A DNA stretch of 64,000 nt, taken from an uncultured Geobacter sp. Lineage in GTDB: Bacteria; Desulfobacterota; Desulfuromonadia; Geobacterales; CAIOGM01. The translations under genes and the position numbers were made by a program. A model generated the notes under the pieces. That model saw nothing but the letters and a program-made list of their open reading frames with translations. It had not been told where the DNA came from and did not search any database. Where the stretch lies: NCBI GenBank assembly GCA_903857795.1, contig CAIOGM010000075.1:1-64000 (forward strand), written 5' to 3'. Positions 1 to 64,000 of this stretch are shown one piece after another. Position 1 is the first letter of the stretch. The number at the start of each line of letters is the position of its first letter.

Positions 1-2329
1 AGCGCTTCCCGTCGCCGTCGCTGCCGGAGATGAGGCCGGTGGCGGTGGCGGTACATGCGCCGTTGCTCTTGACCCCGGCGACACTGTTTGGATATGTTCC
101 GTTAACGGTACCCCAGGCAATGGCGCAGGAGTTGTCATTATCGCTGTCGCCAGTGTAGGGGGCGGTGACCGTGATGCTGGTTGCAGTTGCGGTGGGGAAG
201 GTCAGGGCGCCGGGCACCGTGTATTTCGGACCGATGACGGTAAATTTATTGAGTCCCTTGGCAATGCCGAAGTTGGGGTTGGTGACCGTCACGTTCCGCA
301 GCCCGAGAGCAGCGCTGGTGGTGATAGTGATGTTAGCGGTCAGGGAGGTGGCGCTGTTCCAGGTGGTGGTGTTGGTCGTGATGCCGGAACCGAAGCCGGC
401 CGCTGCGCCGCTCTGGAAGTTGGTTCCGGTGATGCTCACGTCCAGAGTGCTGTCCTGCGCCCCGCTGGCAGGTGAAAAGGCTGTGGCGGAAATCGTCGGC
501 GCGGCGGATATTATCAGGCTTCCTGAAGTTATGGCGGTCCCTGACGCGGAGGTAAGGATCAGGTTGCGCGTGGCGGCTGCCACCGCCGGGTTGACGTAGA
601 GGGTGGCGTTGATCTGGCTGTCGCTCACCACGGTAAAGGAGCTTACCTGGATATTGAGGGTGCTGCTGGTGCCGAAGGAGAGCCAGGTGACTCCGGTAAA
701 GCCGCCACCGGTAATCGTGATGTTCGCCGTGGCGCCCTGGGCAACGGCGGACGGGCTAATCGAACTCACGGCGATAATCTGGCTTGGTCCGATCAGGGTC
801 GCGGTCGCCGAGTAATCGATGCAGGTATTATATTCGAAGATCCGGTAGTACCAGGTGCCGCCGACGGTGTCGGTGAAGGTGTTGGCGGCGCCCACGTAGG
901 CGACCGTGCCGCCGACGCCGAAGGCGGACCCGACAGTATAGACCGTTCCCTCAACCGGCTGGGTGGTGTCGGTATTGACGGCGTAGCGTACGACCAGGAC
1001 GGAGTCAGTGGCGCCTCCGGACCGGGTCCAGTTGATCGCGTTGCCGCTTTGCGTACCGGCGGTGGGGGGGAGAACGTTGCTTGTCTGGACAGTAAGTGTT
1101 CCGCCCACCGTGTTGGCGCCGGCATGTGCCAGGGTGTTGGTAAAGGCGGTAATGTTGGCGGTGGTGGCGGTAACAGCCGGGATGCTGGCGCTATAGGTCA
1201 CGAGCACCTTGTAATTGGCAATGGTGCTCGTCACGGGGATCGGGGTGCCCCCCGTGAACGACCAATCGTTACCGGAGGTCGGGGCGTTCAGCGTGGTGTA
1301 GTACTGGGTGTCTCCCGCCTCGTTCATGACCTTCATGCTGGCGATGGTGGAAGTGCCGGCGGTCGTTACGGTGAGACCGGTAACGGTGTCCCCGGATGGA
1401 TTAACGGTGATGAAAGAGATCCCTGCCAGCTTCTGGTCAACGGAGCCCGGGCAGACGTTTGCGGAGCTGATAATCACGCCGTTGCCGATCTGCACGGCAT
1501 TGCTGATGTCAATATACCCCTTGAGGACCATGGCCGACATAGACCTGATTGCGGAGCTGCTGGCGGTATGCTGGGACGTGGTGGTTCCGGCGGTGACGTT
1601 GGTCGCGGCATAGGTTGCCGTGCCGTTGGCTGCGTTGCTGGAGATACTCGACACCGCAGGATTGGGGGCGCTGTTCCAGCCGGTGGACCAGGTCGAAATG
1701 GTCCGGGAGGAGGTACTGCCGGTTCGGGTGAGGCTGACGACCTCTACCGCCTGGTCACCGCTGGCGATGGTCAGGGATGAACTGAGCGGTCCGACCGCGG
1801 AGCTGTTGGCGGAGGCCCCGGTGAAGGTGCCGGTGCCGTTTAACGGGCTGTTCTGATCGACGTCACTGTAGACGGCGGCAAACACGCTGTTGTAGTTGGC
1901 GGTTCCGCCGGTGATGGTAACGACGAGATTGGTATTCGAGGCAGCCGCGATGTCGGCTTCCTTCAGGTAAAACAGAGAGGTGTGCGATATCGAGCTCGTC
2001 GCCGCGTTCGTTGGTCCGGCGGTAAGCGGCATCGTGCCGTAGCTGACGCTGCAGCTCTGTGTGTTGGTGGCGGAGGTGACCGACGACGTGACCCCGACGA
2101 CCAACACCCGGTTGGTTCCTGCGGTTACCGGATAAGGAATTGCCGCGGCTGGAAACGCGTTGGCCCCATAGACAGTTGACCACCCCTGAAGGACCGTCGC
2201 CTGAGCCCCTTTGGGTTTCGACCATCCCTGATACATGAAAACGCTGGTCAGCAAGGTGCAGAGCAGCACCAAGCCGATTTTCGCCGTCCAGTTCATTCCT
2301 CTAATTCTCTTTGCAATCACTTTTCCCAT
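1..2329 (-). CDS. TIG/IPT-repeat exported protein, partial (3' end beyond window)
   Basis: This minus-strand frame is open from an ATG at 2329 to the window edge, so at least 776 residues are present and the C-terminus is missing. A GGGGAG ribosome-binding site lies 7 nt before the ATG. Residues about 12-33 form one hydrophobic export segment. A Ser/Thr/Gly/Ala-rich beta-type region follows. Further on are two TIG/IPT-like Ig folds, recognisable from the phrases VSSISPSAVAQGATANITITG and SPASGAQDSTLDVSITGTNF. The last visible part contains GDSDNDNSCAIAW and ATATGLISGSDGDG. I see no heme motif. It lies 94 bp downstream of the 21-heme cytochrome gene on the same strand and is probably co-transcribed with it. 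I infer a secreted or outer-surface structural or adhesive role; the specific function is unknown. Confidence 0.8.
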   Translation of the reverse strand, partial: MGKVIAKRIRGMNWTAKIGLVLLCTLLTSVFMYQGWSKPKGAQATVLQGWSTVYGANAFPAAAIPYPVTAGTNRVLVVGVTSSVTSATNTQSCSVSYGTMPLTAGPTNAATSSISHTSLFYLKEADIAAASNTNLVVTITGGTANYNSVFAAVYSDVDQNSPLNGTGTFTGASANSSAVGPLSSSLTIASGDQAVEVVSLTRTGSTSSRTISTWSTGWNSAPNPAVSSISSNAANGTATYAATNVTAGTTTSQHTASSSAIRSMSAMVLKGYIDISNAVQIGNGVIISSANVCPGSVDQKLAGISFITVNPSGDTVTGLTVTTAGTSTIASMKVMNEAGDTQYYTTLNAPTSGNDWSFTGGTPIPVTSTIANYKVLVTYSASIPAVTATTANITAFTNTLAHAGANTVGGTLTVQTSNVLPPTAGTQSGNAINWTRSGGATDSVLVVRYAVNTDTTQPVEGTVYTVGSAFGVGGTVAYVGAANTFTDTVGGTWYYRIFEYNTCIDYSATATLIGPSQIIAVSSISPSAVAQGATANITITGGGFTGVTWLSFGTSSTLNIQVSSFTVVSDSQINATLYVNPAVAAATRNLILTSASGTAITSGSLIISAAPTISATAFSPASGAQDSTLDVSITGTNFQSGAAAGFGSGITTNTTTWNSATSLTANITITTSAALGLRNVTVTNPNFGIAKGLNKFTVIGPKYTVPGALTFPTATATSITVTAPYTGDSDNDNSCAIAWGTVNGTYPNSVAGVKSNGACTATATGLISGSDGDGKR

Positions 2330-2382
2330 AGGATGTCTCCCCGTTATGTAGTCTTGACTGTTTTCTGTTTGCGGTCGCGGTT

Positions 2383-2411
2383 GACGGTCCGCCTCGATTG
2401 GGCGGACCGTC
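2383..2411 (-). other. Perfect 11-bp inverted repeat between two surface-protein genes
   Basis: GACGGTCCGCC and its exact complement GGCGGACCGTC enclose a 7-nt loop. It lies just after the cytochrome stop codon on the transcribed (minus) strand. There is no U-tract, so it may be a processing or mRNA-stabilising hairpin or a weak terminator rather than a classical intrinsic terminator. Confidence 0.5.
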
Positions 2412-2423
2412 GATCACACCTGA

Positions 2424-5400
2424 TTAAAGTCTACTGTGACAATTTGCGCAGGAGAGCTTGTCGCTCCACTTGGGAGTGCCGCCGTTATGGCAAGCAATAT
2501 TGGAGCACGTCTCGCCGACACCATTCCAGCTACCCTGGATCAGGCTCTGTTTGGCGTTATCATACGAACCATTATCGACCTTGTAGCTCGTCCTGGTCCA
2601 GACGCCGCTGTAGTGATCAAAGCTGACCGGGTCAATCTGGGCCTTGGTCTTGATCCGGACATCAGTGAATGCAACGTTGACAACGCCGTTCAGATGGATG
2701 GACTTGTTGACGACCGGCCCCTGGTTGCGGGCCCCATGACATGAAACGCAGAGGCTGCCCTTGTCATTAACACTGTTGGTCACCGTAGCGCTGTGACAGG
2801 TAGTACAGCCAATGGTTGTGGACTGGGCGGGATCGCCGTGACCGGCAACAATGCCGACCGCTGCAGCCTTAGGAATGAGCACGCCGTTGGCATCGGCGAC
2901 GAGTCCGGCATGAATGCTTACCCCGTGGGCGGCATGAGCGCCGGTGGCAGGTGCATTGGCGTGGCACATGGCGCACTTGTCGCCGGTGTAGGTACCGTAC
3001 CAGTTGGGGGAAGCGGCATACACAAGCGCCGCACCCACTACGCCGTTACTGTGGCAGTAGGCGGCGGAACAGACCACGTTGGAACCGGAAACGCCGGCGA
3101 TGCCGCTGCCGCTGTTGCCGACGCCGCCGACGAGAACCAACGGATCGTTCTTGCTTCGGAGGGAGCCGTCGGCGATGGCGACGAGGGTGACTTGAATGTG
3201 CCCATCACCGTGGGAGCTGAGGCTGTTCGGGTGGCAGCTGCCGCAGTTGAAGCGGTATTCCGTTGCGGTGGATAAGTTACTGGTGTCGCCGTAGGCAACC
3301 GGGACAAGAGCGCCTATATGGGCGGCGTGCGCCCCCTTGAGAGAGTTGAGCGGATGACAGTATGAGCAGTTCGACACCCCGGTAGCCCAGTTGGGATTGG
3401 TATAGGTTATACCGGCGGGGTACTCCAGCGCTCCGTTGGAGTGACAGTACACGGTACTGCAGGTACCGGTGTCGGGAGTGAGCCCTTTGGCATAACTGCC
3501 GCCCGCCGCCAGATTGACATCATTCACGCCGTTTTGGTGCAGCAGCGTGCCGGGAACGAGAGTGGTATCGGTCGCAGCCGTCAAGTGATGGCAATCTGTA
3601 CAGCCCATCCCCAGGCTGCTGCTCAGGTGAATGGGGTGTTTCCCGGTATTGTTCAGATGGCAGGTCGCGCAGGGACCGGCAACCCGATATTTGTTCAGGT
3701 TGTCAGCAGCGGTCGAGGAGATGAATCCTGCGCCAACCAATGCATCCAGCGCACTGCTGATATTTCCCGTAACCGTTCCCTGGTTATAGCTGGCGTCGAT
3801 GGAGTCGATCAGCAATTGCTTCGCGTAGGCAGTGTTGTGGGCATAGGCGCCCGGTTCTGCCAGGAGGAGCTTGTAGTTGTAGGCGGCCCCCATGGCATTG
3901 GCTCCGCTCTGCCCCGATCCCCAGTTCGTGTTGGAGAAGGAACCGCTGTAATTCCTGAATTTCAGTGACGCCTTCAGGATATCCAGAGCGTTAATATAGT
4001 TCAAACGCTGTCCCTCGAGAACAGGCACCGTCATTGAATCGGCGCCATGACAGTTGGTGCAGACCGTAGTGGTGATACCCGTGATCGCCCCGGTGACCGG
4101 ATCGATGGTTACCGGCAGATAGGCATGCTTGTTCACCGCGGTTACGTGGCATTCAATGCAGGGACCGTTGTAGCCGGTGCTATTGTTATTCCCCATGCCG
4201 ACGTTGCGGTGTGAGTTGATGGAATAATTCGCATAGAGTCGGCCGGGGAAGTTGTAGCCCGAATTACCCTGAAGGGTGCCGGCGGCGGTAAGGTAATGCG
4301 GCGGGATGAACTTCTGATTGTTGAAGTTGCCGCTCTTGATGCTCTTGCCATTGTTGATACCGACATGGCAATCCATGCAGATGTTGGAGGTGCCCACGTT
4401 ATGATTGATGGCGGTATCATCGACATAGGGCTTGACCGGGGTGACCGTCCGGACAATGCCGGCAGGAACATCGCTATGGCAGCCAATGCAGGTAAGCACT
4501 TCCTTGGTCTTATCGGAAGCGCGGCCCCACGCGGCGATGACCTTGCCGGAGGAGTAGGCGATGAAACCGGTGGTGGTATGGCAGTGCTCGCAGCCGGGCA
4601 TGGTCTTGAAGTCTAAGGCGGTCCAGGGCAGCTCTTTGGTGGCGGCATGGCCTGACTGGGCCCACTGGCCGCGTACGGTGGCGTTGAGCGGTGTGTCGAT
4701 GTGGCAGTCGTAGCAGGTCGCGCGGGAGGTCACGTAGGAAGCGGGATACGCGCCGGTGGTGATGTTGTTGTAATGGGGCGCGCCCTGAATATCCGGAACC
4801 GTGGCGATCAAGGAGTGGGGATTATGGCAGTGAATACAAGGATTTGCTCCGATGGCGACGGGATGGCCGGGAACCGGAACCACATGGCAGATGAGGCAGG
4901 AATTAGTCAGCGGCTGGCCTCCCACGGCCAGCCCCGGATGCGCCAGGGCCAGTCCCGGATTATGACACACCTGACAAGACGGACCGCTGGAAGCTGTGGC
5001 GTGGAGAGAGCCGCTGTAAAGGTCGACCACCGTGCCGGTATGGCAGGTGAGACAGAACTGGGATGCGCCGAACTGTTTGGATTGGACGTTGATCGTTACC
5101 TGGTCGGTAGAGGTTACGCTGCCCGATGTGAGCCGCAGGGTCACCGTATAAGTTCCGGCAGTGGCTGAGGAGAAATTGGTGGCAATGGCGCCGGCGCTGT
5201 TGGCGGAGCCGGTAGTTGTGGTGAGGGTTCCGCCGGACGGCGCCGCAAAAGCATAGCTGACAACCGTGCCCCGCGGGGAGATGGTGCTGGCGCCGGCAGT
5301 GAGACGCAGCGGCACGCCGACGGAGGTTGTCTGGGACGGGAGCCCCAGGCTGGCGGTCAGGATTACCGGAGGAGGGATCAGCTTGAAGTAGACGGCCAGA

Positions 5401-5693
5401 GTCTGGATGCTCCCGCTGGGCTGAACCGTATAACTCCAGCTACTGGAGGTGAGAGGAGTGGCCGTCACTTCGGCTACCTGGGCGCTGCCGACCCTGAGGG
5501 TAACCTTGTCCAGGGTGGAGCCCGGAGTAGCCGTAATGGTGAACAGCTTCGGCACAGAAGAGTTGACAATTCCCTTGGGGCTCAAGGTGCCCCCCGCCGC
5601 TCCGGTGACGACCGAAGCGCTGATGATCCCCGCGCACGCCAATGCGGGGATGAGGAGTAGTAAGAGTGCTGCAAGACCGATCTTTTTTACCAT
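2424..5693 (-). CDS. Secreted 21-heme c-type cytochrome (Geobacter CX4CH/CXXCH family)
   Basis: The 1089-aa protein has a signal peptide at residues 1-22 (MVKK then a long Leu/Ala run ending ALACAG). It continues with about 180 residues of beta-rich sequence, including a PKD-like domain at roughly 108-204 (TYTVTLRLTSG). From Cys214 to the C-terminus I count 21 heme-attachment motifs: 18 CXXCH and three CX4CH (CSTVYCH, CSAAYCH, CSNIACH). Alternating CX4CH and CXXCH is the hallmark of the Geobacter GSu_C4xC__C2xCH repeat family. The start is supported by AAGGAGAG 8 nt upstream. Proteins of this type are extracellular or outer-membrane electron carriers; the electron acceptor here is unknown. 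A sigma-54 promoter and a repeat-bearing leader lie upstream, and the TIG-repeat gene lies downstream on the same strand. Confidence 0.9.
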   Translation of the reverse strand: MVKKIGLAALLLLLIPALACAGIISASVVTGAAGGTLSPKGIVNSSVPKLFTITATPGSTLDKVTLRVGSAQVAEVTATPLTSSSWSYTVQPSGSIQTLAVYFKLIPPPVILTASLGLPSQTTSVGVPLRLTAGASTISPRGTVVSYAFAAPSGGTLTTTTGSANSAGAIATNFSSATAGTYTVTLRLTSGSVTSTDQVTINVQSKQFGASQFCLTCHTGTVVDLYSGSLHATASSGPSCQVCHNPGLALAHPGLAVGGQPLTNSCLICHVVPVPGHPVAIGANPCIHCHNPHSLIATVPDIQGAPHYNNITTGAYPASYVTSRATCYDCHIDTPLNATVRGQWAQSGHAATKELPWTALDFKTMPGCEHCHTTTGFIAYSSGKVIAAWGRASDKTKEVLTCIGCHSDVPAGIVRTVTPVKPYVDDTAINHNVGTSNICMDCHVGINNGKSIKSGNFNNQKFIPPHYLTAAGTLQGNSGYNFPGRLYANYSINSHRNVGMGNNNSTGYNGPCIECHVTAVNKHAYLPVTIDPVTGAITGITTTVCTNCHGADSMTVPVLEGQRLNYINALDILKASLKFRNYSGSFSNTNWGSGQSGANAMGAAYNYKLLLAEPGAYAHNTAYAKQLLIDSIDASYNQGTVTGNISSALDALVGAGFISSTAADNLNKYRVAGPCATCHLNNTGKHPIHLSSSLGMGCTDCHHLTAATDTTLVPGTLLHQNGVNDVNLAAGGSYAKGLTPDTGTCSTVYCHSNGALEYPAGITYTNPNWATGVSNCSYCHPLNSLKGAHAAHIGALVPVAYGDTSNLSTATEYRFNCGSCHPNSLSSHGDGHIQVTLVAIADGSLRSKNDPLVLVGGVGNSGSGIAGVSGSNVVCSAAYCHSNGVVGAALVYAASPNWYGTYTGDKCAMCHANAPATGAHAAHGVSIHAGLVADANGVLIPKAAAVGIVAGHGDPAQSTTIGCTTCHSATVTNSVNDKGSLCVSCHGARNQGPVVNKSIHLNGVVNVAFTDVRIKTKAQIDPVSFDHYSGVWTRTSYKVDNGSYDNAKQSLIQGSWNGVGETCSNIACHNGGTPKWSDKLSCANCHSRL

Positions 5694-5817
5694 TGTTTCA
5701 CTCTCCTTTCTGAAAGTGACAGGTTGTACTGCGATGACGGCTGCTTCCTATATCCGCGAAGGTTGCTACGTACTGTTTTCCTCCTTTCCCGACAAGACAG
5801 CGAATTTCCACATCAGG

Positions 5818-5906
5818 ATAAAATTGTAGTTCACGGCTTTTTTGGATCAAATGTCCGAGTGAATAAAATGTAGTTCGCGGCTTTTTGGGATCAAATATCC
5901 GAGTAA
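5818..5906 (-). repeat. Tandem ~44-bp direct repeat in the cytochrome mRNA leader
   Basis: Copy 1 (5818-5862) and copy 2 (5863-5906) are adjacent and nearly identical. They differ at a few positions, such as TTCACGG versus TTCGCGG and ATGTCC versus ATATCC. Read on the minus strand, each copy contains CTCGGA, then TTTGATCC, an A-run and GCCG. The 5' copy can form a GGAT/ATCC stem over an ATTTG loop. The pair lies between the predicted transcription start (~5943) and the start codon (5693), so it would be transcribed. It could be an RNA-level control element or a duplicated protein-binding site. Confidence 0.7.
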
Positions 5907-5954
5907 AAAGGTAGCTCTTTCTGAAATGCGACAAACAGCGGTCGCTTGCGCAAT

Positions 5955-5972
5955 ATGCAATGACACTGCCAA
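5955..5972 (-). promoter_or_regulatory. Sigma-54 (-24/-12) promoter for the multiheme cytochrome
   Basis: On the minus strand the sequence reads TTGGCAGTGTCATTGCAT. This matches the RpoN consensus TGGCAC-N5-TTGC, with the diagnostic GG and GC doublets exactly 10 nt apart. Transcription would start near 5943 and give a leader of about 250 nt. RpoN promoters need an AAA+ enhancer-binding activator; no gene for one is visible in this window. Confidence 0.7.
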
Positions 5973-6292
5973 AAACTAATAGTGAGCGAACGTTTTTGCC
6001 GTGCACATTCCGTTCTCAATGAACCAAGTGATAAAAACTATCCTCTCACATCGATGAAACATGAAAATAACGTTCCGGAAATATAGACACAACAAACTGA
6101 GATTGGCTGTTACACAGGCGATACCGATTCAACCGGACCCACGGTTAAATGGCGGCGCTCTGGGCCGGGAAACGGCCATTTGACGGTAAGGGCGCCGGGC
6201 CGGCGGGAGAATGGATAAAGGGGAGGGTCAGAGTGGAAGAGGTGGTTGATGCGGTGGGAGAGAAGCTGCAGTCGCTGCTGCGCGGGAGAGAG
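5973..6292. other. Non-coding stretch upstream of the cytochrome promoter
   Basis: I see no convincing gene here. An activator-binding site for the sigma-54 promoter is expected in this region but I cannot point to one. A 7-bp inverted repeat (AAATGGC at 6147-6153 and GCCATTT at 6175-6181) lies downstream of the UbiB-like gene and could be a weak terminator, although it has no strong T-run. Confidence 0.4.
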
Positions 6293-7867
6293 TCAGCACG
6301 CTCTGCGCCACCAGAAGAGCTGCAGGGCCGAGACGCCGAAGCAGCAGAGTGACAGCCAGCCAGCCGCCGGGTGCGGTACCCCCCGCAGGTAAAATGCCAA
6401 GGCCACCAGCAGGGCGCTCCAGGCCAGCTGCCGCAGCCAGCGGTGAAGCGGGCGGAGCAGAGCCCGGCGGTCTTCTTCGGCCAGACGGACCACCAGCTCC
6501 CCCTGATGCAGGGTCTCCACCAGCTGGCGGCTCTTGAACAGGGTCAGCGGCAGCTGGGCGACTTCATTGCCGACGAGGCCCCAGACGCCGCTGCGCTCCC
6601 CCAGGGCGCGCCCCAGGTTTGCCTTCAGGATCGGCAGAATATCCTTGACCCCGTTGAAGTTTTCGAGGTAGCTGGTCCCCAGTCCTTCGATGATGGAGCT
6701 GACCCGCATGACATAGATGATCTCCTGGGGGAGCTTGAAGGGGTACTCCTTCATGGCGTCCATCACGCCGAAGGCCAGCTCCTGCATGGAAGTGGCGCTC
6801 AAGTGATCGCTGTCAAAGATCCGGAAGATCTCTTCCGCCAGGGCGGTCAGCTCATCCTGGGGGGCGCTGTCGGTGATGATTCCCAGCTTGCGGGTGGCCT
6901 GCACCAGAAGCTCGAACTCCCCCTCGCAGGCGGCCTTCACCGTGTTGATCATGGCCAGACGGGTGCTGTTGGGAATCCGGCTGACCATGCCGAAATCCAG
7001 CAGCACCAGCTCCCCCTGGGAGGTCACCAGCAGATTCCCCGGATGGGGATCCGCATGGAAAAACCCCTTGACCAGCATCTGTTCGGTGTAGAAGAGGACC
7101 AGCTTCTCCATCAGGACGCTGAAGGAGAGCTCCAGCCGGGCGATCCCTTCCCGGTCGTCGAAGCGGACCCCCTCTTCGAAGCTCATCACCAGCGCATCGG
7201 GGGTGCTTACATCGGGATACGGAACCGGCATCCGGACCCCGGCGTCGGGGTAGGCGTGACGAAACCGCTCCAGATTGGCCAACTCCACCTGCATCTCCAC
7301 TTCCTGCAGAATGGTCCGCCGAAAAGCCGTGAGCACCGCTTCGATTGAATTGCGGGTGTATTCGGAGAAGAGCGGCCTCAGCAGCGCCAGGAACCAGCCC
7401 AACAGACGGATATCGGCCCGCACCACCCGTTCGATCCCGTTGCGGCGCAACTTGACCGCAACCTCGACACCACTCTTCAGCCGGGCCCGGTGGACCTGAC
7501 CGATGGAGGCGCAGGCCAGCGGCTCCTCATTGAAGCAGCTGAAGCACTCCCCCCGGCCGAAAGCCCGCTCAAAGACAGCCCTGAAGTCGTGCCCTCCCAT
7601 GGGAGGGAGCTGATCATGAAGCTGGCGCAGCAGATCGAGATAGCTCCGGTCAAAAAAATCGGCCCTGGTCGCCAGGACCTGGGCCAGCTTGATGAAGCTG
7701 GCCCCCAACCGCTCGATGGCGGAGACCAGCGGAGCAGGGCCCAGGGGAGGAATCCTCAGCCAACCGGAGCGCCTCCGGATCAGCAGAAAGACCGTCAGCA
7801 GCACCCGGAAGATGGTGTAGATCCGGACCGGGTGATAGAGTCGAAAGAGGAGCGACAGCCTGCTCAC
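6293..7867 (-). CDS. UbiB/AarF (ABC1) family atypical kinase
   Basis: The 524-aa protein has the family signatures in order: a KLAQ variant of the KxGQ motif at residues 60-63, an Ala-rich loop CASIGQVH near 119-126 in place of a P-loop, the invariant Lys in VAVK near 139, catalytic HADPHPGN at 271-278, and metal-binding DFG at 291-293. Two hydrophobic segments at the C-terminus (about 480-520) suggest membrane anchoring. UbiB proteins support ubiquinone or other isoprenoid-lipid metabolism; the quinone in this organism is probably menaquinone, so the exact role is open. The start codon lies 4 nt after the stop of the phasin-like gene, so the two are probably translationally coupled. Confidence 0.88.
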   Translation of the reverse strand: MSRLSLLFRLYHPVRIYTIFRVLLTVFLLIRRRSGWLRIPPLGPAPLVSAIERLGASFIKLAQVLATRADFFDRSYLDLLRQLHDQLPPMGGHDFRAVFERAFGRGECFSCFNEEPLACASIGQVHRARLKSGVEVAVKLRRNGIERVVRADIRLLGWFLALLRPLFSEYTRNSIEAVLTAFRRTILQEVEMQVELANLERFRHAYPDAGVRMPVPYPDVSTPDALVMSFEEGVRFDDREGIARLELSFSVLMEKLVLFYTEQMLVKGFFHADPHPGNLLVTSQGELVLLDFGMVSRIPNSTRLAMINTVKAACEGEFELLVQATRKLGIITDSAPQDELTALAEEIFRIFDSDHLSATSMQELAFGVMDAMKEYPFKLPQEIIYVMRVSSIIEGLGTSYLENFNGVKDILPILKANLGRALGERSGVWGLVGNEVAQLPLTLFKSRQLVETLHQGELVVRLAEEDRRALLRPLHRWLRQLAWSALLVALAFYLRGVPHPAAGWLSLCCFGVSALQLFWWRRAC

Positions 7868-7871
7868 AGGA

Positions 7872-8165
7872 TCAGGAGAGCCCCTGACGGAGTTCAGCCA
7901 GCTCCCGGCGCAACGCTTCCAGATCGGCGCGAGTCGCCAGCCCCAGTTCGTCCACGGCCTCCTTCAGCAACTCCTTGACACTCCCCTTCAGCTGCTCCCG
8001 CTCCTCACTCCCCTTTGCCACCGCCTGAGCAAAGAACTCCCGGGCCTTACTGTCGCTCTCGCCCTTACAGCCGCGAACGGTTTCCCCGGCCTGTTCGAAC
8101 TTCTCCTTGGCCATCAGGGCGCTCCCCAGACCGAAGTAGAACAGCTGCTCCAGTTTATCTTTCAT
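7872..8165 (-). CDS. Phasin-like small coiled-coil protein
   Basis: The 97-aa protein begins MKDKLEQLFYFGLGSALMAKEK. I chose the ATG at 8165 because GAGGAG lies 9 nt upstream; a longer in-frame start at 8210 has no such site. Residues about 55-95 are rich in Glu, Lys, Arg and Leu and should form a coiled coil (ATRADLEALRRELAELRQG). This resembles small phasins and PhaF-type polyhydroxyalkanoate granule proteins, which coat granules or act as helical scaffolds. It lies immediately upstream of the UbiB-like gene. The phasin assignment rests on composition and ending only. Confidence 0.7.
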   Translation of the reverse strand: MKDKLEQLFYFGLGSALMAKEKFEQAGETVRGCKGESDSKAREFFAQAVAKGSEEREQLKGSVKELLKEAVDELGLATRADLEALRRELAELRQGLS

Positions 8166-8206
8166 GATGAGTCTCCTCTCCACTGTATGAGTGCGGCTGC
8201 AGAGTG

Positions 8207-8512
8207 TCACCGCGATGGCGGCGTTATCCCGTTGATCTTGTTCTTCAGGATGATGCTCGGCTTGTAGGTCAGCACCTTGCGGGCGGTCACGGTCAGCTCC
8301 TCACCGGTTTGCGGGTTGCGCCCTCTCCGGTCCCTCTTGCTCTTCACCTCGAAATTGCCGAATCCCGCGATCTTGAGCTTTCCTTCCGTCTCCAGTATCT
8401 GCTTCATCAGCTCCAGAATCAGTTCTGTGAGCTTCATGCTTTCGTTCTTTGTGTGGCCGTATGAGGAGAACAATTTCTCGTGAATCAGATCAGCAATATC
8501 CGCTTTCGTCAT
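8207..8512 (-). CDS. ihfA: Integration host factor alpha-like DNA-bending protein (HU/IHF family)
   Basis: The 101-aa protein matches the HU/IHF fold along its whole length: an N-terminal helical part (MTKADIADLIHEKL), the GFGNFEVKSKRDRRGRNPQTGEE strand and beta-arm with the conserved RxGRNPxTGE tip, and the VLTYKPSIILKNKIN helix. The arm and start are more like IHF-alpha than HU. AGGAGAG lies upstream of the start. IHF bends DNA and is a common partner of sigma-54 promoters, which fits the RpoN promoter at 5.96 kb. It sits in the minus-strand run between pssA and the phasin-like gene. Confidence 0.88.
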   Translation of the reverse strand: MTKADIADLIHEKLFSSYGHTKNESMKLTELILELMKQILETEGKLKIAGFGNFEVKSKRDRRGRNPQTGEELTVTARKVLTYKPSIILKNKINGITPPSR

Positions 8513-8556
8513 TACTCTCTCCTGTATGGTTTCAGCGCCGCGGTTGGTGTGGGTTG

Positions 8557-9333
8557 TCAGGAGTGAGGTTTTTCCACGCTCTTGTGCAGGGCCTTTTCCA
8601 GTCGCCGTCGGCGCGGATAGGTGAGGAGGAAGGAGACCGGGCCGGAAAACAGGTAGATCATGAAGAGGGAGAAGAGCATCACCACCGGTTCGGCGGCGAC
8701 GATTACCAGCAGGAGGATGATGAGGACCAGGGAGGCGAAGGGCTGCCGCTTGATCAACTCCGGGTCCTTGAAGGAGTAGTAGCGGAACCCGGAGACCATG
8801 AGGAAGGCCAGTGAGTAGATGAGCGCCAGAATCGCCAGCTTCTTGTAGGAGCTGGGCCAGCCGAAGTTATAAAAGAGGAGAACCGTGGCGGAGACGATGC
8901 TGGCCGCGGCGGGGATGGGGAGTCCTACGAACCGCTTGCTCTCCACGGTGGCGACCTGGACATTGAATCGGGCCAGCCGGAGCGCGCCGCAGACCACGAA
9001 GAGAAAGGCCGCCAGCCAGCCCAACCGGCCGAAGGGGCGCAGCGCCCAGGAGTACATGAGGAGCCCCGGCGCCACGCCGAAGGCGACCAGGTCGGCCAGG
9101 GAGTCGTACTCCACCCCGAACTTGCTGGTGGTGCCGGTGGCCCGGGCCACCTTTCCGTCAAGCCCGTCGAAGATGGAGGCGGCCAGGATCCAGATGGCGG
9201 CCAGACGGTACTCGCCGTTCATGGTGGAAACCATGCTGTAGAACCCGGCAAAGAGGCTCCCCGTGGTGAAGAGGTTGGGGAGGATGTAGATTCCTTTCCT
9301 CATGTTCTCGGACATGTCGAGCTTTTCACTCAT
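8557..9333 (-). CDS. pssA: CDP-diacylglycerol-serine O-phosphatidyltransferase
   Basis: The 258-aa integral membrane enzyme carries the CDP-alcohol phosphatidyltransferase signature DG-x2-GKVAR-x8-G-x3-D-x3-D (around DGLDGKVARAT and EYDSLAD, residues about 55-82). Several hydrophobic helices follow. It makes phosphatidylserine from CDP-diacylglycerol and serine. Its start overlaps the psd stop by 4 nt (ATGA), so the two successive steps to phosphatidylethanolamine are encoded as a coupled pair. Confidence 0.93.
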   Translation of the reverse strand: MSEKLDMSENMRKGIYILPNLFTTGSLFAGFYSMVSTMNGEYRLAAIWILAASIFDGLDGKVARATGTTSKFGVEYDSLADLVAFGVAPGLLMYSWALRPFGRLGWLAAFLFVVCGALRLARFNVQVATVESKRFVGLPIPAAASIVSATVLLFYNFGWPSSYKKLAILALIYSLAFLMVSGFRYYSFKDPELIKRQPFASLVLIILLLVIVAAEPVVMLFSLFMIYLFSGPVSFLLTYPRRRRLEKALHKSVEKPHS

Positions 9334-9986
9334 GGCAGGTATCCCAAAACCGTCTCACCGGCCACGGTTTTCTCCCCCATGGCGACCTTGACGACGCACT
9401 CCGTGGGGAGATAGACATCCAGACGGGAGCCGAAGCGGATGAGCCCGTACCGTTTCCCCCGCTCCAGACGATCCCCTTTTCCGGCATAACAGACGATCCT
9501 CCGGGCGATGAGCCCCGCCACCTGCACCACCACCAGCTTCCATCCCTTCTCCGTCTCCAGGATCAGGCCGCTCCGCTCGTTTTCGAAGGTGGCCCGCTGG
9601 TGGCGCACATCCAGGAACTTCCCGGCGACGTAGAAGCTCTCCAGGACCGTAGACGTCACCGGCACCCGGTTGATGTGCACACTGAAGACCGACATGAAGA
9701 TGCTGATCTTGGTCATCTCCACCCCAAGATGCTCCTCGACTGCCGGCCCCAGGTAGATGACCACGCCGTCGGCGGGGGCCACCACGGCGTTGGCCGGCTG
9801 GTCACAGCGGCGCCGGGGGTTGCGAAAGAAGAAGGCAATGAAGAGGGTGACGAGCCCCGTAAAGCCGGCCACCGGATAGAGGAGCGGACGACTGCCGGCC
9901 AGAAACGCCAGCAACAGGGTCAGCAGCAGAGAGGGGATGAGAAACGGCAGAGCTTCAAGCGCCAGTGGGGTTGTACGATTGCGCAT
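9330..9986 (-). CDS. psd: Phosphatidylserine decarboxylase, short proenzyme type
   Basis: The 218-aa protein has N-terminal hydrophobic segments (residues about 8-50), the PADGVVIYLG motif, the MSVFSVHINRVP motif, and the C-terminal LIRFGSRLDVYLP motif. In that last motif the Gly-Ser bond is where the proenzyme cuts itself to create the pyruvoyl cofactor. I prefer the ATG at 9986, with AAGGA about 7 nt upstream, over an in-frame ATG at 10013 that would add 9 residues. It converts phosphatidylserine to phosphatidylethanolamine. It is overlapped by pssA and preceded by a hairpin after ilvC. Confidence 0.92.
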   Translation of the reverse strand: MRNRTTPLALEALPFLIPSLLLTLLLAFLAGSRPLLYPVAGFTGLVTLFIAFFFRNPRRRCDQPANAVVAPADGVVIYLGPAVEEHLGVEMTKISIFMSVFSVHINRVPVTSTVLESFYVAGKFLDVRHQRATFENERSGLILETEKGWKLVVVQVAGLIARRIVCYAGKGDRLERGKRYGLIRFGSRLDVYLPTECVVKVAMGEKTVAGETVLGYLP

Positions 9987-10013
9987 GCGGATCCTTACCT
10001 GATTGACGTGCAA

Positions 10014-10064
10014 CGAGGCCGAAACGAGTCCCTGCAGCTGGCGGGACGGCTCATTTCGGCCTCG
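10014..10064 (-). other. 11-bp perfect inverted repeat between ilvC and psd
   Basis: CGAGGCCGAAA (10014-10024) and its exact complement TTTCGGCCTCG (10054-10064) enclose 29 nt that themselves contain a GTCCC/GGGAC stem. There is no T-run after it on the minus strand. It may mark an mRNA end or processing point that separates branched-chain amino-acid genes from phospholipid genes. Confidence 0.5.
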
Positions 10065-10084
10065 ACTGGGCTACCGGTGCGGCA

Positions 10085-11108
<1,024 letters not shown>

Positions 11109-11117
11109 TTAGTTAGT

Positions 11118-11609
11118 TTATCCTTTCCACCCCTTGGAACCGCGGCCGATGGCCACGGGGCCGGTGCGAACCAGCTCTTTGAGCCCCAGGGGGCGGAGCA
11201 GCTCCAGGATGGCGTTGATCTTGACCGGCGATCCGGTGGCTTCGATGGTATAGGAGCGGGGAGTCACGTCGATGATCTTGGCCCGGAAGATATCCACGAT
11301 CCGCAACACCTCGGCCCGGCTCTCGTCCTCGGCCGTCACCTTGACCAGGGCCATCTCCCGTTCGACGCCGCTGCCGTCGGTAAAGTCGATGACCTTGATG
11401 ACGTCGATGAGCTTGTTGAGCTGTTTATTGATCTGCTCCAGGATCTGTTCATCGCCCCTGGTCTCCAGGGTGATCCGGGAGATGGTCTCGTCGTTGGTGG
11501 GGGCCACCGACAGGGAATCGATATTGAAGCCGCGCCCGGAAAAGAGCGACGACACCCGGGCCAGGACCCCGAATTCATTCTCCACGAGGACGGAGATGGT
11601 ATGTTTCAT
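11118..11609 (-). CDS. ilvN: Acetolactate synthase small (regulatory) subunit
   Basis: The 163-aa protein begins with an ACT domain (HTISVLVENEFGVLARVSSLF, residues 3-75), followed by a second ACT-like domain ending ELVRTGPVAIGRG. This length and ending are typical of the IlvN/IlvH subunit, which activates the catalytic subunit and gives valine feedback control. It lies between ilvB (24 nt upstream) and ilvC (21 nt downstream), clearly in one operon. Confidence 0.93.
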   Translation of the reverse strand: MKHTISVLVENEFGVLARVSSLFSGRGFNIDSLSVAPTNDETISRITLETRGDEQILEQINKQLNKLIDVIKVIDFTDGSGVEREMALVKVTAEDESRAEVLRIVDIFRAKIIDVTPRSYTIEATGSPVKINAILELLRPLGLKELVRTGPVAIGRGSKGWKG

Positions 11610-11633
11610 GGTGTTTTCTCCTATGTTCGGCAG

Positions 11634-13334
11634 CTACGCGTTCAAGACCATTTCATTGAGCGACGCCCCGGCCGGAACCATGGGGAGCACCTTCTCTTCC
11701 CGGGCGATCATGAACTCCATGATGACCGGTCCGTCGTGGGCGAACCCCTGAGTGATGACCTCCGCCACCTCTTCGGTGGTGGTGGCCCTGAACCCCTTGG
11801 CGCCGTAGGCGTCGGCCAGCTTGATGTAGTCGATGGGGAGCTCCATGCAGGTCTGGGAGTAGCGCTTGTCGAAGAAGAGCTCCTGCCACTGCCGAACCAT
11901 CCCCAGGAAGTTGTTGTTGAGGATGACGATCTTCACCGGTAACCGGTTCTGCACCAGGGTCGCCATCTCCTGGATGTTCATCTGGATCCCGCCATCGCCG
12001 CAGATGGCGATCACCTGCCGCTGGGGGAAGGCCGCCTGGGCCCCCATGGCGGCGGGGAGACCGTACCCCATGGTGCCGAGCCCGCCGGAGGTGAGGAGGG
12101 TCCGGGGCTTGGTAAAGGTGAAGAACTGGGCCGTCCACATCTGGTGCTGCCCCACGTCGGTGCTGATGATGGCGTCCGGAGCGGAGAGCTCCCGCAGCTT
12201 CTCGATGACGTACTGGGGCTTGATGGTCTCCGCCGCATGCTTGTAGGTGAGCGGGTGTTTGGCCTTCCACCCGGCGATCTCCGCCAGCCACGGCTCTATG
12301 GCCGACGTGAAGAGCGCCACCTTCTCCGGATGGGCCTGGGCCTCCTTGACCATCCTGGCCAGCACATCCTTCACATCCCCCACGATGGGGAGATCCACCC
12401 GGACGTTCTTCTTGATGGAGGTGGGGTCCACGTCGATATGGATGATCTTGGCGTGGGGGGCAAAGGTGGAGAGCTTGCCGGTAACCCGGTCGTCGAACCG
12501 GGCCCCCACCGCCACCAGGACATCGGTGTAGGTCATGGCCATGTTGGCATAGTAACTGCCGTGCATCCCCAGCATCCGGAGCGCATTGGGACGGTCCTCG
12601 GGATAGGCGCCCAGCCCCATGAGGGTCGTGGTCACCGGCACCCCCAGCAGGTCGCAAAGCTGGGTCAGTTCCCCGGCAGCCTCGGCGAGGATGGCCCCTC
12701 CCCCCACGTAGACCACCGGCTTCTTCGCCCCCAAGAGCATGGTCATGGCCCGTTCCACCTGCTTGGGATGCCCCTCCACCGTCGGCTTGTAGCTCCTCAG
12801 CTCGATGCTCTCCGGGTAGGAGAATTCGGTCTGGGCGATCTGGACATCCTTGGGAAGATCCACCAGCACCGGTCCGGGGCGGCCGGTCCGGGCGATATAG
12901 AACGCCTTCTTGATGATGGTCGCCAGCTCCTTCACATCCCTGACCAGGAAACTGTGCTTGGTGCAGGGGCGAGTGATACCGATGATGTCCACCTCCTGGA
13001 AGGCGTCATTCCCGATGAGGGGGGTCGGCACCTGGCCGGTGATGATGACCATGGGGATGGAATCCATGTAGGCGGTGGCGATGCCGGTCACCGTGTTGGT
13101 GGCGCCGGGTCCCGAGGTGGCGATGGCCACCCCCACCCTACCGGTGGCCCGGGCGAAACCGTCGGCCGCATGGGTGCCGGCCTGCTCGTGCCGCGGCAGG
13201 ATGTGGCGGATCTCCTTGAAGCTGAACAACTCGTCGTAAATATTGATGACCGTGCCGCCGGGATAGCCGAAGACGGTGTCCACCCCTTCCAGCTTCAGGC
13301 ACTCCAGCAGTATCCGTGCTCCGTTCATTTTCAT
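11634..13334 (-). CDS. ilvB: Acetolactate synthase large (catalytic) subunit
   Basis: The 566-aa ThDP enzyme shows the catalytic Glu in RHEQAGTHAADGFAR, the FAD/Rossmann middle domain, and the ThDP-Mg motif GDGGIQMN...VILNN near the C-terminus. I placed the start at 13334 (MKMNGARILLE), where GGAGG lies about 7 nt upstream; an in-frame start at 13454 would run into ilvD and add non-homologous residues. It condenses pyruvate to acetolactate or pyruvate plus 2-oxobutyrate to acetohydroxybutyrate. It sits in the operon ilvD-ilvB-ilvN-ilvC. Confidence 0.94.
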   Translation of the reverse strand: MKMNGARILLECLKLEGVDTVFGYPGGTVINIYDELFSFKEIRHILPRHEQAGTHAADGFARATGRVGVAIATSGPGATNTVTGIATAYMDSIPMVIITGQVPTPLIGNDAFQEVDIIGITRPCTKHSFLVRDVKELATIIKKAFYIARTGRPGPVLVDLPKDVQIAQTEFSYPESIELRSYKPTVEGHPKQVERAMTMLLGAKKPVVYVGGGAILAEAAGELTQLCDLLGVPVTTTLMGLGAYPEDRPNALRMLGMHGSYYANMAMTYTDVLVAVGARFDDRVTGKLSTFAPHAKIIHIDVDPTSIKKNVRVDLPIVGDVKDVLARMVKEAQAHPEKVALFTSAIEPWLAEIAGWKAKHPLTYKHAAETIKPQYVIEKLRELSAPDAIISTDVGQHQMWTAQFFTFTKPRTLLTSGGLGTMGYGLPAAMGAQAAFPQRQVIAICGDGGIQMNIQEMATLVQNRLPVKIVILNNNFLGMVRQWQELFFDKRYSQTCMELPIDYIKLADAYGAKGFRATTTEEVAEVITQGFAHDGPVIMEFMIAREEKVLPMVPAGASLNEMVLNA

Positions 13335-13357
13335 GACTAACCTCCAGAAACTTTCCG

Positions 13358-15016
13358 TTAAGCCTTCATCACCGCGCCGGTGTAGGCGGAGGTGACCGAC
13401 TTGGCGTAGCGCGCCAGCCAACCGCTCTTGATCTTGGGCTCCGGAGCGCTCCACCTGGTCAGCCGCTGGGCAAGGGTCGCCTCATCCACCAGAAGCTCCA
13501 GTTTCCGGCCCGGGATGTCCAGCTGTATCAGGTCGCCATCCTCGATCAGGGCGATGGGGCCCCCTTCCGCCGCCTCGGGAGAGATGTGGCCGATGCAGGG
13601 GCCGCGAGTGCCGCCGGAGAAGCGGCCGTCGGTGATGAGCGCCACCGAGTCGCCTAAGCCCATCCCCATGATGGCGGCGGTGGGGGCCAGCATCTCCCGC
13701 ATCCCCGGTCCCCCCTTGGGCCCTTCGTAGCGGATGACCACCACGTCGCCGCTCTTGATCTCTCCCTCCATGATGGCGGCCATGGCCAGCTCCTCGGCGT
13801 CGAAACAGCGGGCCGTCCCCTGGAACTTCATCATGGCGTCGGAGACGCCGGACTGCTTGACCACCGCTCCCTGGGGGGCGATGTTGCCGAAGAGGATCGC
13901 GATCCCCCCCTCGGGTTTTATCGGATCGGTAAGGGGCCGGATCACCTCTTCATCAACCCGCTCCACACTGGCGGCGAGCTGGAGGGTGGAGAGCCCCATG
14001 ACCGTGGGATTATCGATGATCTTGTCTCCCAGCTGCTTGAGCACCCCCATGACGCCGCCGGCCACATCCAGGTCTTCCATGAAGTGTTTCCCCGCCGGGT
14101 TCATGGAGGCGATCTGTGGGGTCTCCCGGGCAAGGAGGTCGAAGGTCTCCAGGGGGAGCTCAACTCCGGCCTCATGGGCGATGGCCAGGAGGTGGAGCAC
14201 CGTATTGGATGACCCGCCCAGGGCCAGGTCCACCCGGATGGCGTTTTCGAAGGCTCCCCTGGTCAGGATGCTCCGGGGGGTGACATTGTTCTTAACCAGC
14301 TCGACGATCTTCTCCCCCGAGGCGAAGGCGATGCGCCGTTTCAAGGCCGAGACCGCCAGGGCCGTGCCGCAGCGGGGGAGGCTCATCCCCATGGTCTCGG
14401 TGAGGATCGCCATGGTGTTGGCGGTGAAGAGCCCCTGGCAGGACCCCATGCCGGGACAGGCGTTATCCTCACAGACCTGGAGCTCTTTGGCGTCGATGAC
14501 CCCGGCCTTGTAGCGGGCCATGGCCTCGAAGGTATCGGAGACGAATGAGTATTTGCGCCCCTGGTCGCCACGGCCGCTCATCATGGGGCCGGCGGTGACG
14601 ACGATACAGGGGATATCCAGCCGAGCCGCCGCCATGAGCATGCCGGGGGTGATCTTGTCACAGTTGGTGAGGAGGACCAGGCCGTCCAGCCGATGCGCCT
14701 CGGCCACGGACTCCACCATATCGGCGATGAGTTCGCGGGTGGGGAGGGAGTAGTGCATCCCCTTGTGTCCCATGGAGATGCCGTCGCAGACGCCGGGGAT
14801 ACCGAAGAAGAGAGAGTAGCCGCCGCCGGTGTGGACCCCCTTCTCGATGAACCGCTCCAGGTCGCGCATCCCCACATGGCCGGGAATCAGGTCGGTGAAA
14901 CTGGTGGCCACGCCGATAAACGGCTTTTCCATCTCGCTCTGGGGGATGCCGGTCCCCTTGAGGAGCGCCCGGTGGGGGGTTCGTTCCAGCCCCTTCTTGA
15001 TCATGTCGCTGCGCAT
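13358..15016 (-). CDS. ilvD: Dihydroxy-acid dehydratase
   Basis: The 552-aa protein has the iron-sulfur ligand motifs [13 protein letters not shown] and [21 protein letters not shown], plus the C-terminal [12 protein letters not shown] signature with the conserved active-site serine region. It dehydrates dihydroxyisovalerate and dihydroxymethylvalerate to the keto acids. It is the first gene of the branched-chain operon. A strong sigma-70-type promoter lies about 50 bp upstream of the ATG and the ilvB start lies 23 nt downstream. I see no leader peptide rich in Leu/Val/Ile codons in the short leader, so classical attenuation is unlikely. Confidence 0.95.
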
Positions 15017-15067
15017 GGTTTGTATCGACGCCTCGTGAGGTGAGTTGTTGAAAAAATGAGAACGCGA

Positions 15068-15096
15068 AAGATACTATATGCGGAAATGACTGTCAA
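15068..15096 (-). promoter_or_regulatory. Sigma-70-type promoter of the ilvD-ilvB-ilvN-ilvC operon
   Basis: The minus strand reads TTGACA (15096-15091), a 17-nt spacer and TATCTT (15073-15068). This is close to consensus and leaves a leader of roughly 45 nt before ilvD. Confidence 0.7.
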
Positions 15097-15153
15097 CATG
15101 AATAAAATCGGGTGTGTTGCGGGGTGAAGAGGAGATGAAGCGGGATGTTTTAG

Positions 15154-15182
15154 TTGACTAACCGAAGTCGTTGCTCTATAGG
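15154..15182 (+). promoter_or_regulatory. Candidate sigma-70-type promoter upstream of wzz
   Basis: TTGACT, a 17-nt spacer and TATAGG lie about 160 bp before the polysaccharide chain-length gene, in the divergent region between ilvD and wzz (15017-15339). The rest of that 323-bp region shows no gene. Confidence 0.45.
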
Positions 15183-15339
15183 TTACCATTTCTGAACAGG
15201 GTACTCTTTTTCGGTTAAACAGTCGAAAAATCACGTTGCTGTCAGCCTCGCCACGTTCACGAGTTCGAGCCGTCCACACAGCTCCAACCACGCAGCTGTT
15301 CAGGGATACCTGGATGGCGCGCCACAGGTAGTCACATAA

Positions 15340-16545
15340 ATGCAGAGAATAGATGCCGCTCCCCCTCCTGAAGAAGGGATCAATCTCCTGGAACTGCTCC
15401 AGGTGCTGGCCAAGCGAAAACAATTCATTATCCGGGCAACAGCAGGCACGGCGCTACTCGCCGCGCTTATAAGCTTGACCCTACCCAACGTCTACACCGC
15501 TACGGCCAGAATCCTCCCCCCCCAGAAGGACGTGGGCGGAGGGTTGGCGTCGCTGCTCGGTTCAGCGGGCGCCCTGGCTGGCATGGCAGGGCTCGGAGGG
15601 ATGGGCGGAAGCAGTGATCTCTACGTTGGAATTCTCAAGAGTCGTTCCGTGGAAGACGCGGTCATCCAGCGGCTGAACCTGGCGACGGTCTATAAGACCA
15701 AAAAACCGGAGGACACCCGCAAGGCTCTGGAAGGGAAAGTACAGCTACAGATAGGGGTCAAGGATGGGATCATCACTATCTCCGCCGATGACAAAGAGCC
15801 CCAGCGGGCAGCCCAACTGGCCAACACCCTCATAGAAGAGTTGGGGAGAACGAGCGTACGGCTCAATCTGAGCAAGGCGAGCACCGAGCGAATCTTCCTG
15901 GAGAAACGGCTGGATATCGTCAAGAACGACCTCTATAAGGCAGAGGAGGAGCTGAAATCCTTTGCCCAGACAAATAAGACCATCCATATCGACTCCCAGG
16001 CCAAGGCGTCCATCGAGGGGGTGGCGCGGCTCAAGGCGGAGTTGGCCAGCAAGGAAGTCCAAATAGCGGCGCTGCGAAGCTATCAGACCGATGAAAACCA
16101 GGAGGTCAAGAGCCTGCAGTCGGCCATCACCAGACTGCATCAGGAAATTGGCGTCTACTCCGGCAGCAGCGGCAGTGGGGAAGGGATCCCCTCCGTCGGT
16201 TCGGTTCCATCCCTGGGGCTCCGCTACGCCCGCCTCTTGCGGGAGCTCAAGATTCAGGAGGCCATACTGGAACAGCTTACCAAGCAGTATGAGGTCGCCA
16301 AACTGAGCGAGGCAAAGGATTCATCCGCATTCCAGATTCTCGATACAGCCGTCATCCCGACGAAAAAAGCAAAACCGAAGCGATCGCTCATCGTCATCCT
16401 GGCCACGGTCACAGCAGCGTTCATCAGTATCTTTACTGCTTTTACCTCTGAGTTTTTGGAACGGATGACGGAAGAGGATCGGGAAAGAGTGGCCGACATC
16501 AGAAAAAATCTGTCCATACGATCTCTGACCGCATTCCGCAACTGA
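15340..16545 (+). CDS. Wzz/GNVR polysaccharide chain-length determinant
   Basis: The 401-aa protein has two flanking membrane helices (about residues 28-48, and 345-370 after PKRSLIVILATV) with a large periplasmic part between them. It contains the Wzz N-terminal phrase NVYTATARILPP and coiled-coil segments around residues 180-270. A Gly/Ala/Met-rich stretch (SLLGSAGALAGMAGLGGMGG) follows the first strand. There is no fused tyrosine kinase, unlike many exopolysaccharide co-polymerases. It controls the length of chains made by Wzy. It opens a plus-strand cluster of flippase, glycosyltransferases and polymerase; the start has only a weak ribosome-binding site. Confidence 0.88.
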   Translation: MQRIDAAPPPEEGINLLELLQVLAKRKQFIIRATAGTALLAALISLTLPNVYTATARILPPQKDVGGGLASLLGSAGALAGMAGLGGMGGSSDLYVGILKSRSVEDAVIQRLNLATVYKTKKPEDTRKALEGKVQLQIGVKDGIITISADDKEPQRAAQLANTLIEELGRTSVRLNLSKASTERIFLEKRLDIVKNDLYKAEEELKSFAQTNKTIHIDSQAKASIEGVARLKAELASKEVQIAALRSYQTDENQEVKSLQSAITRLHQEIGVYSGSSGSGEGIPSVGSVPSLGLRYARLLRELKIQEAILEQLTKQYEVAKLSEAKDSSAFQILDTAVIPTKKAKPKRSLIVILATVTAAFISIFTAFTSEFLERMTEEDRERVADIRKNLSIRSLTAFRN

Positions 16546-16568
16546 AATCCGCAGATTGAACAGGAAAT

Positions 16569-17954
16569 ATGTCATCAAGAACCTTGATTAACGCGCTGCA
16601 ACGCCTGAGAGTGGTGCGCTTGAAACCATTCGATATTTCGACTGAAGATGGGCGATCCAAGGAGAGGTACCGACGCATCGCCCTTACGGCTCTGGCTTCC
16701 GCCTCGGCAAAGAGCATAACCATAGCGACATCCTTCATTACCGTACCGCTGACCCTCAACTATCTCGGAACTGAGCGTTACGGCCTCTGGATGACCATCA
16801 GTTCAGTCATCGCCATGATGACATTCGCCGATTTCGGTATTGGCAACGGCCTGATGAATGCGGTGGCCGAGGCGTTCGGGACTGACGACAAAGCGGCCAT
16901 AAAGCGCCACATCGCCAATGCGATGACCGTGTTACTCATAATCGCAGGCGCCATACTACTGTTGTTTTTTTCCGCATACCCATTCATCGACTGGGGCGGT
17001 TTCTTTAATGTAAAATCGGCAGTTGCAGCGAAAGAATCTGGTCCGGCACTCGCCATCTTCATGGTCTGCTTTGCGTTGGGAGTGCCGGCGGGGATAGTCC
17101 AGCGAGTACAGATGGGGTTGCAGCAAGGCTTCGCCAGCAGTATCTGGCAAGCAGCAGGGAGCATTCTCGGACTTATCCTGACACTGGTGGTCATCTACGT
17201 AAAAGGGGGCTTGGCATTGCTTGTTCTGGCTCTCGGCTCGGCGCCGGTAGTCATGCTGTTGTTGAATAGCCTTGTTTTTTTCTGTTTTCAGCGTCGCGAC
17301 CTTGCTCCGGACATCTTGCATATAACGGTGCAAGGGATGAAGCGGATTTTGAATCGTGGCGTGCTCTTTTTCATACTGCAGATTGCCGTTGCGGTTTCAT
17401 ACACTTCCGACAATCTGATCATCGCAAAACTTTTAGGCGCAACATTCGTGGCCCAATATTCGGTGGTGTCCAAACTATTCGAGGGGCTGCTCATGATTCA
17501 GGGTTTGGCGATTACGCCGTTATGGCCAGCCTATGGAGAAGCAAAGGCGCGCAATGACAGCTTCTGGATCATCAAAACCTTACACAGATCGGTATTGACT
17601 ACATTAGCGGTCATTGTTCCGGTAGCAGTTATCTTCGTACTGTTGAATAAACAGATTTTCGGTTACTGGATCGGAGCGAAACACGTAATACCGTTCTCAC
17701 TTGTGGCATGTTACGGAGTGTGGTTTGCCTTAAAAGGAGTAGGTGCGACCTATTCTATGTTTTTTAACGGCATGCACATCATGCGTTTTCAGATCATACT
17801 CGTCGTAATATTCATGATCACCTCCATCACTGCCAAACTATACTTCGTAACCCTGATCGGATTGCCTGGACTATTGATCGGGTTAATACTATCCTATCTG
17901 TTGACCAACCTTATTCCTTCAATATGCTACGTACATCGATACCATAGGATTTGA
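16569..17954 (+). CDS. Polysaccharide repeat-unit flippase (Wzx-like, MOP superfamily)
   Basis: The 461-aa protein consists largely of about 12 hydrophobic helices starting near residue 40 (LASASAKSITIATSFITVPLTL), with the family phrase YLGTERYGLWMTISS. Wzx proteins move lipid-linked repeat units across the inner membrane. It begins 23 nt after wzz and is followed almost directly by a glycosyltransferase. Base composition becomes more AT-rich from here onward, as is common in variable O-antigen/EPS loci. Confidence 0.87.
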   Translation: MSSRTLINALQRLRVVRLKPFDISTEDGRSKERYRRIALTALASASAKSITIATSFITVPLTLNYLGTERYGLWMTISSVIAMMTFADFGIGNGLMNAVAEAFGTDDKAAIKRHIANAMTVLLIIAGAILLLFFSAYPFIDWGGFFNVKSAVAAKESGPALAIFMVCFALGVPAGIVQRVQMGLQQGFASSIWQAAGSILGLILTLVVIYVKGGLALLVLALGSAPVVMLLLNSLVFFCFQRRDLAPDILHITVQGMKRILNRGVLFFILQIAVAVSYTSDNLIIAKLLGATFVAQYSVVSKLFEGLLMIQGLAITPLWPAYGEAKARNDSFWIIKTLHRSVLTTLAVIVPVAVIFVLLNKQIFGYWIGAKHVIPFSLVACYGVWFALKGVGATYSMFFNGMHIMRFQIILVVIFMITSITAKLYFVTLIGLPGLLIGLILSYLLTNLIPSICYVHRYHRI

Positions 17955-17957
17955 TAC

Positions 17958-19109
17958 TTGAATATTTGTCTCAACGCGTTTATTTTTTCGCCAGGCAGAA
18001 TGGGTGGCGTGGAAACGTATTTCAGAGAACTGGTGCGCCACATACCCGTTGTCGGTAAAGACGATATTTTTACTATTTTTACGGGCACGAAATGCAGCAA
18101 CGAATTCACAACTGCTTCGAATCTAAGCATCACAAGCACCAGAATATATAGTCGGCCAGAGTTGCTATGGTTTAAAAACGCCCTCCTGCGCAGAATGAAC
18201 CACCTGGACGCTTACACCGCAAAGCTCAAGAAGATCAACGCCGATGTGATCCACTTCCCGTTCACCACCATAGAACCTTATGTGCTCGACCGACCGACCG
18301 TACTGACATTCTGGGATATGCAGCATGAGTTTTACCCCGGTTTTTTCACAAAAAAAGAGCTTAGCCACCGAGCTAAAACATATAAAAAATCCGCACAACG
18401 AGCAACGCGAGTAATAGTCAGCGCAGAGTTCACGAAGCAATGCCTGATAGAACGCTATGACATCGAAAGCGCCAAGATAGATGTGATTCATACAGGGTAT
18501 TCCCCGGAACACAAAGTGTTAGAGGAATCAGAAGAAACAAGGCGTATAAGAAAAAGTTATTCCATCGACCGACCATTCATGTATTATCCTGCCGCGACGT
18601 GGCCACATAAGAATCATGGCCGACTGCTGGAAGCGCTCAAGATTCTGGTTGAGCGCAATCGATTTGATGGTCTGCTTATCCTCTCGGGTGTCGCCATGCA
18701 GCAGCACGATGAGGTGTTGAGCATGATAACCGCATCCGGTTTGAAAAACCATGTACGGGTCTTGGGGTATCTACCCTACAGCGAACTGCCGCACCTTTAC
18801 AATATGGCTCGCCTGCTGATCTTCCCGTCGCTCTTCGAGGGGTTCGGCATCCCTTTGGTGGAGGCCATGGCCTGCGGTTGTCCTGTGTTGGCGGCGGACT
18901 GCACTTCGATCCCCGAAGTAATCGGGGACGCGGGAAGGCTTTTCGACCCGACTTCGCCGGAAGATATCGCCTCCGTCATCATGGAGTGTTGGCATGACGA
19001 CACAGAGTTGGCGTCAATGCGGCAGAAAAGCCTCGCGCGTTCATTACAGTTCAGTTGGGAAGAGACGGCTCGAAAGACGGTGGCTGTATACCATAACTCC
19101 GTGCACTGA
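17958..19109 (+). CDS. Glycosyltransferase family 4 (GT-B)
   Basis: The 383-aa protein starts at TTG 17958, with AGGA about 8 nt upstream, 3 nt after the flippase stop. It has the N-terminal GRMGGVETYFREL motif and the donor-binding C-terminal motif SLFEGFGIPLVEAMACGCPV, including the EX7E glutamates. The call MYYPAATWPHKNHGRLLEAL is typical of mannosyl/rhamnosyl GT4 enzymes. It adds a sugar in repeat-unit synthesis on the cytoplasmic face. Sugar and acceptor cannot be read from the sequence. Confidence 0.87.
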   Translation: MNICLNAFIFSPGRMGGVETYFRELVRHIPVVGKDDIFTIFTGTKCSNEFTTASNLSITSTRIYSRPELLWFKNALLRRMNHLDAYTAKLKKINADVIHFPFTTIEPYVLDRPTVLTFWDMQHEFYPGFFTKKELSHRAKTYKKSAQRATRVIVSAEFTKQCLIERYDIESAKIDVIHTGYSPEHKVLEESEETRRIRKSYSIDRPFMYYPAATWPHKNHGRLLEALKILVERNRFDGLLILSGVAMQQHDEVLSMITASGLKNHVRVLGYLPYSELPHLYNMARLLIFPSLFEGFGIPLVEAMACGCPVLAADCTSIPEVIGDAGRLFDPTSPEDIASVIMECWHDDTELASMRQKSLARSLQFSWEETARKTVAVYHNSVH

Positions 19110-19148
19110 TTCCGCCGCTCACAATATCGACGAGGACTAGCCGACGAA

Positions 19149-20375
19149 TTGAAAGCAATCAATATACTTTACATCAGGCCCCGAGATATAACAGCTAACG
19201 GTGTCGGGGCATATTCTCAGATAATACTAGACGCCTTTTCGTTGTACAAAAAAGACGAATATAAATTCACTGATGCAGCTTTATATCTGGATGCGGCCGG
19301 GGCTTATGACCTTGCCAGCAGCAGTAAGCTTGATAACGCTTTCAGGACTGTTTTCGATACTCTCTTAAAAGCTGATATTGACCTCATCTGGGCCGAGATC
19401 GGCATCTGCGATTACGTGGAGTTTCACGCCGTACGCTACATGAGGAAGCATTACCCTGACGTTCCAGCGCTGGTGACATTGCATGACCCGCCACAAACGG
19501 TAGTCAATCTGCTCCCTTCATTTTATTTTTACCAATCACACTTGGCGGTGCGTTGCATAAGAAAATTGTTCAATATGACTTTTGGCAGACGAATCGAGAC
19601 TGATTTTTATAAACTCGGCTGCACCTGGCTAACACTTTCTAAAAGAGGCGATGCACAGCTGACAATGAGATTGAAGTCTGTAAGTGATGAAAAGTTCATC
19701 ACGCGAACCATACCTCATCTCAACTATTACAATAGAAAATACGATTATCCACGTCTACTACGATCTAATACTGATCTGCGTCTGGGTTTTCTCGGAAGCA
19801 TTACCCGCTCAAAAGGCCTTGATACTCTAATAAAAGCAGCTATAATCGCCAACTCCAAAGTTGCGCATGAAGGCGGAAGAGTAACTGTCAAAATAAGCGG
19901 TGCAGTCTTATTTGATCAGGATCTGCTCTATATGCACCGGTTAAAGCAGATGGTTGCGGACAACGGACTTATGGACATCATATCCTTCAGTGGTCGATTA
20001 TCAGATGAAGAACTTCCCATATTCTTCTCCCAGCTGGACCTTCTGGTTCTTCCGTACAATGAAACGGCTTCCGGTTCGGCCAGCGGACCACTCATGTGGG
20101 CGCGAAGTTTCGGAGTCCCGGTCATCGCTTCCGCTACGCGCAACATGCCAGAAATGGTGAGCAACCGGAAGGACGGATTATTGTTTTCACCGGGCAATGT
20201 CCATGAACTCGCAGAGTGTATCTCTGAAGTAGCGTTATGCTCCGAGTTACTGGAAAAGTTACGCGTTGGAGCAGAGCTGCGATGTGCCGACTGTTCCTGG
20301 GAGCAGAGCGTTAACGGTCTATCAGCCATTATTGGCGACATACTCAAGCAGCGCCCGCAGACGATGAGACAATGA
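19149..20375 (+). CDS. Glycosyltransferase family 4-like protein
   Basis: The 408-aa protein starts at a TTG codon at 19149. It has a GT-B layout, with LRLGFLGSITRSKGLDTLIKA opening the second Rossmann domain and LPYNETASGSASGPLMWARSFG replacing the canonical E-x7-E donor loop. This loop is weaker than in its neighbours, so the enzyme belongs to a divergent subgroup. It overlaps the next glycosyltransferase gene by 4 nt. Substrate unknown. Confidence 0.8.
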   Translation: MKAINILYIRPRDITANGVGAYSQIILDAFSLYKKDEYKFTDAALYLDAAGAYDLASSSKLDNAFRTVFDTLLKADIDLIWAEIGICDYVEFHAVRYMRKHYPDVPALVTLHDPPQTVVNLLPSFYFYQSHLAVRCIRKLFNMTFGRRIETDFYKLGCTWLTLSKRGDAQLTMRLKSVSDEKFITRTIPHLNYYNRKYDYPRLLRSNTDLRLGFLGSITRSKGLDTLIKAAIIANSKVAHEGGRVTVKISGAVLFDQDLLYMHRLKQMVADNGLMDIISFSGRLSDEELPIFFSQLDLLVLPYNETASGSASGPLMWARSFGVPVIASATRNMPEMVSNRKDGLLFSPGNVHELAECISEVALCSELLEKLRVGAELRCADCSWEQSVNGLSAIIGDILKQRPQTMRQ

Positions 20376-21157
20376 TGACTGCAGAGTGCAATACATTGCC
20401 AGCAAATAAAGACCAGCTAACTATTGCAAAAGCCTTATGCTCGGATAATGCTGTCAAAGTATCACATCCGGGACAGCCGCTCGTAACGGTGATAACCGTA
20501 GTATTTAATTGTGCCGAGCATATAGATAAAACAATACAAAGTGTGATTAGTAATTCATACAATAACCTGGAATATATAATTATAGATGGTGGATCAACCG
20601 ATGGAACTGTCGATATCATAAACAAGTACGGAATAAATATTGATTTCTTTTCAAGTGAAAAAGACGATGGTATTTACCATGCGATGAACAAAGGGCTTGA
20701 TATGGCAACTGGAGATTATGTCATTTTTCTCGGAGCCGACGATACCCTTGTTACTATACCGGAATATGATCTAACGTCGGCAGGACTGTTGCTTTGCGAT
20801 GTCGATTGCGGCACATGGGTTTTCAGACATCCGGATCTGGGCATATTACAAAAGCGGATGAGGTACCGTAACAGTATTCACCCTCAAGGAACATTTTATA
20901 AGAGAAGCAGGATCAGGTTCAATACGGAGTATCGTCTGTGCGCGGATTATCTTTTCAATTTAGAATATATGTCTGAAGGCATGAATATTTGTTATTCTGA
21001 TTGCACCGCGTCCCGCTTCTCTGTTTTTGGCGCGAGCTCGAAATGGGAGGCTAAACTTGAAATTATCAGAATTGCATACATGAGACACGGATTACTGTCA
21101 CTGTTTAAGTCATTAATTTATCATGTCTACTCACACGTTCGCTCCTGCACACAGTAA
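20372..21157 (+). CDS. Glycosyltransferase family 2
   Basis: The 261-aa GT-A enzyme contains VTVITVVFNCAEHIDKTIQSV, IIIDGGSTDGT, the DDGIYHAMNKGLDMATGD block and GADD as the DXD-type metal site. This WcaA-like subgroup often adds the second or third sugar in colanic-acid-like units. The N-terminal ~35 residues before the core are poorly conserved, so a slightly later start is possible. It resembles the GT2 gene at 44704 in the second polysaccharide locus. Confidence 0.87.
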   Translation: MMTAECNTLPANKDQLTIAKALCSDNAVKVSHPGQPLVTVITVVFNCAEHIDKTIQSVISNSYNNLEYIIIDGGSTDGTVDIINKYGINIDFFSSEKDDGIYHAMNKGLDMATGDYVIFLGADDTLVTIPEYDLTSAGLLLCDVDCGTWVFRHPDLGILQKRMRYRNSIHPQGTFYKRSRIRFNTEYRLCADYLFNLEYMSEGMNICYSDCTASRFSVFGASSKWEAKLEIIRIAYMRHGLLSLFKSLIYHVYSHVRSCTQ

Positions 21158-21162
21158 CCGTC

Positions 21163-22368
21163 ATGGTAACTAAACACGATGATGCCGAAGTAAATGTCAG
21201 CTCTTCTTTATTCTCGCCGTATTTATACTATTACGCTCCGCTTATAGCTTCACTCATATTGTACTATACCGGCTTTTCCTCTCTGCTTACGTCGGGGTAC
21301 AACCTTGAAAGCCTGCTAAGCCTTATCATAATATTGCTGACTCCGCTCTTTTTTGTTTTCATCGGAAGACATAAGGTAACGGCTACGTGCGCCATCGATT
21401 TTGAAGTTGGACGCGTAGTCATCATGATGACAGCGCTTTCCACCATCGCATATGGCATACAAATCGCGGTGCTCGGCCCGCCTCCCATGTTCCTGGCCAG
21501 AAATAAGATCGAGTATTTTGTCTTTGGTGTTTCACTGTTTTTCTATCTTGCCCAATTCTCAGGCCCACTGGCCATCGCCTGGTGGAGAATAACCGGACAA
21601 AGACTCTACCTGTTTCTATTCTTATGGAATCTGTTCATGCTTATTTCGTTAATGAACAAGAACCCAGTAGTACAGTGCGTCAGCGTGTCATTTGTTTTGT
21701 ATCTCTGCTTTGCGAAGAAAATGGTACACCATCTTTTACTAAAATTACTGTTTTTCTTCTCAGTAACACTTGTATCCATGTATTGCCTGTTTTATTTCAA
21801 TCCGGTGTTTGCAAACTATGAGGGCTACTTCTATTTGTTACAGAAAGACCACGGCATAAGAACTATCGACGACCCTATAGTCTCGATGATATTCATGTAT
21901 ATAGCGATGGGTTGGGAAAACTTCTTTCATTACATTGAAACACCTGACACTTATACCTATGGCGCCATGTTTTTTCAACCGCTGGTTAAATTATTGAAAC
22001 TGGATGCACTGCTGCCTGACCTGGGATATCAGGACTTGGTAATCCCAACGCTAAAAAACCCGGGGCTCACGGTAGCCACTGGTTTTTTTCGGATGTATTC
22101 GGATTTCGGGTTTCTTTCACTGTTTATCTATATCCTGACCTATTTCGGTATTGTTAATTTTTTTCATAACGCGGTCAGCAGGCGAGCAACTCTTTCGCAA
22201 CTCTATTTTCTCGCCTATTTTAATATCTTTCTCTGTTTCTTGTTTTTTGATAATTACTTTTTCTTGACTATATCCGCATTCGGTCTGATTTTTTTCTGGC
22301 TGGCAGTAAAGATTTCTCGTTTTGACTTTTATTTAAAATTTGGACGAAAAAAAATCAGAATACGCTGA
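21163..22368 (+). CDS. O-antigen/EPS polymerase-like membrane protein (Wzy candidate)
   Basis: The 401-aa protein is almost entirely hydrophobic, with roughly ten or more transmembrane segments and a larger loop near residues 225-300 (FANYEGYFYLLQKDHGIRT). This architecture, its position between glycosyltransferases and the presence of Wzx and Wzz indicate the Wzy-type polymerase or a related oligosaccharide repeat-unit polymerase. Sequence motifs in this family are weak, so the role is inferred from topology and context. It starts 5 nt after the previous stop codon. Confidence 0.75.
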   Translation: MVTKHDDAEVNVSSSLFSPYLYYYAPLIASLILYYTGFSSLLTSGYNLESLLSLIIILLTPLFFVFIGRHKVTATCAIDFEVGRVVIMMTALSTIAYGIQIAVLGPPPMFLARNKIEYFVFGVSLFFYLAQFSGPLAIAWWRITGQRLYLFLFLWNLFMLISLMNKNPVVQCVSVSFVLYLCFAKKMVHHLLLKLLFFFSVTLVSMYCLFYFNPVFANYEGYFYLLQKDHGIRTIDDPIVSMIFMYIAMGWENFFHYIETPDTYTYGAMFFQPLVKLLKLDALLPDLGYQDLVIPTLKNPGLTVATGFFRMYSDFGFLSLFIYILTYFGIVNFFHNAVSRRATLSQLYFLAYFNIFLCFLFFDNYFFLTISAFGLIFFWLAVKISRFDFYLKFGRKKIRIR

Positions 22369-22404
22369 TATTTTGAATGTCATTTCATCGTAACGGTTTA
22401 TCAT

Positions 22405-23226
22405 ATGCATAGAACATCAAACCATCTCAATCTGTCCATAGTCATAGTCACCTGGAATTGCGCCAACTTTATAGACAGGTTTGCCATAGAGCTGTTATCA
22501 TCTCTAAAGAGTTACAGCCGTTTCGAGATTTTAGTACAAGATAACGCATCGAACGACGAAACAGTAAAAATACTCCGCGACAATAATATCGAAGTAATCA
22601 AATCGAAAACAAATATCGGATTTGCCATAGCCAACAATACGTTGATTACTCTATGCAAATACAGGTCGGTATTACTCTTAAATCCTGATGTTTTCGGTTT
22701 CAGTCCGGCGTTTTGGTCAAAATTATTTCAGGCGTGGGATTCGGTGAATCCTCTGTTCATACGCCTCTTGAATGAAGATGGAAGCTTTCAAAACTGCGTG
22801 GGCGATGTCTTGAGCCTGCGACGTTACGCCCGGAAGATCATGGGTGGCATCGACTTTGCCGCGATCAATGAGCGCTGCACGGTGGGGATGGGAATCATGG
22901 CGTTCATGCTGACCTCCAGGGAGTGCCTGGACAAGGTCGGCCTGCTCGATGAAGGCTATCATATGTATTCCGAAGACATGGATTGGTGCTATCGCGCCTC
23001 GCGCGCCGGCTATCAGATACTCTATGAACCAAAGCTTTCCTTGTATCACATGGGTGGCGGCTCCGCAGCAAAGCGTTGGGATCCTCTGCCGGCACGGCTC
23101 GCCAAGATACACGCGGAAAGAATATTCGTTACACGTCATTATCGCGGCGTCCAGCGCCTCACTCTGCGGCTGATCCTCGCCTGCAAGGTCGGCTATCACA
23201 AACTCCAGGCGCTGAAACTTCGATGA
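22405..23226 (+). CDS. Glycosyltransferase family 2 (rhamnosyltransferase-like)
   Basis: The 273-aa GT-A enzyme has LSIVIVTWNCANFIDR, VQDNASNDETVKIL, LLLNPDVFGF (the DXD-equivalent site) and LLDEGYHMYSEDMDWCYRA, the signature of the WbbL-like rhamnosyltransferase group. The C-terminus has a short basic helix. Its stop overlaps the start of the next gene (ATGA at 23223). The donor sugar is a guess from the subgroup. Confidence 0.85.
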   Translation: MHRTSNHLNLSIVIVTWNCANFIDRFAIELLSSLKSYSRFEILVQDNASNDETVKILRDNNIEVIKSKTNIGFAIANNTLITLCKYRSVLLLNPDVFGFSPAFWSKLFQAWDSVNPLFIRLLNEDGSFQNCVGDVLSLRRYARKIMGGIDFAAINERCTVGMGIMAFMLTSRECLDKVGLLDEGYHMYSEDMDWCYRASRAGYQILYEPKLSLYHMGGGSAAKRWDPLPARLAKIHAERIFVTRHYRGVQRLTLRLILACKVGYHKLQALKLR

Positions 23227-25385
23227 TATCTGATAAACGGCCATCAATAGCCATACCGGTTCTCTCCCTGCGTCATCATGGCGGGATCAAGATACTCATA
23301 GAACTCGCGAACCGGCTCAGCGCCTGGGCCGATATAGACTTTATCGTTCCGAAGGGCTGCGTCGACACGACCTATGAGATTCAGCCAAGCGTCAATATAA
23401 TCCAGATACCGTCAGGTAAATTTCCGCGTTTTTTGACCTGTGCGGTTTTTTTACTCCGCTGTATTCCTCTGTTGATTCGTTATGATCTGGTGATAGCTAA
23501 TTTTTTCGTAACGTGGTTCAGTTCCGTCATCGCAACCAACATAAGCAGAAAAAAAATGGTGTACATAGTTCAGGATATCGAATCCAAATATCATGTTTTC
23601 GCCATCGGAAAAATACTCAACTGGTTATGCGATTTTTCCTACAGATCAAACTCCATCATCACCGCCAATAAGTTTCTGGAAGCCGAGATAACATCCAGAG
23701 GAAGCAGACCGCTGCATACCTTCACCGTCGGTATTTCCGAGCCTTTTTTCACCACAGATCAGCCAGGGAGCGCCAAAAAATACGATGTCGTCTATTTTGC
23801 GCGGAGTGAATCGTGGAAGAATCTCGCTCTCTTCATCGATTTTTTATCACATCACCCAACCGGCCTGACTGTAGCCTTGATAACCCAGGAGCCTGAGCTT
23901 ATAGCGCGCTTCCCTCGAGCGGTGAAAGAGCGGCACACCATCGACCTGTTCAAGCCGGCCACCAGTCAAGAGTTGATAGGCGTTCTCGATCTCTCCAGGA
24001 TCATGGTCTCCACTTCAATCCTTGAAGGATTCTCACTGCCGCCCCTTGAGGCAATGGCAAGAGGCCTCGCGGTGTTGCTTTACCCGAGCGGTGGGCCATC
24101 TCTCTATGTGGAGAATGAGAGAAACGCCGTATATTTCACGACCCGCCAGGAGCTTTCAGCCAGTATTCACGATCTGTTGCAACATGATGAAAAGAGGGCT
24201 CACCTCGGTCGGGAAGCTGTCGCCACCTCACAGCGCTATCGTTTTTCACTGGAGCTCGACACCCTGAGCAGTTTTTTGTCCGGTTACCTGGATAATCCTG
24301 CTGTCAGTCTTGTTTATAACGTGTCCATGCTGGGTGCGATCCCCACAGGGATGGGTGTATACAGCCAGGAGTGCGCCAGAGTCGTGGAGAGTTATTTCGA
24401 CTGCACTCTGGTTTCACCTTATAACTTCACTAATTCACGCAACTATATATCTTCTCCCAAGGATATTGCCATCGGCGCAAAACATGGTGCGTCGTTAAAG
24501 CGCATCCTCTATCTATGGCGTGCATTCCCACAGGTACAAGGTCTGATTTATACCCCGACTCATCACGGTGTGATCAGAAAAGGCAGACAGATAATAACCA
24601 TTCACGATCTGATACCGATACATTATCCGCTTCAAAATATTCCGCAATTTTTCTATTTTAAACTCATCATGCCGAGAATAATAAAAGCGACGATCGCAGT
24701 CTTTACAGTATCTGAAACCAGTAAACTTGATATAGCGCGGTACTATGCGATTCCCAAAAGCAAAATACATGTGATACCGAACGGTGTAAACAGCAGCAGA
24801 TTTTGCCCTCTGCCTGCGGCGCGAAACAGGGAAGACGACTACCTCCTGGTGGTTGGCGCCAACTACCCGCACAAGAATATCCACGAACTGCTCTTGAATC
24901 ACGAGTCGTGGGCTGCAACGTATCGCCTCAAAATAGTCGGCGCACAAGGAGCGTACTCGGAAAAGCTGCGCGCCATGGTCATTACACAGAAGCTCGCGGC
25001 AGTCGTGGATTTTATCGGATATGTTACCGATGAAGAGCTGGTGGCGCTCTATCAGGGGTGCAGCGCCTTGGTTTATCCATCACTCTGTGAAGGGTTCGGC
25101 ATACCTCCGCTGGAGGCCATGGCCTGTGGTAGGCCGGTCATCGCGTCCGATATCCCATCATTGAGAGAGATCGGGCTGGATGTTCCCATTTACATCCAGC
25201 CGGGAGTCACGACCAGCTGGCAAAGCGCATTCAGCCAATTGAATGATTCGAAAGCCATCTCAGCAAAGATAACCGCCGGTCTCGAACTCGTAAAACAGTA
25301 CACGTGGCAGCGAAGCGGTGAGATACTCATCGAAAGCCTGTTACGGCTGGAACCTCACCTGCAAAAGAAATCCGGAACTCAGTAA
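23223..25385 (+). CDS. Tandem two-domain glycosyltransferase (two GT4 units)
   Basis: The 720-aa protein contains two complete GT-B glycosyltransferases in one chain. The first (about 1-355) has SLRHHGGIKILIELANRL and the donor motif LEGFSLPPLEAMARG. The second (about 360-715) has LGAIPTGMGVYSQEC, TIHDLIPIHYP, IPNGVNSSRF, GANYPHKN and LCEGFGIPPLEAMACG. I chose the ATG at 23223, which overlaps the previous stop, instead of an upstream start inside that gene. It probably adds two successive sugars, or carries one catalytic and one degenerate unit; both E-x7-E motifs look intact. Confidence 0.87.
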   Translation: MISDKRPSIAIPVLSLRHHGGIKILIELANRLSAWADIDFIVPKGCVDTTYEIQPSVNIIQIPSGKFPRFLTCAVFLLRCIPLLIRYDLVIANFFVTWFSSVIATNISRKKMVYIVQDIESKYHVFAIGKILNWLCDFSYRSNSIITANKFLEAEITSRGSRPLHTFTVGISEPFFTTDQPGSAKKYDVVYFARSESWKNLALFIDFLSHHPTGLTVALITQEPELIARFPRAVKERHTIDLFKPATSQELIGVLDLSRIMVSTSILEGFSLPPLEAMARGLAVLLYPSGGPSLYVENERNAVYFTTRQELSASIHDLLQHDEKRAHLGREAVATSQRYRFSLELDTLSSFLSGYLDNPAVSLVYNVSMLGAIPTGMGVYSQECARVVESYFDCTLVSPYNFTNSRNYISSPKDIAIGAKHGASLKRILYLWRAFPQVQGLIYTPTHHGVIRKGRQIITIHDLIPIHYPLQNIPQFFYFKLIMPRIIKATIAVFTVSETSKLDIARYYAIPKSKIHVIPNGVNSSRFCPLPAARNREDDYLLVVGANYPHKNIHELLLNHESWAATYRLKIVGAQGAYSEKLRAMVITQKLAAVVDFIGYVTDEELVALYQGCSALVYPSLCEGFGIPPLEAMACGRPVIASDIPSLREIGLDVPIYIQPGVTTSWQSAFSQLNDSKAISAKITAGLELVKQYTWQRSGEILIESLLRLEPHLQKKSGTQ

Positions 25386-26306
25386 ATGACCGTAACAGTT
25401 ATCATTCTCACGCGTAATGCCGGAGCCGGTCTGTCGTCGGTACTGGCGATGATTACGAACCAGTCAGTACGCCCTGACCGGCTGATCCTGCTGGATTCAT
25501 CCTCCTCCGACGGCGCCGTGGAGCGGGCAAAAGCCATGAACGTGGAAGTTGTGACGATCCCCGTAACCGACTTCAATCATGGCGCGACCCGCGAGATGGC
25601 CCGTAACCTCACCGGGTCGGATGTCGTGGTTTTCATGACACAGGATGCACTCCCCTGTAACGACAAACTCATCGAAGAGCTGATCAAACCGATTCTCAGC
25701 GGCGCGGCGGCGGTCTCTTACGCCCGGCAGATACCCCGGAAGCACGCCGATATCTTCGAGGCTTTCCCCAGGCAGTACAATTACCCCGGCGCTTCGAACC
25801 TTCGCGGCATCGAAGATATCGACACCTATGGCGTCTATACCTTTTTCTGTTCCGATTCCTGCGCGGCCTATCTCAATTCGGCGCTTGATGAGATCGGCGG
25901 ATTTCGTCCCACGCTTACGAACGAGGATTATTTCGCCGTGGCGAGATTGCTGCAGATCGGTTATAAAGTCGCCTATACCGCCGATGCCCAGGTCGAGCAC
26001 TCCCATACATACACACTGTATGAAGAGTTTATGAGATATTTTGACACCGGTTACGTCAGGGCTGAGAATTTCTGGGTACAAGACCTTGCCGGTCAGGCAG
26101 AGGGACGAGGAAAGGATTATTTTATCCAGCTTGTGAAGACTCTGGTAACGTCAAATCCTTGGCTTATCCCGTACGCCGTAGTCAACACGTTCGTTAAATT
26201 GCTCGGTTACCGCATCGGTTTCGCTTCGTTGAAGGCGCCTAAGTTATTCAAGAAGCTACTGAGCGGTCAAAAGTATTATTGGGATTCTCGCTACAACAGC
26301 CATTAA
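25386..26306 (+). CDS. Glycosyltransferase family 2
   Basis: The 306-aa protein starts directly after the preceding stop codon. It has the GT-A core VTVIILTRNAGAGLSSVL, ILLDSSSSDGAVE, the TQDALP metal/donor site and GGFRPTLTNEDYFAVARLL. The C-terminal segment has weak hydrophobic helices. It resembles rhamnosyltransferases of capsule loci and is the last glycosyltransferase before the type II secretion operon. Specificity unknown. Confidence 0.85.
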   Translation: MTVTVIILTRNAGAGLSSVLAMITNQSVRPDRLILLDSSSSDGAVERAKAMNVEVVTIPVTDFNHGATREMARNLTGSDVVVFMTQDALPCNDKLIEELIKPILSGAAAVSYARQIPRKHADIFEAFPRQYNYPGASNLRGIEDIDTYGVYTFFCSDSCAAYLNSALDEIGGFRPTLTNEDYFAVARLLQIGYKVAYTADAQVEHSHTYTLYEEFMRYFDTGYVRAENFWVQDLAGQAEGRGKDYFIQLVKTLVTSNPWLIPYAVVNTFVKLLGYRIGFASLKAPKLFKKLLSGQKYYWDSRYNSH

Positions 26307-26401
26307 CGTCAGCTTTAGCTTTTCCGGAATCTTGATTCCGATACCGATTTGTGTTACCTTCCGGAGCCGCATTCAAATTCACTCCCATAAAAGGCCTCAT
26401 C

Positions 26402-26824
26402 GTGAAAACTACGTCAAATTCCAACGGCTTCACCCTCATCGAACTGCTGGTGGTCATCGTCATCATCGGGCTCCTGGCCTCCCTCGTTGCCCCGAAGATG
26501 TTCGGCAAAGTCGGCACCGCCAAGGAGAAGACCGCCAAGGCTCAGGTGGAGATGATCGTGACGGCTCTGGACGCCTTCAGGCTGGACGTGGGGCGCTACC
26601 CCACCACCGACGAAAAGCTCGAAGTGCTCTGGAAAGATCCCGGCACGATCAAGGGGTGGAAGGGACCGTACCTCCCCAAACCGGTGAACGCCGACCCCTG
26701 GGAAAATCCCTATTTCTACAAGGCGCCGGGTGCGGACAACAAACCGTTCGACCTGAAGTCGCTGGGCGCCGATGGCAAGGAAGGCGGAGAAGCCGAGAAC
26801 AAGGACATCAGCGCCTGGGAGTAA
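26402..26824 (+). CDS. gspG: Type II secretion major pseudopilin GspG
   Basis: The 140-aa prepilin has a short leader ending KTTSNSNG, cut before Phe by prepilin peptidase, then FTLIELLVVIVIIGLLASLVAP. The globular part has DVGRYPTTDEKL, GWKGPYLPKPVNADPWENPY and the calcium-site loop LGADGKEGGE...DI typical of GspG. I placed the start at GTG 26402 (AAGG upstream), because an earlier GTG at 26351 adds 17 unrelated residues. It forms the shaft of the pseudopilus. OxpG of Geobacter sulfurreducens is a GspG-type pseudopilin of an atypical type II system; whether this gene is its ortholog was not tested. Confidence 0.92.
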   Translation: MKTTSNSNGFTLIELLVVIVIIGLLASLVAPKMFGKVGTAKEKTAKAQVEMIVTALDAFRLDVGRYPTTDEKLEVLWKDPGTIKGWKGPYLPKPVNADPWENPYFYKAPGADNKPFDLKSLGADGKEGGEAENKDISAWE

Positions 26825-26830
26825 CCTACA

Positions 26831-28474
26831 ATGGCCATACGGCTTTTTGGCGAGCTGCTGCTCAAGAACTCGTTTTGCGATGAAGAGACCATCAAGAGAG
26901 CACTGGATATCCAGAAGGGGTATGGCGGGCGGATCGGCTCGATCCTTCTCAACATGGGGGTGATTACCGAAGAGCAGCTGCTGGAGACCCTTTCTCAGCA
27001 GCTCTCCATCCCCTATCTGCGATCGGTGGAAGGGCTGACGTACCTGCAGCTGCCGGTCGATCCCCGCTTCCTGCGCGAACAGTGCATCTACCCCTACAAA
27101 GAAGATGCGACCACCCTGCAGATCCTTACCAACAATCCGCTCAACATCATGGCCTACTCCCTGCTGGAGGGGCTTACCGGCAAAGAGATCCGCCCCTCCC
27201 TGGTGCGCGAGGAGTCGCTGAAACAGCTCCTGGTGGCCGTCGATGAGGAGGTCATCACCTCCGGCGACTACGACATCGACGCCGACGACGAGATCGACAA
27301 GCTCAAGGAGCTGGCGTCGGAAGCGCCGGTGATCAAACTGGTCAACAACCTGCTGACCAAGGCCATGGAGGTTAACGCCTCCGACATCCACTTCGAATCG
27401 CTGCGCGGCATCATGAAGGTCCGCCTGCGGGTGGACGGCATCCTGACCACCGTGGAAATCGTCGCCCAGAACCTGAAGCTGGCGGTGATCACCCGTCTCA
27501 AGCTGATCTCGGGGATGAATATCGCCGAACATCGCATCCCCCAGGATGGACGAATCTCCATGCGGATCGCCGGCAAGGAGATCGACATCCGGGCCTCCTC
27601 GGTCCCGACCCAGTTCGGCGAGAGCCTGGTTTTGCGGCTTCTGGGGAAGGAAGAGATCGACTACTCCCTGGAGAGTCTGGGGTTCTTCCCGGACCATGTG
27701 GAACTGATCTATCAGATCGTCAAAAAAACCAGCGGCGTCTTCCTGACCACCGGCCCCACCGGCTCGGGTAAGACGACGACCCTCTACGCGATTCTTTCGC
27801 GACTCAACTCCGACCGGGTCAAGATCATCACCGCCGAAAATCCGGTGGAGTACGAGTTCAAGGGGATCAGCCAGATCAACATCCGGCCGGAGATCGACTA
27901 TACCTTCGCCGGCGCCCTGCGCAGCATCCTGCGTCAGGATCCGGACATCATCATGGTCGGGGAGATCCGTGACGCCGAGACGGCCGAAATCGCCATGCAG
28001 GCGGCGCTCACCGGCCACCTGGTAGTCTCCACCCTGCATACCAACAGCGCCCTCTCCTCCATAACCCGTCTGCTGGATATGGGGTGCGAACTGTTCCTGC
28101 TCAAATCCACCATCGTCGGCATCATGGCCCAGCGGCTGGTCCGCCGCCTCTGCGACTGCGCGCAACCGGCGCAGTTTCCCGAGGAGCTGCTCCAGGGGTA
28201 CGGGCTGGATGCCCTGCTCCGGAGCAACCCCGGATTTACCGTCTCTCCCCGGTCTCCTGTCGGCTGTGCGGCCTGTTCTGGCAGCGGCTATCGGGGGCGG
28301 ATGGTGATCACGGAGATTGCGCCGTTTACCATGGAGCTGCAGAGCCTGTTCAATGAAGACAGGAGCTTTGACGATATGAACCGGATCGGCCAACGCTCCA
28401 TCCTCCAGGATGGGCTGCTCAAGGCGCTGGCCGGCATGACCACGGTGGAGGAAGTTCTGCGGGTGGCTCATTGA
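26831..28474 (+). CDS. gspE: Type II secretion ATPase GspE
   Basis: The 547-aa protein has an N-terminal MshEN-type domain (residues about 1-150), then the secretion ATPase with Walker A GPTGSGKTT starting at residue 308, the Asp/His boxes, Walker B around DIIMVGEIRD and the zinc-binding cysteine block (CDC then CAAC). It drives pseudopilus assembly from the cytoplasmic face of the inner membrane. It lies 6 nt after gspG and overlaps gspF by 4 nt. Confidence 0.94.
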   Translation: MAIRLFGELLLKNSFCDEETIKRALDIQKGYGGRIGSILLNMGVITEEQLLETLSQQLSIPYLRSVEGLTYLQLPVDPRFLREQCIYPYKEDATTLQILTNNPLNIMAYSLLEGLTGKEIRPSLVREESLKQLLVAVDEEVITSGDYDIDADDEIDKLKELASEAPVIKLVNNLLTKAMEVNASDIHFESLRGIMKVRLRVDGILTTVEIVAQNLKLAVITRLKLISGMNIAEHRIPQDGRISMRIAGKEIDIRASSVPTQFGESLVLRLLGKEEIDYSLESLGFFPDHVELIYQIVKKTSGVFLTTGPTGSGKTTTLYAILSRLNSDRVKIITAENPVEYEFKGISQINIRPEIDYTFAGALRSILRQDPDIIMVGEIRDAETAEIAMQAALTGHLVVSTLHTNSALSSITRLLDMGCELFLLKSTIVGIMAQRLVRRLCDCAQPAQFPEELLQGYGLDALLRSNPGFTVSPRSPVGCAACSGSGYRGRMVITEIAPFTMELQSLFNEDRSFDDMNRIGQRSILQDGLLKALAGMTTVEEVLRVAH

Positions 28475-29673
28475 ACCGTTACAGTTACGAGGGGTTGAGC
28501 AAGAGAGGGGACAAGGTCTCGGGCAAGATGATCGGGGTCAGAGAGGAGCTGGTCAACGAGATTCGCGCCAAGGGAATAATCCTCACCTCGATAACGGAGG
28601 ACCGCAGGGCCATGCGGCGCGGCCGGTACACCCTCAAGGACTTCAAGAACAACACCGAAGAGCTGTACCATCTCACGTCGGCCGGCATCAAACTCGATCA
28701 GGCCATCGCCACGCTGGTCAAGAACTCCCGCAAACAGGCGATACACGACTTCTGGGAAGGGGTGCTGAGCAGGATCAAGGAGGGGCAGCAGTTCTCGGCC
28801 GCCCTGCGGGTCGGCTTCGCTCAGGCGGGGTTCAGCGGCGCGGAGCTCTACATCAATATCCTGGCGGTGGGTGAGGAGATCGGCAACCTGAAAAGCGCCT
28901 TCCGGAACCTGCTGGATTATCTGGAGTTCAAGTCCTCGCTCTACAAGGAGATAAAGTCGGCCATCTCCTACCCGCTCTTCCTGGTCGCCATGAGCCTGGT
29001 CACCGTGGTCATCGTCTGCGGCTTCATCCTCCCCCGCTTCGCCAAGATCTTCACCCCCGACGAGATCAAGAAACTTCCGACCCTCTCCAAGCTGACCATC
29101 GGCTACGGCCAGGTTCTCAACGCCCACTTCCCGCTGGTCATTCTGATTGCGGTGTCGACCATCGCCACCATCGTCTGGCTGGCCACCACACCGGCGTTCG
29201 TCGCCGGCTTCAAGCGGTGGGCCTATACCCTGCCGCTGGTGGGGAACTTCATGATTCTCTCCGACCTGGCCAACCTCTTCTCCTCGCTCGGCTCCATGCT
29301 GGGAGGGGGGGTAGATGTCAGCCGCGCCCTCAAGCTCTCCTCCGCCGTCGTGGGGAGTCCGGAGCTGATGAACCTCCTCTCCGAGACCAACGATGAGGTC
29401 AGAAAAGGGAACAGGATCAGCCAGGTCTGGAGCAGCAACGCCCTGATCCCGGAAGACGCCGTCTCCCTGGTGGTGGTGGGAGAGAACTCGGCCCGGATGG
29501 GAGAGATCTTCGAGACCCTGGGACGACGTTACCTGGACAATTTCAAGACCGACATCGCCCGGGTCCTGGGCCTGCTGGAGCCGTTGATCATCGTCATCGT
29601 CGGCTTCTTCATCGCCCTGGTGGTCATTTCCATCATGTTGTCGGTGATCAGCCTGGGAGATGCGGCCCTGTGA
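28471..29673 (+). CDS. gspF: Type II secretion inner-membrane platform protein GspF
   Basis: The 400-aa protein has two repeated T2SSF domains (about 65-190 and 270-395), each ending in hydrophobic helices such as ISYPLFLVAMSLVTVVIVCGFILP and LLEPLIIVIVGFFIALVVISIML. It starts by overlapping gspE and ends overlapping the next pseudopilin by 4 nt. It forms the membrane platform that links the ATPase to the pseudopilus. Confidence 0.93.
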   Translation: MNRYSYEGLSKRGDKVSGKMIGVREELVNEIRAKGIILTSITEDRRAMRRGRYTLKDFKNNTEELYHLTSAGIKLDQAIATLVKNSRKQAIHDFWEGVLSRIKEGQQFSAALRVGFAQAGFSGAELYINILAVGEEIGNLKSAFRNLLDYLEFKSSLYKEIKSAISYPLFLVAMSLVTVVIVCGFILPRFAKIFTPDEIKKLPTLSKLTIGYGQVLNAHFPLVILIAVSTIATIVWLATTPAFVAGFKRWAYTLPLVGNFMILSDLANLFSSLGSMLGGGVDVSRALKLSSAVVGSPELMNLLSETNDEVRKGNRISQVWSSNALIPEDAVSLVVVGENSARMGEIFETLGRRYLDNFKTDIARVLGLLEPLIIVIVGFFIALVVISIMLSVISLGDAAL

Positions 29674-29909
29674 GCTCCGGCGACCGGGCCGGAAGCGACG
29701 GCTTTACCCTGATCGAAATGCTCGTGGTGCTGCTCCTCATCTCCATCTCCGTGGCCATCGTCTACCCCAGCATGTTCACCATGCGCGACAAGTATGACGA
29801 TCAGCTCAAAGCCGCCTCCGATGAGCAATCAAAAAAGAAAGAAGCCTTCACACGGTTTGTTACCGATGGTCTACCCCATAAAACCTACTCCACCGCCACG
29901 GTCAAATAA
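29670..29909 (+). CDS. Short minor pseudopilin (GspH position)
   Basis: The 79-aa protein has a clear prepilin signal: leader ending GSDG, cut before FTLIEMLVVLLLISISVAIVYPS. The remaining globular part is only about 45 residues, far shorter than ordinary GspH (about 150-170 residues in total). Position between GspF and GspI suggests a reduced GspH. It overlaps gspI by about 44 nt in another frame. A truncated gene is possible, but the frame shows no obvious lesion. Confidence 0.75.
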   Translation: MSSGDRAGSDGFTLIEMLVVLLLISISVAIVYPSMFTMRDKYDDQLKAASDEQSKKKEAFTRFVTDGLPHKTYSTATVK

Positions 29910-30315
29910 CCACGGCTTCACCCTGATAGAGGTGCTGATTGCGACCCTGATCATGGTGCTCTCCATCGTCACCGTCACGGCGGCCATTCGGCAGTTCTCC
30001 CTCCAGCGGCTGAAGCTGGTCGAGTATGAAGCCATCTGCGGCAACGTCCTCTCCCTGCGAGACAACTTGATGAACCGCACGCTCAGTAACAACCTTCGGG
30101 AGAGCGGAAAACTGAACGGCAGCGACTACCATTTCCACTGCTCACAGGTGGAGAGCAGCTACAGCTACGTCTATGACGCGGAAATGGGGGGGGGTACCAA
30201 CACCGGTTATTTCATCATCACCCTCTACAAGATTAAGCTCGAAACAGAAGGGAAAGAGTTTGAGTTTTTCAAGACCCAGTACAAGAAGCGCCCGGGCATC
30301 GGTGAAGAGTTCTGA
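29866..30315 (+). CDS. gspI: Minor pseudopilin GspI
   Basis: The 149-aa protein has leader MVYPIKPTPPPRSNNHG, then FTLIEVLIATLIMVLSIVTVTA as the cut prepilin helix. I chose ATG 29866 inside the end of the preceding gene; an in-frame upstream start would give an unlikely long leader. It would cap the pseudopilus with GspJ and GspK. The family is variable beyond the first helix, so the letter I comes from the order of genes. Confidence 0.8.
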   Translation: MVYPIKPTPPPRSNNHGFTLIEVLIATLIMVLSIVTVTAAIRQFSLQRLKLVEYEAICGNVLSLRDNLMNRTLSNNLRESGKLNGSDYHFHCSQVESSYSYVYDAEMGGGTNTGYFIITLYKIKLETEGKEFEFFKTQYKKRPGIGEEF

Positions 30316-30925
30316 CGGCTTTACGCTCCTGGAACTGCTGGTGGCCATCACCATCTTCTCCCTGGTGATCGGCATGGCCATGTTTTCCCTGCGCTACAGC
30401 TTCGGCATGCTCCGCCACCTGGACGCCCCCTTTGCCGAGGATACCCAGCGGCTATGCCGGCTGAGGGATTGCATCGCCTCGACCTTTTTTTATGTCACCG
30501 AACAGAGCGATCTCTTCAACAGCTCGAAGAGTTACCGGACGCTGTTCATCGGCGACCCGGACAGCATGACCTTTGTCTCCGTAAAGCCCCCCTCCGCCAC
30601 GGGTCCTGCCCTCTGCAGGTTATTCAAACGCGACGATACGCTGCTGCTGGAAGAGTCACCGCTCTATGGCGAGGGAAGCAACTACCGTACACCGCTTTTT
30701 ACGGAGAAGGGCAGGAGTGAAACGGTGATCATGACCCAGGTCATCGATCTTAAACTCGAGTACTTTCAGCAGGAGACGATGTTGACGTCGTTACGCGACG
30801 ATATCCCGGGCATGGTGCGGCTGAGCGTGACCACCGATACGGGAACCCGGGAGCTCTTCATTCGTATCCCCGCTGATTTCAACGACAAGAAGAGACTGTT
30901 CCAGGCAACCCATGAAAACAGCTGA
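30302..30925 (+). CDS. gspJ: Minor pseudopilin GspJ
   Basis: The 207-aa protein starts at GTG 30302, overlapping the gspI stop. Its leader is short (VKSSDG), followed by FTLLELLVAITIFSLVIGMAMFSLR. The globular domain with LIFIGDP-like strands and RELFIRIP matches the length and layout of GspJ. It ends inside the start of gspK (14-nt overlap). Confidence 0.82.
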   Translation: MKSSDGFTLLELLVAITIFSLVIGMAMFSLRYSFGMLRHLDAPFAEDTQRLCRLRDCIASTFFYVTEQSDLFNSSKSYRTLFIGDPDSMTFVSVKPPSATGPALCRLFKRDDTLLLEESPLYGEGSNYRTPLFTEKGRSETVIMTQVIDLKLEYFQQETMLTSLRDDIPGMVRLSVTTDTGTRELFIRIPADFNDKKRLFQATHENS

Positions 30926-31841
30926 CCGGCGCCACCAGCAGGGGTCGATCCTGATCGTCGTCTTGATCCTGATGATGGTGACGGTCTCCCTGGCGCTCTA
31001 CGCCGTGTCACTTTCCCGGGATTGTGTCGCCACCTCCCGGCAACTGCTGGACAACCTGCAGTGTCGCCTGGAATCGGGCTCGGTGATAGAAAAGATAAAG
31101 TACCTGGGCGCCATCGGCCGTTTCGGCCCCTCGTACCTGGAGAGTGTAAGCGTCAACAAGGAGTTCCCCCTGCAGATGAATATTCGCGGCGAACCGATCA
31201 CCGTGGGGAACAGCGAAGTTCGCTTGATCGACAGCGGCGGCAGATGCGGCCTCTGGCCCCCTAACCCGGAAATGGTCAAGAGGATGGTTCTCGCGGGAGG
31301 GGGGAGTCCGGAAGAGGGAGCCGTCGCCGCGGACAGCCTCCTTGATTGGGTAGACGCGGACGATCTAAAGCACCTGAACGGCGCCGAATCGTTCTACTAT
31401 CAGTCGGATCACTCCCTGGGCTATCTCCCGAGAAACAACCCCTTCATCCAGATGGTGGGGGAACTGGAGCTCATCCGAGGGTTCAGGGGGAAGGTCTTCG
31501 AGCTTGTCAAGGGCGAGATAGTGGAGACGGTGAGCGGCAAGATCAACTACAACACGGCCGATCCACTCATGCTGGCGGCCCTGCTCAATATCGGCGCCGA
31601 CAGGGCCGCATCGCTGGTAAAGCTCCGAAACAGCAGGGGTTTTATCACCGAGGCCGAGATCCTCGCCCAGACGGGAAATAATTTGACTTTAGTGGATGAA
31701 TACATTACAAGTGTTCCTTCCATGACGCTGGCCGTGGATATTCGCACCCGGATCGGCGATGCGGGTGATGCGGTAAACGCCATCATATCGTTCAAACCAG
31801 GCAGGGAAAAGGCCTTTGTTGTCGAGAAATACAGTGAATAG
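30912..31841 (+). CDS. gspK: Pseudopilus tip protein GspK
   Basis: The 309-aa protein has a basic leader (MKTADRRHQQG) and a hydrophobic helix SILIVVLILMMVTVSLALYAV. This prepilin lacks the usual Glu at position 5 of the mature protein, as GspK does. A helix-hairpin-helix-like part follows (INYNTADPLMLAALLNIGADRAASLVKLR), typical of the T2SSK domain. It would be the pilus tip with GspI and GspJ. Confidence 0.87.
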   Translation: MKTADRRHQQGSILIVVLILMMVTVSLALYAVSLSRDCVATSRQLLDNLQCRLESGSVIEKIKYLGAIGRFGPSYLESVSVNKEFPLQMNIRGEPITVGNSEVRLIDSGGRCGLWPPNPEMVKRMVLAGGGSPEEGAVAADSLLDWVDADDLKHLNGAESFYYQSDHSLGYLPRNNPFIQMVGELELIRGFRGKVFELVKGEIVETVSGKINYNTADPLMLAALLNIGADRAASLVKLRNSRGFITEAEILAQTGNNLTLVDEYITSVPSMTLAVDIRTRIGDAGDAVNAIISFKPGREKAFVVEKYSE

Positions 31842-32874
31842 CGGTGAGAGCGGCACAGATGGCCCTTCCTGGAAAAATTACCTGGGATTAGTCGCCCTCA
31901 TCCCCGTCGAGGAGAGCTATCTTAGGGTATTCGACAAACCAAAAAAGGTGCGGTTGAACCGGCAGGTCATCGATTTCAACTATGCCGACCTCTCTCCCTT
32001 CAAGAACGGCGACTTCCTCTTCTATCAGACCGAGAGCAAGATCTACCTCTGGTACCTGAAGCACTCCCTTGCCGACAGCGCAAAGACTCACATCCCCGAA
32101 GGGTATCTGCAGTATCGTACGTTCCGCAACCGCAAGGAAGCGGTGATCCTCCAACCCCGGGGGGGGGCGGTCAACGCCCTCGTCATCAAAGGGGGAGAGT
32201 TGCTGGCGCAGTTGACCCTGCGCGGTGAGTCGCGAAGGGAGCAGATTCTCCAACTCCTGAAACGGGAATTCACCCTGCAAGAGCCCGAGATGATCACCCT
32301 TGAAGAGGCGGCCCGCCTCTCCATCAGCATCCCCGACATCACCGCGTTTACCCATATAGAGATCAAGCCGCTGGAGCTTCTCGAAAAAGCGGTTGCGCTC
32401 CTCAAGGTCCCCCTCATCGTTTTCCTGCTCATTTCGGCCGGCTTCACCATCTACGAATCCACCCGCCTGGAGGCGGCCGTGGAGGCGAAGAAACGGACCC
32501 TGGCATCCTTAAAACGGGAGAACGGGCCGCTCATTACCATCATAGAACAGCAGCGGGGTCAGAACCGGTACTGGCAGGAGTTCATCTCCCGGGAGCGAAA
32601 CTACCCCGATTACTACAGCTCCCTGACACGGCTCACCAGCCTGATCAAGAAACAGAACGGTTACCTGCACAATGTGGAGTTCAACGACAACCGGTTCACC
32701 ATAATCGCCGGGCTGAAGGTCACCGAGGCGGTCATCATCAAGGAGCTGCTCGCCACCGGGATCGTCGAAGACGCCAAGGTCGTCACATCGGTAAAAGACG
32801 CCACCAAGCCCGATTATTCCATCTACACCCTGTCACTCACCCTGCGCCCGCGGCAGAAAGAGGTGAAGAAGTGA
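31834..32874 (+). CDS. Type II secretion assembly protein GspL-like (inner membrane)
   Basis: The protein is 346 aa from GTG 31834 (352 aa from TTG 31816); both starts overlap the gspK end. A cytoplasmic region of about 200 residues is followed by one membrane helix (VPLIVFLLISAGFTIYES) and a coiled-coil/ferredoxin-like periplasmic domain, which is the layout of GspL and of fused PilM/PilN-type proteins. Its place between GspK and GspM-like genes supports GspL. Primary sequence similarity is weak. Confidence 0.75.
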   Translation: MNSGESGTDGPSWKNYLGLVALIPVEESYLRVFDKPKKVRLNRQVIDFNYADLSPFKNGDFLFYQTESKIYLWYLKHSLADSAKTHIPEGYLQYRTFRNRKEAVILQPRGGAVNALVIKGGELLAQLTLRGESRREQILQLLKREFTLQEPEMITLEEAARLSISIPDITAFTHIEIKPLELLEKAVALLKVPLIVFLLISAGFTIYESTRLEAAVEAKKRTLASLKRENGPLITIIEQQRGQNRYWQEFISRERNYPDYYSSLTRLTSLIKKQNGYLHNVEFNDNRFTIIAGLKVTEAVIIKELLATGIVEDAKVVTSVKDATKPDYSIYTLSLTLRPRQKEVKK

Positions 32875-33407
32875 AAGATAGATCGCTCCTCCTGCTGCTG
32901 CTGGTCCTGACCGTGGTCTATGTCTTTTACCTCAAACCCCAGCGGGAGAAGAGCGACCTCCTCAAGACAAAACTCTCGGTGCTTGACAGTGAGATCGCGA
33001 TGCAGAACGCGGTAAAGAGCGACCATCAGGTAATCGAGCAGAGCCTGAAAAAGAGCAGCGCCCCCGCCGCCGCCAACGACAGCCGTCTTTATCCGGCGGG
33101 CGAGAGCAACAGCCTGGCCATGGTGGATTTCCAGGAGTTCATAAAAAAGAGCGCTCTTACCAGCAAACTGCAGATCATCACCTCCACCTGGGGTGAACAG
33201 TCCAGCGACGCGGTCACCGGACAGACCAGATACCCCTTGAGCATGACGGTCAAGGGAGCGCCGTCTGACATCGATACCTTCTTGAGAACCATCCTCTACG
33301 GACGTCTCCATCTGAAGATAGACAGGGCAAGCTTGACAAAAACTCAGGACCAGCAGCTGCTGTTGAACTTTTCGCTGATGGCGTTCAAAAGGGACGGCAA
33401 AAGTTGA
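32871..33407 (+). CDS. Type II secretion GspM/PilO-like protein
   Basis: The 178-aa protein starts at GTG 32871, overlapping the previous stop by 4 nt. It has one N-terminal helix (LLLLLLVLTVVYVFYL), a coiled-coil region and a ferredoxin-like fold ending in VKGAPSDIDTFLRTI and LLLNFSLMAF. This is the layout of GspM and PilO, which partner GspL/PilN on the inner membrane. Assigned from topology and gene order. Confidence 0.73.
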   Translation: MKDRSLLLLLLVLTVVYVFYLKPQREKSDLLKTKLSVLDSEIAMQNAVKSDHQVIEQSLKKSSAPAAANDSRLYPAGESNSLAMVDFQEFIKKSALTSKLQIITSTWGEQSSDAVTGQTRYPLSMTVKGAPSDIDTFLRTILYGRLHLKIDRASLTKTQDQQLLLNFSLMAFKRDGKS

Positions 33408-33955
33408 ACCGGCGCCTTTCTCTCATACTGATTCTCCTCTCCGCGCTGGCGGCGACCTGGTACAACGTCGGGCTGCTCAAGAAGAAAGCGGAGTACAGCG
33501 TCCCGGCGGTGGCCAAGGTCCCCACCATGGAACCGGCGCCGCTCCTGGGAAGCGCCATGCCCGCCAAGAGTGACCTCGCATCCGTTGAGCTCTGGAACTT
33601 CAATCCCGGCGGCGCTCTTCCCAATCTTAAAGAGCTGTTCAAACCGTTTTATTCCCTCAGCAGATCCGGCCATTTCGATTCGCTGCAGCGTTCTGACCGC
33701 CCTCAGGAGCAGTGGGAGTTCCAGGGGGTGCTGGTACGCGGCGCCACCTACCGGGCGCTCTTCTACAACACCGCAGCCAAGAGGCTCAGGAACGTGGGGA
33801 GCGGAGAGAAGCTGGACGAACAGCTGAAGGTAGTGGCCGTAGCGGCTGCCGCCGTGACCCTGGAAACAAAAGGCGAGAAGAAACCGATCCGGTACAAACT
33901 ACAAATCTTCAATTCAAACAGGGATTTATATGCAAAGAAGCGGAAAATGCCCTAG
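33404..33955 (+). CDS. Type II secretion GspC/PilP-like inner-membrane protein
   Basis: The 183-aa protein starts at TTG 33404 with a 4-nt overlap. One membrane helix (LILILLSALAATWYNVGLL) is followed by a proline-rich linker and a small beta domain with WEFQGVLVRGATYRALFYN...IRYKLQIFNSN. That domain resembles the homology region of GspC/PilP, which links the inner-membrane complex to the secretin. There is no PDZ domain, unlike classical GspC. It overlaps the secretin gene by about 26 nt. Confidence 0.7.
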   Translation: MNRRLSLILILLSALAATWYNVGLLKKKAEYSVPAVAKVPTMEPAPLLGSAMPAKSDLASVELWNFNPGGALPNLKELFKPFYSLSRSGHFDSLQRSDRPQEQWEFQGVLVRGATYRALFYNTAAKRLRNVGSGEKLDEQLKVVAVAAAAVTLETKGEKKPIRYKLQIFNSNRDLYAKKRKMP

Positions 33956-36176
33956 AGGCATTGCACTGTTGCTTGTTCTGCCGCTGCTCATGGTCGGTTG
34001 CGCATCCTTTAACAAGATCAAGCCCCCTCCCCCATCACCACCGTATTTTAAGGAGGTCTACGAGACCTCTAAAAACGCCAAGTTCCCTGATGCGGGGCTA
34101 GAGGGAGCTGCCGCTCCGGAGGCGACCGGGACCAAGGAGGGAGCTACTACGGCGCCCGAGCCCCCCAAGCCCCAGGTCAGGATCATCAACATCCCGAATC
34201 CTCTGGTCAGAGAGACGGTAAAGGCGCCCGGGGAGAAGACCCCCCTGCCGAGCCTCACTCCAGGAGCAGCCACCCCCCAGGCCGCCGCGGACGAACTACA
34301 GAAGCCTATCGAACTCTCGGCCCAGGCAGCTGCCGGGGACGTGCAGATCCTGGTGGAGAACATGCCGCTCTACGATTTCGTCAACGTGGTGTTCGGCGAG
34401 ATTCTCAAGATCAATTACACCATCTCCCCGGAGGTCCAGTCGGCCCAAGAACGGATCACCCTGAACATGAACCAGAAGATTCCGGGTAAGCAGTTCTTCC
34501 CCTTTGCCGTCGATCTGATGCGCAAGAACAACCTGGACGTCAGAGAAGATAACGGCGTCATCTCTATCAGCAAGAAGCCGAACCGGGCAACAATCGATCA
34601 GATGGGGCCGTCGTCGGAAATCTACATCGGGGAGCTCCCCCCGGGGCTGCCGCCCCATAGACGGGTGACCCTGATCATGTCCACCAACTATGTCCCCGCC
34701 CCTCAGATCCTGCAGATCATCCGACAGGTGCAGATTTTCGGCGGCGACGTCAAGACCGAGGTGTTGCAGGGGGTCGGCCAGGCTATGGCCCTGACCGGCA
34801 CCGTCTCCTCACTGCAGAAGGTGACCGAGCTCTTTCAGCAGCTCGACCGGATCACCTTCGCCAAGAGGGATTTCAATTTGATCTACCTGGATTACATAAA
34901 CGTCGGAGATTTCGACAAGAAGATCAAGGAGGTGCTCCCGGTGATGGGGATTCCCATCGCCTACATGCCCTCCGATCCCGGGCTGCTGACCATCCCCTTC
35001 GAGAAGATCAATGCGCTCCTCATCGTCACCGCCAAAAAAGAGTGGGTGGATGCGGTCCGGCTCTGGAAGGGGAAGCTGGATGCCGTAGAATCCATGGGGG
35101 ACGAGATGCAACTGTTCGTCTATCTCCCCAAGAATCGGCCCGCCGCCGAACTGGTGGAGGTACTGAAAGCGGTCTCCAGCGGCGGCATCGTGCCGGCCAT
35201 AAGCGGCGGCAGGAACCCGTCGCAGCAGCCCGCAACGGCCACCTCGGCGCCGGGGGGGAAGTCGTTCACCGCGGTCCTGGACAAGGGGCGTAACGCCATC
35301 ATCATCTCCGCCAACCCCACAAACTTCAAGCTGGTGCACAACATCCTGGAACAGCTGGACACCCAGCCCAAGCAGGTCCTCATCGAATGCACCATCGCCG
35401 AGCTGACGCTCACCGATCAGCTCCAGTTCGGCCTTGAATGGTACATCAAGCAGAACATAAACAGCAACAAATACGGTGATTTCGCGGGGGTCATCAGCAC
35501 CCTGGGGGGACTCAATCTGGGCGGCGCCGGTCTGAACTACACCATAACCAAGCTGTCCGGCGATTTTCAGGCCAAGATTAATATGTTCGCCAAGAAAGAC
35601 CTGATCAACATCATCTCCACCCCCCATATAGTCCTCCTGGACGGCAAGGATGCGACCATCAACGTCGGAACCGATGTCCCCATCGTCACCGCGGAGATGA
35701 CCGCCGCGGACCTGGGGAGCACCTCCACCTCCACAGGGGCCACCACTCCCAGCATCTTGCGCAGCGTCCAGTACCGGACCACGGGGGTGACACTCAAGGT
35801 CAAGCCGGTGGTAAACTCCGACGGCGTCGTCACCATCGAGATCAACCAGGAGCTGAGTGAGGCGCAGATCAACAGCGTCTCCACCATAGATTCCCCCATG
35901 ATTCTCAAGCGAAGCATCAGTACGACGCTTGCGGTAAACAGCGGCGAGACGGTGCTCCTGGGCGGGCTCATCAGCACCAACAAGAGCCAGGGGGAGAGCA
36001 AGGTCCCCTTCCTGGGAGATATCCCCATTCTCGGCCGGTTCTTCAAGACCGACTCCACCGGCACCAAGAAGACCGAGCTGATCGTGCAGCTCACCCCCTA
36101 CATCCTGAACGACTTGGGACAGCTCGATGAGATCACCAAGCGATTCAAGCAGGATGTCTTCCTCAAGGGGAACTAG
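33930..36176 (+). CDS. gspD: Type II secretion secretin GspD, lipoprotein-type
   Basis: The 748-aa outer-membrane channel has a signal peptide with lipobox LMVGC (Cys near residue 24), a proline-rich linker of about 90 residues, N-domains (VQILVENMPLYDFVNVVFGEILKINY and NALLIVTAKKEWVDAV), and the C-terminal secretin domain with ISTPHIVLLDGKDATINVGTDVPIV and SGETVLLGGLISTNKS...VPFLGDIPILGRFF. An N-terminal lipobox and long linker are unusual for GspD, which normally needs a separate pilotin; a lipidated secretin could target itself. It ends the operon before the transglycosylase gene. Confidence 0.92.
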   Translation: MQRSGKCPRGIALLLVLPLLMVGCASFNKIKPPPPSPPYFKEVYETSKNAKFPDAGLEGAAAPEATGTKEGATTAPEPPKPQVRIINIPNPLVRETVKAPGEKTPLPSLTPGAATPQAAADELQKPIELSAQAAAGDVQILVENMPLYDFVNVVFGEILKINYTISPEVQSAQERITLNMNQKIPGKQFFPFAVDLMRKNNLDVREDNGVISISKKPNRATIDQMGPSSEIYIGELPPGLPPHRRVTLIMSTNYVPAPQILQIIRQVQIFGGDVKTEVLQGVGQAMALTGTVSSLQKVTELFQQLDRITFAKRDFNLIYLDYINVGDFDKKIKEVLPVMGIPIAYMPSDPGLLTIPFEKINALLIVTAKKEWVDAVRLWKGKLDAVESMGDEMQLFVYLPKNRPAAELVEVLKAVSSGGIVPAISGGRNPSQQPATATSAPGGKSFTAVLDKGRNAIIISANPTNFKLVHNILEQLDTQPKQVLIECTIAELTLTDQLQFGLEWYIKQNINSNKYGDFAGVISTLGGLNLGGAGLNYTITKLSGDFQAKINMFAKKDLINIISTPHIVLLDGKDATINVGTDVPIVTAEMTAADLGSTSTSTGATTPSILRSVQYRTTGVTLKVKPVVNSDGVVTIEINQELSEAQINSVSTIDSPMILKRSISTTLAVNSGETVLLGGLISTNKSQGESKVPFLGDIPILGRFFKTDSTGTKKTELIVQLTPYILNDLGQLDEITKRFKQDVFLKGN

Positions 36177-36182
36177 CAGCTG

Positions 36183-36773
36183 ATGCAGCAGGCAGCCGCG
36201 ATAACAGCTATTTTGTTCACTATTTTTACCGGCGCCGCCTTCGGCGATGAGCCGCCCCCCTCCCCGTCCGCCTGTTTTCAGCAGGCGGCGGAGCGGCACA
36301 ACATTCCCGTGGAACTCCTGATAGCAGTGGCTGAGACCGAGAGTGGTCTCTCACCCTTGGCCATGAACCAGGCAGGCGCCGCCATCCTGCCCCGCAGCAG
36401 AGGGGACGCCGAGGCGGTGCTGCGGCGGATCGCCGGAGAAAGGGCCACCTTTGATGTGGGGATCATGCAGGTGAACCGCTGGTGGTTTGAAAAGTATGGT
36501 GAGCCATATGAGAAAGGGTTCGATGTCTGCTTCAACGTGGATTTCGGGGCCAAGATCCTCGCCATGGCCATCAAGGAGCGCGGCTTCACCTGGGAGGCGG
36601 TGGGACGTTACCACTCCCCCACCGGGTGGCGGCAGAGCGCCTACTCACGCAGGATCTTCGCCCGACTATCGCGCATCCTGGAGAAGCGTCGGGAGATGCC
36701 GCTCCAGGAGTTGCTGGATCGCAAGCTGAGTAAGGCAACGGTGGTTAGTTCCTCGGGTTCCGATTGGCACTGA
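36183..36773 (+). CDS. IagB/PilT-like lytic transglycosylase
   Basis: The 196-aa protein has a signal peptide (residues 1-21) and an SLT/lysozyme-like domain: ACFQQAAERHNIPVELLIAVA, catalytic Glu in ETESG (near residue 53), DVGIMQVNRWWF and the last part VCFNVDFGAKILAMAIKERGFTWEAVGRYHSP. Such enzymes cut peptidoglycan locally to let secretion machines pass. It begins 6 nt after the secretin stop, so it most likely serves this type II system. Confidence 0.87.
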   Translation: MQQAAAITAILFTIFTGAAFGDEPPPSPSACFQQAAERHNIPVELLIAVAETESGLSPLAMNQAGAAILPRSRGDAEAVLRRIAGERATFDVGIMQVNRWWFEKYGEPYEKGFDVCFNVDFGAKILAMAIKERGFTWEAVGRYHSPTGWRQSAYSRRIFARLSRILEKRREMPLQELLDRKLSKATVVSSSGSDWH

Positions 36774-37301
36774 TAATATCCAATACGTAACTACTCAGGT
36801 CTGTCGCATAAGCGTAATCATAACTCCCCCTGTCCCCCTCTTGTCTCAAGAGGGGGAACGATTCTCCGCCAAATTCCCTTAGTATGTCCCTCCCCTTAAG
36901 TTAAGGGGAGGACGGGAGGGGTTACGGTAAGCGGCTATGAAGGAGTACTCTCAGATTTCACGTCTCACCTGGACCGTTACCGTTTACTGAGACCGGCATC
37001 GCTGCCCCCTCATCCGGCCTTCGGCCACCTTCTCCCTCCAGGGAGAAGGGAGAAACATTCCCTCTCCCTGGAGGGAGAGGGTTAGGGTGAGGGGGATGAT
37101 TGCCATAAAATCGGTAAGATGCCATCTTAGCGTCTTGAAGCGGGCTCCCTTCCCCTCCACGCGGGGGGAGGTTGGGAGATAAAGGGAGCTTGTCGTCACA
37201 GAGTAACTAATCTGTCGAAGTAGAACTATCCCGCACGTAGAATTACCAATTCGGGTTCCGATTGGCGCTACTACCAACACAACAAGGAAAGGAAACACGA
37301 C
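36774..37301. repeat. Gene-free 528-bp region packed with palindromes, flanked by 16-bp direct repeats
   Basis: TCGGGTTCCGATTGGC occurs at 36753-36768 (end of the transglycosylase gene) and again at 37251-37266. Between them are a 10-bp inverted repeat at 36834-36856 (CCCCCTCTTG/CAAGAGGGGG), an 11-bp one at 36889-36911 (CCTCCCCTTAA-type), and a longer C/T- and G/A-rich palindrome at about 37003-37105 with two nested hairpins. I see no coding potential. It looks like intergenic repeat insertion with target or neighbour duplication. Confidence 0.7.
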
Positions 37302-38015
37302 ATGAAAAAGACTCTTCTGCTGCTGGCCCTCACCCTGCTCATCAATTCCACCGCCTTCGCCGCGGAGGCGGTAAAAACCGACGAGCAGAAGACCCTGTAC
37401 GCTGTCGGCCTCTTCCTGGCGCGACAGCTTGCCCCCCTTGACCTGACCCCGGGCGAAATGGAGACGGTACAGCAAGGGCTGCTGGACGGCTTCAAGGGGA
37501 AGCCTTCTGATGTGGATATAAATGCGTACGGCCAGCAGGTCTGGCAACTCACCACCGACCGCCGTCTGGCGAGAGGGCGGAGAGCGGCGGCAGCAGGAAA
37601 AACATATCTGGATAAGGCAGCCTTGGAAAAAGGGGCGCAGAAGAGCGCAACCGGAATGGTCTATCTATCGTTAAAGGAAGGTGAAGGCGCCTCACCAACA
37701 ATGACCGACCGGGTGAAGGTGCGTTACCGCGGCTCGCTCCCCGATGGCTCCGAGTTCGACAGCTCCTACAAGAAGAATATGCCGACTGAAATCGGAATGA
37801 ACGTCATGATCGCCTGCTGGTCGGAAGGGCTCCAGAAGATGAAGGTCGGGGGTAAGGCAAGGCTCGTCTGCCCGCCCGAACTCGCCTACGGAGAAATGGG
37901 AAAAGATGACCTGATTCTCCCCGAGGCCACGCTGGTTTTTGAGGTGGAATTGCTGGATATCGTCAAACCCGAGGAAAAGAAGCCGGGGGAGAAAACCCTG
38001 GGGCGGGATAAATAA
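37302..38015 (+). CDS. Exported FKBP-type peptidyl-prolyl isomerase (Mip-like)
   Basis: The 237-aa protein has a signal peptide (MKKTLLLLALTLLINSTAFAA), an N-terminal alpha-helical dimerisation region (about 25-110) and a C-terminal FKBP domain (about 112-222) with VKVRYRGSLPDGSEFDSSY, WSEGLQKMKVGGKARLVCPPELAYG and LVFEVELLDI. It helps fold exported proteins around proline. AAGGAAAGGAAAC lies before the ATG. It sits between the secretion operon and the large exported protein, so it may assist the folding of secreted clients. Confidence 0.9.
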   Translation: MKKTLLLLALTLLINSTAFAAEAVKTDEQKTLYAVGLFLARQLAPLDLTPGEMETVQQGLLDGFKGKPSDVDINAYGQQVWQLTTDRRLARGRRAAAAGKTYLDKAALEKGAQKSATGMVYLSLKEGEGASPTMTDRVKVRYRGSLPDGSEFDSSYKKNMPTEIGMNVMIACWSEGLQKMKVGGKARLVCPPELAYGEMGKDDLILPEATLVFEVELLDIVKPEEKKPGEKTLGRDK

Positions 38016-38018
38016 ATA

Positions 38019-38045
38019 TTGACTCCGTTTTGAAATTGCTATAAA
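38019..38045 (+). promoter_or_regulatory. Weak candidate promoter before the 711-aa exported protein
   Basis: TTGACT (38019-38024) and TATAAA (38040-38045) are separated by only 15 nt. They lie in the 282-bp gap 38016-38297, which otherwise holds no gene. The gap also contains an AGGAGGGTGAC stretch followed by a nine-codon reading frame; I do not claim that frame as a gene. Confidence 0.25.
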
Positions 38046-38297
38046 ACTTGGAACCACAATTTACCAGCTTGCGCAGCCGCTCATGAGTAAACGCCATAAT
38101 AGGGCATGAGGGCTCATAAAGGTGGCCGGCATCAACCGCTACATCGAGATGGATGGTCCAAAACGCAGTTCATACGATAAACGATTTTCTTAAGAAAGGA
38201 GGGTGACAACACAGAGATCTCAACACAGTATGGTAACAAAGAGTGTCCATGAGTAATAATGGAAAACTGAAGCCCACACAACACGAGGAGGAACAGA

Positions 38298-40433
38298 ATG
38301 AACAAACGTAAGGTATTGAGAAGCATAGCCATGGCAGCCGCGATCACGTCGCTGGCTACTTCAGCGTACGCAGGGGCCCAGGCCTGTTTTGAATTCAAAA
38401 AAACAACTGCTCCGTTTACTCTTTCAAAACTGCCGGACAATCAGATAACGGCTATCGTGAACGGCGGCAAATGCGCTCCGCAGTCTGACGTACTTGCAGT
38501 CGCCTATGAATTGGGCACGCACGAACTTCTTAATTTGAGTGCAACCAAGAACCTGGATCTCACCAAGAATAAGTTCAATATCATCTACATCCCGACGACC
38601 AACATCCCGGTTAATACGGAAATCCGCTTCGTACTCACCGGTGGTGACTGGGCAGATGGTAATGTCATTTATCTGCTCATGGAAGACCCGACGACCAAGG
38701 CTCTGACCCCGGTTGCAACCACAGACTCTGCGACCGATTGCTTCACAAGAGCCGGTGGCCCCGTTGCCTGCTGGCCGAAACAGGCCGGTGCTGTTCCCTA
38801 CATCCGCTTCGTGACAAAGATCGGTGAAATTCCGGCTGGCGCCAGGCTGGTGTTTTCCACAAGAAGCGATTCCCTCGTACCGCCGACTATCGTAGCCAAT
38901 GACCCGGTTGTCTGTACCCCCCCCGATTACAGGGACAACGTACCTGCGCGGAAAATCACCATTGCCGCCACCTGGGCACAGAACTTCTCCTCACCGGGGA
39001 TTACTTATGAAGGTGGCGTTAGTCAGGACGTGTTTACTGTCGCCACAATTACCCGTCAGTTCAAGCACCAGTACCAGGCGAGCGCCATCCCGGGCAAGGT
39101 ATCGTTCCTGAATCGCAACTTCTTCACGGAGAATATCGTGAACGGCGGCGTTGATGTGGCCACCAAAACCCAGCTCATCCATAAGGCCACGTTCACCAAC
39201 GATGCCCTCTCATTCGATTTCCCTGTCGCACTTAGAGATGATACGACTGGTGGTGTTCCGGATCAGATGCTTGTCACCTACGCATCTACTCGTGATCTCA
39301 ACTCCGGACCGACACCGGCCTATATGGCTGTTGTTGCCTATGATGTCTGGACAGACGGCGGCGCTTCCGCTGACACGTTCAGCGCCCCTCTTAAACGTAG
39401 ACCGATGACTTTAAACGAAGAAGGCGTGATCTCCAGCGCCACCCCTTCCTTTGTGAACCGCTTCTACGGCTCACAATTCTACAACGCAGCCGGCGGCTCT
39501 AAAGATGTGTACTTCGTCCTGGAGAATCGCTCCACCAATAATGGCGCCAATGTAACAAAAGCCAATGACAGCGCTGTCCCGACTCAGAACCCCACGGAAC
39601 CGTCCAAGCCATACACCGTCGTTAACACCACGGATGCCGACGGCAACAGGGTTCAGTCGATAGTCTATACCGGCACTCCCATCGCCCCGGTTTATTCCGC
39701 AAAGAATTCCGATGGCAAGGTAACCAGCAACGCCAACACGCCGTACAACATGTACGCCGATTACAAGATCACCATCAATTCGATTCTTGATTTCGGTTAC
39801 GGAACTGATCCCTCTGTTCCAAGTAAGTTTCGTGGACTCACCACCGTCCACACAAATCCTGTTGCCGCTTGGTCGCAGCAGGAAGAGCAGGATCTCTGCG
39901 CAACCACCTATGACCTCTTCAGCGTAGGCGCAAGCGGAGCGGTTCTGAAAGTACCGTACCTCTATCACACCGCAACTGGCGGCAACAGCTTCGTTAAGAT
40001 CACCAACGAAGAAGAACTCAACACCCTGCCTGCTCATGTCTATGGCCGTTTCTTCGTAGAAGGGACTTCAGCCGCTAGCAACGTGAACGGGATCTACTGC
40101 GACAGCGTCAACTTCGGCAAAGACAACTTCGGTGACGAGCGTTTTGAAGTTGCAGCTCGCTCCTCCGTTGTGATCACCAGCGCCAATATGCTTGACGCCA
40201 TCACCAAGACCCAGAACGGCGGTCCCTACTGCGCGACATTTGCCGATGCAGTTGCAAAGAACAGCGGTCGCTTCACCGGCATCTTCTACGTAAACGCTCC
40301 TGCCCCTTCGGTTCAGGCTGTAGCCGTACAGAAGAACGTTGCCGGTCCGAGCACCGAGCGGGTCATCCCGGTCTTCAAGCAGACCCAGGAAGGCAGCGTC
40401 TTCGGAAACCAGGCGACTCCTTACAACAACTAA
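38298..40433 (+). CDS. Abundant-type exported protein of unknown function (surface-layer or secreted candidate)
   Basis: The 711-aa protein has a signal peptide cut near AYAGAQA (residue about 26) and no transmembrane or lipid anchor. The mature part is Thr/Asn/Ala/Val-rich and beta-rich, with eight cysteines that could form disulfides. Near-ideal GAGGAGGAACAG before the ATG and a strong terminator after it suggest high single-gene expression. It follows the type II secretion operon, the transglycosylase and the FKBP isomerase, so it is a plausible secretion substrate or S-layer-like protein. I recognise no family domain; the function is inferred only from composition and context. Confidence 0.85.
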   Translation: MNKRKVLRSIAMAAAITSLATSAYAGAQACFEFKKTTAPFTLSKLPDNQITAIVNGGKCAPQSDVLAVAYELGTHELLNLSATKNLDLTKNKFNIIYIPTTNIPVNTEIRFVLTGGDWADGNVIYLLMEDPTTKALTPVATTDSATDCFTRAGGPVACWPKQAGAVPYIRFVTKIGEIPAGARLVFSTRSDSLVPPTIVANDPVVCTPPDYRDNVPARKITIAATWAQNFSSPGITYEGGVSQDVFTVATITRQFKHQYQASAIPGKVSFLNRNFFTENIVNGGVDVATKTQLIHKATFTNDALSFDFPVALRDDTTGGVPDQMLVTYASTRDLNSGPTPAYMAVVAYDVWTDGGASADTFSAPLKRRPMTLNEEGVISSATPSFVNRFYGSQFYNAAGGSKDVYFVLENRSTNNGANVTKANDSAVPTQNPTEPSKPYTVVNTTDADGNRVQSIVYTGTPIAPVYSAKNSDGKVTSNANTPYNMYADYKITINSILDFGYGTDPSVPSKFRGLTTVHTNPVAAWSQQEEQDLCATTYDLFSVGASGAVLKVPYLYHTATGGNSFVKITNEEELNTLPAHVYGRFFVEGTSAASNVNGIYCDSVNFGKDNFGDERFEVAARSSVVITSANMLDAITKTQNGGPYCATFADAVAKNSGRFTGIFYVNAPAPSVQAVAVQKNVAGPSTERVIPVFKQTQEGSVFGNQATPYNN

Positions 40434-40456
40434 TCAGCAACTCATTCATTGATGTG

Positions 40457-40484
40457 AGCCCCGCTTCGGCGGGGCTTTTTTTTT
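40457..40484 (+). terminator. Strong intrinsic terminator after the 711-aa protein
   Basis: AGCCCCGC, a TTCG tetraloop and GCGGGGCT form a perfect 8-bp stem followed by a nine-T run. Confidence 0.93.
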
Positions 40485-40550
40485 GCGGTAGATATTGTTT
40501 TTGATTTCTGGTAAAAAGATTAACGTGATCATCACGCAAATGAAGCGGAG

Positions 40551-40638
40551 AGACCTCCCCCTTTGAAAAAGGGGATTGAGGGGGATTTACTTAGCTAGGC
40601 AAATCCCCCCTACCCCCCTTTTCCAAAGGGGGGTCTTT
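40551..40638. repeat. 88-bp palindromic intergenic element (MITE-like)
   Basis: The outer arms read AGACCTCCCC...GGGGGGTCTTT. Inner arms GGGGGATTT and AAATCCCCCC surround TAGCTAG. Arms and loop together form one long, imperfect hairpin between the terminator and the collagen-like gene. It is similar in character to the C/T-rich palindromes at 36.8-37.1 and 45.9 kb. Confidence 0.7.
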
Positions 40639-40740
40639 AAATTCCTCGACAGCTTTTCAGCAGCAGGTCCCAGAGGCAGTCCCACCAAAGTTAAGGTGAA
40701 CAACAGCGTCATCCATGACGCAGTGAAAGGAATGAGGAGT

Positions 40741-42222
40741 ATGAAAAATGTTTTCGTCGCACTTGGTTGTTGCCTGCTGCTGGCTCTGTCTAATGCATCT
40801 GCAAACACCATTATCAGTGGGGACCTGAACATCAGAGATGGTGGAAGCATCGTCTTTCCTGATGGATCTTCTCAAGGAAAAGCATTTACCGGCCCAGTCG
40901 GCCCAATCGGCCCCGCCGGCCCTGCCGGCCCAATCGGCCCCGCCGGCCCAGTCGGACCGGTTGGCGCCACAGGTCCGACAGGCGCCACAGGGTTAACTGG
41001 TCCAACAGGTCCGGCCGGCGCAACCGGATCGTGCGGAACGACCTGGGAGACCCCGGTATCGTCGGTCACCGCCGTACCAAATCACTCCTATGTTGCATCC
41101 AGTGACACACAGCGCGTAGAGATCTCTCTGCCATCCAGCGCCTCAGTGGGAGATTTGATTTATGTTACCGGCTCCGGTCTTGCCGGTTGGAGTGTTAAGT
41201 ATCCCGCACTCTCGGTAATCAATGTCTCAGGGGTAACCACAACGGGATCCTGGGCTGCCCGGGGACCAACCGCGTATTGGACCGGCATAGCCTCTTCCGC
41301 AGACGGGGCCAAGCTTGCGGCAACGGCCAGCAGTGGCCAAATCTATACATCCACCGATTACGGAGTGACCTGGACGCCACGGGACACCACCCGGAATTGG
41401 ACGAGCATCGCCTCATCCATCGACGGGTCCAAACTGGCGGCAGTGGTGTATGGCGGCCAAATCTATACTTCCGCAGATTCAGGATTGACCTGGACGCCAC
41501 GGGAAACCGTACAATTATGGAATGGCATAGCCTCTTCCAGTGACGGGACCAAATTGGCGGCAGTGATGAACGGTGGCTATATCTACACATCCACCGATTC
41601 CGGCGCCACCTGGGCGCCAAGGGGAACCTCACAGGGACTCTCACGAAATTGGGGAGGGATTACTTCTTCCGCCGACGGGGCCAAGCTGGCGGCGACCATT
41701 CCCAGTGGCAATATCTATACATCCACCGATTACGGCGCAACATGGGCAGCACAGGCCACCTCACAGAATTGGCTTGCGATCACCTCCTCCAACGATGGGG
41801 TCAAACTGGCTACGATTGTGAGCGGTGGACAGCTCTTCACATCCCCGGATTCCGGTGCAACGTGGACGGCTCACGAAAACTCTCGTCAATGGACCAGTAT
41901 CACCTCTTCCGCTGATGGAAGCAAACTGGCAGCAACGGTGGACAACGGCCAGATATACACCTCCTTCGATTCAGGTGTGACGTGGATTCCGAGGGAAACG
42001 GCCCGGAAATGGTCCAGCGTCACCACTTCGGCTGACGGAAGCAAATTGGCGGCGGCGATGTATTTCGGTCAAATCTATACAGCCAACAACGGAAACAAGA
42101 CAGCCCTCTTTGGCGGTGAAAACGACGCCATAACATTTATGTGCATCGCAACTTCACCAGTTTTGAAGTTCAAGATAATGAGCACAACAGGAACCGGGAT
42201 TACCGCAGTTGAAACACCCTAA
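40741..42222 (+). CDS. Collagen-like Gly-X-Y protein with a seven-repeat propeller
   Basis: The 493-aa protein has a signal peptide (residues 1-21), a short head ([19 protein letters not shown]), then 15 Gly-X-Y triplets ([10 protein letters not shown]...GATG, DNA 40891-41025). After a linker come seven repeats of about 40 residues, each with the pattern W-x2-I-x-S-S-x-D-G-x-K-L-A and then G-x-I-Y-T-S-x-D-x-G-x-T-W, the Asp-box/BNR style. Seven repeats fit one seven-bladed beta-propeller; the last lacks the final blade strand, and the third has four extra residues. I chose ATG 40741 (AAAGGA 9 nt upstream). A surface trimer stalk with a propeller head is inferred; ligand unknown. Confidence 0.87.
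40891..41025 (+). repeat. Coding Gly-X-Y repeat tract
   Basis: Fifteen consecutive GGN-NNN-NNN triplets encode [15 protein letters not shown] and GLT units. At DNA level the first half repeats GGCCCAGTCGGCC and GGCCCCGCCGGCC blocks almost exactly, so copy number could vary by slippage. Confidence 0.85.
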
Positions 42223-42305
42223 ACGTCGCGCTCGTTTCTGACCGGTTGGAAGGAATCCGTGGTCACCAGAAGCGCTGATGACCTATGCCGGAAGAGAATG
42301 CATGA

Positions 42306-42341
42306 GGGGGAAAGGCTATCGGCTTTTCCCCCTTTTCTTTG
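42306..42341 (+). terminator. Intrinsic terminator after the collagen-like gene
   Basis: GGGGGAAAGGC and a near-complement GC-TTTTCCCCC form a stem of about 11 bp with one G-U pair, followed by TTTTCTTT. Confidence 0.8.
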
Positions 42342-42467
42342 TCCCGGCAGTTGCACAGGCGCACTCAGTCTCAGCGGCACGATCTCTGTTTTCAGTAATC
42401 TGTTGTGCGGGCGTTGATTTCTTGGTATGGTGCGCCTGAATTCACAGCTGTATACGCAACGGATGAC

Positions 42468-43454
42468 ATGAATCTGCCGGACACAGAGAGCGTACCCGTC
42501 ACTATCAGCCTGCTTGACCCCTCGGTCACCTCTCTCAACCATGGGGATCAGATCATCATACAGGCGGTCAGGAGAGAGCTGCAGGAGCTCTTTCCCCAGG
42601 CGTTTATCCGAAACTTTTCCACTCATCTCCCCCTCGGCAGATTCGCACGGCGCCTGATTGCCGCTTCGCCGCTGACCATCGTCGGGGGGAGCAACCTCCT
42701 TGCGTCTGACATGTACGGCTATCGCCAGTGGCAGATAAGCCTGCTTGATTCGCTTGTTGTGAAACAGGCGGTTCTCATGGGGGTCGGCTGGTGGCAGTAC
42801 CAGTCAAAACCAACGAACTATACCCGGCTGCTACTGAAGCGACTGCTCCACCCTACCCTGCTCCATGCGGTCCGCGATTCGTATACCCGGCAGCAGCTCC
42901 TGGAGGCAGGGATCAGTAACACCCTGCTCACCGGCTGCCCCTCCCTCTGGCGGCTTACCGCCGATCATTACCGCCAGATCCCCCGGGTCAAGGGAGAGGA
43001 GGTGCTCTTTACGCTCACCGATTACCTCCCCGACCCGGTGGCCGATCTGGCGCTCTGCTCCACACTATGCGCGTCATATGACAAGGTTTTCTTCTGGCCG
43101 CAAGGGAGTGAGGATCTGAACTACCTTGCATCAGTTGGGTTCTCTTCCCATAACCTGGAGATTCTCCCCTCTTCCCTTGCCGCCTTCGATGAGCTGCTGG
43201 AGAGCGACCGGAGCCTGGATTATGTCGGCACCAGGCTGCACGCGGGGATACGCGCCCTGCAGTATGGGCGGCGCTCCCTTATCGTGGCAATCGACAACCG
43301 GGCGACCGAAATGGGGAAGGATTTTGGTCTCCCGGTGGTGCTCCGCGGAGATATTTCCAACGTGGCGCAGCTGCTGACTTCACAGTTCGTTACGGAGCTG
43401 CAGCTCCCGTGGAAGGCTATCGAAGAGTGGAAGGGACAGTTTACGGCTCTGTGA
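42468..43454 (+). CDS. Polysaccharide pyruvyl transferase family protein
   Basis: The protein is 328 aa from ATG 42468; an in-frame GTG at 42405 would add 21 residues without a visible ribosome-binding site. Family features are NHGDQIIIQAV near the start, LTIVGGSNLLASD, VRDSYTRQQLLEAG, TGCPSLW and GTRLHAGIRALQYGR. These enzymes transfer pyruvate from phosphoenolpyruvate as a ketal onto sugars, giving negative charge to exopolysaccharide, although some relatives do other chemistry. It starts the second polysaccharide locus and overlaps the next glycosyltransferase by 4 nt. Confidence 0.82.
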   Translation: MNLPDTESVPVTISLLDPSVTSLNHGDQIIIQAVRRELQELFPQAFIRNFSTHLPLGRFARRLIAASPLTIVGGSNLLASDMYGYRQWQISLLDSLVVKQAVLMGVGWWQYQSKPTNYTRLLLKRLLHPTLLHAVRDSYTRQQLLEAGISNTLLTGCPSLWRLTADHYRQIPRVKGEEVLFTLTDYLPDPVADLALCSTLCASYDKVFFWPQGSEDLNYLASVGFSSHNLEILPSSLAAFDELLESDRSLDYVGTRLHAGIRALQYGRRSLIVAIDNRATEMGKDFGLPVVLRGDISNVAQLLTSQFVTELQLPWKAIEEWKGQFTAL

Positions 43455-44707
43455 GAATCGTCCATCTCAATAAAACCGCCATGGGCGGGGGGGCCGCCCG
43501 GGCCGCGTATCGTCTTCTCCAGGGTGAGCGGAGCATCGGCATCAACGCACAGATGCTGGTGCAACAGTCGCTGCTGCCGCTCCCTTTCGTGACTGCTCCC
43601 GAGAAGTTTCATGAAAAGCTGCTGGGCAGGACCGCCGCCCTGTTGGACCGGAAGGCGCCACTCCTCTTGGGGCCTCCCCCCGCCGATTACTGGAGTCTCT
43701 GCTGCTTTCCCGCCGCAATCCCGCAGCAGGTAAAACGGCTGTCTCCGGACATCGTCCATCTGCACTGGGTAGGAGACGGGTTTCTCCCCATCCATGAGCT
43801 GAAGAGAATTCCCTCCCCCCTGGTCTGGACGCTGCACGATTCATGGGCCTTTACCGGCGGGTGTCACCTCCCCGCCGACTGCAGCCGATTCCGGGAGCGG
43901 TGCGGCTCATGCCCGCAGCTCTCCAGCCGAAAGAGTGCCGATCTAAGCCGCTGGAGCTGGAACCGGAAATACCGAGCCTGGCACGACCTGGATTTGACGG
44001 TTGTCTCCCCCAGCAGGTGGCTTGCCGACCGCGCCCGTGAAAGCAGCCTGTTCCGGGCAAGGCGGATTGAGGTCATACCAAACGGAATAGATACTGCGGT
44101 TTTCAAACCACTGGACAGACAGTTCGCCCGTCAGGCGCTCAATCTCCCCCCGAATAAAAAAATCATCCTCACCGGAAGCATGGATTTCGATCTGGAACGG
44201 AAAGGCGCCCGGGAGCTCATCGAGGCGATCCGTTTACTTCCCGGGGCTCTGCGTGATGATGCCGTTCTGGCTGTCCTCGGGTCGTCTCCCAGGGGATTCA
44301 CCGGTCTTCCCCTTGAGAGTCTCTGTCTGGAAACCAGGCATGACGACATAGCCATGGCATTGACCTATGCAGCGGCAGACCTGTATGTCCATCCTTCCCG
44401 GCAGGAAAACCTCTCCAATATGATCATGGAGGCCATGGCTTGCGGGGTCCCTGTCGTTGCCTTCGCCATCGGCGGTAACGGTGACATGATCGATGACCGG
44501 CTCACAGGACGACTCGTCAAACCGTTCGACTCCGGGGAGTTCGCAGAGTGCATTCAGTGGGTTCTGGAGGACGAGGAGCGCCGTCGTACTCTTGCCGAGA
44601 GTTCACGGGAGAAGGTCTGTCGCGACTATGACCTCCAGGCTATCGCCTCCCGCTACAAGAAACTGTATGAAGATATCCTGGGGTCAAAGAGAGCTGGAGC
44701 GCCATGA
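43451..44707 (+). CDS. Glycosyltransferase family 4 (WcaC/colanic-acid-like)
   Basis: The 418-aa protein starts at GTG 43451 inside the previous stop (GTGA), giving VRIVHLNKTAMGGGAARAAYRL. It contains HLHWVGDGFLP, the cysteine-rich HDSWAFTGGCHLPADCSRFRERCGSCP segment seen in WcaC-type enzymes, and the donor motif SRQENLSNMIMEAMACGVPVVAF. It adds a sugar during repeat-unit synthesis; the donor is unknown. It overlaps the next gene by 4 nt. Confidence 0.87.
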   Translation: MRIVHLNKTAMGGGAARAAYRLLQGERSIGINAQMLVQQSLLPLPFVTAPEKFHEKLLGRTAALLDRKAPLLLGPPPADYWSLCCFPAAIPQQVKRLSPDIVHLHWVGDGFLPIHELKRIPSPLVWTLHDSWAFTGGCHLPADCSRFRERCGSCPQLSSRKSADLSRWSWNRKYRAWHDLDLTVVSPSRWLADRARESSLFRARRIEVIPNGIDTAVFKPLDRQFARQALNLPPNKKIILTGSMDFDLERKGARELIEAIRLLPGALRDDAVLAVLGSSPRGFTGLPLESLCLETRHDDIAMALTYAAADLYVHPSRQENLSNMIMEAMACGVPVVAFAIGGNGDMIDDRLTGRLVKPFDSGEFAECIQWVLEDEERRRTLAESSREKVCRDYDLQAIASRYKKLYEDILGSKRAGAP

Positions 44708-45528
44708 CGGGGGAGTGGTCCCGGAGCGGGAGTTGCAGAGAGAGCCATGAGGGTTTCCCCCTCGTAACGGTGATAACCATCGTCCTGAACCGTGCCGCTT
44801 CCCTTGAGGCCACCATTCAGAGCGTAATGGCGCAGACGTATCCTCATATGGAGTATATCGTCATCGACGGTGGCTCCACTGACGGCACTCTCGAGATCAT
44901 CAAAAAGTACGAACAACGGATCGACTCCTGGATCAGTGAACCCGACCGCGGCATCTACGACGCGCTGAACAAGGGGATCGCGGCGGCTCACGGTGACCTC
45001 ATCGCGTTGCTCCATTCGGATGACATCTTTTATGCTACCACGAGCATTGAGAAGGTTGTCGAAGCGTATGACGATGACCACCACATGATTGTCTCACCCG
45101 TGGTGACTCTGCGAGATGGGCGACAGAAGCTGATACCGGTAGACGCTTCGCCACGATTGGCCAGAACTCTCCCCTTTTCCCACACCTGCTGTGTGGTCCC
45201 GTCAGCACTCTTCAGGCGATTCGGTTCCTATGACCCGCGCTATCACGTTGCCGGCGACGCGGATTTCATCCTGCGCCTGTTGTCGCGGCAAGTTCCGTAC
45301 ACCCTGCTGGATACCCCCATCACCATCATGTCCATGGAGGGGCTCAGTAATCGCCGCATCATGACCGAACGCCTGGAATACGCGGAAATCTACCGGCGTA
45401 TCTATCATGATTTCTGGGGCGCCTGGAGCGGATTCATGCTGACGTATCCGAGAAAAGTTCTGTCCGGCAGCAGAGTGCTGCGGCGGCTGTATCATGGCTG
45501 CCGGGCGATCCGGGCCGGGATCAGGTGA
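44704..45528 (+). CDS. Glycosyltransferase family 2 (WcaA-like)
   Basis: The 274-aa GT-A enzyme has VTVITIVLNRAASLEATIQSV, YIVIDGGSTDGTLEI, SEPDRGIYDALNKGIAAAHGD, HSDD as the metal site and YDPRYHVAGDADFILRL. It is a clear relative of the GT2 gene at 20372 in the first locus. It ends the three-gene plus-strand group; repeats fill the 713 bp that follow. Confidence 0.88.
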   Translation: MTGEWSRSGSCRESHEGFPLVTVITIVLNRAASLEATIQSVMAQTYPHMEYIVIDGGSTDGTLEIIKKYEQRIDSWISEPDRGIYDALNKGIAAAHGDLIALLHSDDIFYATTSIEKVVEAYDDDHHMIVSPVVTLRDGRQKLIPVDASPRLARTLPFSHTCCVVPSALFRRFGSYDPRYHVAGDADFILRLLSRQVPYTLLDTPITIMSMEGLSNRRIMTERLEYAEIYRRIYHDFWGAWSGFMLTYPRKVLSGSRVLRRLYHGCRAIRAGIR

Positions 45529-45620
45529 TTCCAAAAACAGCATTTTTACCACGGAGTCACTGAGAACACAGAGAAATAATCAGCGTTGTCCGGCCAGGTG
45601 ATTCGCGACAATGAGTAGTT

Positions 45621-45673
45621 TGTCATCCTGAACAAAGTGAAGGATCTGCTGTTCAAGCAGAAGCAGATCCTTG
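45621..45673. repeat. Intergenic inverted-repeat element, copy A (3' end cut short)
   Basis: It begins TGTCATCCTGAACAAAGTG and contains GGATCTGC...GCAGATCC as a hairpin. The right arm stops before the expected CTCAGGATGACA. It is closely similar to copy B at 46009-46080. Confidence 0.8.
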
Positions 45674-45755
45674 TACTATCCGGATAAAGGTTTTAGACTA
45701 CCAATTTTATCAAGTTTACTCCGGGGCGCTGGAGTGATTGGGAAAAGTGAATCTG

Positions 45756-45786
45756 CACAGATCTTCGCTGTCGCTCAGGATGACAG
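45756..45786. repeat. Intergenic inverted-repeat element, right-arm fragment
   Basis: Only the right arm is present (CAGATCTTCGCTG then TCGCTCAGGATGACAG), matching the end of copy B. Together with copy A it may be one element split by about 80 bp of other sequence. Confidence 0.75.
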
Positions 45787-45857
45787 CCGTGGAAGTGAGC
45801 ATGGTATTTTTATTTATGCTAACAACCTTAATGCCATCAAGCTGCGGCTTTAATCGT

Positions 45858-45958
45858 TCCTCCCCCTTCAAGGGGGAGGTCAGGAGGGGGATGGGGTTGT
45901 CGAGCGACTGTTTTTACCCCATCCCCACCCCGCCCTCCCCTTGAAAAGGAGGGAGATT
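45858..45958. repeat. Long C/T-rich palindromic element
   Basis: CCTCCCCCTTCAAGGGGGAGG forms an inner hairpin. The outer halves GGGGGATGGGGTTGTC and TACCCCATCCCCACC face each other, and the element ends with CCTCCCCTTGAAAAGGAGGG. It is the same kind of element as at 40551-40638. Confidence 0.7.
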
Positions 45959-46008
45959 CTGTTTGCCGCAGATTGAGTGATTAGCAACAAAAAGTATACC
46001 TCTTAGCG

Positions 46009-46080
46009 TGTCACCCTGAACGAAGTGAAGGATCTGCTGTTCAAACAGAAGCAGATCTTCGCTGTCGCTCAGGATGACAG
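46009..46080. repeat. Intergenic inverted-repeat element, complete copy B
   Basis: TGTCACCCTGAACGAAGTG-AAGGATCTGC pairs with GCAGATCTTCGCTGTCGCTCAGGATGACA across a TGTTCAAACAG centre. This style of CCTGA...TCAGG element is widespread in bacterial intergenic DNA. Confidence 0.82.
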
Positions 46081-46241
46081 CTATATGCGTTAGCACTGAT
46101 CGGCGGGTAACACGGTTGAAGTTGCCGGTATAAATGTGATAGGGTGCGACGTTCAACAGGTGAACGTCTAAGCCCCCAGGTTTGCGGCTCCCGAGTTCGC
46201 AACGTAACACTCTGCACCCCTATCGACAAAGGAAATATATC

Positions 46242-46859
46242 ATGAAAATTAGTCTACTTGCCTTGTTACTCTGCCTCCCCCTGGCCGGTTGCACCACCAC
46301 TCAGATTGTTCATATTCCCGAGGCTCCCGCATCGAGGACCATCGCGCTGATGCCGTTCCATTCCCCCGGCAAGGAGTTGCTGGGTCAGCAGGCGGCAAAC
46401 TGGACCGCACAAAAACTGATCGAAAACGGGTATCTCGTCATCGACAGCAGCTACACAACGACAGCGGTAAGCGCCAAGCGATTCTATGAATTGGGCCTGA
46501 ATGACGAGGTACGGAGCGCCCTGCTGGCCAGGAACCTGACGACAGTGGTCTTCGGGAGCGTGAACGTGTTTACCTGTGAACCAGTCCGCTTAGAGAACTT
46601 TTTCGGGGTCATCAGCGAGAAAAATCGCTGCACGGTTTCCGTTACCGCCAAGATGATCGATACCGCCACCGGTAAACTTCTCTGGGAGTTGATGCTTTCC
46701 GATTCCGCGGAAGGGAAGGGGCTCACCGCGTTCGATCTGGTCAAACCGATGATCACGACGAACCTATCCGCAACACTCCCCCTCCCTCTGCCAACCGTTA
46801 CCATCACTACCGGAAAACCGAACGGCCCGGCGGCCGAACCGCCCGTACCGGTCAAATAG
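46242..46859 (+). CDS. Lipoprotein with CsgG/LpoB-like periplasmic fold (inferred)
   Basis: The 205-aa protein has a lipobox LAGC with Cys17. I chose ATG 46242 (AAAGGA upstream). The mature part follows the pattern IALMPFHSPG...LGQQAANWTAQKLIENGYLVIDSS...LTTVVFGSVNVF...VTAKMIDTATGKLLWE, which is how CsgG/LpoB-type proteins look (strand, helix, strand, then a final strand ending LW). It could assist export or cell-wall/surface assembly near the polysaccharide machinery. The function is an inference from pattern only. Confidence 0.75.
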   Translation: MKISLLALLLCLPLAGCTTTQIVHIPEAPASRTIALMPFHSPGKELLGQQAANWTAQKLIENGYLVIDSSYTTTAVSAKRFYELGLNDEVRSALLARNLTTVVFGSVNVFTCEPVRLENFFGVISEKNRCTVSVTAKMIDTATGKLLWELMLSDSAEGKGLTAFDLVKPMITTNLSATLPLPLPTVTITTGKPNGPAAEPPVPVK

Positions 46860-46936
46860 TCCTGTTGTTAACAGGGATACAAGGGATACAGGGGATAAGC
46901 CTACGTTTCGGATAAACAATAAGTGAGGAAACGGCC

Positions 46937-47752
46937 ATGAAACTGGTAGTCACATTATGCGTATTTTTGCTGGGTTACGCCGGTCTCGCCCTCGCCTTCG
47001 GCACCGGGGAACAGGGGTGCGGCGGCGACTGCACCGGCTGTCACAAGGTATCGATCCAGGATGCCCAGGATGCGGTGAGGAAGATTGACCCGTTGATGAA
47101 CGTGGAGAAGATCGGACCGTCACCGGTGCCCGGACTGTATCAGATGGTGCTTTCCAAGGAGAACAACCCGGCGAAGATGATCGCCTACCTGGACTTTTCC
47201 AAGCGCTACCTGATCAAGGGGACGGTGATGGATACGGGAAACTTGGTGGATCTGACCCGGAAAAGCACCCGGGAGATGCTGGAGTCGCAGGTGGTGGATG
47301 TCAGCCGCATCAAGCTCGATAACGCTCTGCTCCTCGGCAATCCCCAGGGGAGTCGTCGCCTCTATCTCTTCAGTGATCCTGAATGCCCCTACTGCGCCAA
47401 GCTGCACGAGCAACTGCGGCAACTGGTCAAGAAGCTCCCTGACCTGACGGTCTATATCCTGCTGCTCCCTCTCGATATTCATCCCGACTCGGCCTGGAAG
47501 ACAAACTCCATTCTCACCGCCTCCAAAACCGACACGGGGCGGGCGCTCGCCCTGCTGGAGGAGAGTTATAACAGGAAACCGGTGGAACGGATTGCATCGA
47601 CAAAAGATTATGCCGCCGAAATGAAGAGCCTCGGCAAAGAGTTGGGCATTACTTCGACCCCGACCCTGGTCTACGCAAACGGGAACATCGCTCTGGGATC
47701 AAAAACTGCCGAGGAGATCGAAGCCGGCATACTGAAAAACCCGAAGCCATAA
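46937..47752 (+). CDS. DsbC/DsbG-like thiol protein with an N-terminal c-heme motif
   Basis: The 271-aa exported protein has a signal peptide (about 1-20). Just after it is a CTGCH motif (residues 32-36) inside GEQGCGGDCTGCHK, which matches the c-type heme attachment pattern. Residues about 40-125 resemble the DsbC N-terminal dimerisation region. A thioredoxin fold follows with CPYC at 150-153 (DPECPYCAKL) and the cis-Pro segment ITSTPTLVYANG. It may isomerise or reduce disulfides, or carry electrons, in periplasmic cytochrome maturation. The heme may or may not be attached. Confidence 0.85.
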   Translation: MKLVVTLCVFLLGYAGLALAFGTGEQGCGGDCTGCHKVSIQDAQDAVRKIDPLMNVEKIGPSPVPGLYQMVLSKENNPAKMIAYLDFSKRYLIKGTVMDTGNLVDLTRKSTREMLESQVVDVSRIKLDNALLLGNPQGSRRLYLFSDPECPYCAKLHEQLRQLVKKLPDLTVYILLLPLDIHPDSAWKTNSILTASKTDTGRALALLEESYNRKPVERIASTKDYAAEMKSLGKELGITSTPTLVYANGNIALGSKTAEEIEAGILKNPKP

Positions 47753-47803
47753 TTTACCGACTCCGATCGATTCAGCCATCCGGACGCCTACGGTTACAAC
47801 TTC

Positions 47804-49192
47804 ATGATAAAAAAATACAACTCTATCATAAAATATCTCTTCATCGCCGTGGATATAATCGCCATAGCTATCGCCTATTACAGTTCAGTTTTTTTAAAAT
47901 TCAAATCAGGTGCGGTCGATAACCTCTCCGTTTATACCTACAGTTTTCCATGGATAGTTCTGCTTTTCATCGTAGTGTATGTAGCTAACGACGCCTACAG
48001 CCCTTTACGGGGAAGGCTCTTCAGGACGGAAGTCCTCATACTAACAAAGTCGAGTTTCATCGCTTCTGTCATAGCCTTGAGCATACTGTTTATCAATACA
48101 AACATTGATTTTGACAGAGACATCGCAATAGAGTTTTGTCTCTTTTCGCTGATCACAGTATTGGTCGAGAGATATGTCATCCGCTCCATACTGCGCGAAA
48201 TCAGATCCAAAGGCTTCAACCAGAAACATATCATCATCATCGGAGCGGGTCCCGTAGGGATAGAGTTTGCGGTCAAACTGCAGCAGCACCGTCATTTGGG
48301 ATTCAATCTGGTCGGCTTTCTGGACGACAGCGAGAAAAAAAGGTCGCACGATTTCGTCGGTAAACAGATCCTGGGAGGGTGCCGCTTTCTCCCGGAGTTG
48401 CTGATGCAAAACAGCATCGATGAGGTATTCGTCGCCCTCCCTCTCTGGGCCCATCGAAAATACGGTTACATTATTAATGAATGTGAGCGGCACGGGGTCA
48501 GGCTGCGGATCATCCCCGACTACAACAGGTTGCTGCCCGGGAACCCGACAATTCAGAATTTCGACGGCATCCCCATCCTGAACATCCGGGAGATACCGCT
48601 GGACGACCCTTTCAACAAATGTATCAAGAGATGTATCGATCTCGCCGTCTCTTCCATCGCCCTGCTCCTTGTGGCGCCCCTCATGTCGCTTATCGCCATT
48701 GGGATCAAACTGACCTCTCCCGGGCCGGTGCTGTTCTGCCAGGAACGGATCGGCCTGAACAACCGTTCCTTCAACATGCTCAAATTCCGCACGATGCGGG
48801 TGGCCGATGACGACTCCGCGGCCGTCACCTGGACCACCCAGAACGACCCCCGCAAGACATCAATCGGGACGTTTCTGCGAAAAACCAGCCTGGACGAGCT
48901 GCCGCAGTTCTTCAATGTGCTTCTGGGGAGCATGAGCGTAGTCGGCCCGCGCCCGGAGCGCCCTTTTTTCGTGGACCAGTTTCGCGATGAGATCCCCCGC
49001 TATATGGTCAAGCACCAGGTGAAGCCAGGGATAACGGGATGGGCGCAGGTCAATGGCTGGAGAGGAGACACCTCCATCGAAAAGCGCATCGAGTGCGATC
49101 TCTATTACATAGAAAACTGGGATGTGCTTTTCGACCTGAAGATCATTTTTCTGACGCTGTTCAAAGGATTGGTGAACAGGCATGCCTATTAG
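47804..49192 (+). CDS. Undecaprenyl-phosphate sugar-1-phosphate transferase (WcaJ-like initiating enzyme)
   Basis: The 462-aa protein has about four or five N-terminal membrane helices (to ~residue 125), a central CoA-binding-like Rossmann domain (IIIIGAGPVGIEFAVKL), and a C-terminal bacterial sugar transferase domain beginning with a membrane helix (CIDLAVSSIALLLVAPLM). The catalytic part includes MLKFRTMRV, TSLDELPQFFNVLLGSMSVVGPRPE and VKPGITGWAQVNGWRGDT. It starts repeat-unit synthesis by placing the first sugar phosphate on undecaprenyl phosphate. It overlaps the Wzi-like gene by 11 nt. Confidence 0.91.
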   Translation: MIKKYNSIIKYLFIAVDIIAIAIAYYSSVFLKFKSGAVDNLSVYTYSFPWIVLLFIVVYVANDAYSPLRGRLFRTEVLILTKSSFIASVIALSILFINTNIDFDRDIAIEFCLFSLITVLVERYVIRSILREIRSKGFNQKHIIIIGAGPVGIEFAVKLQQHRHLGFNLVGFLDDSEKKRSHDFVGKQILGGCRFLPELLMQNSIDEVFVALPLWAHRKYGYIINECERHGVRLRIIPDYNRLLPGNPTIQNFDGIPILNIREIPLDDPFNKCIKRCIDLAVSSIALLLVAPLMSLIAIGIKLTSPGPVLFCQERIGLNNRSFNMLKFRTMRVADDDSAAVTWTTQNDPRKTSIGTFLRKTSLDELPQFFNVLLGSMSVVGPRPERPFFVDQFRDEIPRYMVKHQVKPGITGWAQVNGWRGDTSIEKRIECDLYYIENWDVLFDLKIIFLTLFKGLVNRHAY

Positions 49193-50792
49193 AACGTGGA
49201 TGGTCACCTGTTTCGCCCTCGTCATGCTGCTGGCTGCCCCCCACGCCACGTGGGCCCTCGCCTCCAACAACGTCCCCCTGGACAGTCCCATATACCTCTA
49301 CCTGGACAAATTGGCCGGGTTCGGCCTGATCACCTCGGAGGTCAAAGGGCTCCGCCCCTATTCGCGGGCCGAAGCGGCGCGACTGCTTCTTGAAGCCGAG
49401 CACTCCTCGGCATCGGGCCAAGGGGAGCCCCCTCTCATTGCCGGTGAACTCATCTCCCGGCTCAGGGAACTCCTCCAGCGTGAAATTAAACTTCGTGATG
49501 GGGGAGCTCCGGCGCCGTTCATCGACCACGACCTCTTCTCCTCTGCTCGACTCCGCTACGTCTACCTGGACGGGGTCCCGCGCAGCTACGACCGCCTGGT
49601 GACCGACCCGGGGCACCAATCGGTATTCGGCTTTATCGGCGGGGACTTGAGGCCGGTATCAGGGGTCTCGCACCAGGTGGGGAGCGAAGGGACCCCGCTC
49701 CTGGAAAATAACGAAGGGGTCATCTACAAGCAGGGCTCAAACGGGGAGTTCCGCTGGGAGATGGACGCCTTTCTCCTGGACAAGGGGTCGATCCTCATCG
49801 AGCCTCAGGTTCTCGTCTCTTCCGGCTCACAGAAGCTGACGCTCCAGAAAGGTTACCTGAAGCTCGGCGGCGGAGGTGCGGAGCTGGAGGTTGGGCGCGA
49901 CGCCCTCTGGTTCGGACCCGGCTACCGGGGGACGACCACCCTCACCAACAACGCCCAAAACTTCGATATGATCAAACTCTCCAGCCCCGAACCGGTGGAT
50001 GTGGGGTGGATCAAGCGCTACCTGGGTGAGTTCAAGTACGCCCTCGCCCTCTCCCGCTTCGATGAAAGCGGCAGCGCCGACACCTACCGGCACCCCTACT
50101 TTGTGGGGATCAAGCTCGACGTCAAACCGGCATCCTGGTTCGAGATCGGCTTTAACATGGTGCGCGAACAGGGGGGGCCGGGGTTACCCCCCAATGTCAG
50201 CACCTTCTGCAAGATCTTCGGCGGCTGCGACAATGACGGGATCAACGCCATTGCGGGGTTCGATATGCGGGTGCGTATCCCCTGGCTGCGGAACACGGAG
50301 CTCTACGGCGAATTTTCCGGGGAGGACTCGGCCAAGTTCTGGCCCTTCGTGGAGAGCTATATCGTCGGCGCCTACATCCCCAACCTGACCGCTTCCGGCA
50401 AGGACGACCTGCGGGTGGAGGCGTACTGGGGGAGCTACATCCATTACGTGGACTACCAGTTCCCCAACGGCTACACGTATCACGGCATGACTCCCGGTCA
50501 TTCCCAGGGGGCGGCGACCTTCGATTTTTTCACCGAATATTCCCACTGGTTCTCCCCCCGCAACCGGGTGGCGCTGGACTATTTCTTCACGGAGCGGGGC
50601 AACGGCGGCCGGGTGGAAGGACAGGCGGTGGAACGGAAGAATGCCGGCCGCCTCTGGTGGTCGCTCCCTGTGGCCGGTGACATCGACGCCAGGCTGATGT
50701 ACGGATTTGAGTATCTCAGCAACGTGAATCTGGTGGGCGGGGTCAACAGGAGTAACCAGCTCGCCCTTATGGAGCTGTCGTATAAATATTGA
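49182..50792 (+). CDS. Capsule assembly Wzi family outer-membrane protein
   Basis: The 536-aa protein has a signal peptide (to about residue 27) and a conserved N-terminal PLDSPIYLYLDKLAGFGLI region seen in Wzi-family proteins. The rest alternates short amphipathic beta strands with aromatic belts and ends with Tyr-Lys-Tyr, as outer-membrane barrels do. Wzi proteins help tether capsule/EPS to the outer membrane. It sits between the initiating transferase and the export protein. Confidence 0.87.
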   Translation: MPIRTWMVTCFALVMLLAAPHATWALASNNVPLDSPIYLYLDKLAGFGLITSEVKGLRPYSRAEAARLLLEAEHSSASGQGEPPLIAGELISRLRELLQREIKLRDGGAPAPFIDHDLFSSARLRYVYLDGVPRSYDRLVTDPGHQSVFGFIGGDLRPVSGVSHQVGSEGTPLLENNEGVIYKQGSNGEFRWEMDAFLLDKGSILIEPQVLVSSGSQKLTLQKGYLKLGGGGAELEVGRDALWFGPGYRGTTTLTNNAQNFDMIKLSSPEPVDVGWIKRYLGEFKYALALSRFDESGSADTYRHPYFVGIKLDVKPASWFEIGFNMVREQGGPGLPPNVSTFCKIFGGCDNDGINAIAGFDMRVRIPWLRNTELYGEFSGEDSAKFWPFVESYIVGAYIPNLTASGKDDLRVEAYWGSYIHYVDYQFPNGYTYHGMTPGHSQGAATFDFFTEYSHWFSPRNRVALDYFFTERGNGGRVEGQAVERKNAGRLWWSLPVAGDIDARLMYGFEYLSNVNLVGGVNRSNQLALMELSYKY

Positions 50793-50841
50793 ACAATAAT
50801 AGTCACACAGCCACCGATCTTTCCAGGTACAGAGGAATTTC

Positions 50842-53800
50842 ATGAACTTTTGGGCAAAACTTACGTATCTTCTCCTTGTCACGGCCGTTTTCGGCGTCCC
50901 GGCGACCCATGGCGCGACCTATGATGAATCGCCCGGGACGTACGACTCCTCGTACAACTCCCCCGGTGGGGGGAGGGGCCAGAACTCGTCCGACGAGCTC
51001 TTTCTCGACACGGAGGAAACCACCCAGCAGTACGGACGCTCCTCCCTGGATACGTCACGCCCCGCCACCGACCAGCTCCGCGGCCAGTCCGATCAGCTCC
51101 GGAGCCAGCAGTCGGATCAGCTCCGCCCCACTTCCGACCAGCTACGGAGCACTTCGGAGCTCAAGAGGAGTTCCACCGACCAGAACGGCATCCAGGAGGA
51201 GACCGGTCGCTATCGGCAGGAACCGCCCATGAAGGTGGAAAAAGACAACTTCTCGGTGGAACCGGATTCGGTGGAGAAGGAACCGGCGGCAGTAGCGGCG
51301 AAACGGAAAGTCCGCCTGCGACTCGAACCGGGGGACGGCGTCATCACCGCTACCTGGAATCTCGTCAACAGCGACGAACATCTCCCCCCCCTCAACTTCA
51401 GGTTGCTCTACGGAATCGAGCCGGGAAAGGTTCAGAAGGTCATCGAGGCGGGGAGCGCGAGCAGCTTCCGGATCAGGGAGTTGAAGAACTACCAGCCGTA
51501 CTATGTGACGCTTCAGGCGTACAGCAAGGACCGTGCCCTCCGCTTCTCCTCGGCCGAAGAGAAGACGGCCCCCCTCCCCGACGAGGAGCGACCGTCTCCC
51601 CTGGAAGCCTCATTTTCCCGTGGGACCATGACCCTGAAGGATAAGATCGAACCGGGCGTGTTCAGCCGTGATCTTAAACAGAGGGGGTATGAGTTCTTCC
51701 GGAACAGCCAGTCGCTGGCCTCCGCGCCGGACAATCTCCCCGTGGGCGCCGACTACCGCATCGGCCCCGGCGACACCCTGAAGATCGACCTCTGGGGGGG
51801 ACTCCAGGGGCGCTACGAGCTGACCGTGGACCGAAACGGTGAGATAACGCTCCCCAAGGTGGGGACGGTGAATGTCTGGGGGCTGACCCACGAGAACGCC
51901 AAGGCGGCCATTCACAAGAGCGTCTCCCGTTACTTCAAGGGGTTCGAGCTGAACGTCACTCTGGGCAAGCTCCGGGCGATTCAGGTCTATATCGTCGGCG
52001 AGGTCACCTCCCCCGGCATGTACAGTGTCAGCTCCCTGGCGTCGGTGCTCAACGCCCTGGCAGCGGCCGGCGGGCCCACCAGGAACGGCTCCCTGCGCAG
52101 CATCAGCCTCATGAGAGGGGGGAAATCGGTCAAGGAGATCGACCTCTACGACATCATCACCCATGGCGACCGGATCAACGATGTCCGCCTGGAAAACGGG
52201 GACACCATCTACGTGCCGGTCATCGGCCCGGTCTTTGCCGTGGCCGGAGAGGTCAGGCGGCCGGCGATCTTTGAGATGAAAGGAAACTGTTCCCTTGCCG
52301 ACGCCCTCGCCCTTGCCGGGGGGGTAACCGCGGCGGGTGATACGGGAAGGATTCAGGTAGAGCGGATAGAGCACAACAGCACCAAGGTGATCATCGATAT
52401 CACCCCCAAGGAGCGGGACCTGTCGACCCTGAGCGGAATTCAGCTGCAGGATAGAGACATGGTCAAGGTCTTCGCCGTGAACGGGGCGACACGCAAGGTC
52501 GTGAGTATCCGGGGAAACGTCTTCCGCCCCGGTGACCACGAGTTCCATGACGGGATGAAGGTCCGCGATATCATTCCCGGTTTCGAGCTGCTGCTGCCCG
52601 ATACCTACATGGAAAGCGCCGCCATCATCCGGCTGATGCCCCCCGACCGGCACAGGGAGATCGTCTCCTTCAATCTCAAGAAGGCTCTTGAGGGAGAGTC
52701 TGCCGAGAACATCCCGCTCATGGAGCAGGACACCATCAAGATCTACTCCCGATGGGACATGAAAGAGAAGGAGAGAGTCGGCATCAACGGCCAGGTAGTC
52801 AACCCCGGCGCCTATGATTACTACCCGAACATGACGGTCCGCGAGCTCGTGGTGGCGGCCGGAAGTCTCAAGCGAAACGCCTTTCTTGAGAGCGCCGAAC
52901 TGACCCGGGTCATCAAGCAGGACGGCAAGGCAAAATCGTCGCGCATGTCCGTCAACCTGGAGAAGGCGCTGGAGGGAGATCCCGCCAACAATCTCTCGCT
53001 CCTGCCCGACGACGTGCTCATCGTCAAGGGGGTCGAGGAGTGGCTGGACACCCACGACCGGTTCGTCTCGCTCAAGGGGGAGGTGAAGTTTCCCGGTACC
53101 TACTCCATCAGCAAGGGGGAGCTGCTCAGTTCCGTCATCACCCGCGCCGGCGGCTACAGCGATAAGGCCTACCTCCTGGGCGCCAAGTTCACCCGGAGGT
53201 CGGTGCGGGAAAACCAGCAGAAACGGATGAACGAGATGGTCATCCGGACGGAGAAGGATATCCTGCAAAAACAGGGGGAACTGGCGTCACTGGCCTCCTC
53301 CAAGGAAGAGCTTGAAGCGACCAAGGCGTCTCTTGACGGACTCCTGAAAAGCCTGGACAACCTTAAACTTCTCAAGGCCGAAGGGAGAATCGTCATCCGG
53401 CTGGCCGCCCTGCCCGAACTGGAGAAGAGCGCCTATGACCTCGCTCTCGAAGGGGGCGACAACCTCTTCATCCCGACCCGCTCAAGCGTGGTCAACATCA
53501 TGGGCGAGGTATTCAACCCCACGGCAATGGTCTATATGCCGGGGAAGACCCTCTCCTACTATCTCGCAAAATCGGGGGGCGCCACACATAACGCCGAAGA
53601 GGATGAGATGTACGTCGTCAAGGCCGACGGCACCGTCTTCAGCAAACAGCAATCCAGCTTCGGTATCCGGTGGAACGACGATACCCGGAGCTGGAACAGC
53701 GGCAGCTTTACGTCGAGCAATCTCGATCCCGGGGATACCGTGGTCGTGCCTCAGAAACTCGACAGGGTCGCCTGGCTGAGGACCATCAAGGACATAACCA

Positions 53801-53856
53801 CCATCATCTCGCAGATAGCCCTTACCGCCGGCACAGTCATGATAGGGCTCAGATAA
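50842..53856 (+). CDS. Wza-like polysaccharide export protein with FN3 and six SLBB domains
   Basis: The 1004-aa protein has a signal peptide, a low-complexity region with four DQLR repeats (about residues 76-102), an FN3-like domain (about 155-245: ITATWNLVNSDEHLPPLNFRLLYG), the Poly_export domain (about 300-375: DYRIGPGDTLKIDLWGG) and six SLBB domains with the pattern V-x-G-x-V-x-x-P-G/T. A coiled coil (about residues 790-850) precedes the last SLBB and there is a C-terminal helix. It has no lipobox. It should form the outer-membrane or periplasmic export conduit for this polysaccharide. Ordinary Wza has far fewer SLBB units, so it is enlarged. Confidence 0.9.
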   Translation: MNFWAKLTYLLLVTAVFGVPATHGATYDESPGTYDSSYNSPGGGRGQNSSDELFLDTEETTQQYGRSSLDTSRPATDQLRGQSDQLRSQQSDQLRPTSDQLRSTSELKRSSTDQNGIQEETGRYRQEPPMKVEKDNFSVEPDSVEKEPAAVAAKRKVRLRLEPGDGVITATWNLVNSDEHLPPLNFRLLYGIEPGKVQKVIEAGSASSFRIRELKNYQPYYVTLQAYSKDRALRFSSAEEKTAPLPDEERPSPLEASFSRGTMTLKDKIEPGVFSRDLKQRGYEFFRNSQSLASAPDNLPVGADYRIGPGDTLKIDLWGGLQGRYELTVDRNGEITLPKVGTVNVWGLTHENAKAAIHKSVSRYFKGFELNVTLGKLRAIQVYIVGEVTSPGMYSVSSLASVLNALAAAGGPTRNGSLRSISLMRGGKSVKEIDLYDIITHGDRINDVRLENGDTIYVPVIGPVFAVAGEVRRPAIFEMKGNCSLADALALAGGVTAAGDTGRIQVERIEHNSTKVIIDITPKERDLSTLSGIQLQDRDMVKVFAVNGATRKVVSIRGNVFRPGDHEFHDGMKVRDIIPGFELLLPDTYMESAAIIRLMPPDRHREIVSFNLKKALEGESAENIPLMEQDTIKIYSRWDMKEKERVGINGQVVNPGAYDYYPNMTVRELVVAAGSLKRNAFLESAELTRVIKQDGKAKSSRMSVNLEKALEGDPANNLSLLPDDVLIVKGVEEWLDTHDRFVSLKGEVKFPGTYSISKGELLSSVITRAGGYSDKAYLLGAKFTRRSVRENQQKRMNEMVIRTEKDILQKQGELASLASSKEELEATKASLDGLLKSLDNLKLLKAEGRIVIRLAALPELEKSAYDLALEGGDNLFIPTRSSVVNIMGEVFNPTAMVYMPGKTLSYYLAKSGGATHNAEEDEMYVVKADGTVFSKQQSSFGIRWNDDTRSWNSGSFTSSNLDPGDTVVVPQKLDRVAWLRTIKDITTIISQIALTAGTVMIGLR

Positions 53857-53891
53857 CCAAGGTGTCGATACATCATTTAAGGAGACAGATA

Positions 53892-54701
53892 GTGATTATT
53901 CGCGTGTTGATATGTGCAGTTATCTTTGGCTCACTCACCCCGGCCTACGCCTCGGACAGCATCTTCACCAGCACCACGGAGCTGAAAGCAGAGGCGATTA
54001 CCCTGGGCGACGAGGCCGCCGAGGTGGTGATCTCTCCCTTCAGGGTAAAGGATTACGCCCTGCTGACTACCTTGGGAGTCATGGGCGCGGTGGGGTTGAC
54101 CTATGCCTTTGACGGCACCATCCAGACCAAGGTCCAGGGGCTGAAAGGAAACTCCCTGGATAAGGTCACGAACTTCGGAAGCAACGTCATCGGCAATCCC
54201 TTCGTGCACCTGGGGGTCGCCTTTGCCGTGTACGGCGGCGGTGTCCTGGCCGATGCGCCCAAATGGAAAGATACCGGGGCAATGCTCGGTGAGGCGGTGC
54301 TGCTGGCCGACGCCGGCAGCTTCATCATGAAACAGGTGGTCGGCCGCGCCCGCCCTTTTGTCAGCAACGACAGAGGGGATTTCAAGCCGCTTCAATTCAA
54401 GACCGACTACGATTCATTCCCCTCCATGCACACCGCGAGCTCCTTCGCCATGGCGTCGGTCATGAGCTCCATGACGGAGAACCTGGGGGGAAAACTCCTC
54501 TACTACTCGGCGGCTACGTTTGTGGGGTTCTCACGGCTCTATCAGAACAAGCACTGGGCCAGTGACATCATCATGGGGGCGGCTCTGGGCGAATTGTGCG
54601 GCCGCGTCGTGGTGCATCAGCACTCCAAACAGAGCAGCGTTACTCTCATCCCCATGGTCTCCGACGGCGCCTACGGCCTCGCGCTGACCAAGCAGTGGTA
54701 G
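53892..54701 (+). CDS. PAP2-family phosphatase (undecaprenyl-pyrophosphate phosphatase candidate)
   Basis: The 269-aa protein starts at GTG 53892 with AAGGAG 8 nt upstream. It has a signal peptide and carries the three PAP2 motifs: KQVVGRARP, SFPSMHTASS (PSxH variant PSMH) and SRLYQNKHWASD with the catalytic His/Asp. Hydrophobic stretches lie between them. It follows the exporter directly, so recycling of the undecaprenyl carrier released by the polymerase is the likely role; acting on another lipid or sugar phosphate is possible. Confidence 0.87.
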   Translation: MIIRVLICAVIFGSLTPAYASDSIFTSTTELKAEAITLGDEAAEVVISPFRVKDYALLTTLGVMGAVGLTYAFDGTIQTKVQGLKGNSLDKVTNFGSNVIGNPFVHLGVAFAVYGGGVLADAPKWKDTGAMLGEAVLLADAGSFIMKQVVGRARPFVSNDRGDFKPLQFKTDYDSFPSMHTASSFAMASVMSSMTENLGGKLLYYSAATFVGFSRLYQNKHWASDIIMGAALGELCGRVVVHQHSKQSSVTLIPMVSDGAYGLALTKQW

Positions 54702-54759
54702 GAACAGGTTCTTCGGCCCGCCACCAGAGATTCAGGAGCGCCGCCCCCTGCAATTGCCT

Positions 54760-54788
54760 TTGACATGCAGTGAGAAACGCGCTACAGT
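54760..54788 (+). promoter_or_regulatory. Sigma-70-type promoter of the DAHP synthase gene
   Basis: TTGACA (54760-54765), a 17-nt spacer and TACAGT (54783-54788) are almost consensus. The leader is about 40 nt. Confidence 0.7.
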
Positions 54789-54833
54789 TCCGGAGATTTT
54801 TATCGTATACAAAGGAACCCGGGCTAGGGGATC

Positions 54834-55910
54834 ATGACCATACTCAAGACCAACAACCTCAAAGTAGCCGCAATCACCCCCATCATCGCTCCTGCCGACC
54901 TGCGGCAGGTGTTTCCCCTCTCCGGAGAGTCCAGCGAGTTCGTCAGCGCCAGCCGGAGCCAGGTGAAGAACATCATCCGCAACCGGGACCACCGGCTCAT
55001 GGCGGTGGTGGGCCCCTGCTCCATCCACGACCCCAAGGGCGCCCTGGAGTACGCGGGGCTCCTCGCCCGTCTGGCCGAGGAGCTCTCCGACCAGATCTTC
55101 GTGGTCATGCGGCTCTACTTCGAAAAACCCCGCACCACCATCGGCTGGAAGGGGCTCATCAACGACCCGGACATGGACGGCACCCACCAGATCTCCAAAG
55201 GACTCGGCATCGCCCGGAACCTCCTCTGTGACATCACCCGGATGAAGCTCCCCATCGCCACGGAGATGCTGGACCCCATCACCCCCGAGTATCTGGCCGA
55301 CCACCTGACCTTCGGCGCCATCGGCGCCCGGACCACCGAATCCCAGACCCACCGGGAGATGGCCAGCGGCCTCTCCTTCCCCATCGGCTTCAAGAACGGC
55401 ACCGACGGCAACCTCCAGGTGGCCCTGGACGCCATGAACGCGGCGCTGCACTCCCACAGCTTCCTGGGGGTCAACCGCGAGGGACGGACCTCCATCGTCC
55501 GGACCACCGGCAACCCGGACGTCCATCTGGTGCTCCGGGGAGGCTCCCGCACCCCGAACTACTACCCCGCTGACATCAGCCACGCGGAAGAACTGCTGGA
55601 AAAATCGGGGCTCTTCCCCACCATGATGGTAGACTGCAGCCACGGCAACTCCAACAAGAATCATCTCCAGCAGTCGGCGGTGCTCACCAGCGTCATCGAC
55701 CAGATCGTCGCCGGCAACCGCTCCATCACCGGGGTGATGATCGAGAGCAACATCGAGGAGGGGAACCAGCCGATCCCCAATGAGATGACCCGGCTGAAAT
55801 ACGGGGTCTCCATCACCGACAAATGCGTGGACTGGGCCACCACCGAACAGATGCTCCGGGAGGCCGCCGACCGGCTCCGGAAAAACGGCGGCCGCCCCCC
55901 TGCTCTCTGA
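54834..55910 (+). CDS. aroG: 3-Deoxy-7-phosphoheptulonate (DAHP) synthase, class I
   Basis: The 358-aa protein matches the AroF/G/H type: VVGPCSIHDPKGALEYAGLL, MRLYFEKPRTTIGWKGLINDP, the metal/substrate segment ATEMLDPITPEYLADHLTFGAIGARTTESQ, GFKNGTDGNLQVALDAM, and DCSHGNSNK. It makes DAHP from phosphoenolpyruvate and erythrose 4-phosphate, the first step to aromatic amino acids. The feedback class (Phe, Tyr or Trp) cannot be assigned from this reading, so the symbol aroG is nominal. Confidence 0.93.
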   Translation: MTILKTNNLKVAAITPIIAPADLRQVFPLSGESSEFVSASRSQVKNIIRNRDHRLMAVVGPCSIHDPKGALEYAGLLARLAEELSDQIFVVMRLYFEKPRTTIGWKGLINDPDMDGTHQISKGLGIARNLLCDITRMKLPIATEMLDPITPEYLADHLTFGAIGARTTESQTHREMASGLSFPIGFKNGTDGNLQVALDAMNAALHSHSFLGVNREGRTSIVRTTGNPDVHLVLRGGSRTPNYYPADISHAEELLEKSGLFPTMMVDCSHGNSNKNHLQQSAVLTSVIDQIVAGNRSITGVMIESNIEEGNQPIPNEMTRLKYGVSITDKCVDWATTEQMLREAADRLRKNGGRPPAL

Positions 55911-55931
55911 AGCGGAGAGACAAATAATTAG

Positions 55932-55961
55932 TTGACGTAAACAGAGATCATCACGTATAGT
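55932..55961 (+). promoter_or_regulatory. Sigma-70-type promoter of the gap gene
   Basis: TTGACG, an 18-nt spacer and TATAGT are followed by a leader of about 50 nt and GGGAGG before the gap ATG. Confidence 0.65.
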
Positions 55962-55992
55962 GTTTCGCGCTTGAAATCGGCAATTACTGTAG

Positions 55993-57021
<1,029 letters not shown>

Positions 57022-57043
57022 AAACAGAGTGCCGTAAACCGTT

Positions 57044-57075
57044 AGAGGGGGAATTCGTTCCCCCTCTTTCTTTAT
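57044..57075 (+). terminator. Intrinsic terminator between gap and pgk
   Basis: AGAGGGGGAA, a TTCG loop and TTCCCCCTCT form a perfect 10-bp stem followed by TTCTTTAT. Placed inside the cluster, it should partly separate gap transcription from pgk-tpiA-secG. Confidence 0.8.
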
Positions 57076-57114
57076 CCACAGTGTTCATTTATTTCACTGA
57101 TAAGGAGATATGCC

Positions 57115-58302
57115 ATGGCTGTCCGCTATATCGACGAACTCGGCCCCCTCCAGGGGAAAAAGCTCTTCATCCGGGTAGACTTCAACGTCCCTCAGGATGA
57201 GCAGGGGAACATCACCGAGGAGACCCGCATCGCCGGCGCGGTTCCCACCATCAAGTACGCCCTGGAACAGGGGGCGCGGGTGGTCATCGCCTCTCACCTG
57301 GGACGCCCCAAGGGGGAGAAGAAGCCCAAGTACACCATGACTCCGGCGGCCAAACGACTCTCCGAGCTTCTCGGCCGTGAAGTGAAACAGGCGCCCGACT
57401 GTTTCGGACCGGAGGTGACCGCCCTGGTGGACGCCATCCAACCGGGAGAGGCGCTCATGCTGGAGAATGTCCGTTTCTACGCCGGGGAAGAGAAGAACGA
57501 TGCCGACTTCGCCCTGAAACTGGCCAACGGCTGCGAGATCTTCGTCAACGACGCCTTTGCCGTCTCCCATCGGGCCCACGCCTCGGTGGAAGCGATCACC
57601 AGGGTGATTCCCGTGGTTGCCGGCGGCTTTCTCATGAAGAATGAGCTGACCTACTTTGACAAGGCGATGACCACCCCCCAGCGCCCCCTGGCGGCGATCC
57701 TCGGCGGGGCCAAGGTCTCCGGCAAGCTGGAGGTACTCCAGACCCTGGTCTCCAAGGTGGACATCATCATCATCGGCGGCGGCATGGCCTTCACCTTCCT
57801 CAAGGCCCAGGGGTACGGCATCGGCAAGTCGCTGGTGGAGGATGATCTCATCGACACCGCCACGAAGATCCTCGCCGACGCCAAGGCCAGGGGGGTGAAG
57901 TTCCTCCTCCCCGTGGACTGCGTGGTAGCCGATCGCTTCGCCGCCGACGCCGATCAGAAGTGCGTCCCCATCAGCGAGATCCCCGCCGACTGGATGGCCT
58001 TGGATGTGGGACCAGCCTCGGCCAAGGCCTTCGGTGAGGCGCTCCAGGAGGCCAAGACCGTCATCTGGAACGGCCCCATGGGGGTCTTCGAGATGGACGC
58101 CTTTGCCAAGGGAACCTTCGCCATTGCCGACGTGGTGGCCAAGCTCGACGCCATCACCATCATCGGCGGCGGCGACACCGACGCGGCGGTCCGCAAGGCC
58201 AAGGTGGACGACAAGGTGAGCTACATCTCCACCGGCGGCGGCGCCTTCCTGGAACTGCTGGAAGGGAAAGTCCTCCCTGGGGTCAAGGCGCTGGACCGAT
58301 AA
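57115..58302 (+). CDS. pgk: Phosphoglycerate kinase
   Basis: The 395-aa protein has [12 protein letters not shown], the Arg/His region [43 protein letters not shown] and the C-terminal nucleotide site [11 protein letters not shown] and [14 protein letters not shown]. It makes ATP from 1,3-bisphosphoglycerate. AAGGAG precedes the ATG. It lies 23 nt before tpiA. Confidence 0.95.
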
Positions 58303-58325
58303 CACCACATAAAGGAGAAATCACT

Positions 58326-59081
58326 ATGAGAATTCCGGTCATTGCCGGCAACTGGAAGTTGTTCAAGAAGCAGGCTGACGCCGCGGCCCTGGTGGCGGCG
58401 CTGGTCCCGCTGGTCAAAGATACCGTCGGGGTCGAGATCGTCGTGGCCCCCGTCTTTACCTCCCTGGCCGCGGTCAGGGAAAAGATCGTCGGTACCAACG
58501 TCAAGCTTTCGGCCCAGAACTGCTACTGGGAGGAAGAAGGGGCCTTCACCGGCGAAATCGCACCGGGGATGCTGGCTGACGCCGGGTGCAGTCACGTCAT
58601 CATCGGTCACTCCGAACGGCGCCAATTCTTCGGTGAGAGTGACGCCACGGTGAACAAGAAGATCACGGCGGCGCTCAGCGCCGGGTTGGTCGTCCTCTTC
58701 TGCATCGGCGAGACCCTGGCCGAGCGAGAAGCGGATCGGACCTTCGACGTCCTCCGGACCCAGGTAACCGGCGGTCTTTCAGGCATCCCGCTCTCGGCCC
58801 TGGCCTCCATCGTCATCGCCTACGAACCGGTCTGGGCCATCGGCACCGGTAAGACCGCCTCGGACGCTCAGGCTCAGGAGGCCCACGCCTTCATCCGCAG
58901 CCTCGTGGTGGAGTTGTACGATCAGCACTCCGCGGACGCCATCCGGATCCTCTACGGCGGCAGCGTCAAACCGGACAACGTCAAGGGGCTCATGTCCCAG
59001 ACCGACATCGACGGCGCCCTTGTTGGAGGGGCGAGCCTGAAGGCGGACTCCTTTGCCGCCATCGTCAACTTCGCGAAATAA
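58326..59081 (+). CDS. tpiA: Triose-phosphate isomerase
   Basis: The 251-aa TIM-barrel enzyme has AGNWKLFKK, the catalytic His in IIGHSERR, the catalytic Glu in AYEPVWAIGTGKTAS and YGGSVKPDN near the phosphate site. It interconverts the triose phosphates, fitting the gap-pgk-tpiA order. Confidence 0.95.
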   Translation: MRIPVIAGNWKLFKKQADAAALVAALVPLVKDTVGVEIVVAPVFTSLAAVREKIVGTNVKLSAQNCYWEEEGAFTGEIAPGMLADAGCSHVIIGHSERRQFFGESDATVNKKITAALSAGLVVLFCIGETLAEREADRTFDVLRTQVTGGLSGIPLSALASIVIAYEPVWAIGTGKTASDAQAQEAHAFIRSLVVELYDQHSADAIRILYGGSVKPDNVKGLMSQTDIDGALVGGASLKADSFAAIVNFAK

Positions 59082-59146
59082 TCCTTTTCTTTTCTCAACG
59101 TTCGTGATAAGAATTATCGCTTTAACGAACGGAGGTTCCACAGTTT

Positions 59147-59575
59147 ATGATTTATCTTCTGATTGCACTGCACATCGTCGTCTCACTCGCCCTGATCGTC
59201 ATCGTCCTGCTCCAGTCCGGCAAGGGCGCGGAGATGGGTGCCTCCTTCGGCAGCGGCGGCAGCCAGTCTGTCTTCGGCGCCGGCGGCGGCAACACATTCA
59301 TGAGCAAGCTGACCACCAGCGCGGCAATAATCTTCATGCTCACCTCTCTGACCCTGGCATACCTTGGGGGAAAGAGCGGGACTTCATCCATCATGCCAAG
59401 CAGTAGCGCCCCTGCGAAACAGGCGGCAAAACCCGCAGCCCCCCCGGCAGCTCCCGGGGCCCCCGCAGGAGGGGGAGCGACTCAGCCTGCGCAAAAGGCG
59501 GCAGTTCCGGTCACGGCTGCTCCCGCAGCTCCGGCGGCTCAACCCGCGGCTGCTGTCCCGCAGAAAAAGCCGTAG
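59147..59575 (+). CDS. secG: Protein translocase subunit SecG
   Basis: The 142-aa membrane protein has two helices (residues 3-22 and about 50-72), the conserved GKGAEMGASFGSGGSQSVFGAGGG loop between them and a long Ala/Pro/Lys-rich tail. It is part of the SecYEG channel. The tail is longer than in many SecG proteins. The 65-nt gap from tpiA contains a CGTTCG/CGAACG inverted repeat. Confidence 0.93.
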   Translation: MIYLLIALHIVVSLALIVIVLLQSGKGAEMGASFGSGGSQSVFGAGGGNTFMSKLTTSAAIIFMLTSLTLAYLGGKSGTSSIMPSSSAPAKQAAKPAAPPAAPGAPAGGGATQPAQKAAVPVTAAPAAPAAQPAAAVPQKKP

Positions 59576-59583
59576 GTTTTCCC

Positions 59584-59613
59584 TTGACTTCCTCATGGGG
59601 GTCATGGTACAAG
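59584..59613 (+). promoter_or_regulatory. Candidate promoter of the tRNA-Leu gene
   Basis: TTGACT (59584-59589), an 18-nt spacer and TACAAG (59608-59613) lie 10 nt before the tRNA 5' end. Confidence 0.4.
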
Positions 59614-59623
59614 TTCAATCCTT

Positions 59624-59710
59624 GCCGAAGTGGTGGAATTGGTAGACACACCATCTTGAGGGGGTGGCGGGTGTATGCTCGTGCGAGTTCGAGTCTCGCC
59701 TTCGGCACCA
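59624..59710 (+). tRNA. tRNA-Leu (anticodon GAG)
   Basis: The 87-nt sequence has acceptor GCCGAAG/CTTCGGC and encoded CCA. The anticodon stem CCATC/GGTGG holds GAG at 59658-59660, followed by a long variable arm and the T-arm GTTCGAGTC. The long variable arm and GAG anticodon identify leucine. Its 3' end lies about 100 bp before a tyrosine integrase, so it is the likely attachment site. Confidence 0.95.
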
Positions 59711-59721
59711 GTATCGAACGT

Positions 59722-59749
59722 AACCCGCTGATTTATCAGCGGGTTTTTT
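59722..59749 (+). terminator. Terminator after tRNA-Leu
   Basis: AACCCGCTGA, a TTTA loop and TCAGCGGGTT form a perfect 10-bp stem followed by TTTTC. Confidence 0.85.
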
Positions 59750-59755
59750 CGTTTT

Positions 59756-59811
59756 AAAAGAGCCCTATTTGCCTTGGTACAGGATCTGGTACAGGCAAGG
59801 AGGGCTCTTTT
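59756..59811 (+). promoter_or_regulatory. Leader hairpin that covers the integrase ribosome-binding site
   Basis: AAAAGAGCCCT pairs exactly with AGGGCTCTTTT, and inner CCTTG pairs with CAAGG. The loop contains a direct repeat GGTACAGG-ATCT-GGTACAGG. The right arm includes the AAGGAGGG Shine-Dalgarno site of the integrase, so folding would block translation. This may also act as a terminator or as a recombinase-binding site. Confidence 0.55.
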
Positions 59812-61518
59812 ATGTTGCATCTGGTACTTCGGAACGGTACCTTCTATGGTCGGTACTGGGTCCCTCTTGATCTTCGGCATGTTCTCGGTACCGCTGAACT
59901 CAAGAAAAGTCTTCGAACCAAAGTACGGCATGAAGCGAGGACGGCTTACTCTCAGTTCGCGCTAGAGACTGAAAGACTTTTCTTCCAACTACGGGTAGGT
60001 ATGCTGACTCACGAACAGATAATTGAAGTTGTCGCCAAGTACCGGAACGAGACCTTAAACAGCTTATCATCTGCGCGACGTGTACATGGGGTTGAGGTAT
60101 ACTTACCCAATCGTGTACGAGAACATTTTGCAGGCAAGTCAGCAGAAGAAACCATAAAAGCAGTGGTTGAATTTCATACCAACAGACAGCAGGGACTAGC
60201 GGCAAAGGTACAGTCAAATAATTTCGGGTCAGTTTACGGAGTCGCAGACAGCCTTATTGAATTCGAAAACTTGCCGATTGAAAAAGATAGTCCGGAATAC
60301 AGGCTACTCTGTGAGCACATACTAAAGGCCGATATCTCAGTTAGCGGTACAGTCGTTGACAGGATGAACGGCAAGTTTACAAGCCAGTTGGACAAGGTAC
60401 CAGAAGTACGAACCAGACAAGAGCTTCCCGCGCCCTCCCCTATCCAGTCAAGAAAACTATCTGAGCTATGGGAAGAGTACCGGAAGAATAAGCTAGATGG
60501 TAAAAAGTGGAAACAAAGTGCTCAAGCTAAAAATCATAAAGCATATCGTGATATTATCGAAATAGTAGGAGACCTACAGCTAAACGCCTATACAGAAGAT
60601 AATGCTTACGCCGTAATAAAGAACCTTCAGACCAAAAAACGACCGCTTAGTGTTGCAAGTATAAATTATACTATCGAAATGATAAGCAGTATGTGGAACT
60701 GGGGGCAAGATCCAAACAGAGCAAAGAACTGGGGACTTGATGCTAATCCTTGGGCTAACAAACAACTCACTGATAACCGCGAAGACAACGAAAAAAAAGA
60801 CCCTTACGAAAGCAAAGACATCGTAGGACTTTTTAATTCCTTGGCTAACAATAATTATGTTAAACCTCGCAAAGCACCAGAAAAGTTCTGGATACCGCTA
60901 ATTTGTCTTTACACCGGCATGAGGTCTAACGAAGTTTGTCAACTGCGGACTGAAGATGTAACCGTCATAGATGGCATACCTATCTTTAACATAAAACATT
61001 CTTCACACAGGTTACAGTCCACTAAAGCAAGCAAGAGCAGGATTTGCCCTGTTCATCCAGTATTGATACACCTTGGTTTAACTGCTTACGTTGACGAGCA
61101 AACAGTCAATAAACATGATAGATTGTTTAATAATTTAAATTACTATATTCCACCAAAAGACAATCAAGACCAAGAGGGTAAGTGGAATAAAGCTGTAGGA
61201 AAGTGGTATAATAGAACGTTAGAACCTAAATTTACAGATAATCCACTGCACACGCTACATTCAACACGTACTACTTTTATCAATTGGTTCTTTCAAAATA
61301 TGAATATGGGATACACAGAAGTTTCACTCTTAAAAGACATGATTGGTCACCTAGAAAAAGATGAAGCGCAACTTCTAGCTAAATTTACCGGAGTTACTCA
61401 AAAGACTTACAAATCAAGCTATAGCATCAAACTAATATTTGATCTTATTTCTAATCTCAACTACAACATTGACATATCAACACTAGAACAATCATCTCCT
61501 TGGTATGCAGGTAAATAA
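59812..61518 (+). CDS. Tyrosine integrase of a tRNA-Leu-integrated element
   Basis: The 568-aa protein has an N-terminal DUF6538-like arm (MLHLVLRNGTFYGRYWVP), a core-binding domain around residues 215-320 and a C-terminal catalytic domain. Catalytic residues visible are Arg371 (TGMRSNEVCQL), His483 and Arg486 (HSTR), the IGH motif near 513 and nucleophile Tyr533 (KTYKSSY). It catalyses integration and excision. Codon use and base composition are clearly more AT-rich than secG just upstream. The island's other end and attR copy are not in the window. Confidence 0.92.
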   Translation: MLHLVLRNGTFYGRYWVPLDLRHVLGTAELKKSLRTKVRHEARTAYSQFALETERLFFQLRVGMLTHEQIIEVVAKYRNETLNSLSSARRVHGVEVYLPNRVREHFAGKSAEETIKAVVEFHTNRQQGLAAKVQSNNFGSVYGVADSLIEFENLPIEKDSPEYRLLCEHILKADISVSGTVVDRMNGKFTSQLDKVPEVRTRQELPAPSPIQSRKLSELWEEYRKNKLDGKKWKQSAQAKNHKAYRDIIEIVGDLQLNAYTEDNAYAVIKNLQTKKRPLSVASINYTIEMISSMWNWGQDPNRAKNWGLDANPWANKQLTDNREDNEKKDPYESKDIVGLFNSLANNNYVKPRKAPEKFWIPLICLYTGMRSNEVCQLRTEDVTVIDGIPIFNIKHSSHRLQSTKASKSRICPVHPVLIHLGLTAYVDEQTVNKHDRLFNNLNYYIPPKDNQDQEGKWNKAVGKWYNRTLEPKFTDNPLHTLHSTRTTFINWFFQNMNMGYTEVSLLKDMIGHLEKDEAQLLAKFTGVTQKTYKSSYSIKLIFDLISNLNYNIDISTLEQSSPWYAGK

Positions 61519-61721
61519 CATTTCGAAATTACTTTTCGGGAGCGTCGCGAAGGGTAGAGCGGAACCGGTCGCGAAAATAGTTTTGGCCCCGGCCCCCACC
61601 TGTATATGCAAGCGAATAAGCATACGATAGGCGCTCAAGGATGCGTTCTGAAGGGTTTTGTTTCGCAAAAGGGTATGGTAGGGTATACCTTGTTTTTAAA
61701 ATCTTTCAGAAGTGAATTTAT

Positions 61722-61754
61722 AAAGGTCGGTACTCCTCATGGATACCGGCCTTT
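61722..61754. terminator. Convergent terminator hairpin between the two recombinase genes
   Basis: AAAGGTCGGTA and TACCGGCCTTT form an 11-bp stem with one G-T pair and an 11-nt loop, with T-rich ends on both strands. The remaining 61519-61770 region shows no gene. Confidence 0.6.
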
Positions 61755-61770
61755 GTTGTGTGGGTAGTGA

Positions 61771-62361
61771 CTACAACTCGTTCATGTAAGCGTCACGCAC
61801 TTCGTCTGCCTGTATACCGAGATAGTGAAGCGTCTGCTTCTGTGTGGAATGACCAAACATCGTCATGAGAGTAGGAATGTCCGTGTTGAAAGCAATCCGT
61901 TGATGTAGTCCAAAGGTCTTCCGTAATGTATGGCTCCCATAGTTCCCATGAAGGTTGATAGCTTCGCACCATGCTTTAACCAAGTTGTTCAGAGTCGGTA
62001 CTGTGAGAGCCTTGCTACCCTTCCGAGACTGGAAGAGAGGGTCAGTGTCTGCTGCGTCTGACAAAGTAGCTAGCAGGGCATTGATGGCCGTGTAAGCAGC
62101 ATTATTGAGAGTTACTCTTCGTTCCTTGCCGGTCTTCTTCTCTCTGACTGCCAAGGTATCGCCGGGGGAGAGGTGACGTACCGCGCCTGCTGAGAGCGCC
62201 AGAAGATCGGAAGCACGAAAGGCGGTATTGATCCCGACTACGAACAAGGCATAATCTCTTGCGTTGCCTGCCAGCATCTTCTTGATCGTAACAATGTCCT
62301 TTACGTTGCGGATCGGTTCAACAGAGATAATGCTTCCTGCCTCTGGGTGATTCTTGTTCAT
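61771..62361 (-). CDS. Small tyrosine recombinase (FimB/FimE-sized)
   Basis: The 196-aa protein starts at ATG 62361 (GGGGG upstream); a longer in-frame start at 62502 would translate its own promoter. Catalytic residues are Arg49 (NTAFRASD), Lys75/76 (EKKTG), His144 and Arg147 (SHTLRKT), His171 (FGHST) and Tyr180 (HYLGI). There is almost no separate N-terminal arm domain, as in FimB/FimE. It may invert or excise DNA within the island or act with the larger integrase. Its promoter spacer contains a 10-bp repeat that occurs twice more nearby. Confidence 0.88.
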   Translation of the reverse strand: MNKNHPEAGSIISVEPIRNVKDIVTIKKMLAGNARDYALFVVGINTAFRASDLLALSAGAVRHLSPGDTLAVREKKTGKERRVTLNNAAYTAINALLATLSDAADTDPLFQSRKGSKALTVPTLNNLVKAWCEAINLHGNYGSHTLRKTFGLHQRIAFNTDIPTLMTMFGHSTQKQTLHYLGIQADEVRDAYMNEL

Positions 62362-62395
62362 GGCGTCCCCCTTTTGAATCCTAAGTTTATAAGGC

Positions 62396-62424
62396 ATAGT
62401 AGCATTTAGTTGGGATTCAGTCAA
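62396..62424 (-). promoter_or_regulatory. Promoter of the small recombinase with an internal operator-like repeat
   Basis: The minus strand has TTGACT (62424-62419), a 17-nt spacer and TACTAT (62401-62396). The spacer holds AATCCCAACT, which is the complement of AGTTGGGATT at 62408-62417. A protein bound there would block this promoter. Confidence 0.65.
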
Positions 62425-62494
62425 GCAGTATTTTGGGGTATTTTCGCCATATCGGGCTAAGTTACTGTAATTATTGAACATACTGTAGATAGCC

Positions 62495-62524
62495 AATCCC
62501 AACTATTGTGAGAAAGTTGGGATT
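62495..62524. promoter_or_regulatory. 10-bp inverted repeat, operator-like or recombinase site
   Basis: AATCCCAACT (62495-62504) and AGTTGGGATT (62515-62524) are exact complements with 10 nt between. They are the same word as in the recombinase promoter. Two TACTGTA words (62463-62469 and 62481-62487) lie near them. The whole 62362-62611 region between the divergent genes holds no gene. Confidence 0.6.
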
Positions 62525-62611
62525 CGCGGCAAGCTATCCTTCATAGTTGACATCAACTGGAACCTGTGAGACAGTGCCTTTTTCTTAATTAATTTCAGGG
62601 GGATTTGTCAA

Positions 62612-63322
62612 ATGAAGAAATCTGTACTTCTGTTCTGTCTCTGCGTGGTCGGAATTACATCGGGATGCGCAATAAATCTGCCATTCAACAACCGCCTCGG
62701 ATACCCTACGGTTAGCGAGGCTAAGAAACTGTCAAACAGTAAAATTAAACCAGTATCACTTGAATGGATACCAGCCGACTTCCCTTCCAGAATAGATATA
62801 CAAGGCGCTTCAGGTTTCGTAGGTAGCGCTTCTCAAACCAGAATGCCCACGGGAGTAGCACTGTCGGATAGAATAATGGAAGCACTAGATGTATCGATAG
62901 GATTAGATTCTAGTTCTGATAGCGTTATCGCTATCTACGTTTTGAATGCTAAGACCAAGTTCGAGTATTCAGCAGGTATGGGAAATGTTACTCCTGGCAT
63001 TGACTATGGCTGGTGTGAACTTGAAGCTCAGTTTAATTACAATGGGACTATATGGAATGAAAAGTTCGTATCAGAAAATAAAGATACAAGCATAGGCTCT
63101 ACAAGCCAGACGGCACCAGTTGAGAAAGTATGGGATAATATAGCACTTCAGGTTGCAAAAAGTATTGCGATAAAAGCAAAGTTAGCTCCAGAATTTTTAG
63201 ACTATAAACATAGCAGTAACTATGTTGAGTGGAAATCAAAGTTGTTAAATGATTTGAAATTGGCAGCCATGGCTGAAGCTAAGACCGATGAAGAAAACGA
63301 TAGGTACATTCGCAATAAATAG
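62612..63322 (+). CDS. Island-encoded lipoprotein of unknown function
   Basis: The 236-aa protein has a lipobox TSGC (Cys19) after MKKSVLLFCLCVVGI. The mature part has a central beta-rich region (SDSVIAIYVLNAKTKFEYSAG, IDYGWCELEAQFNYNG) and a basic/acidic helical C-terminus. I do not recognise a family. GGGG lies before the ATG. AT-rich codon use fits island DNA. Confidence 0.82.
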   Translation: MKKSVLLFCLCVVGITSGCAINLPFNNRLGYPTVSEAKKLSNSKIKPVSLEWIPADFPSRIDIQGASGFVGSASQTRMPTGVALSDRIMEALDVSIGLDSSSDSVIAIYVLNAKTKFEYSAGMGNVTPGIDYGWCELEAQFNYNGTIWNEKFVSENKDTSIGSTSQTAPVEKVWDNIALQVAKSIAIKAKLAPEFLDYKHSSNYVEWKSKLLNDLKLAAMAEAKTDEENDRYIRNK

Positions 63323-63412
63323 CAGGCTATTTATTAATAATTACCATTTAAATATCTGGCGTACAACTCATACATATGTCAATTTTTATATACCACTAAA
63401 GGGGAATTAATC

Positions 63413-63631
63413 ATGCTTGCAAGATATTTATTATTTTTGATCGGCACATTTATGCTTACAGGGTGCGTCAAATACTATGACAGTAGCGGACAAGTTGCAT
63501 CAAGAAGTGTGGAATTTGATTGCAATCAGAAATGCGGTTACTACGATACGAGAATGAATGCATTTGGAACTGCATTCTGCATTGAAGATTGTATGCAATC
63601 CAAAGGCTACAGTCAAAACAACAAGAAATGA
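63413..63631 (+). CDS. Small cysteine-containing lipoprotein
   Basis: The 72-aa protein has signal and lipobox LTGC (Cys18), then a 54-residue mature part with four more cysteines (DCNQKCGYYD and FCIEDCMQS), which may form two disulfides. AAAGGGGAA lies about 8 nt before the start. No known family recognised. Confidence 0.72.
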   Translation: MLARYLLFLIGTFMLTGCVKYYDSSGQVASRSVEFDCNQKCGYYDTRMNAFGTAFCIEDCMQSKGYSQNNKK

Positions 63632-63660
63632 TAAATTCTACACAAAAAATTGAGCATACC

Positions 63661-63984
63661 ATGAAATTATACATTATTACTGCGTTCATATTGACATTAA
63701 GTGCTTGCGGGTCTGGAAGCGATACGGCTTATACAGGAAGTTATGTCGGAAGCTATTATTCAGCTAATTGCGTAGTGCCATACTTGAACATAACAAGTGA
63801 TTATAATGGAGAATATACAGGCTTCGCAGGGTCTTATGCAATTAATAATTTTTGGCAATCCGATATATCACAATCACAAACTAATAATGTTGGAGACTCA
63901 GCACTTCAAAAGAACAACGGCAGCATTATAGGTAAAATCCGTTTTAGTTACGGCGGGACATCTACGTGCACTTACAACAAATGA
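63661..63984 (+). CDS. Small lipoprotein of unknown function
   Basis: The 107-aa protein starts at ATG 63661. The lipobox is LSAC (Cys16), followed by a Gly/Ser/Tyr-rich mature part with two cysteines (SANCVVPY and STCTYN) that may pair. An earlier in-frame start would overlap the previous gene and bury the signal peptide. It is the third lipoprotein in a row in the island, and no family is recognised. Confidence 0.7.
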   Translation: MKLYIITAFILTLSACGSGSDTAYTGSYVGSYYSANCVVPYLNITSDYNGEYTGFAGSYAINNFWQSDISQSQTNNVGDSALQKNNGSIIGKIRFSYGGTSTCTYNK

Positions 63985-64000
63985 TGAACATAAACATAAA

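Follow-up and report, generated by a model that had tools for sequence, protein, structure and literature searches.

The window, a 64-kb stretch of DNA, carries a type II secretion system (T2SS) operon, and the question it raises is what this machine exports and for what purpose. A preliminary description saw here a dedicated secretion-and-surface module with a 711-aa protein as client, accompanied by an FKBP isomerase and a collagen/propeller protein, and suggested the OxpG system of Geobacter or a sister of it; we recovered every gene that it named at the same positions. The T2SS operon (26402-36773) is tightly coupled, its genes overlapping in the order G-E-F-H-I-J-K-L-M-C-D-slt, and is followed 3' by the FKBP, 711-aa and, last, collagen/propeller genes. 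Identities in the following list refer to two orthologous loci, those of Geobacter sp. OR-1 and a Geobacteraceae MAG.

26402..26824, + strand: GspG-like major pseudopilin (Pfam T2SSG 6.7e-35; TIGR01710 above cut-off; 84-86% identity)
26831..28474, + strand: GspE ATPase with MshEN domain (T2SSE 2.4e-123; 76-84% identity)
28471..29673, + strand: GspF inner-membrane platform protein (T2SSF 5.3e-40; 79-83% identity)
29670..29909, + strand: GspH-like minor pseudopilin, 79 aa (N_methyl 4.9e-8; equally short in OR-1 and the MAG)
29866..30315, + strand: GspI-like minor pseudopilin (N_methyl 1.4e-6; 47-54% identity)
30173..30925, + strand: GspJ-like minor pseudopilin, start codon uncertain (N_methyl 8.5e-8; 47-48% identity)
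30912..31841, + strand: GspK minor pseudopilin (T2SSK_1st 2.8e-9; 48-57% identity)
31816..32874, + strand: GspL-like protein (position; 47-50% identity; no T2SS family match)
32871..33407, + strand: GspM-like protein (weak T2SS_GspM_XpsM 3e-4; 44-47% identity)
33404..33955, + strand: short GspC-like protein, 183 aa, no PDZ detected (weak HofP match only; about 185 aa in OR-1 and the MAG)
33930..36176, + strand: GspD-type secretin, predicted lipoprotein (Secretin 4.7e-44; TIGR02517 323 bits, cut-off 351)
36183..36773, + strand: SLT-type lytic transglycosylase, slt (SLT 5.9e-14; 66-67% identity, both loci)
38298..40433, + strand: exported 711-aa protein, candidate for main client and coat subunit (Sec-type signal; no family match; position)
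40456..40477, + strand: intrinsic terminator directly 3' of the 711-aa gene (GAGCCCCGCTTCGGCGGGGCTT, then a T run)

GspG (its reading frame open from 26351), GspE, GspF, GspK and GspD match curated families, all five in one locus, and GspH, GspI and GspJ carry the prepilin N-methylation motif and have orthologues as well; these three did not reach their specific NCBIfam cut-offs. The names of GspL, GspM and GspC, for which family matches are lacking (GspL) or weak (GspM to XpsM, GspC only to a HofP-like family), also draw on gene order and on the orthologues. Several peculiarities pointed out in the preliminary description are borne out. GspH keeps a length of about 78-79 aa in OR-1 and the MAG, and so is no truncated pseudogene; the GspC-like protein shows no detectable PDZ domain; and neither a pilotin nor a prepilin peptidase, nor GspN, was identified within the 64-kb stretch. 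The secretin indeed begins with a lipobox, MQRSGKCPRGIALLLVLPLLMVGC, which is kept in three loci, as is PPYFKE. The SLT transglycosylase probably opens peptidoglycan for the secretion machine.

The operon is the third complete T2SS of its genome. Contig C140 holds a Pul/Oxp-like locus (F, E, PilMNOP-like genes, a 790-aa TPR lipoprotein secretin and two pseudopilins) beside ftsE/ftsX, in agreement with a published note that pul sets adjoin cell-division genes (PMC3543383), and contig C128 holds a canonical Gsp T2SS with glmS/glmU as neighbours. The window operon shares type II machinery with both, but differs from them in contig, in neighbours and in the clade of its 748-aa secretin, which stands on its own in the tree, outside both the Pul/Oxp-like and the canonical Gsp secretins; this separate clade and the score below the TIGR02517 cut-off set it apart from canonical GspD. 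Identity with OxpG, as had been proposed, is ruled out by the C140 locus and the secretin tree. Even in the broader form of OxpG or a close sister, exporting a multicopper or other redox protein for the use of insoluble electron acceptors, the idea is extremely improbable: the genome is Geobacter-like and the window does contain a multihaem cytochrome gene (2424-5693), but the genome's Pul/Oxp-like locus lies elsewhere, the window secretin groups in a different clade, and the neighbouring genes included no identifiable multicopper oxidase.

What the preliminary description had missed is the setting. A Wzx/Wzy polysaccharide locus of about 15.3-54.7 kb encloses the T2SS operon, with the following components.

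15340..16545, + strand: Wzz-like chain-length protein, at the start of the polysaccharide locus (Pfam Wzz and GNVR; 62% identical to Wzz of the OR-1 locus)
16569..26306, + strand: Wzx flippase (16569), glycosyltransferases and Wzy-like polymerase (21163) (Pfam, NCBIfam, sequence inspection)
Starts 17958, 19149, 20372, 22405, 23215 and 25386, + strand: the glycosyltransferases of that block
42405..43454, + strand: polysaccharide pyruvyl transferase (PS_pyruv_trans 2e-20; weak CsaB 6.7e-6, below cut-off)
46937..47752, + strand: DsbC/G-like thiol isomerase, CxxCH motif (Thioredoxin_2 and DsbC_N; 67.6% identity, OR-1 locus)
Within 47804..54701, + strand: WcaJ-type initiating transferase (47804) and Wzi (49182) (NCBIfam/Pfam; OR-1 locus: WcaJ 52%, Wzi 56% identity)
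Within 47804..54701, + strand: SLBB-rich Wza-like export protein (50842) and undecaprenyl-PP phosphatase-like protein (53670) (NCBIfam/Pfam)

Names in the 16569..26306 block come from Pfam for 16569 and 17958, from NCBIfam for 19149, 20372 and 21163, and from sequence inspection for 22405-26306. The Pfam family of the pyruvyl transferase is also present in the loci of OR-1 and of G224, a more distant relative, and the DsbC/G-like isomerase is a possible folding helper for the client. An Rfam scan of 15-56 kb gave no match.

Secretins of the window type occur in 3 of the 141 genomes of the order, the other two carriers being OR-1 and the MAG, and in both the T2SS operon again lies within a polysaccharide locus, with the gene of one large Sec-signal protein after it. 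A contig scan for further relatives returned the two known ones and one unrelated secretin; it used two peptide patterns only, and so its silence on other phyla means little. A GspL search in viral contigs yielded nothing, and plasmid records searched for the reference S-layer T2SSs gave no useful match. Distant members of the secretin clade adjoin polysaccharide genes wherever the contig shows context: G460 has dTDP-rhamnose genes, and G224 has the C-D pair, a Wzm/Wzt-type transporter and then a large Sec-signal protein, with WecA-like, ligase-like and pyruvyl transferase genes in the same locus. The exported protein of G224 matches the Pfam S-layer family Slr4 from end to end (31.1 bits, cut-off 25) and is homologous to the 510-aa OR-1 client (32-35% identity, E 2e-59), so that a recognised S-layer client is present in G224 by family match and in OR-1 by homology; the 711-aa protein of the window gave no such match. 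A search for the Slr4 family in genomes of the order, including the window's own, found nothing, but no control genome matched either, so that this does not demonstrate absence. The large Sec-signal proteins 3' of the T2SS in the window, OR-1, the MAG and G224 are divergent, and by these comparisons the conserved feature is the position of the protein, not its sequence.

These observations lead us to regard it as moderately probable that the operon is a dedicated T2SS in a polysaccharide locus, mainly exporting the 711-aa protein in bulk to the outer surface, where it would form or join an S-layer-like coat anchored by the polysaccharide that the surrounding genes make. This reading rests on a complete operon enclosed by wzz, wzx, wzy, glycosyltransferase, wcaJ, wzi and wza-like genes, on the repetition of the layout in OR-1 and the MAG together with the Slr4 match of the G224 client, on the parallel with the published Aeromonas, slr4 and npdA layouts, and on the strong terminator that the 711-aa gene has to itself. 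Since a T2SS with one large exported protein in a polysaccharide locus builds an S-layer elsewhere, the system is probably a coat builder, not a metal-reduction exporter. The notion that the 711-aa protein is the client of a dedicated module thus stands as the best reading, for reasons of position and polysaccharide setting and not on the OxpG grounds, and neither FKBP nor propeller finds support as a component. FKBP_C and FKBP_N domains are present in the FKBP protein, and collagen and BNR/sortilin repeats in the propeller protein; both genes are absent from the other loci compared. For the propeller gene a start at 40741 is more likely than one at 40576, judging from the upstream part, which translates as a CCCCCTTT..AAAGGGGG-type repeat.

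The weak link is the 711-aa protein itself (8 Cys, pI 6.0), which has no detectable homologue. It has no Pfam or NCBIfam match and none to Slr4 up to E 5, and was detected in this genome only (1/249 genomes of the class), so the suggested co-occurrence of its family with gspD of this type does not hold in the form given. Compared over its full length by pairwise BLAST, profile comparison and shuffles, it resembled none of the other clients significantly, and a profile of their C-termini did not recover it among 1326 ORFs. Its last 60 residues resemble the OR-1 client weakly (shuffle p 0.004, uncorrected, for a likeness noticed by eye beforehand); shared ancestry with the other clients finds no convincing support in BLAST, profiles or shuffles. 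Against solved structures only chance-level cadherin matches appeared, and an AlphaFold model made without relatives (pLDDT 30.7) was not used. The gene has a AGGAGGAA ribosome site, but the claim that it is highly expressible finds no backing in its codon use (CAI versus rpsA 0.645, not higher than its neighbours).

The absent similarity to clients or Slr4, the ordinary codon use, and the FKBP gene with two gaps (528 and 282 bp) between slt and the 711-aa gene count against the S-layer reading, and some of them fit an ordinary accessory T2SS, acquired with the polysaccharide island and exporting enzymes encoded elsewhere, to which the 711-aa gene would be an unrelated neighbour. A patchy distribution across the order, a protein unique to this genome and its separation from the operon suit that explanation, which we nevertheless think improbable: the 711-aa protein occupies the place of the proteins 3' of gspD in three other loci, each of those with sequence there having a large Sec-signal protein, and two of the three clients (OR-1, G224) are homologous even though their hosts are taxonomically far apart. 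Export of matrix or adhesion proteins, namely the 711-aa protein and perhaps the collagen/propeller protein, with no ordered S-layer, draws equally on the polysaccharide context; it accords with the missing relation to Slr4 and the adjoining collagen/BNR protein, and Slr4 itself is called a major biofilm matrix component in PMC7821379. The match of the positional counterpart in G224 to an S-layer family and the absence of the propeller from the other loci make it rather unlikely.

If the operon does serve an S-layer-like coat, the 711-aa precursor would cross the inner membrane via Sec, with predicted cleavage of the signal peptide seen in it, and would fold and form disulfides in the periplasm, perhaps aided by the DsbC-like protein. 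Slt would open the peptidoglycan, and a GspE-driven pseudopilus would push the client, by then folded, out through the secretin. The secretin itself may reach the outer membrane by the lipid anchor that its lipobox predicts, with no pilotin. The protein would then assemble on the polysaccharide, possibly pyruvylated.

Between OR-1 and G224, a genome outside the order of OR-1, the proposed coat proteins share 35% identity over 473 residues and the secretins 39%. The window's proposed coat protein is further from that of OR-1, even though the secretins of these two are 58% identical. If the coat reading is right, this suggests that the exporter and its coat protein follow separate evolutionary paths. 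It is possible, though short of probable, that the polysaccharide loci of Geobacterales and their relatives share a constant framework of T2SS, slt, dsbC-like, wzz, wcaJ and wzi genes while cassettes of coat protein and glycosyltransferases are exchanged independently of the exporter, that the 711-aa protein is a new S-layer family, and that such coats lie outside the cytochromes of metal-reducing cells. On the coat reading alone, some Geobacter relatives would wear a protein coat exported by a T2SS of its own, in a group whose outer-surface cytochromes must touch minerals for respiration; the named strain OR-1 makes the coat reading testable.

To call the system previously undescribed is too strong, because dedicated S-layer T2SSs inside O-antigen clusters have been published (PMC4413209, PMC4483657); the likenesses that follow concern published layout rather than machinery sequences. 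In the wb clusters of Aeromonas the order is spsEFGHIJKLM-orf2-spsD-vapA, with an Orf2 of 166 aa and an SpsD of 743 aa (PMC4413209, PMC4483657). There as in the window a polysaccharide cluster houses a whole T2SS operon, a long secretin comes after a short protein (in the window GspD, 748 aa, after GspC, 183 aa) and one surface protein gene lies downstream; in G224 Wzm/Wzt-type genes, too, occur at this site. The window differs in the type of its polysaccharide locus, which is Wzx/Wzy and includes Wzi and a Wza-like protein rather than being an ABC O-antigen cluster, in placing gspG first, in linking slt and a dsbC-like gene, in a GspH of 79 aa as against 123-131, and in its unplaced 711-aa client. 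In Pseudoalteromonas tunicata slr4 lies directly 3' of a T2SS operon (PMC7821379), so that both loci have G, E, F, K, D and other components followed by one Sec-signal surface protein; the available part of that paper describes no polysaccharide locus around the T2SS; the G224 counterpart belongs to the same family (PF19526), unlike the 711-aa protein. In Paracidovorax and Delftia npdA lies 3' of 12 gsp genes (PMC10765051), again a gsp cluster upstream of one surface protein gene, in another phylum. Should the coat reading be true, the S-layer T2SS layout of Aeromonas, Pseudoalteromonas and Betaproteobacteria would extend to the Desulfobacterota.

The T2SS operon of contig C75, part of a 4.05-Mb genome, interrupts a polysaccharide locus. 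The features of the window referred to here are as follows.

2424-5693 (-): multihaem cytochrome of 1089 aa, carrying MtrC/MtrF-like and Geobacter CxxxxCH motifs
15340: wzz, followed by wzx, glycosyltransferases and a wzy-like gene
26402-36773: T2SS operon, gspG start to slt end, in the order G-E-F-H-I-J-K-L-M-C-D-slt
29670-29909: GspH-like pseudopilin
38298-40433 (+): exported 711-aa protein
40556-40640: CCCCTTT...AAAGGGG-type inverted repeats, 5' of and within the start of ORF 40576, which add a false stretch to the N-terminus of the propeller protein
46937-47752: DsbC-like thiol isomerase, also with a CxxCH haem-type motif, kept alongside the T2SS locus (L036:3844-4665 in OR-1)
50842-53856: Wza-like export protein, unusually long at 1004 aa, with about five SLBB stretches and no counterpart found in 70 kb of the locus of Geobacter sp. 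OR-1

Genes from gspG to slt overlap or nearly touch (-116 to +6 bp; the start of J is uncertain). Curated models assign G, E, F, K and D, prepilin motifs occur in H, I and J, and L, M and C are named chiefly from gene order and orthologues; as judged from sequence, the T2SS core is complete, the secretin is a predicted lipoprotein and the lytic transglycosylase gene is linked to those of the T2SS. The FKBP isomerase gene that comes after slt is flanked by gaps of 528 bp (before it) and 282 bp (after it); next are the 711-aa gene, followed by a terminator of its own, and the gene for a collagen/propeller protein. The preliminary description of an unusual T2SS with these accompanying genes is confirmed. 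The GspH-like pseudopilin is just 78–79 aa in three genomes (also L037:408-644 and L040, about 7690-7940), apparently missing its usual globular domain. Downstream of the T2SS the polysaccharide locus resumes with a pyruvyl transferase, glycosyltransferases and the DsbC-like protein, then wcaJ, wzi, the wza-like gene with its many SLBB stretches and a gene for an undecaprenyl-PP phosphatase-like protein.

The suggestion that this operon is OxpG was rejected. Pul/Oxp genes are described as near cell-division genes (PMC3543383), and a locus on another contig, C140, fits that description: E, F, PilMNOP-like genes, a 790-aa TPR lipoprotein secretin and two pseudopilins adjoin ftsE, ftsX, envC-like and ctpA-like genes (names from sequence inspection). 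As C128 carries a canonical T2SS (C-D-E-F-G-H...K-L-M, adjoining glmS/glmU-like genes), the window operon is a third T2SS; C50 holds a Tad-type locus. In a tree of 39 secretins, with long branches and a program caution that some joins may be false, the window, OR-1 and an uncultured Geobacteraceae MAG form one clade (100/100), joined by G643, G224, G208, G273 and G460, genomes with more distant members (99/99), and separate from 29 canonical GspD (100/99). In G273 (L055) the operon reads D-G-E-F-H...L-M-C, with gspD leading, on a contig too short to reach client or polysaccharide genes.

Among 141 genomes of the order only three, those of the window, OR-1 and the MAG, have this secretin type, and the T2SS/polysaccharide arrangement recurs. 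OR-1 has the same eleven T2SS genes within a polysaccharide locus, with slt (66% identity), DsbC-like (68%), wzz (62%), wcaJ (52%) and wzi (56%) genes nearby and a 510-aa Sec-signal protein immediately 3' of gspD; 3' of this client gene lies a probable lipoprotein with many TPR repeats (L036:11147-12115), with no counterpart seen in the window. The MAG has glycosyltransferase genes 5' and slt 3' of its operon, and further on a Sec-signal protein, 723 aa or longer, whose gene continues past the contig edge. In G224 (GspD 38–40% identical to the window's), a Wzm/Wzt-type ABC transporter follows gspC-gspD and a 483-aa Sec-signal protein comes next; the locus also includes genes for WecA-like and ligase-like proteins and for a pyruvyl transferase. 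The proposed secretion-and-surface module retains a dedicated client, recast as probably S-layer-type and set in a polysaccharide locus. Because the OR-1 and MAG loci lack the FKBP and collagen/propeller proteins, these two are unlikely to belong to the system.

The 711-aa protein bears a Sec-type signal and occupies the same kind of position as the OR-1, MAG and G224 proteins. It has no family match and no significant full-length similarity to those three, and the expected co-occurrence of its family with this gspD type failed, no relative being found among 249 genomes of the class besides the window's. Its role is therefore argued from position, signal peptide and precedent, not homology. 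We infer that it would be exported as the main T2SS client, perhaps folded with help from the DsbC-like protein, and would coat the cell, retained by polysaccharide. Over its whole length the G224 protein fits the Pfam S-layer family Slr4 (31.1 bits, cut-off 25), and it has a homologue in the OR-1 client (E 2e-59). We consider it probable, though by no means assured, that the operon is a dedicated exporter whose client forms an S-layer-type surface coat; a dedicated exporter whose client has an unordered matrix or adhesion role is less likely. The window secretin shares 58% identity with that of OR-1, yet no relationship is detectable between their clients; for OR-1 and G224 the secretins share 39% identity and the clients 35% over 473 aligned residues. 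This discordance suggests that the coat gene is swapped without regard to the exporter, unless the 711-aa protein has instead diverged to an extreme degree.

Similar arrangements are published for S-layer exporters. In Aeromonas, spsE-F-G-H-I-J-K-L-M-orf2-spsD-vapA lies mid-way in the wb O-antigen cluster (PMC4413209, PMC4483657); in Betaproteobacteria 12 gsp genes precede npdA (PMC10765051); and a Pseudoalteromonas T2SS operon precedes slr4 (PMC7821379, PMC11094555). Gram-negative S-layers have LPS and similar surface molecules as attachment sites (PMC7821379). SLH domains tie S-layer proteins to pyruvylated polymers in Gram-positive bacteria (PMC6801904). No SLH domain was found here; the pyruvyl transferase genes of the window, OR-1 and G224 loci may hint at S-layer anchoring, but are also common in polysaccharide loci generally. 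The window operon, its client without detectable relative, probably belongs to the already known S-layer-type T2SS that sit in polysaccharide loci.
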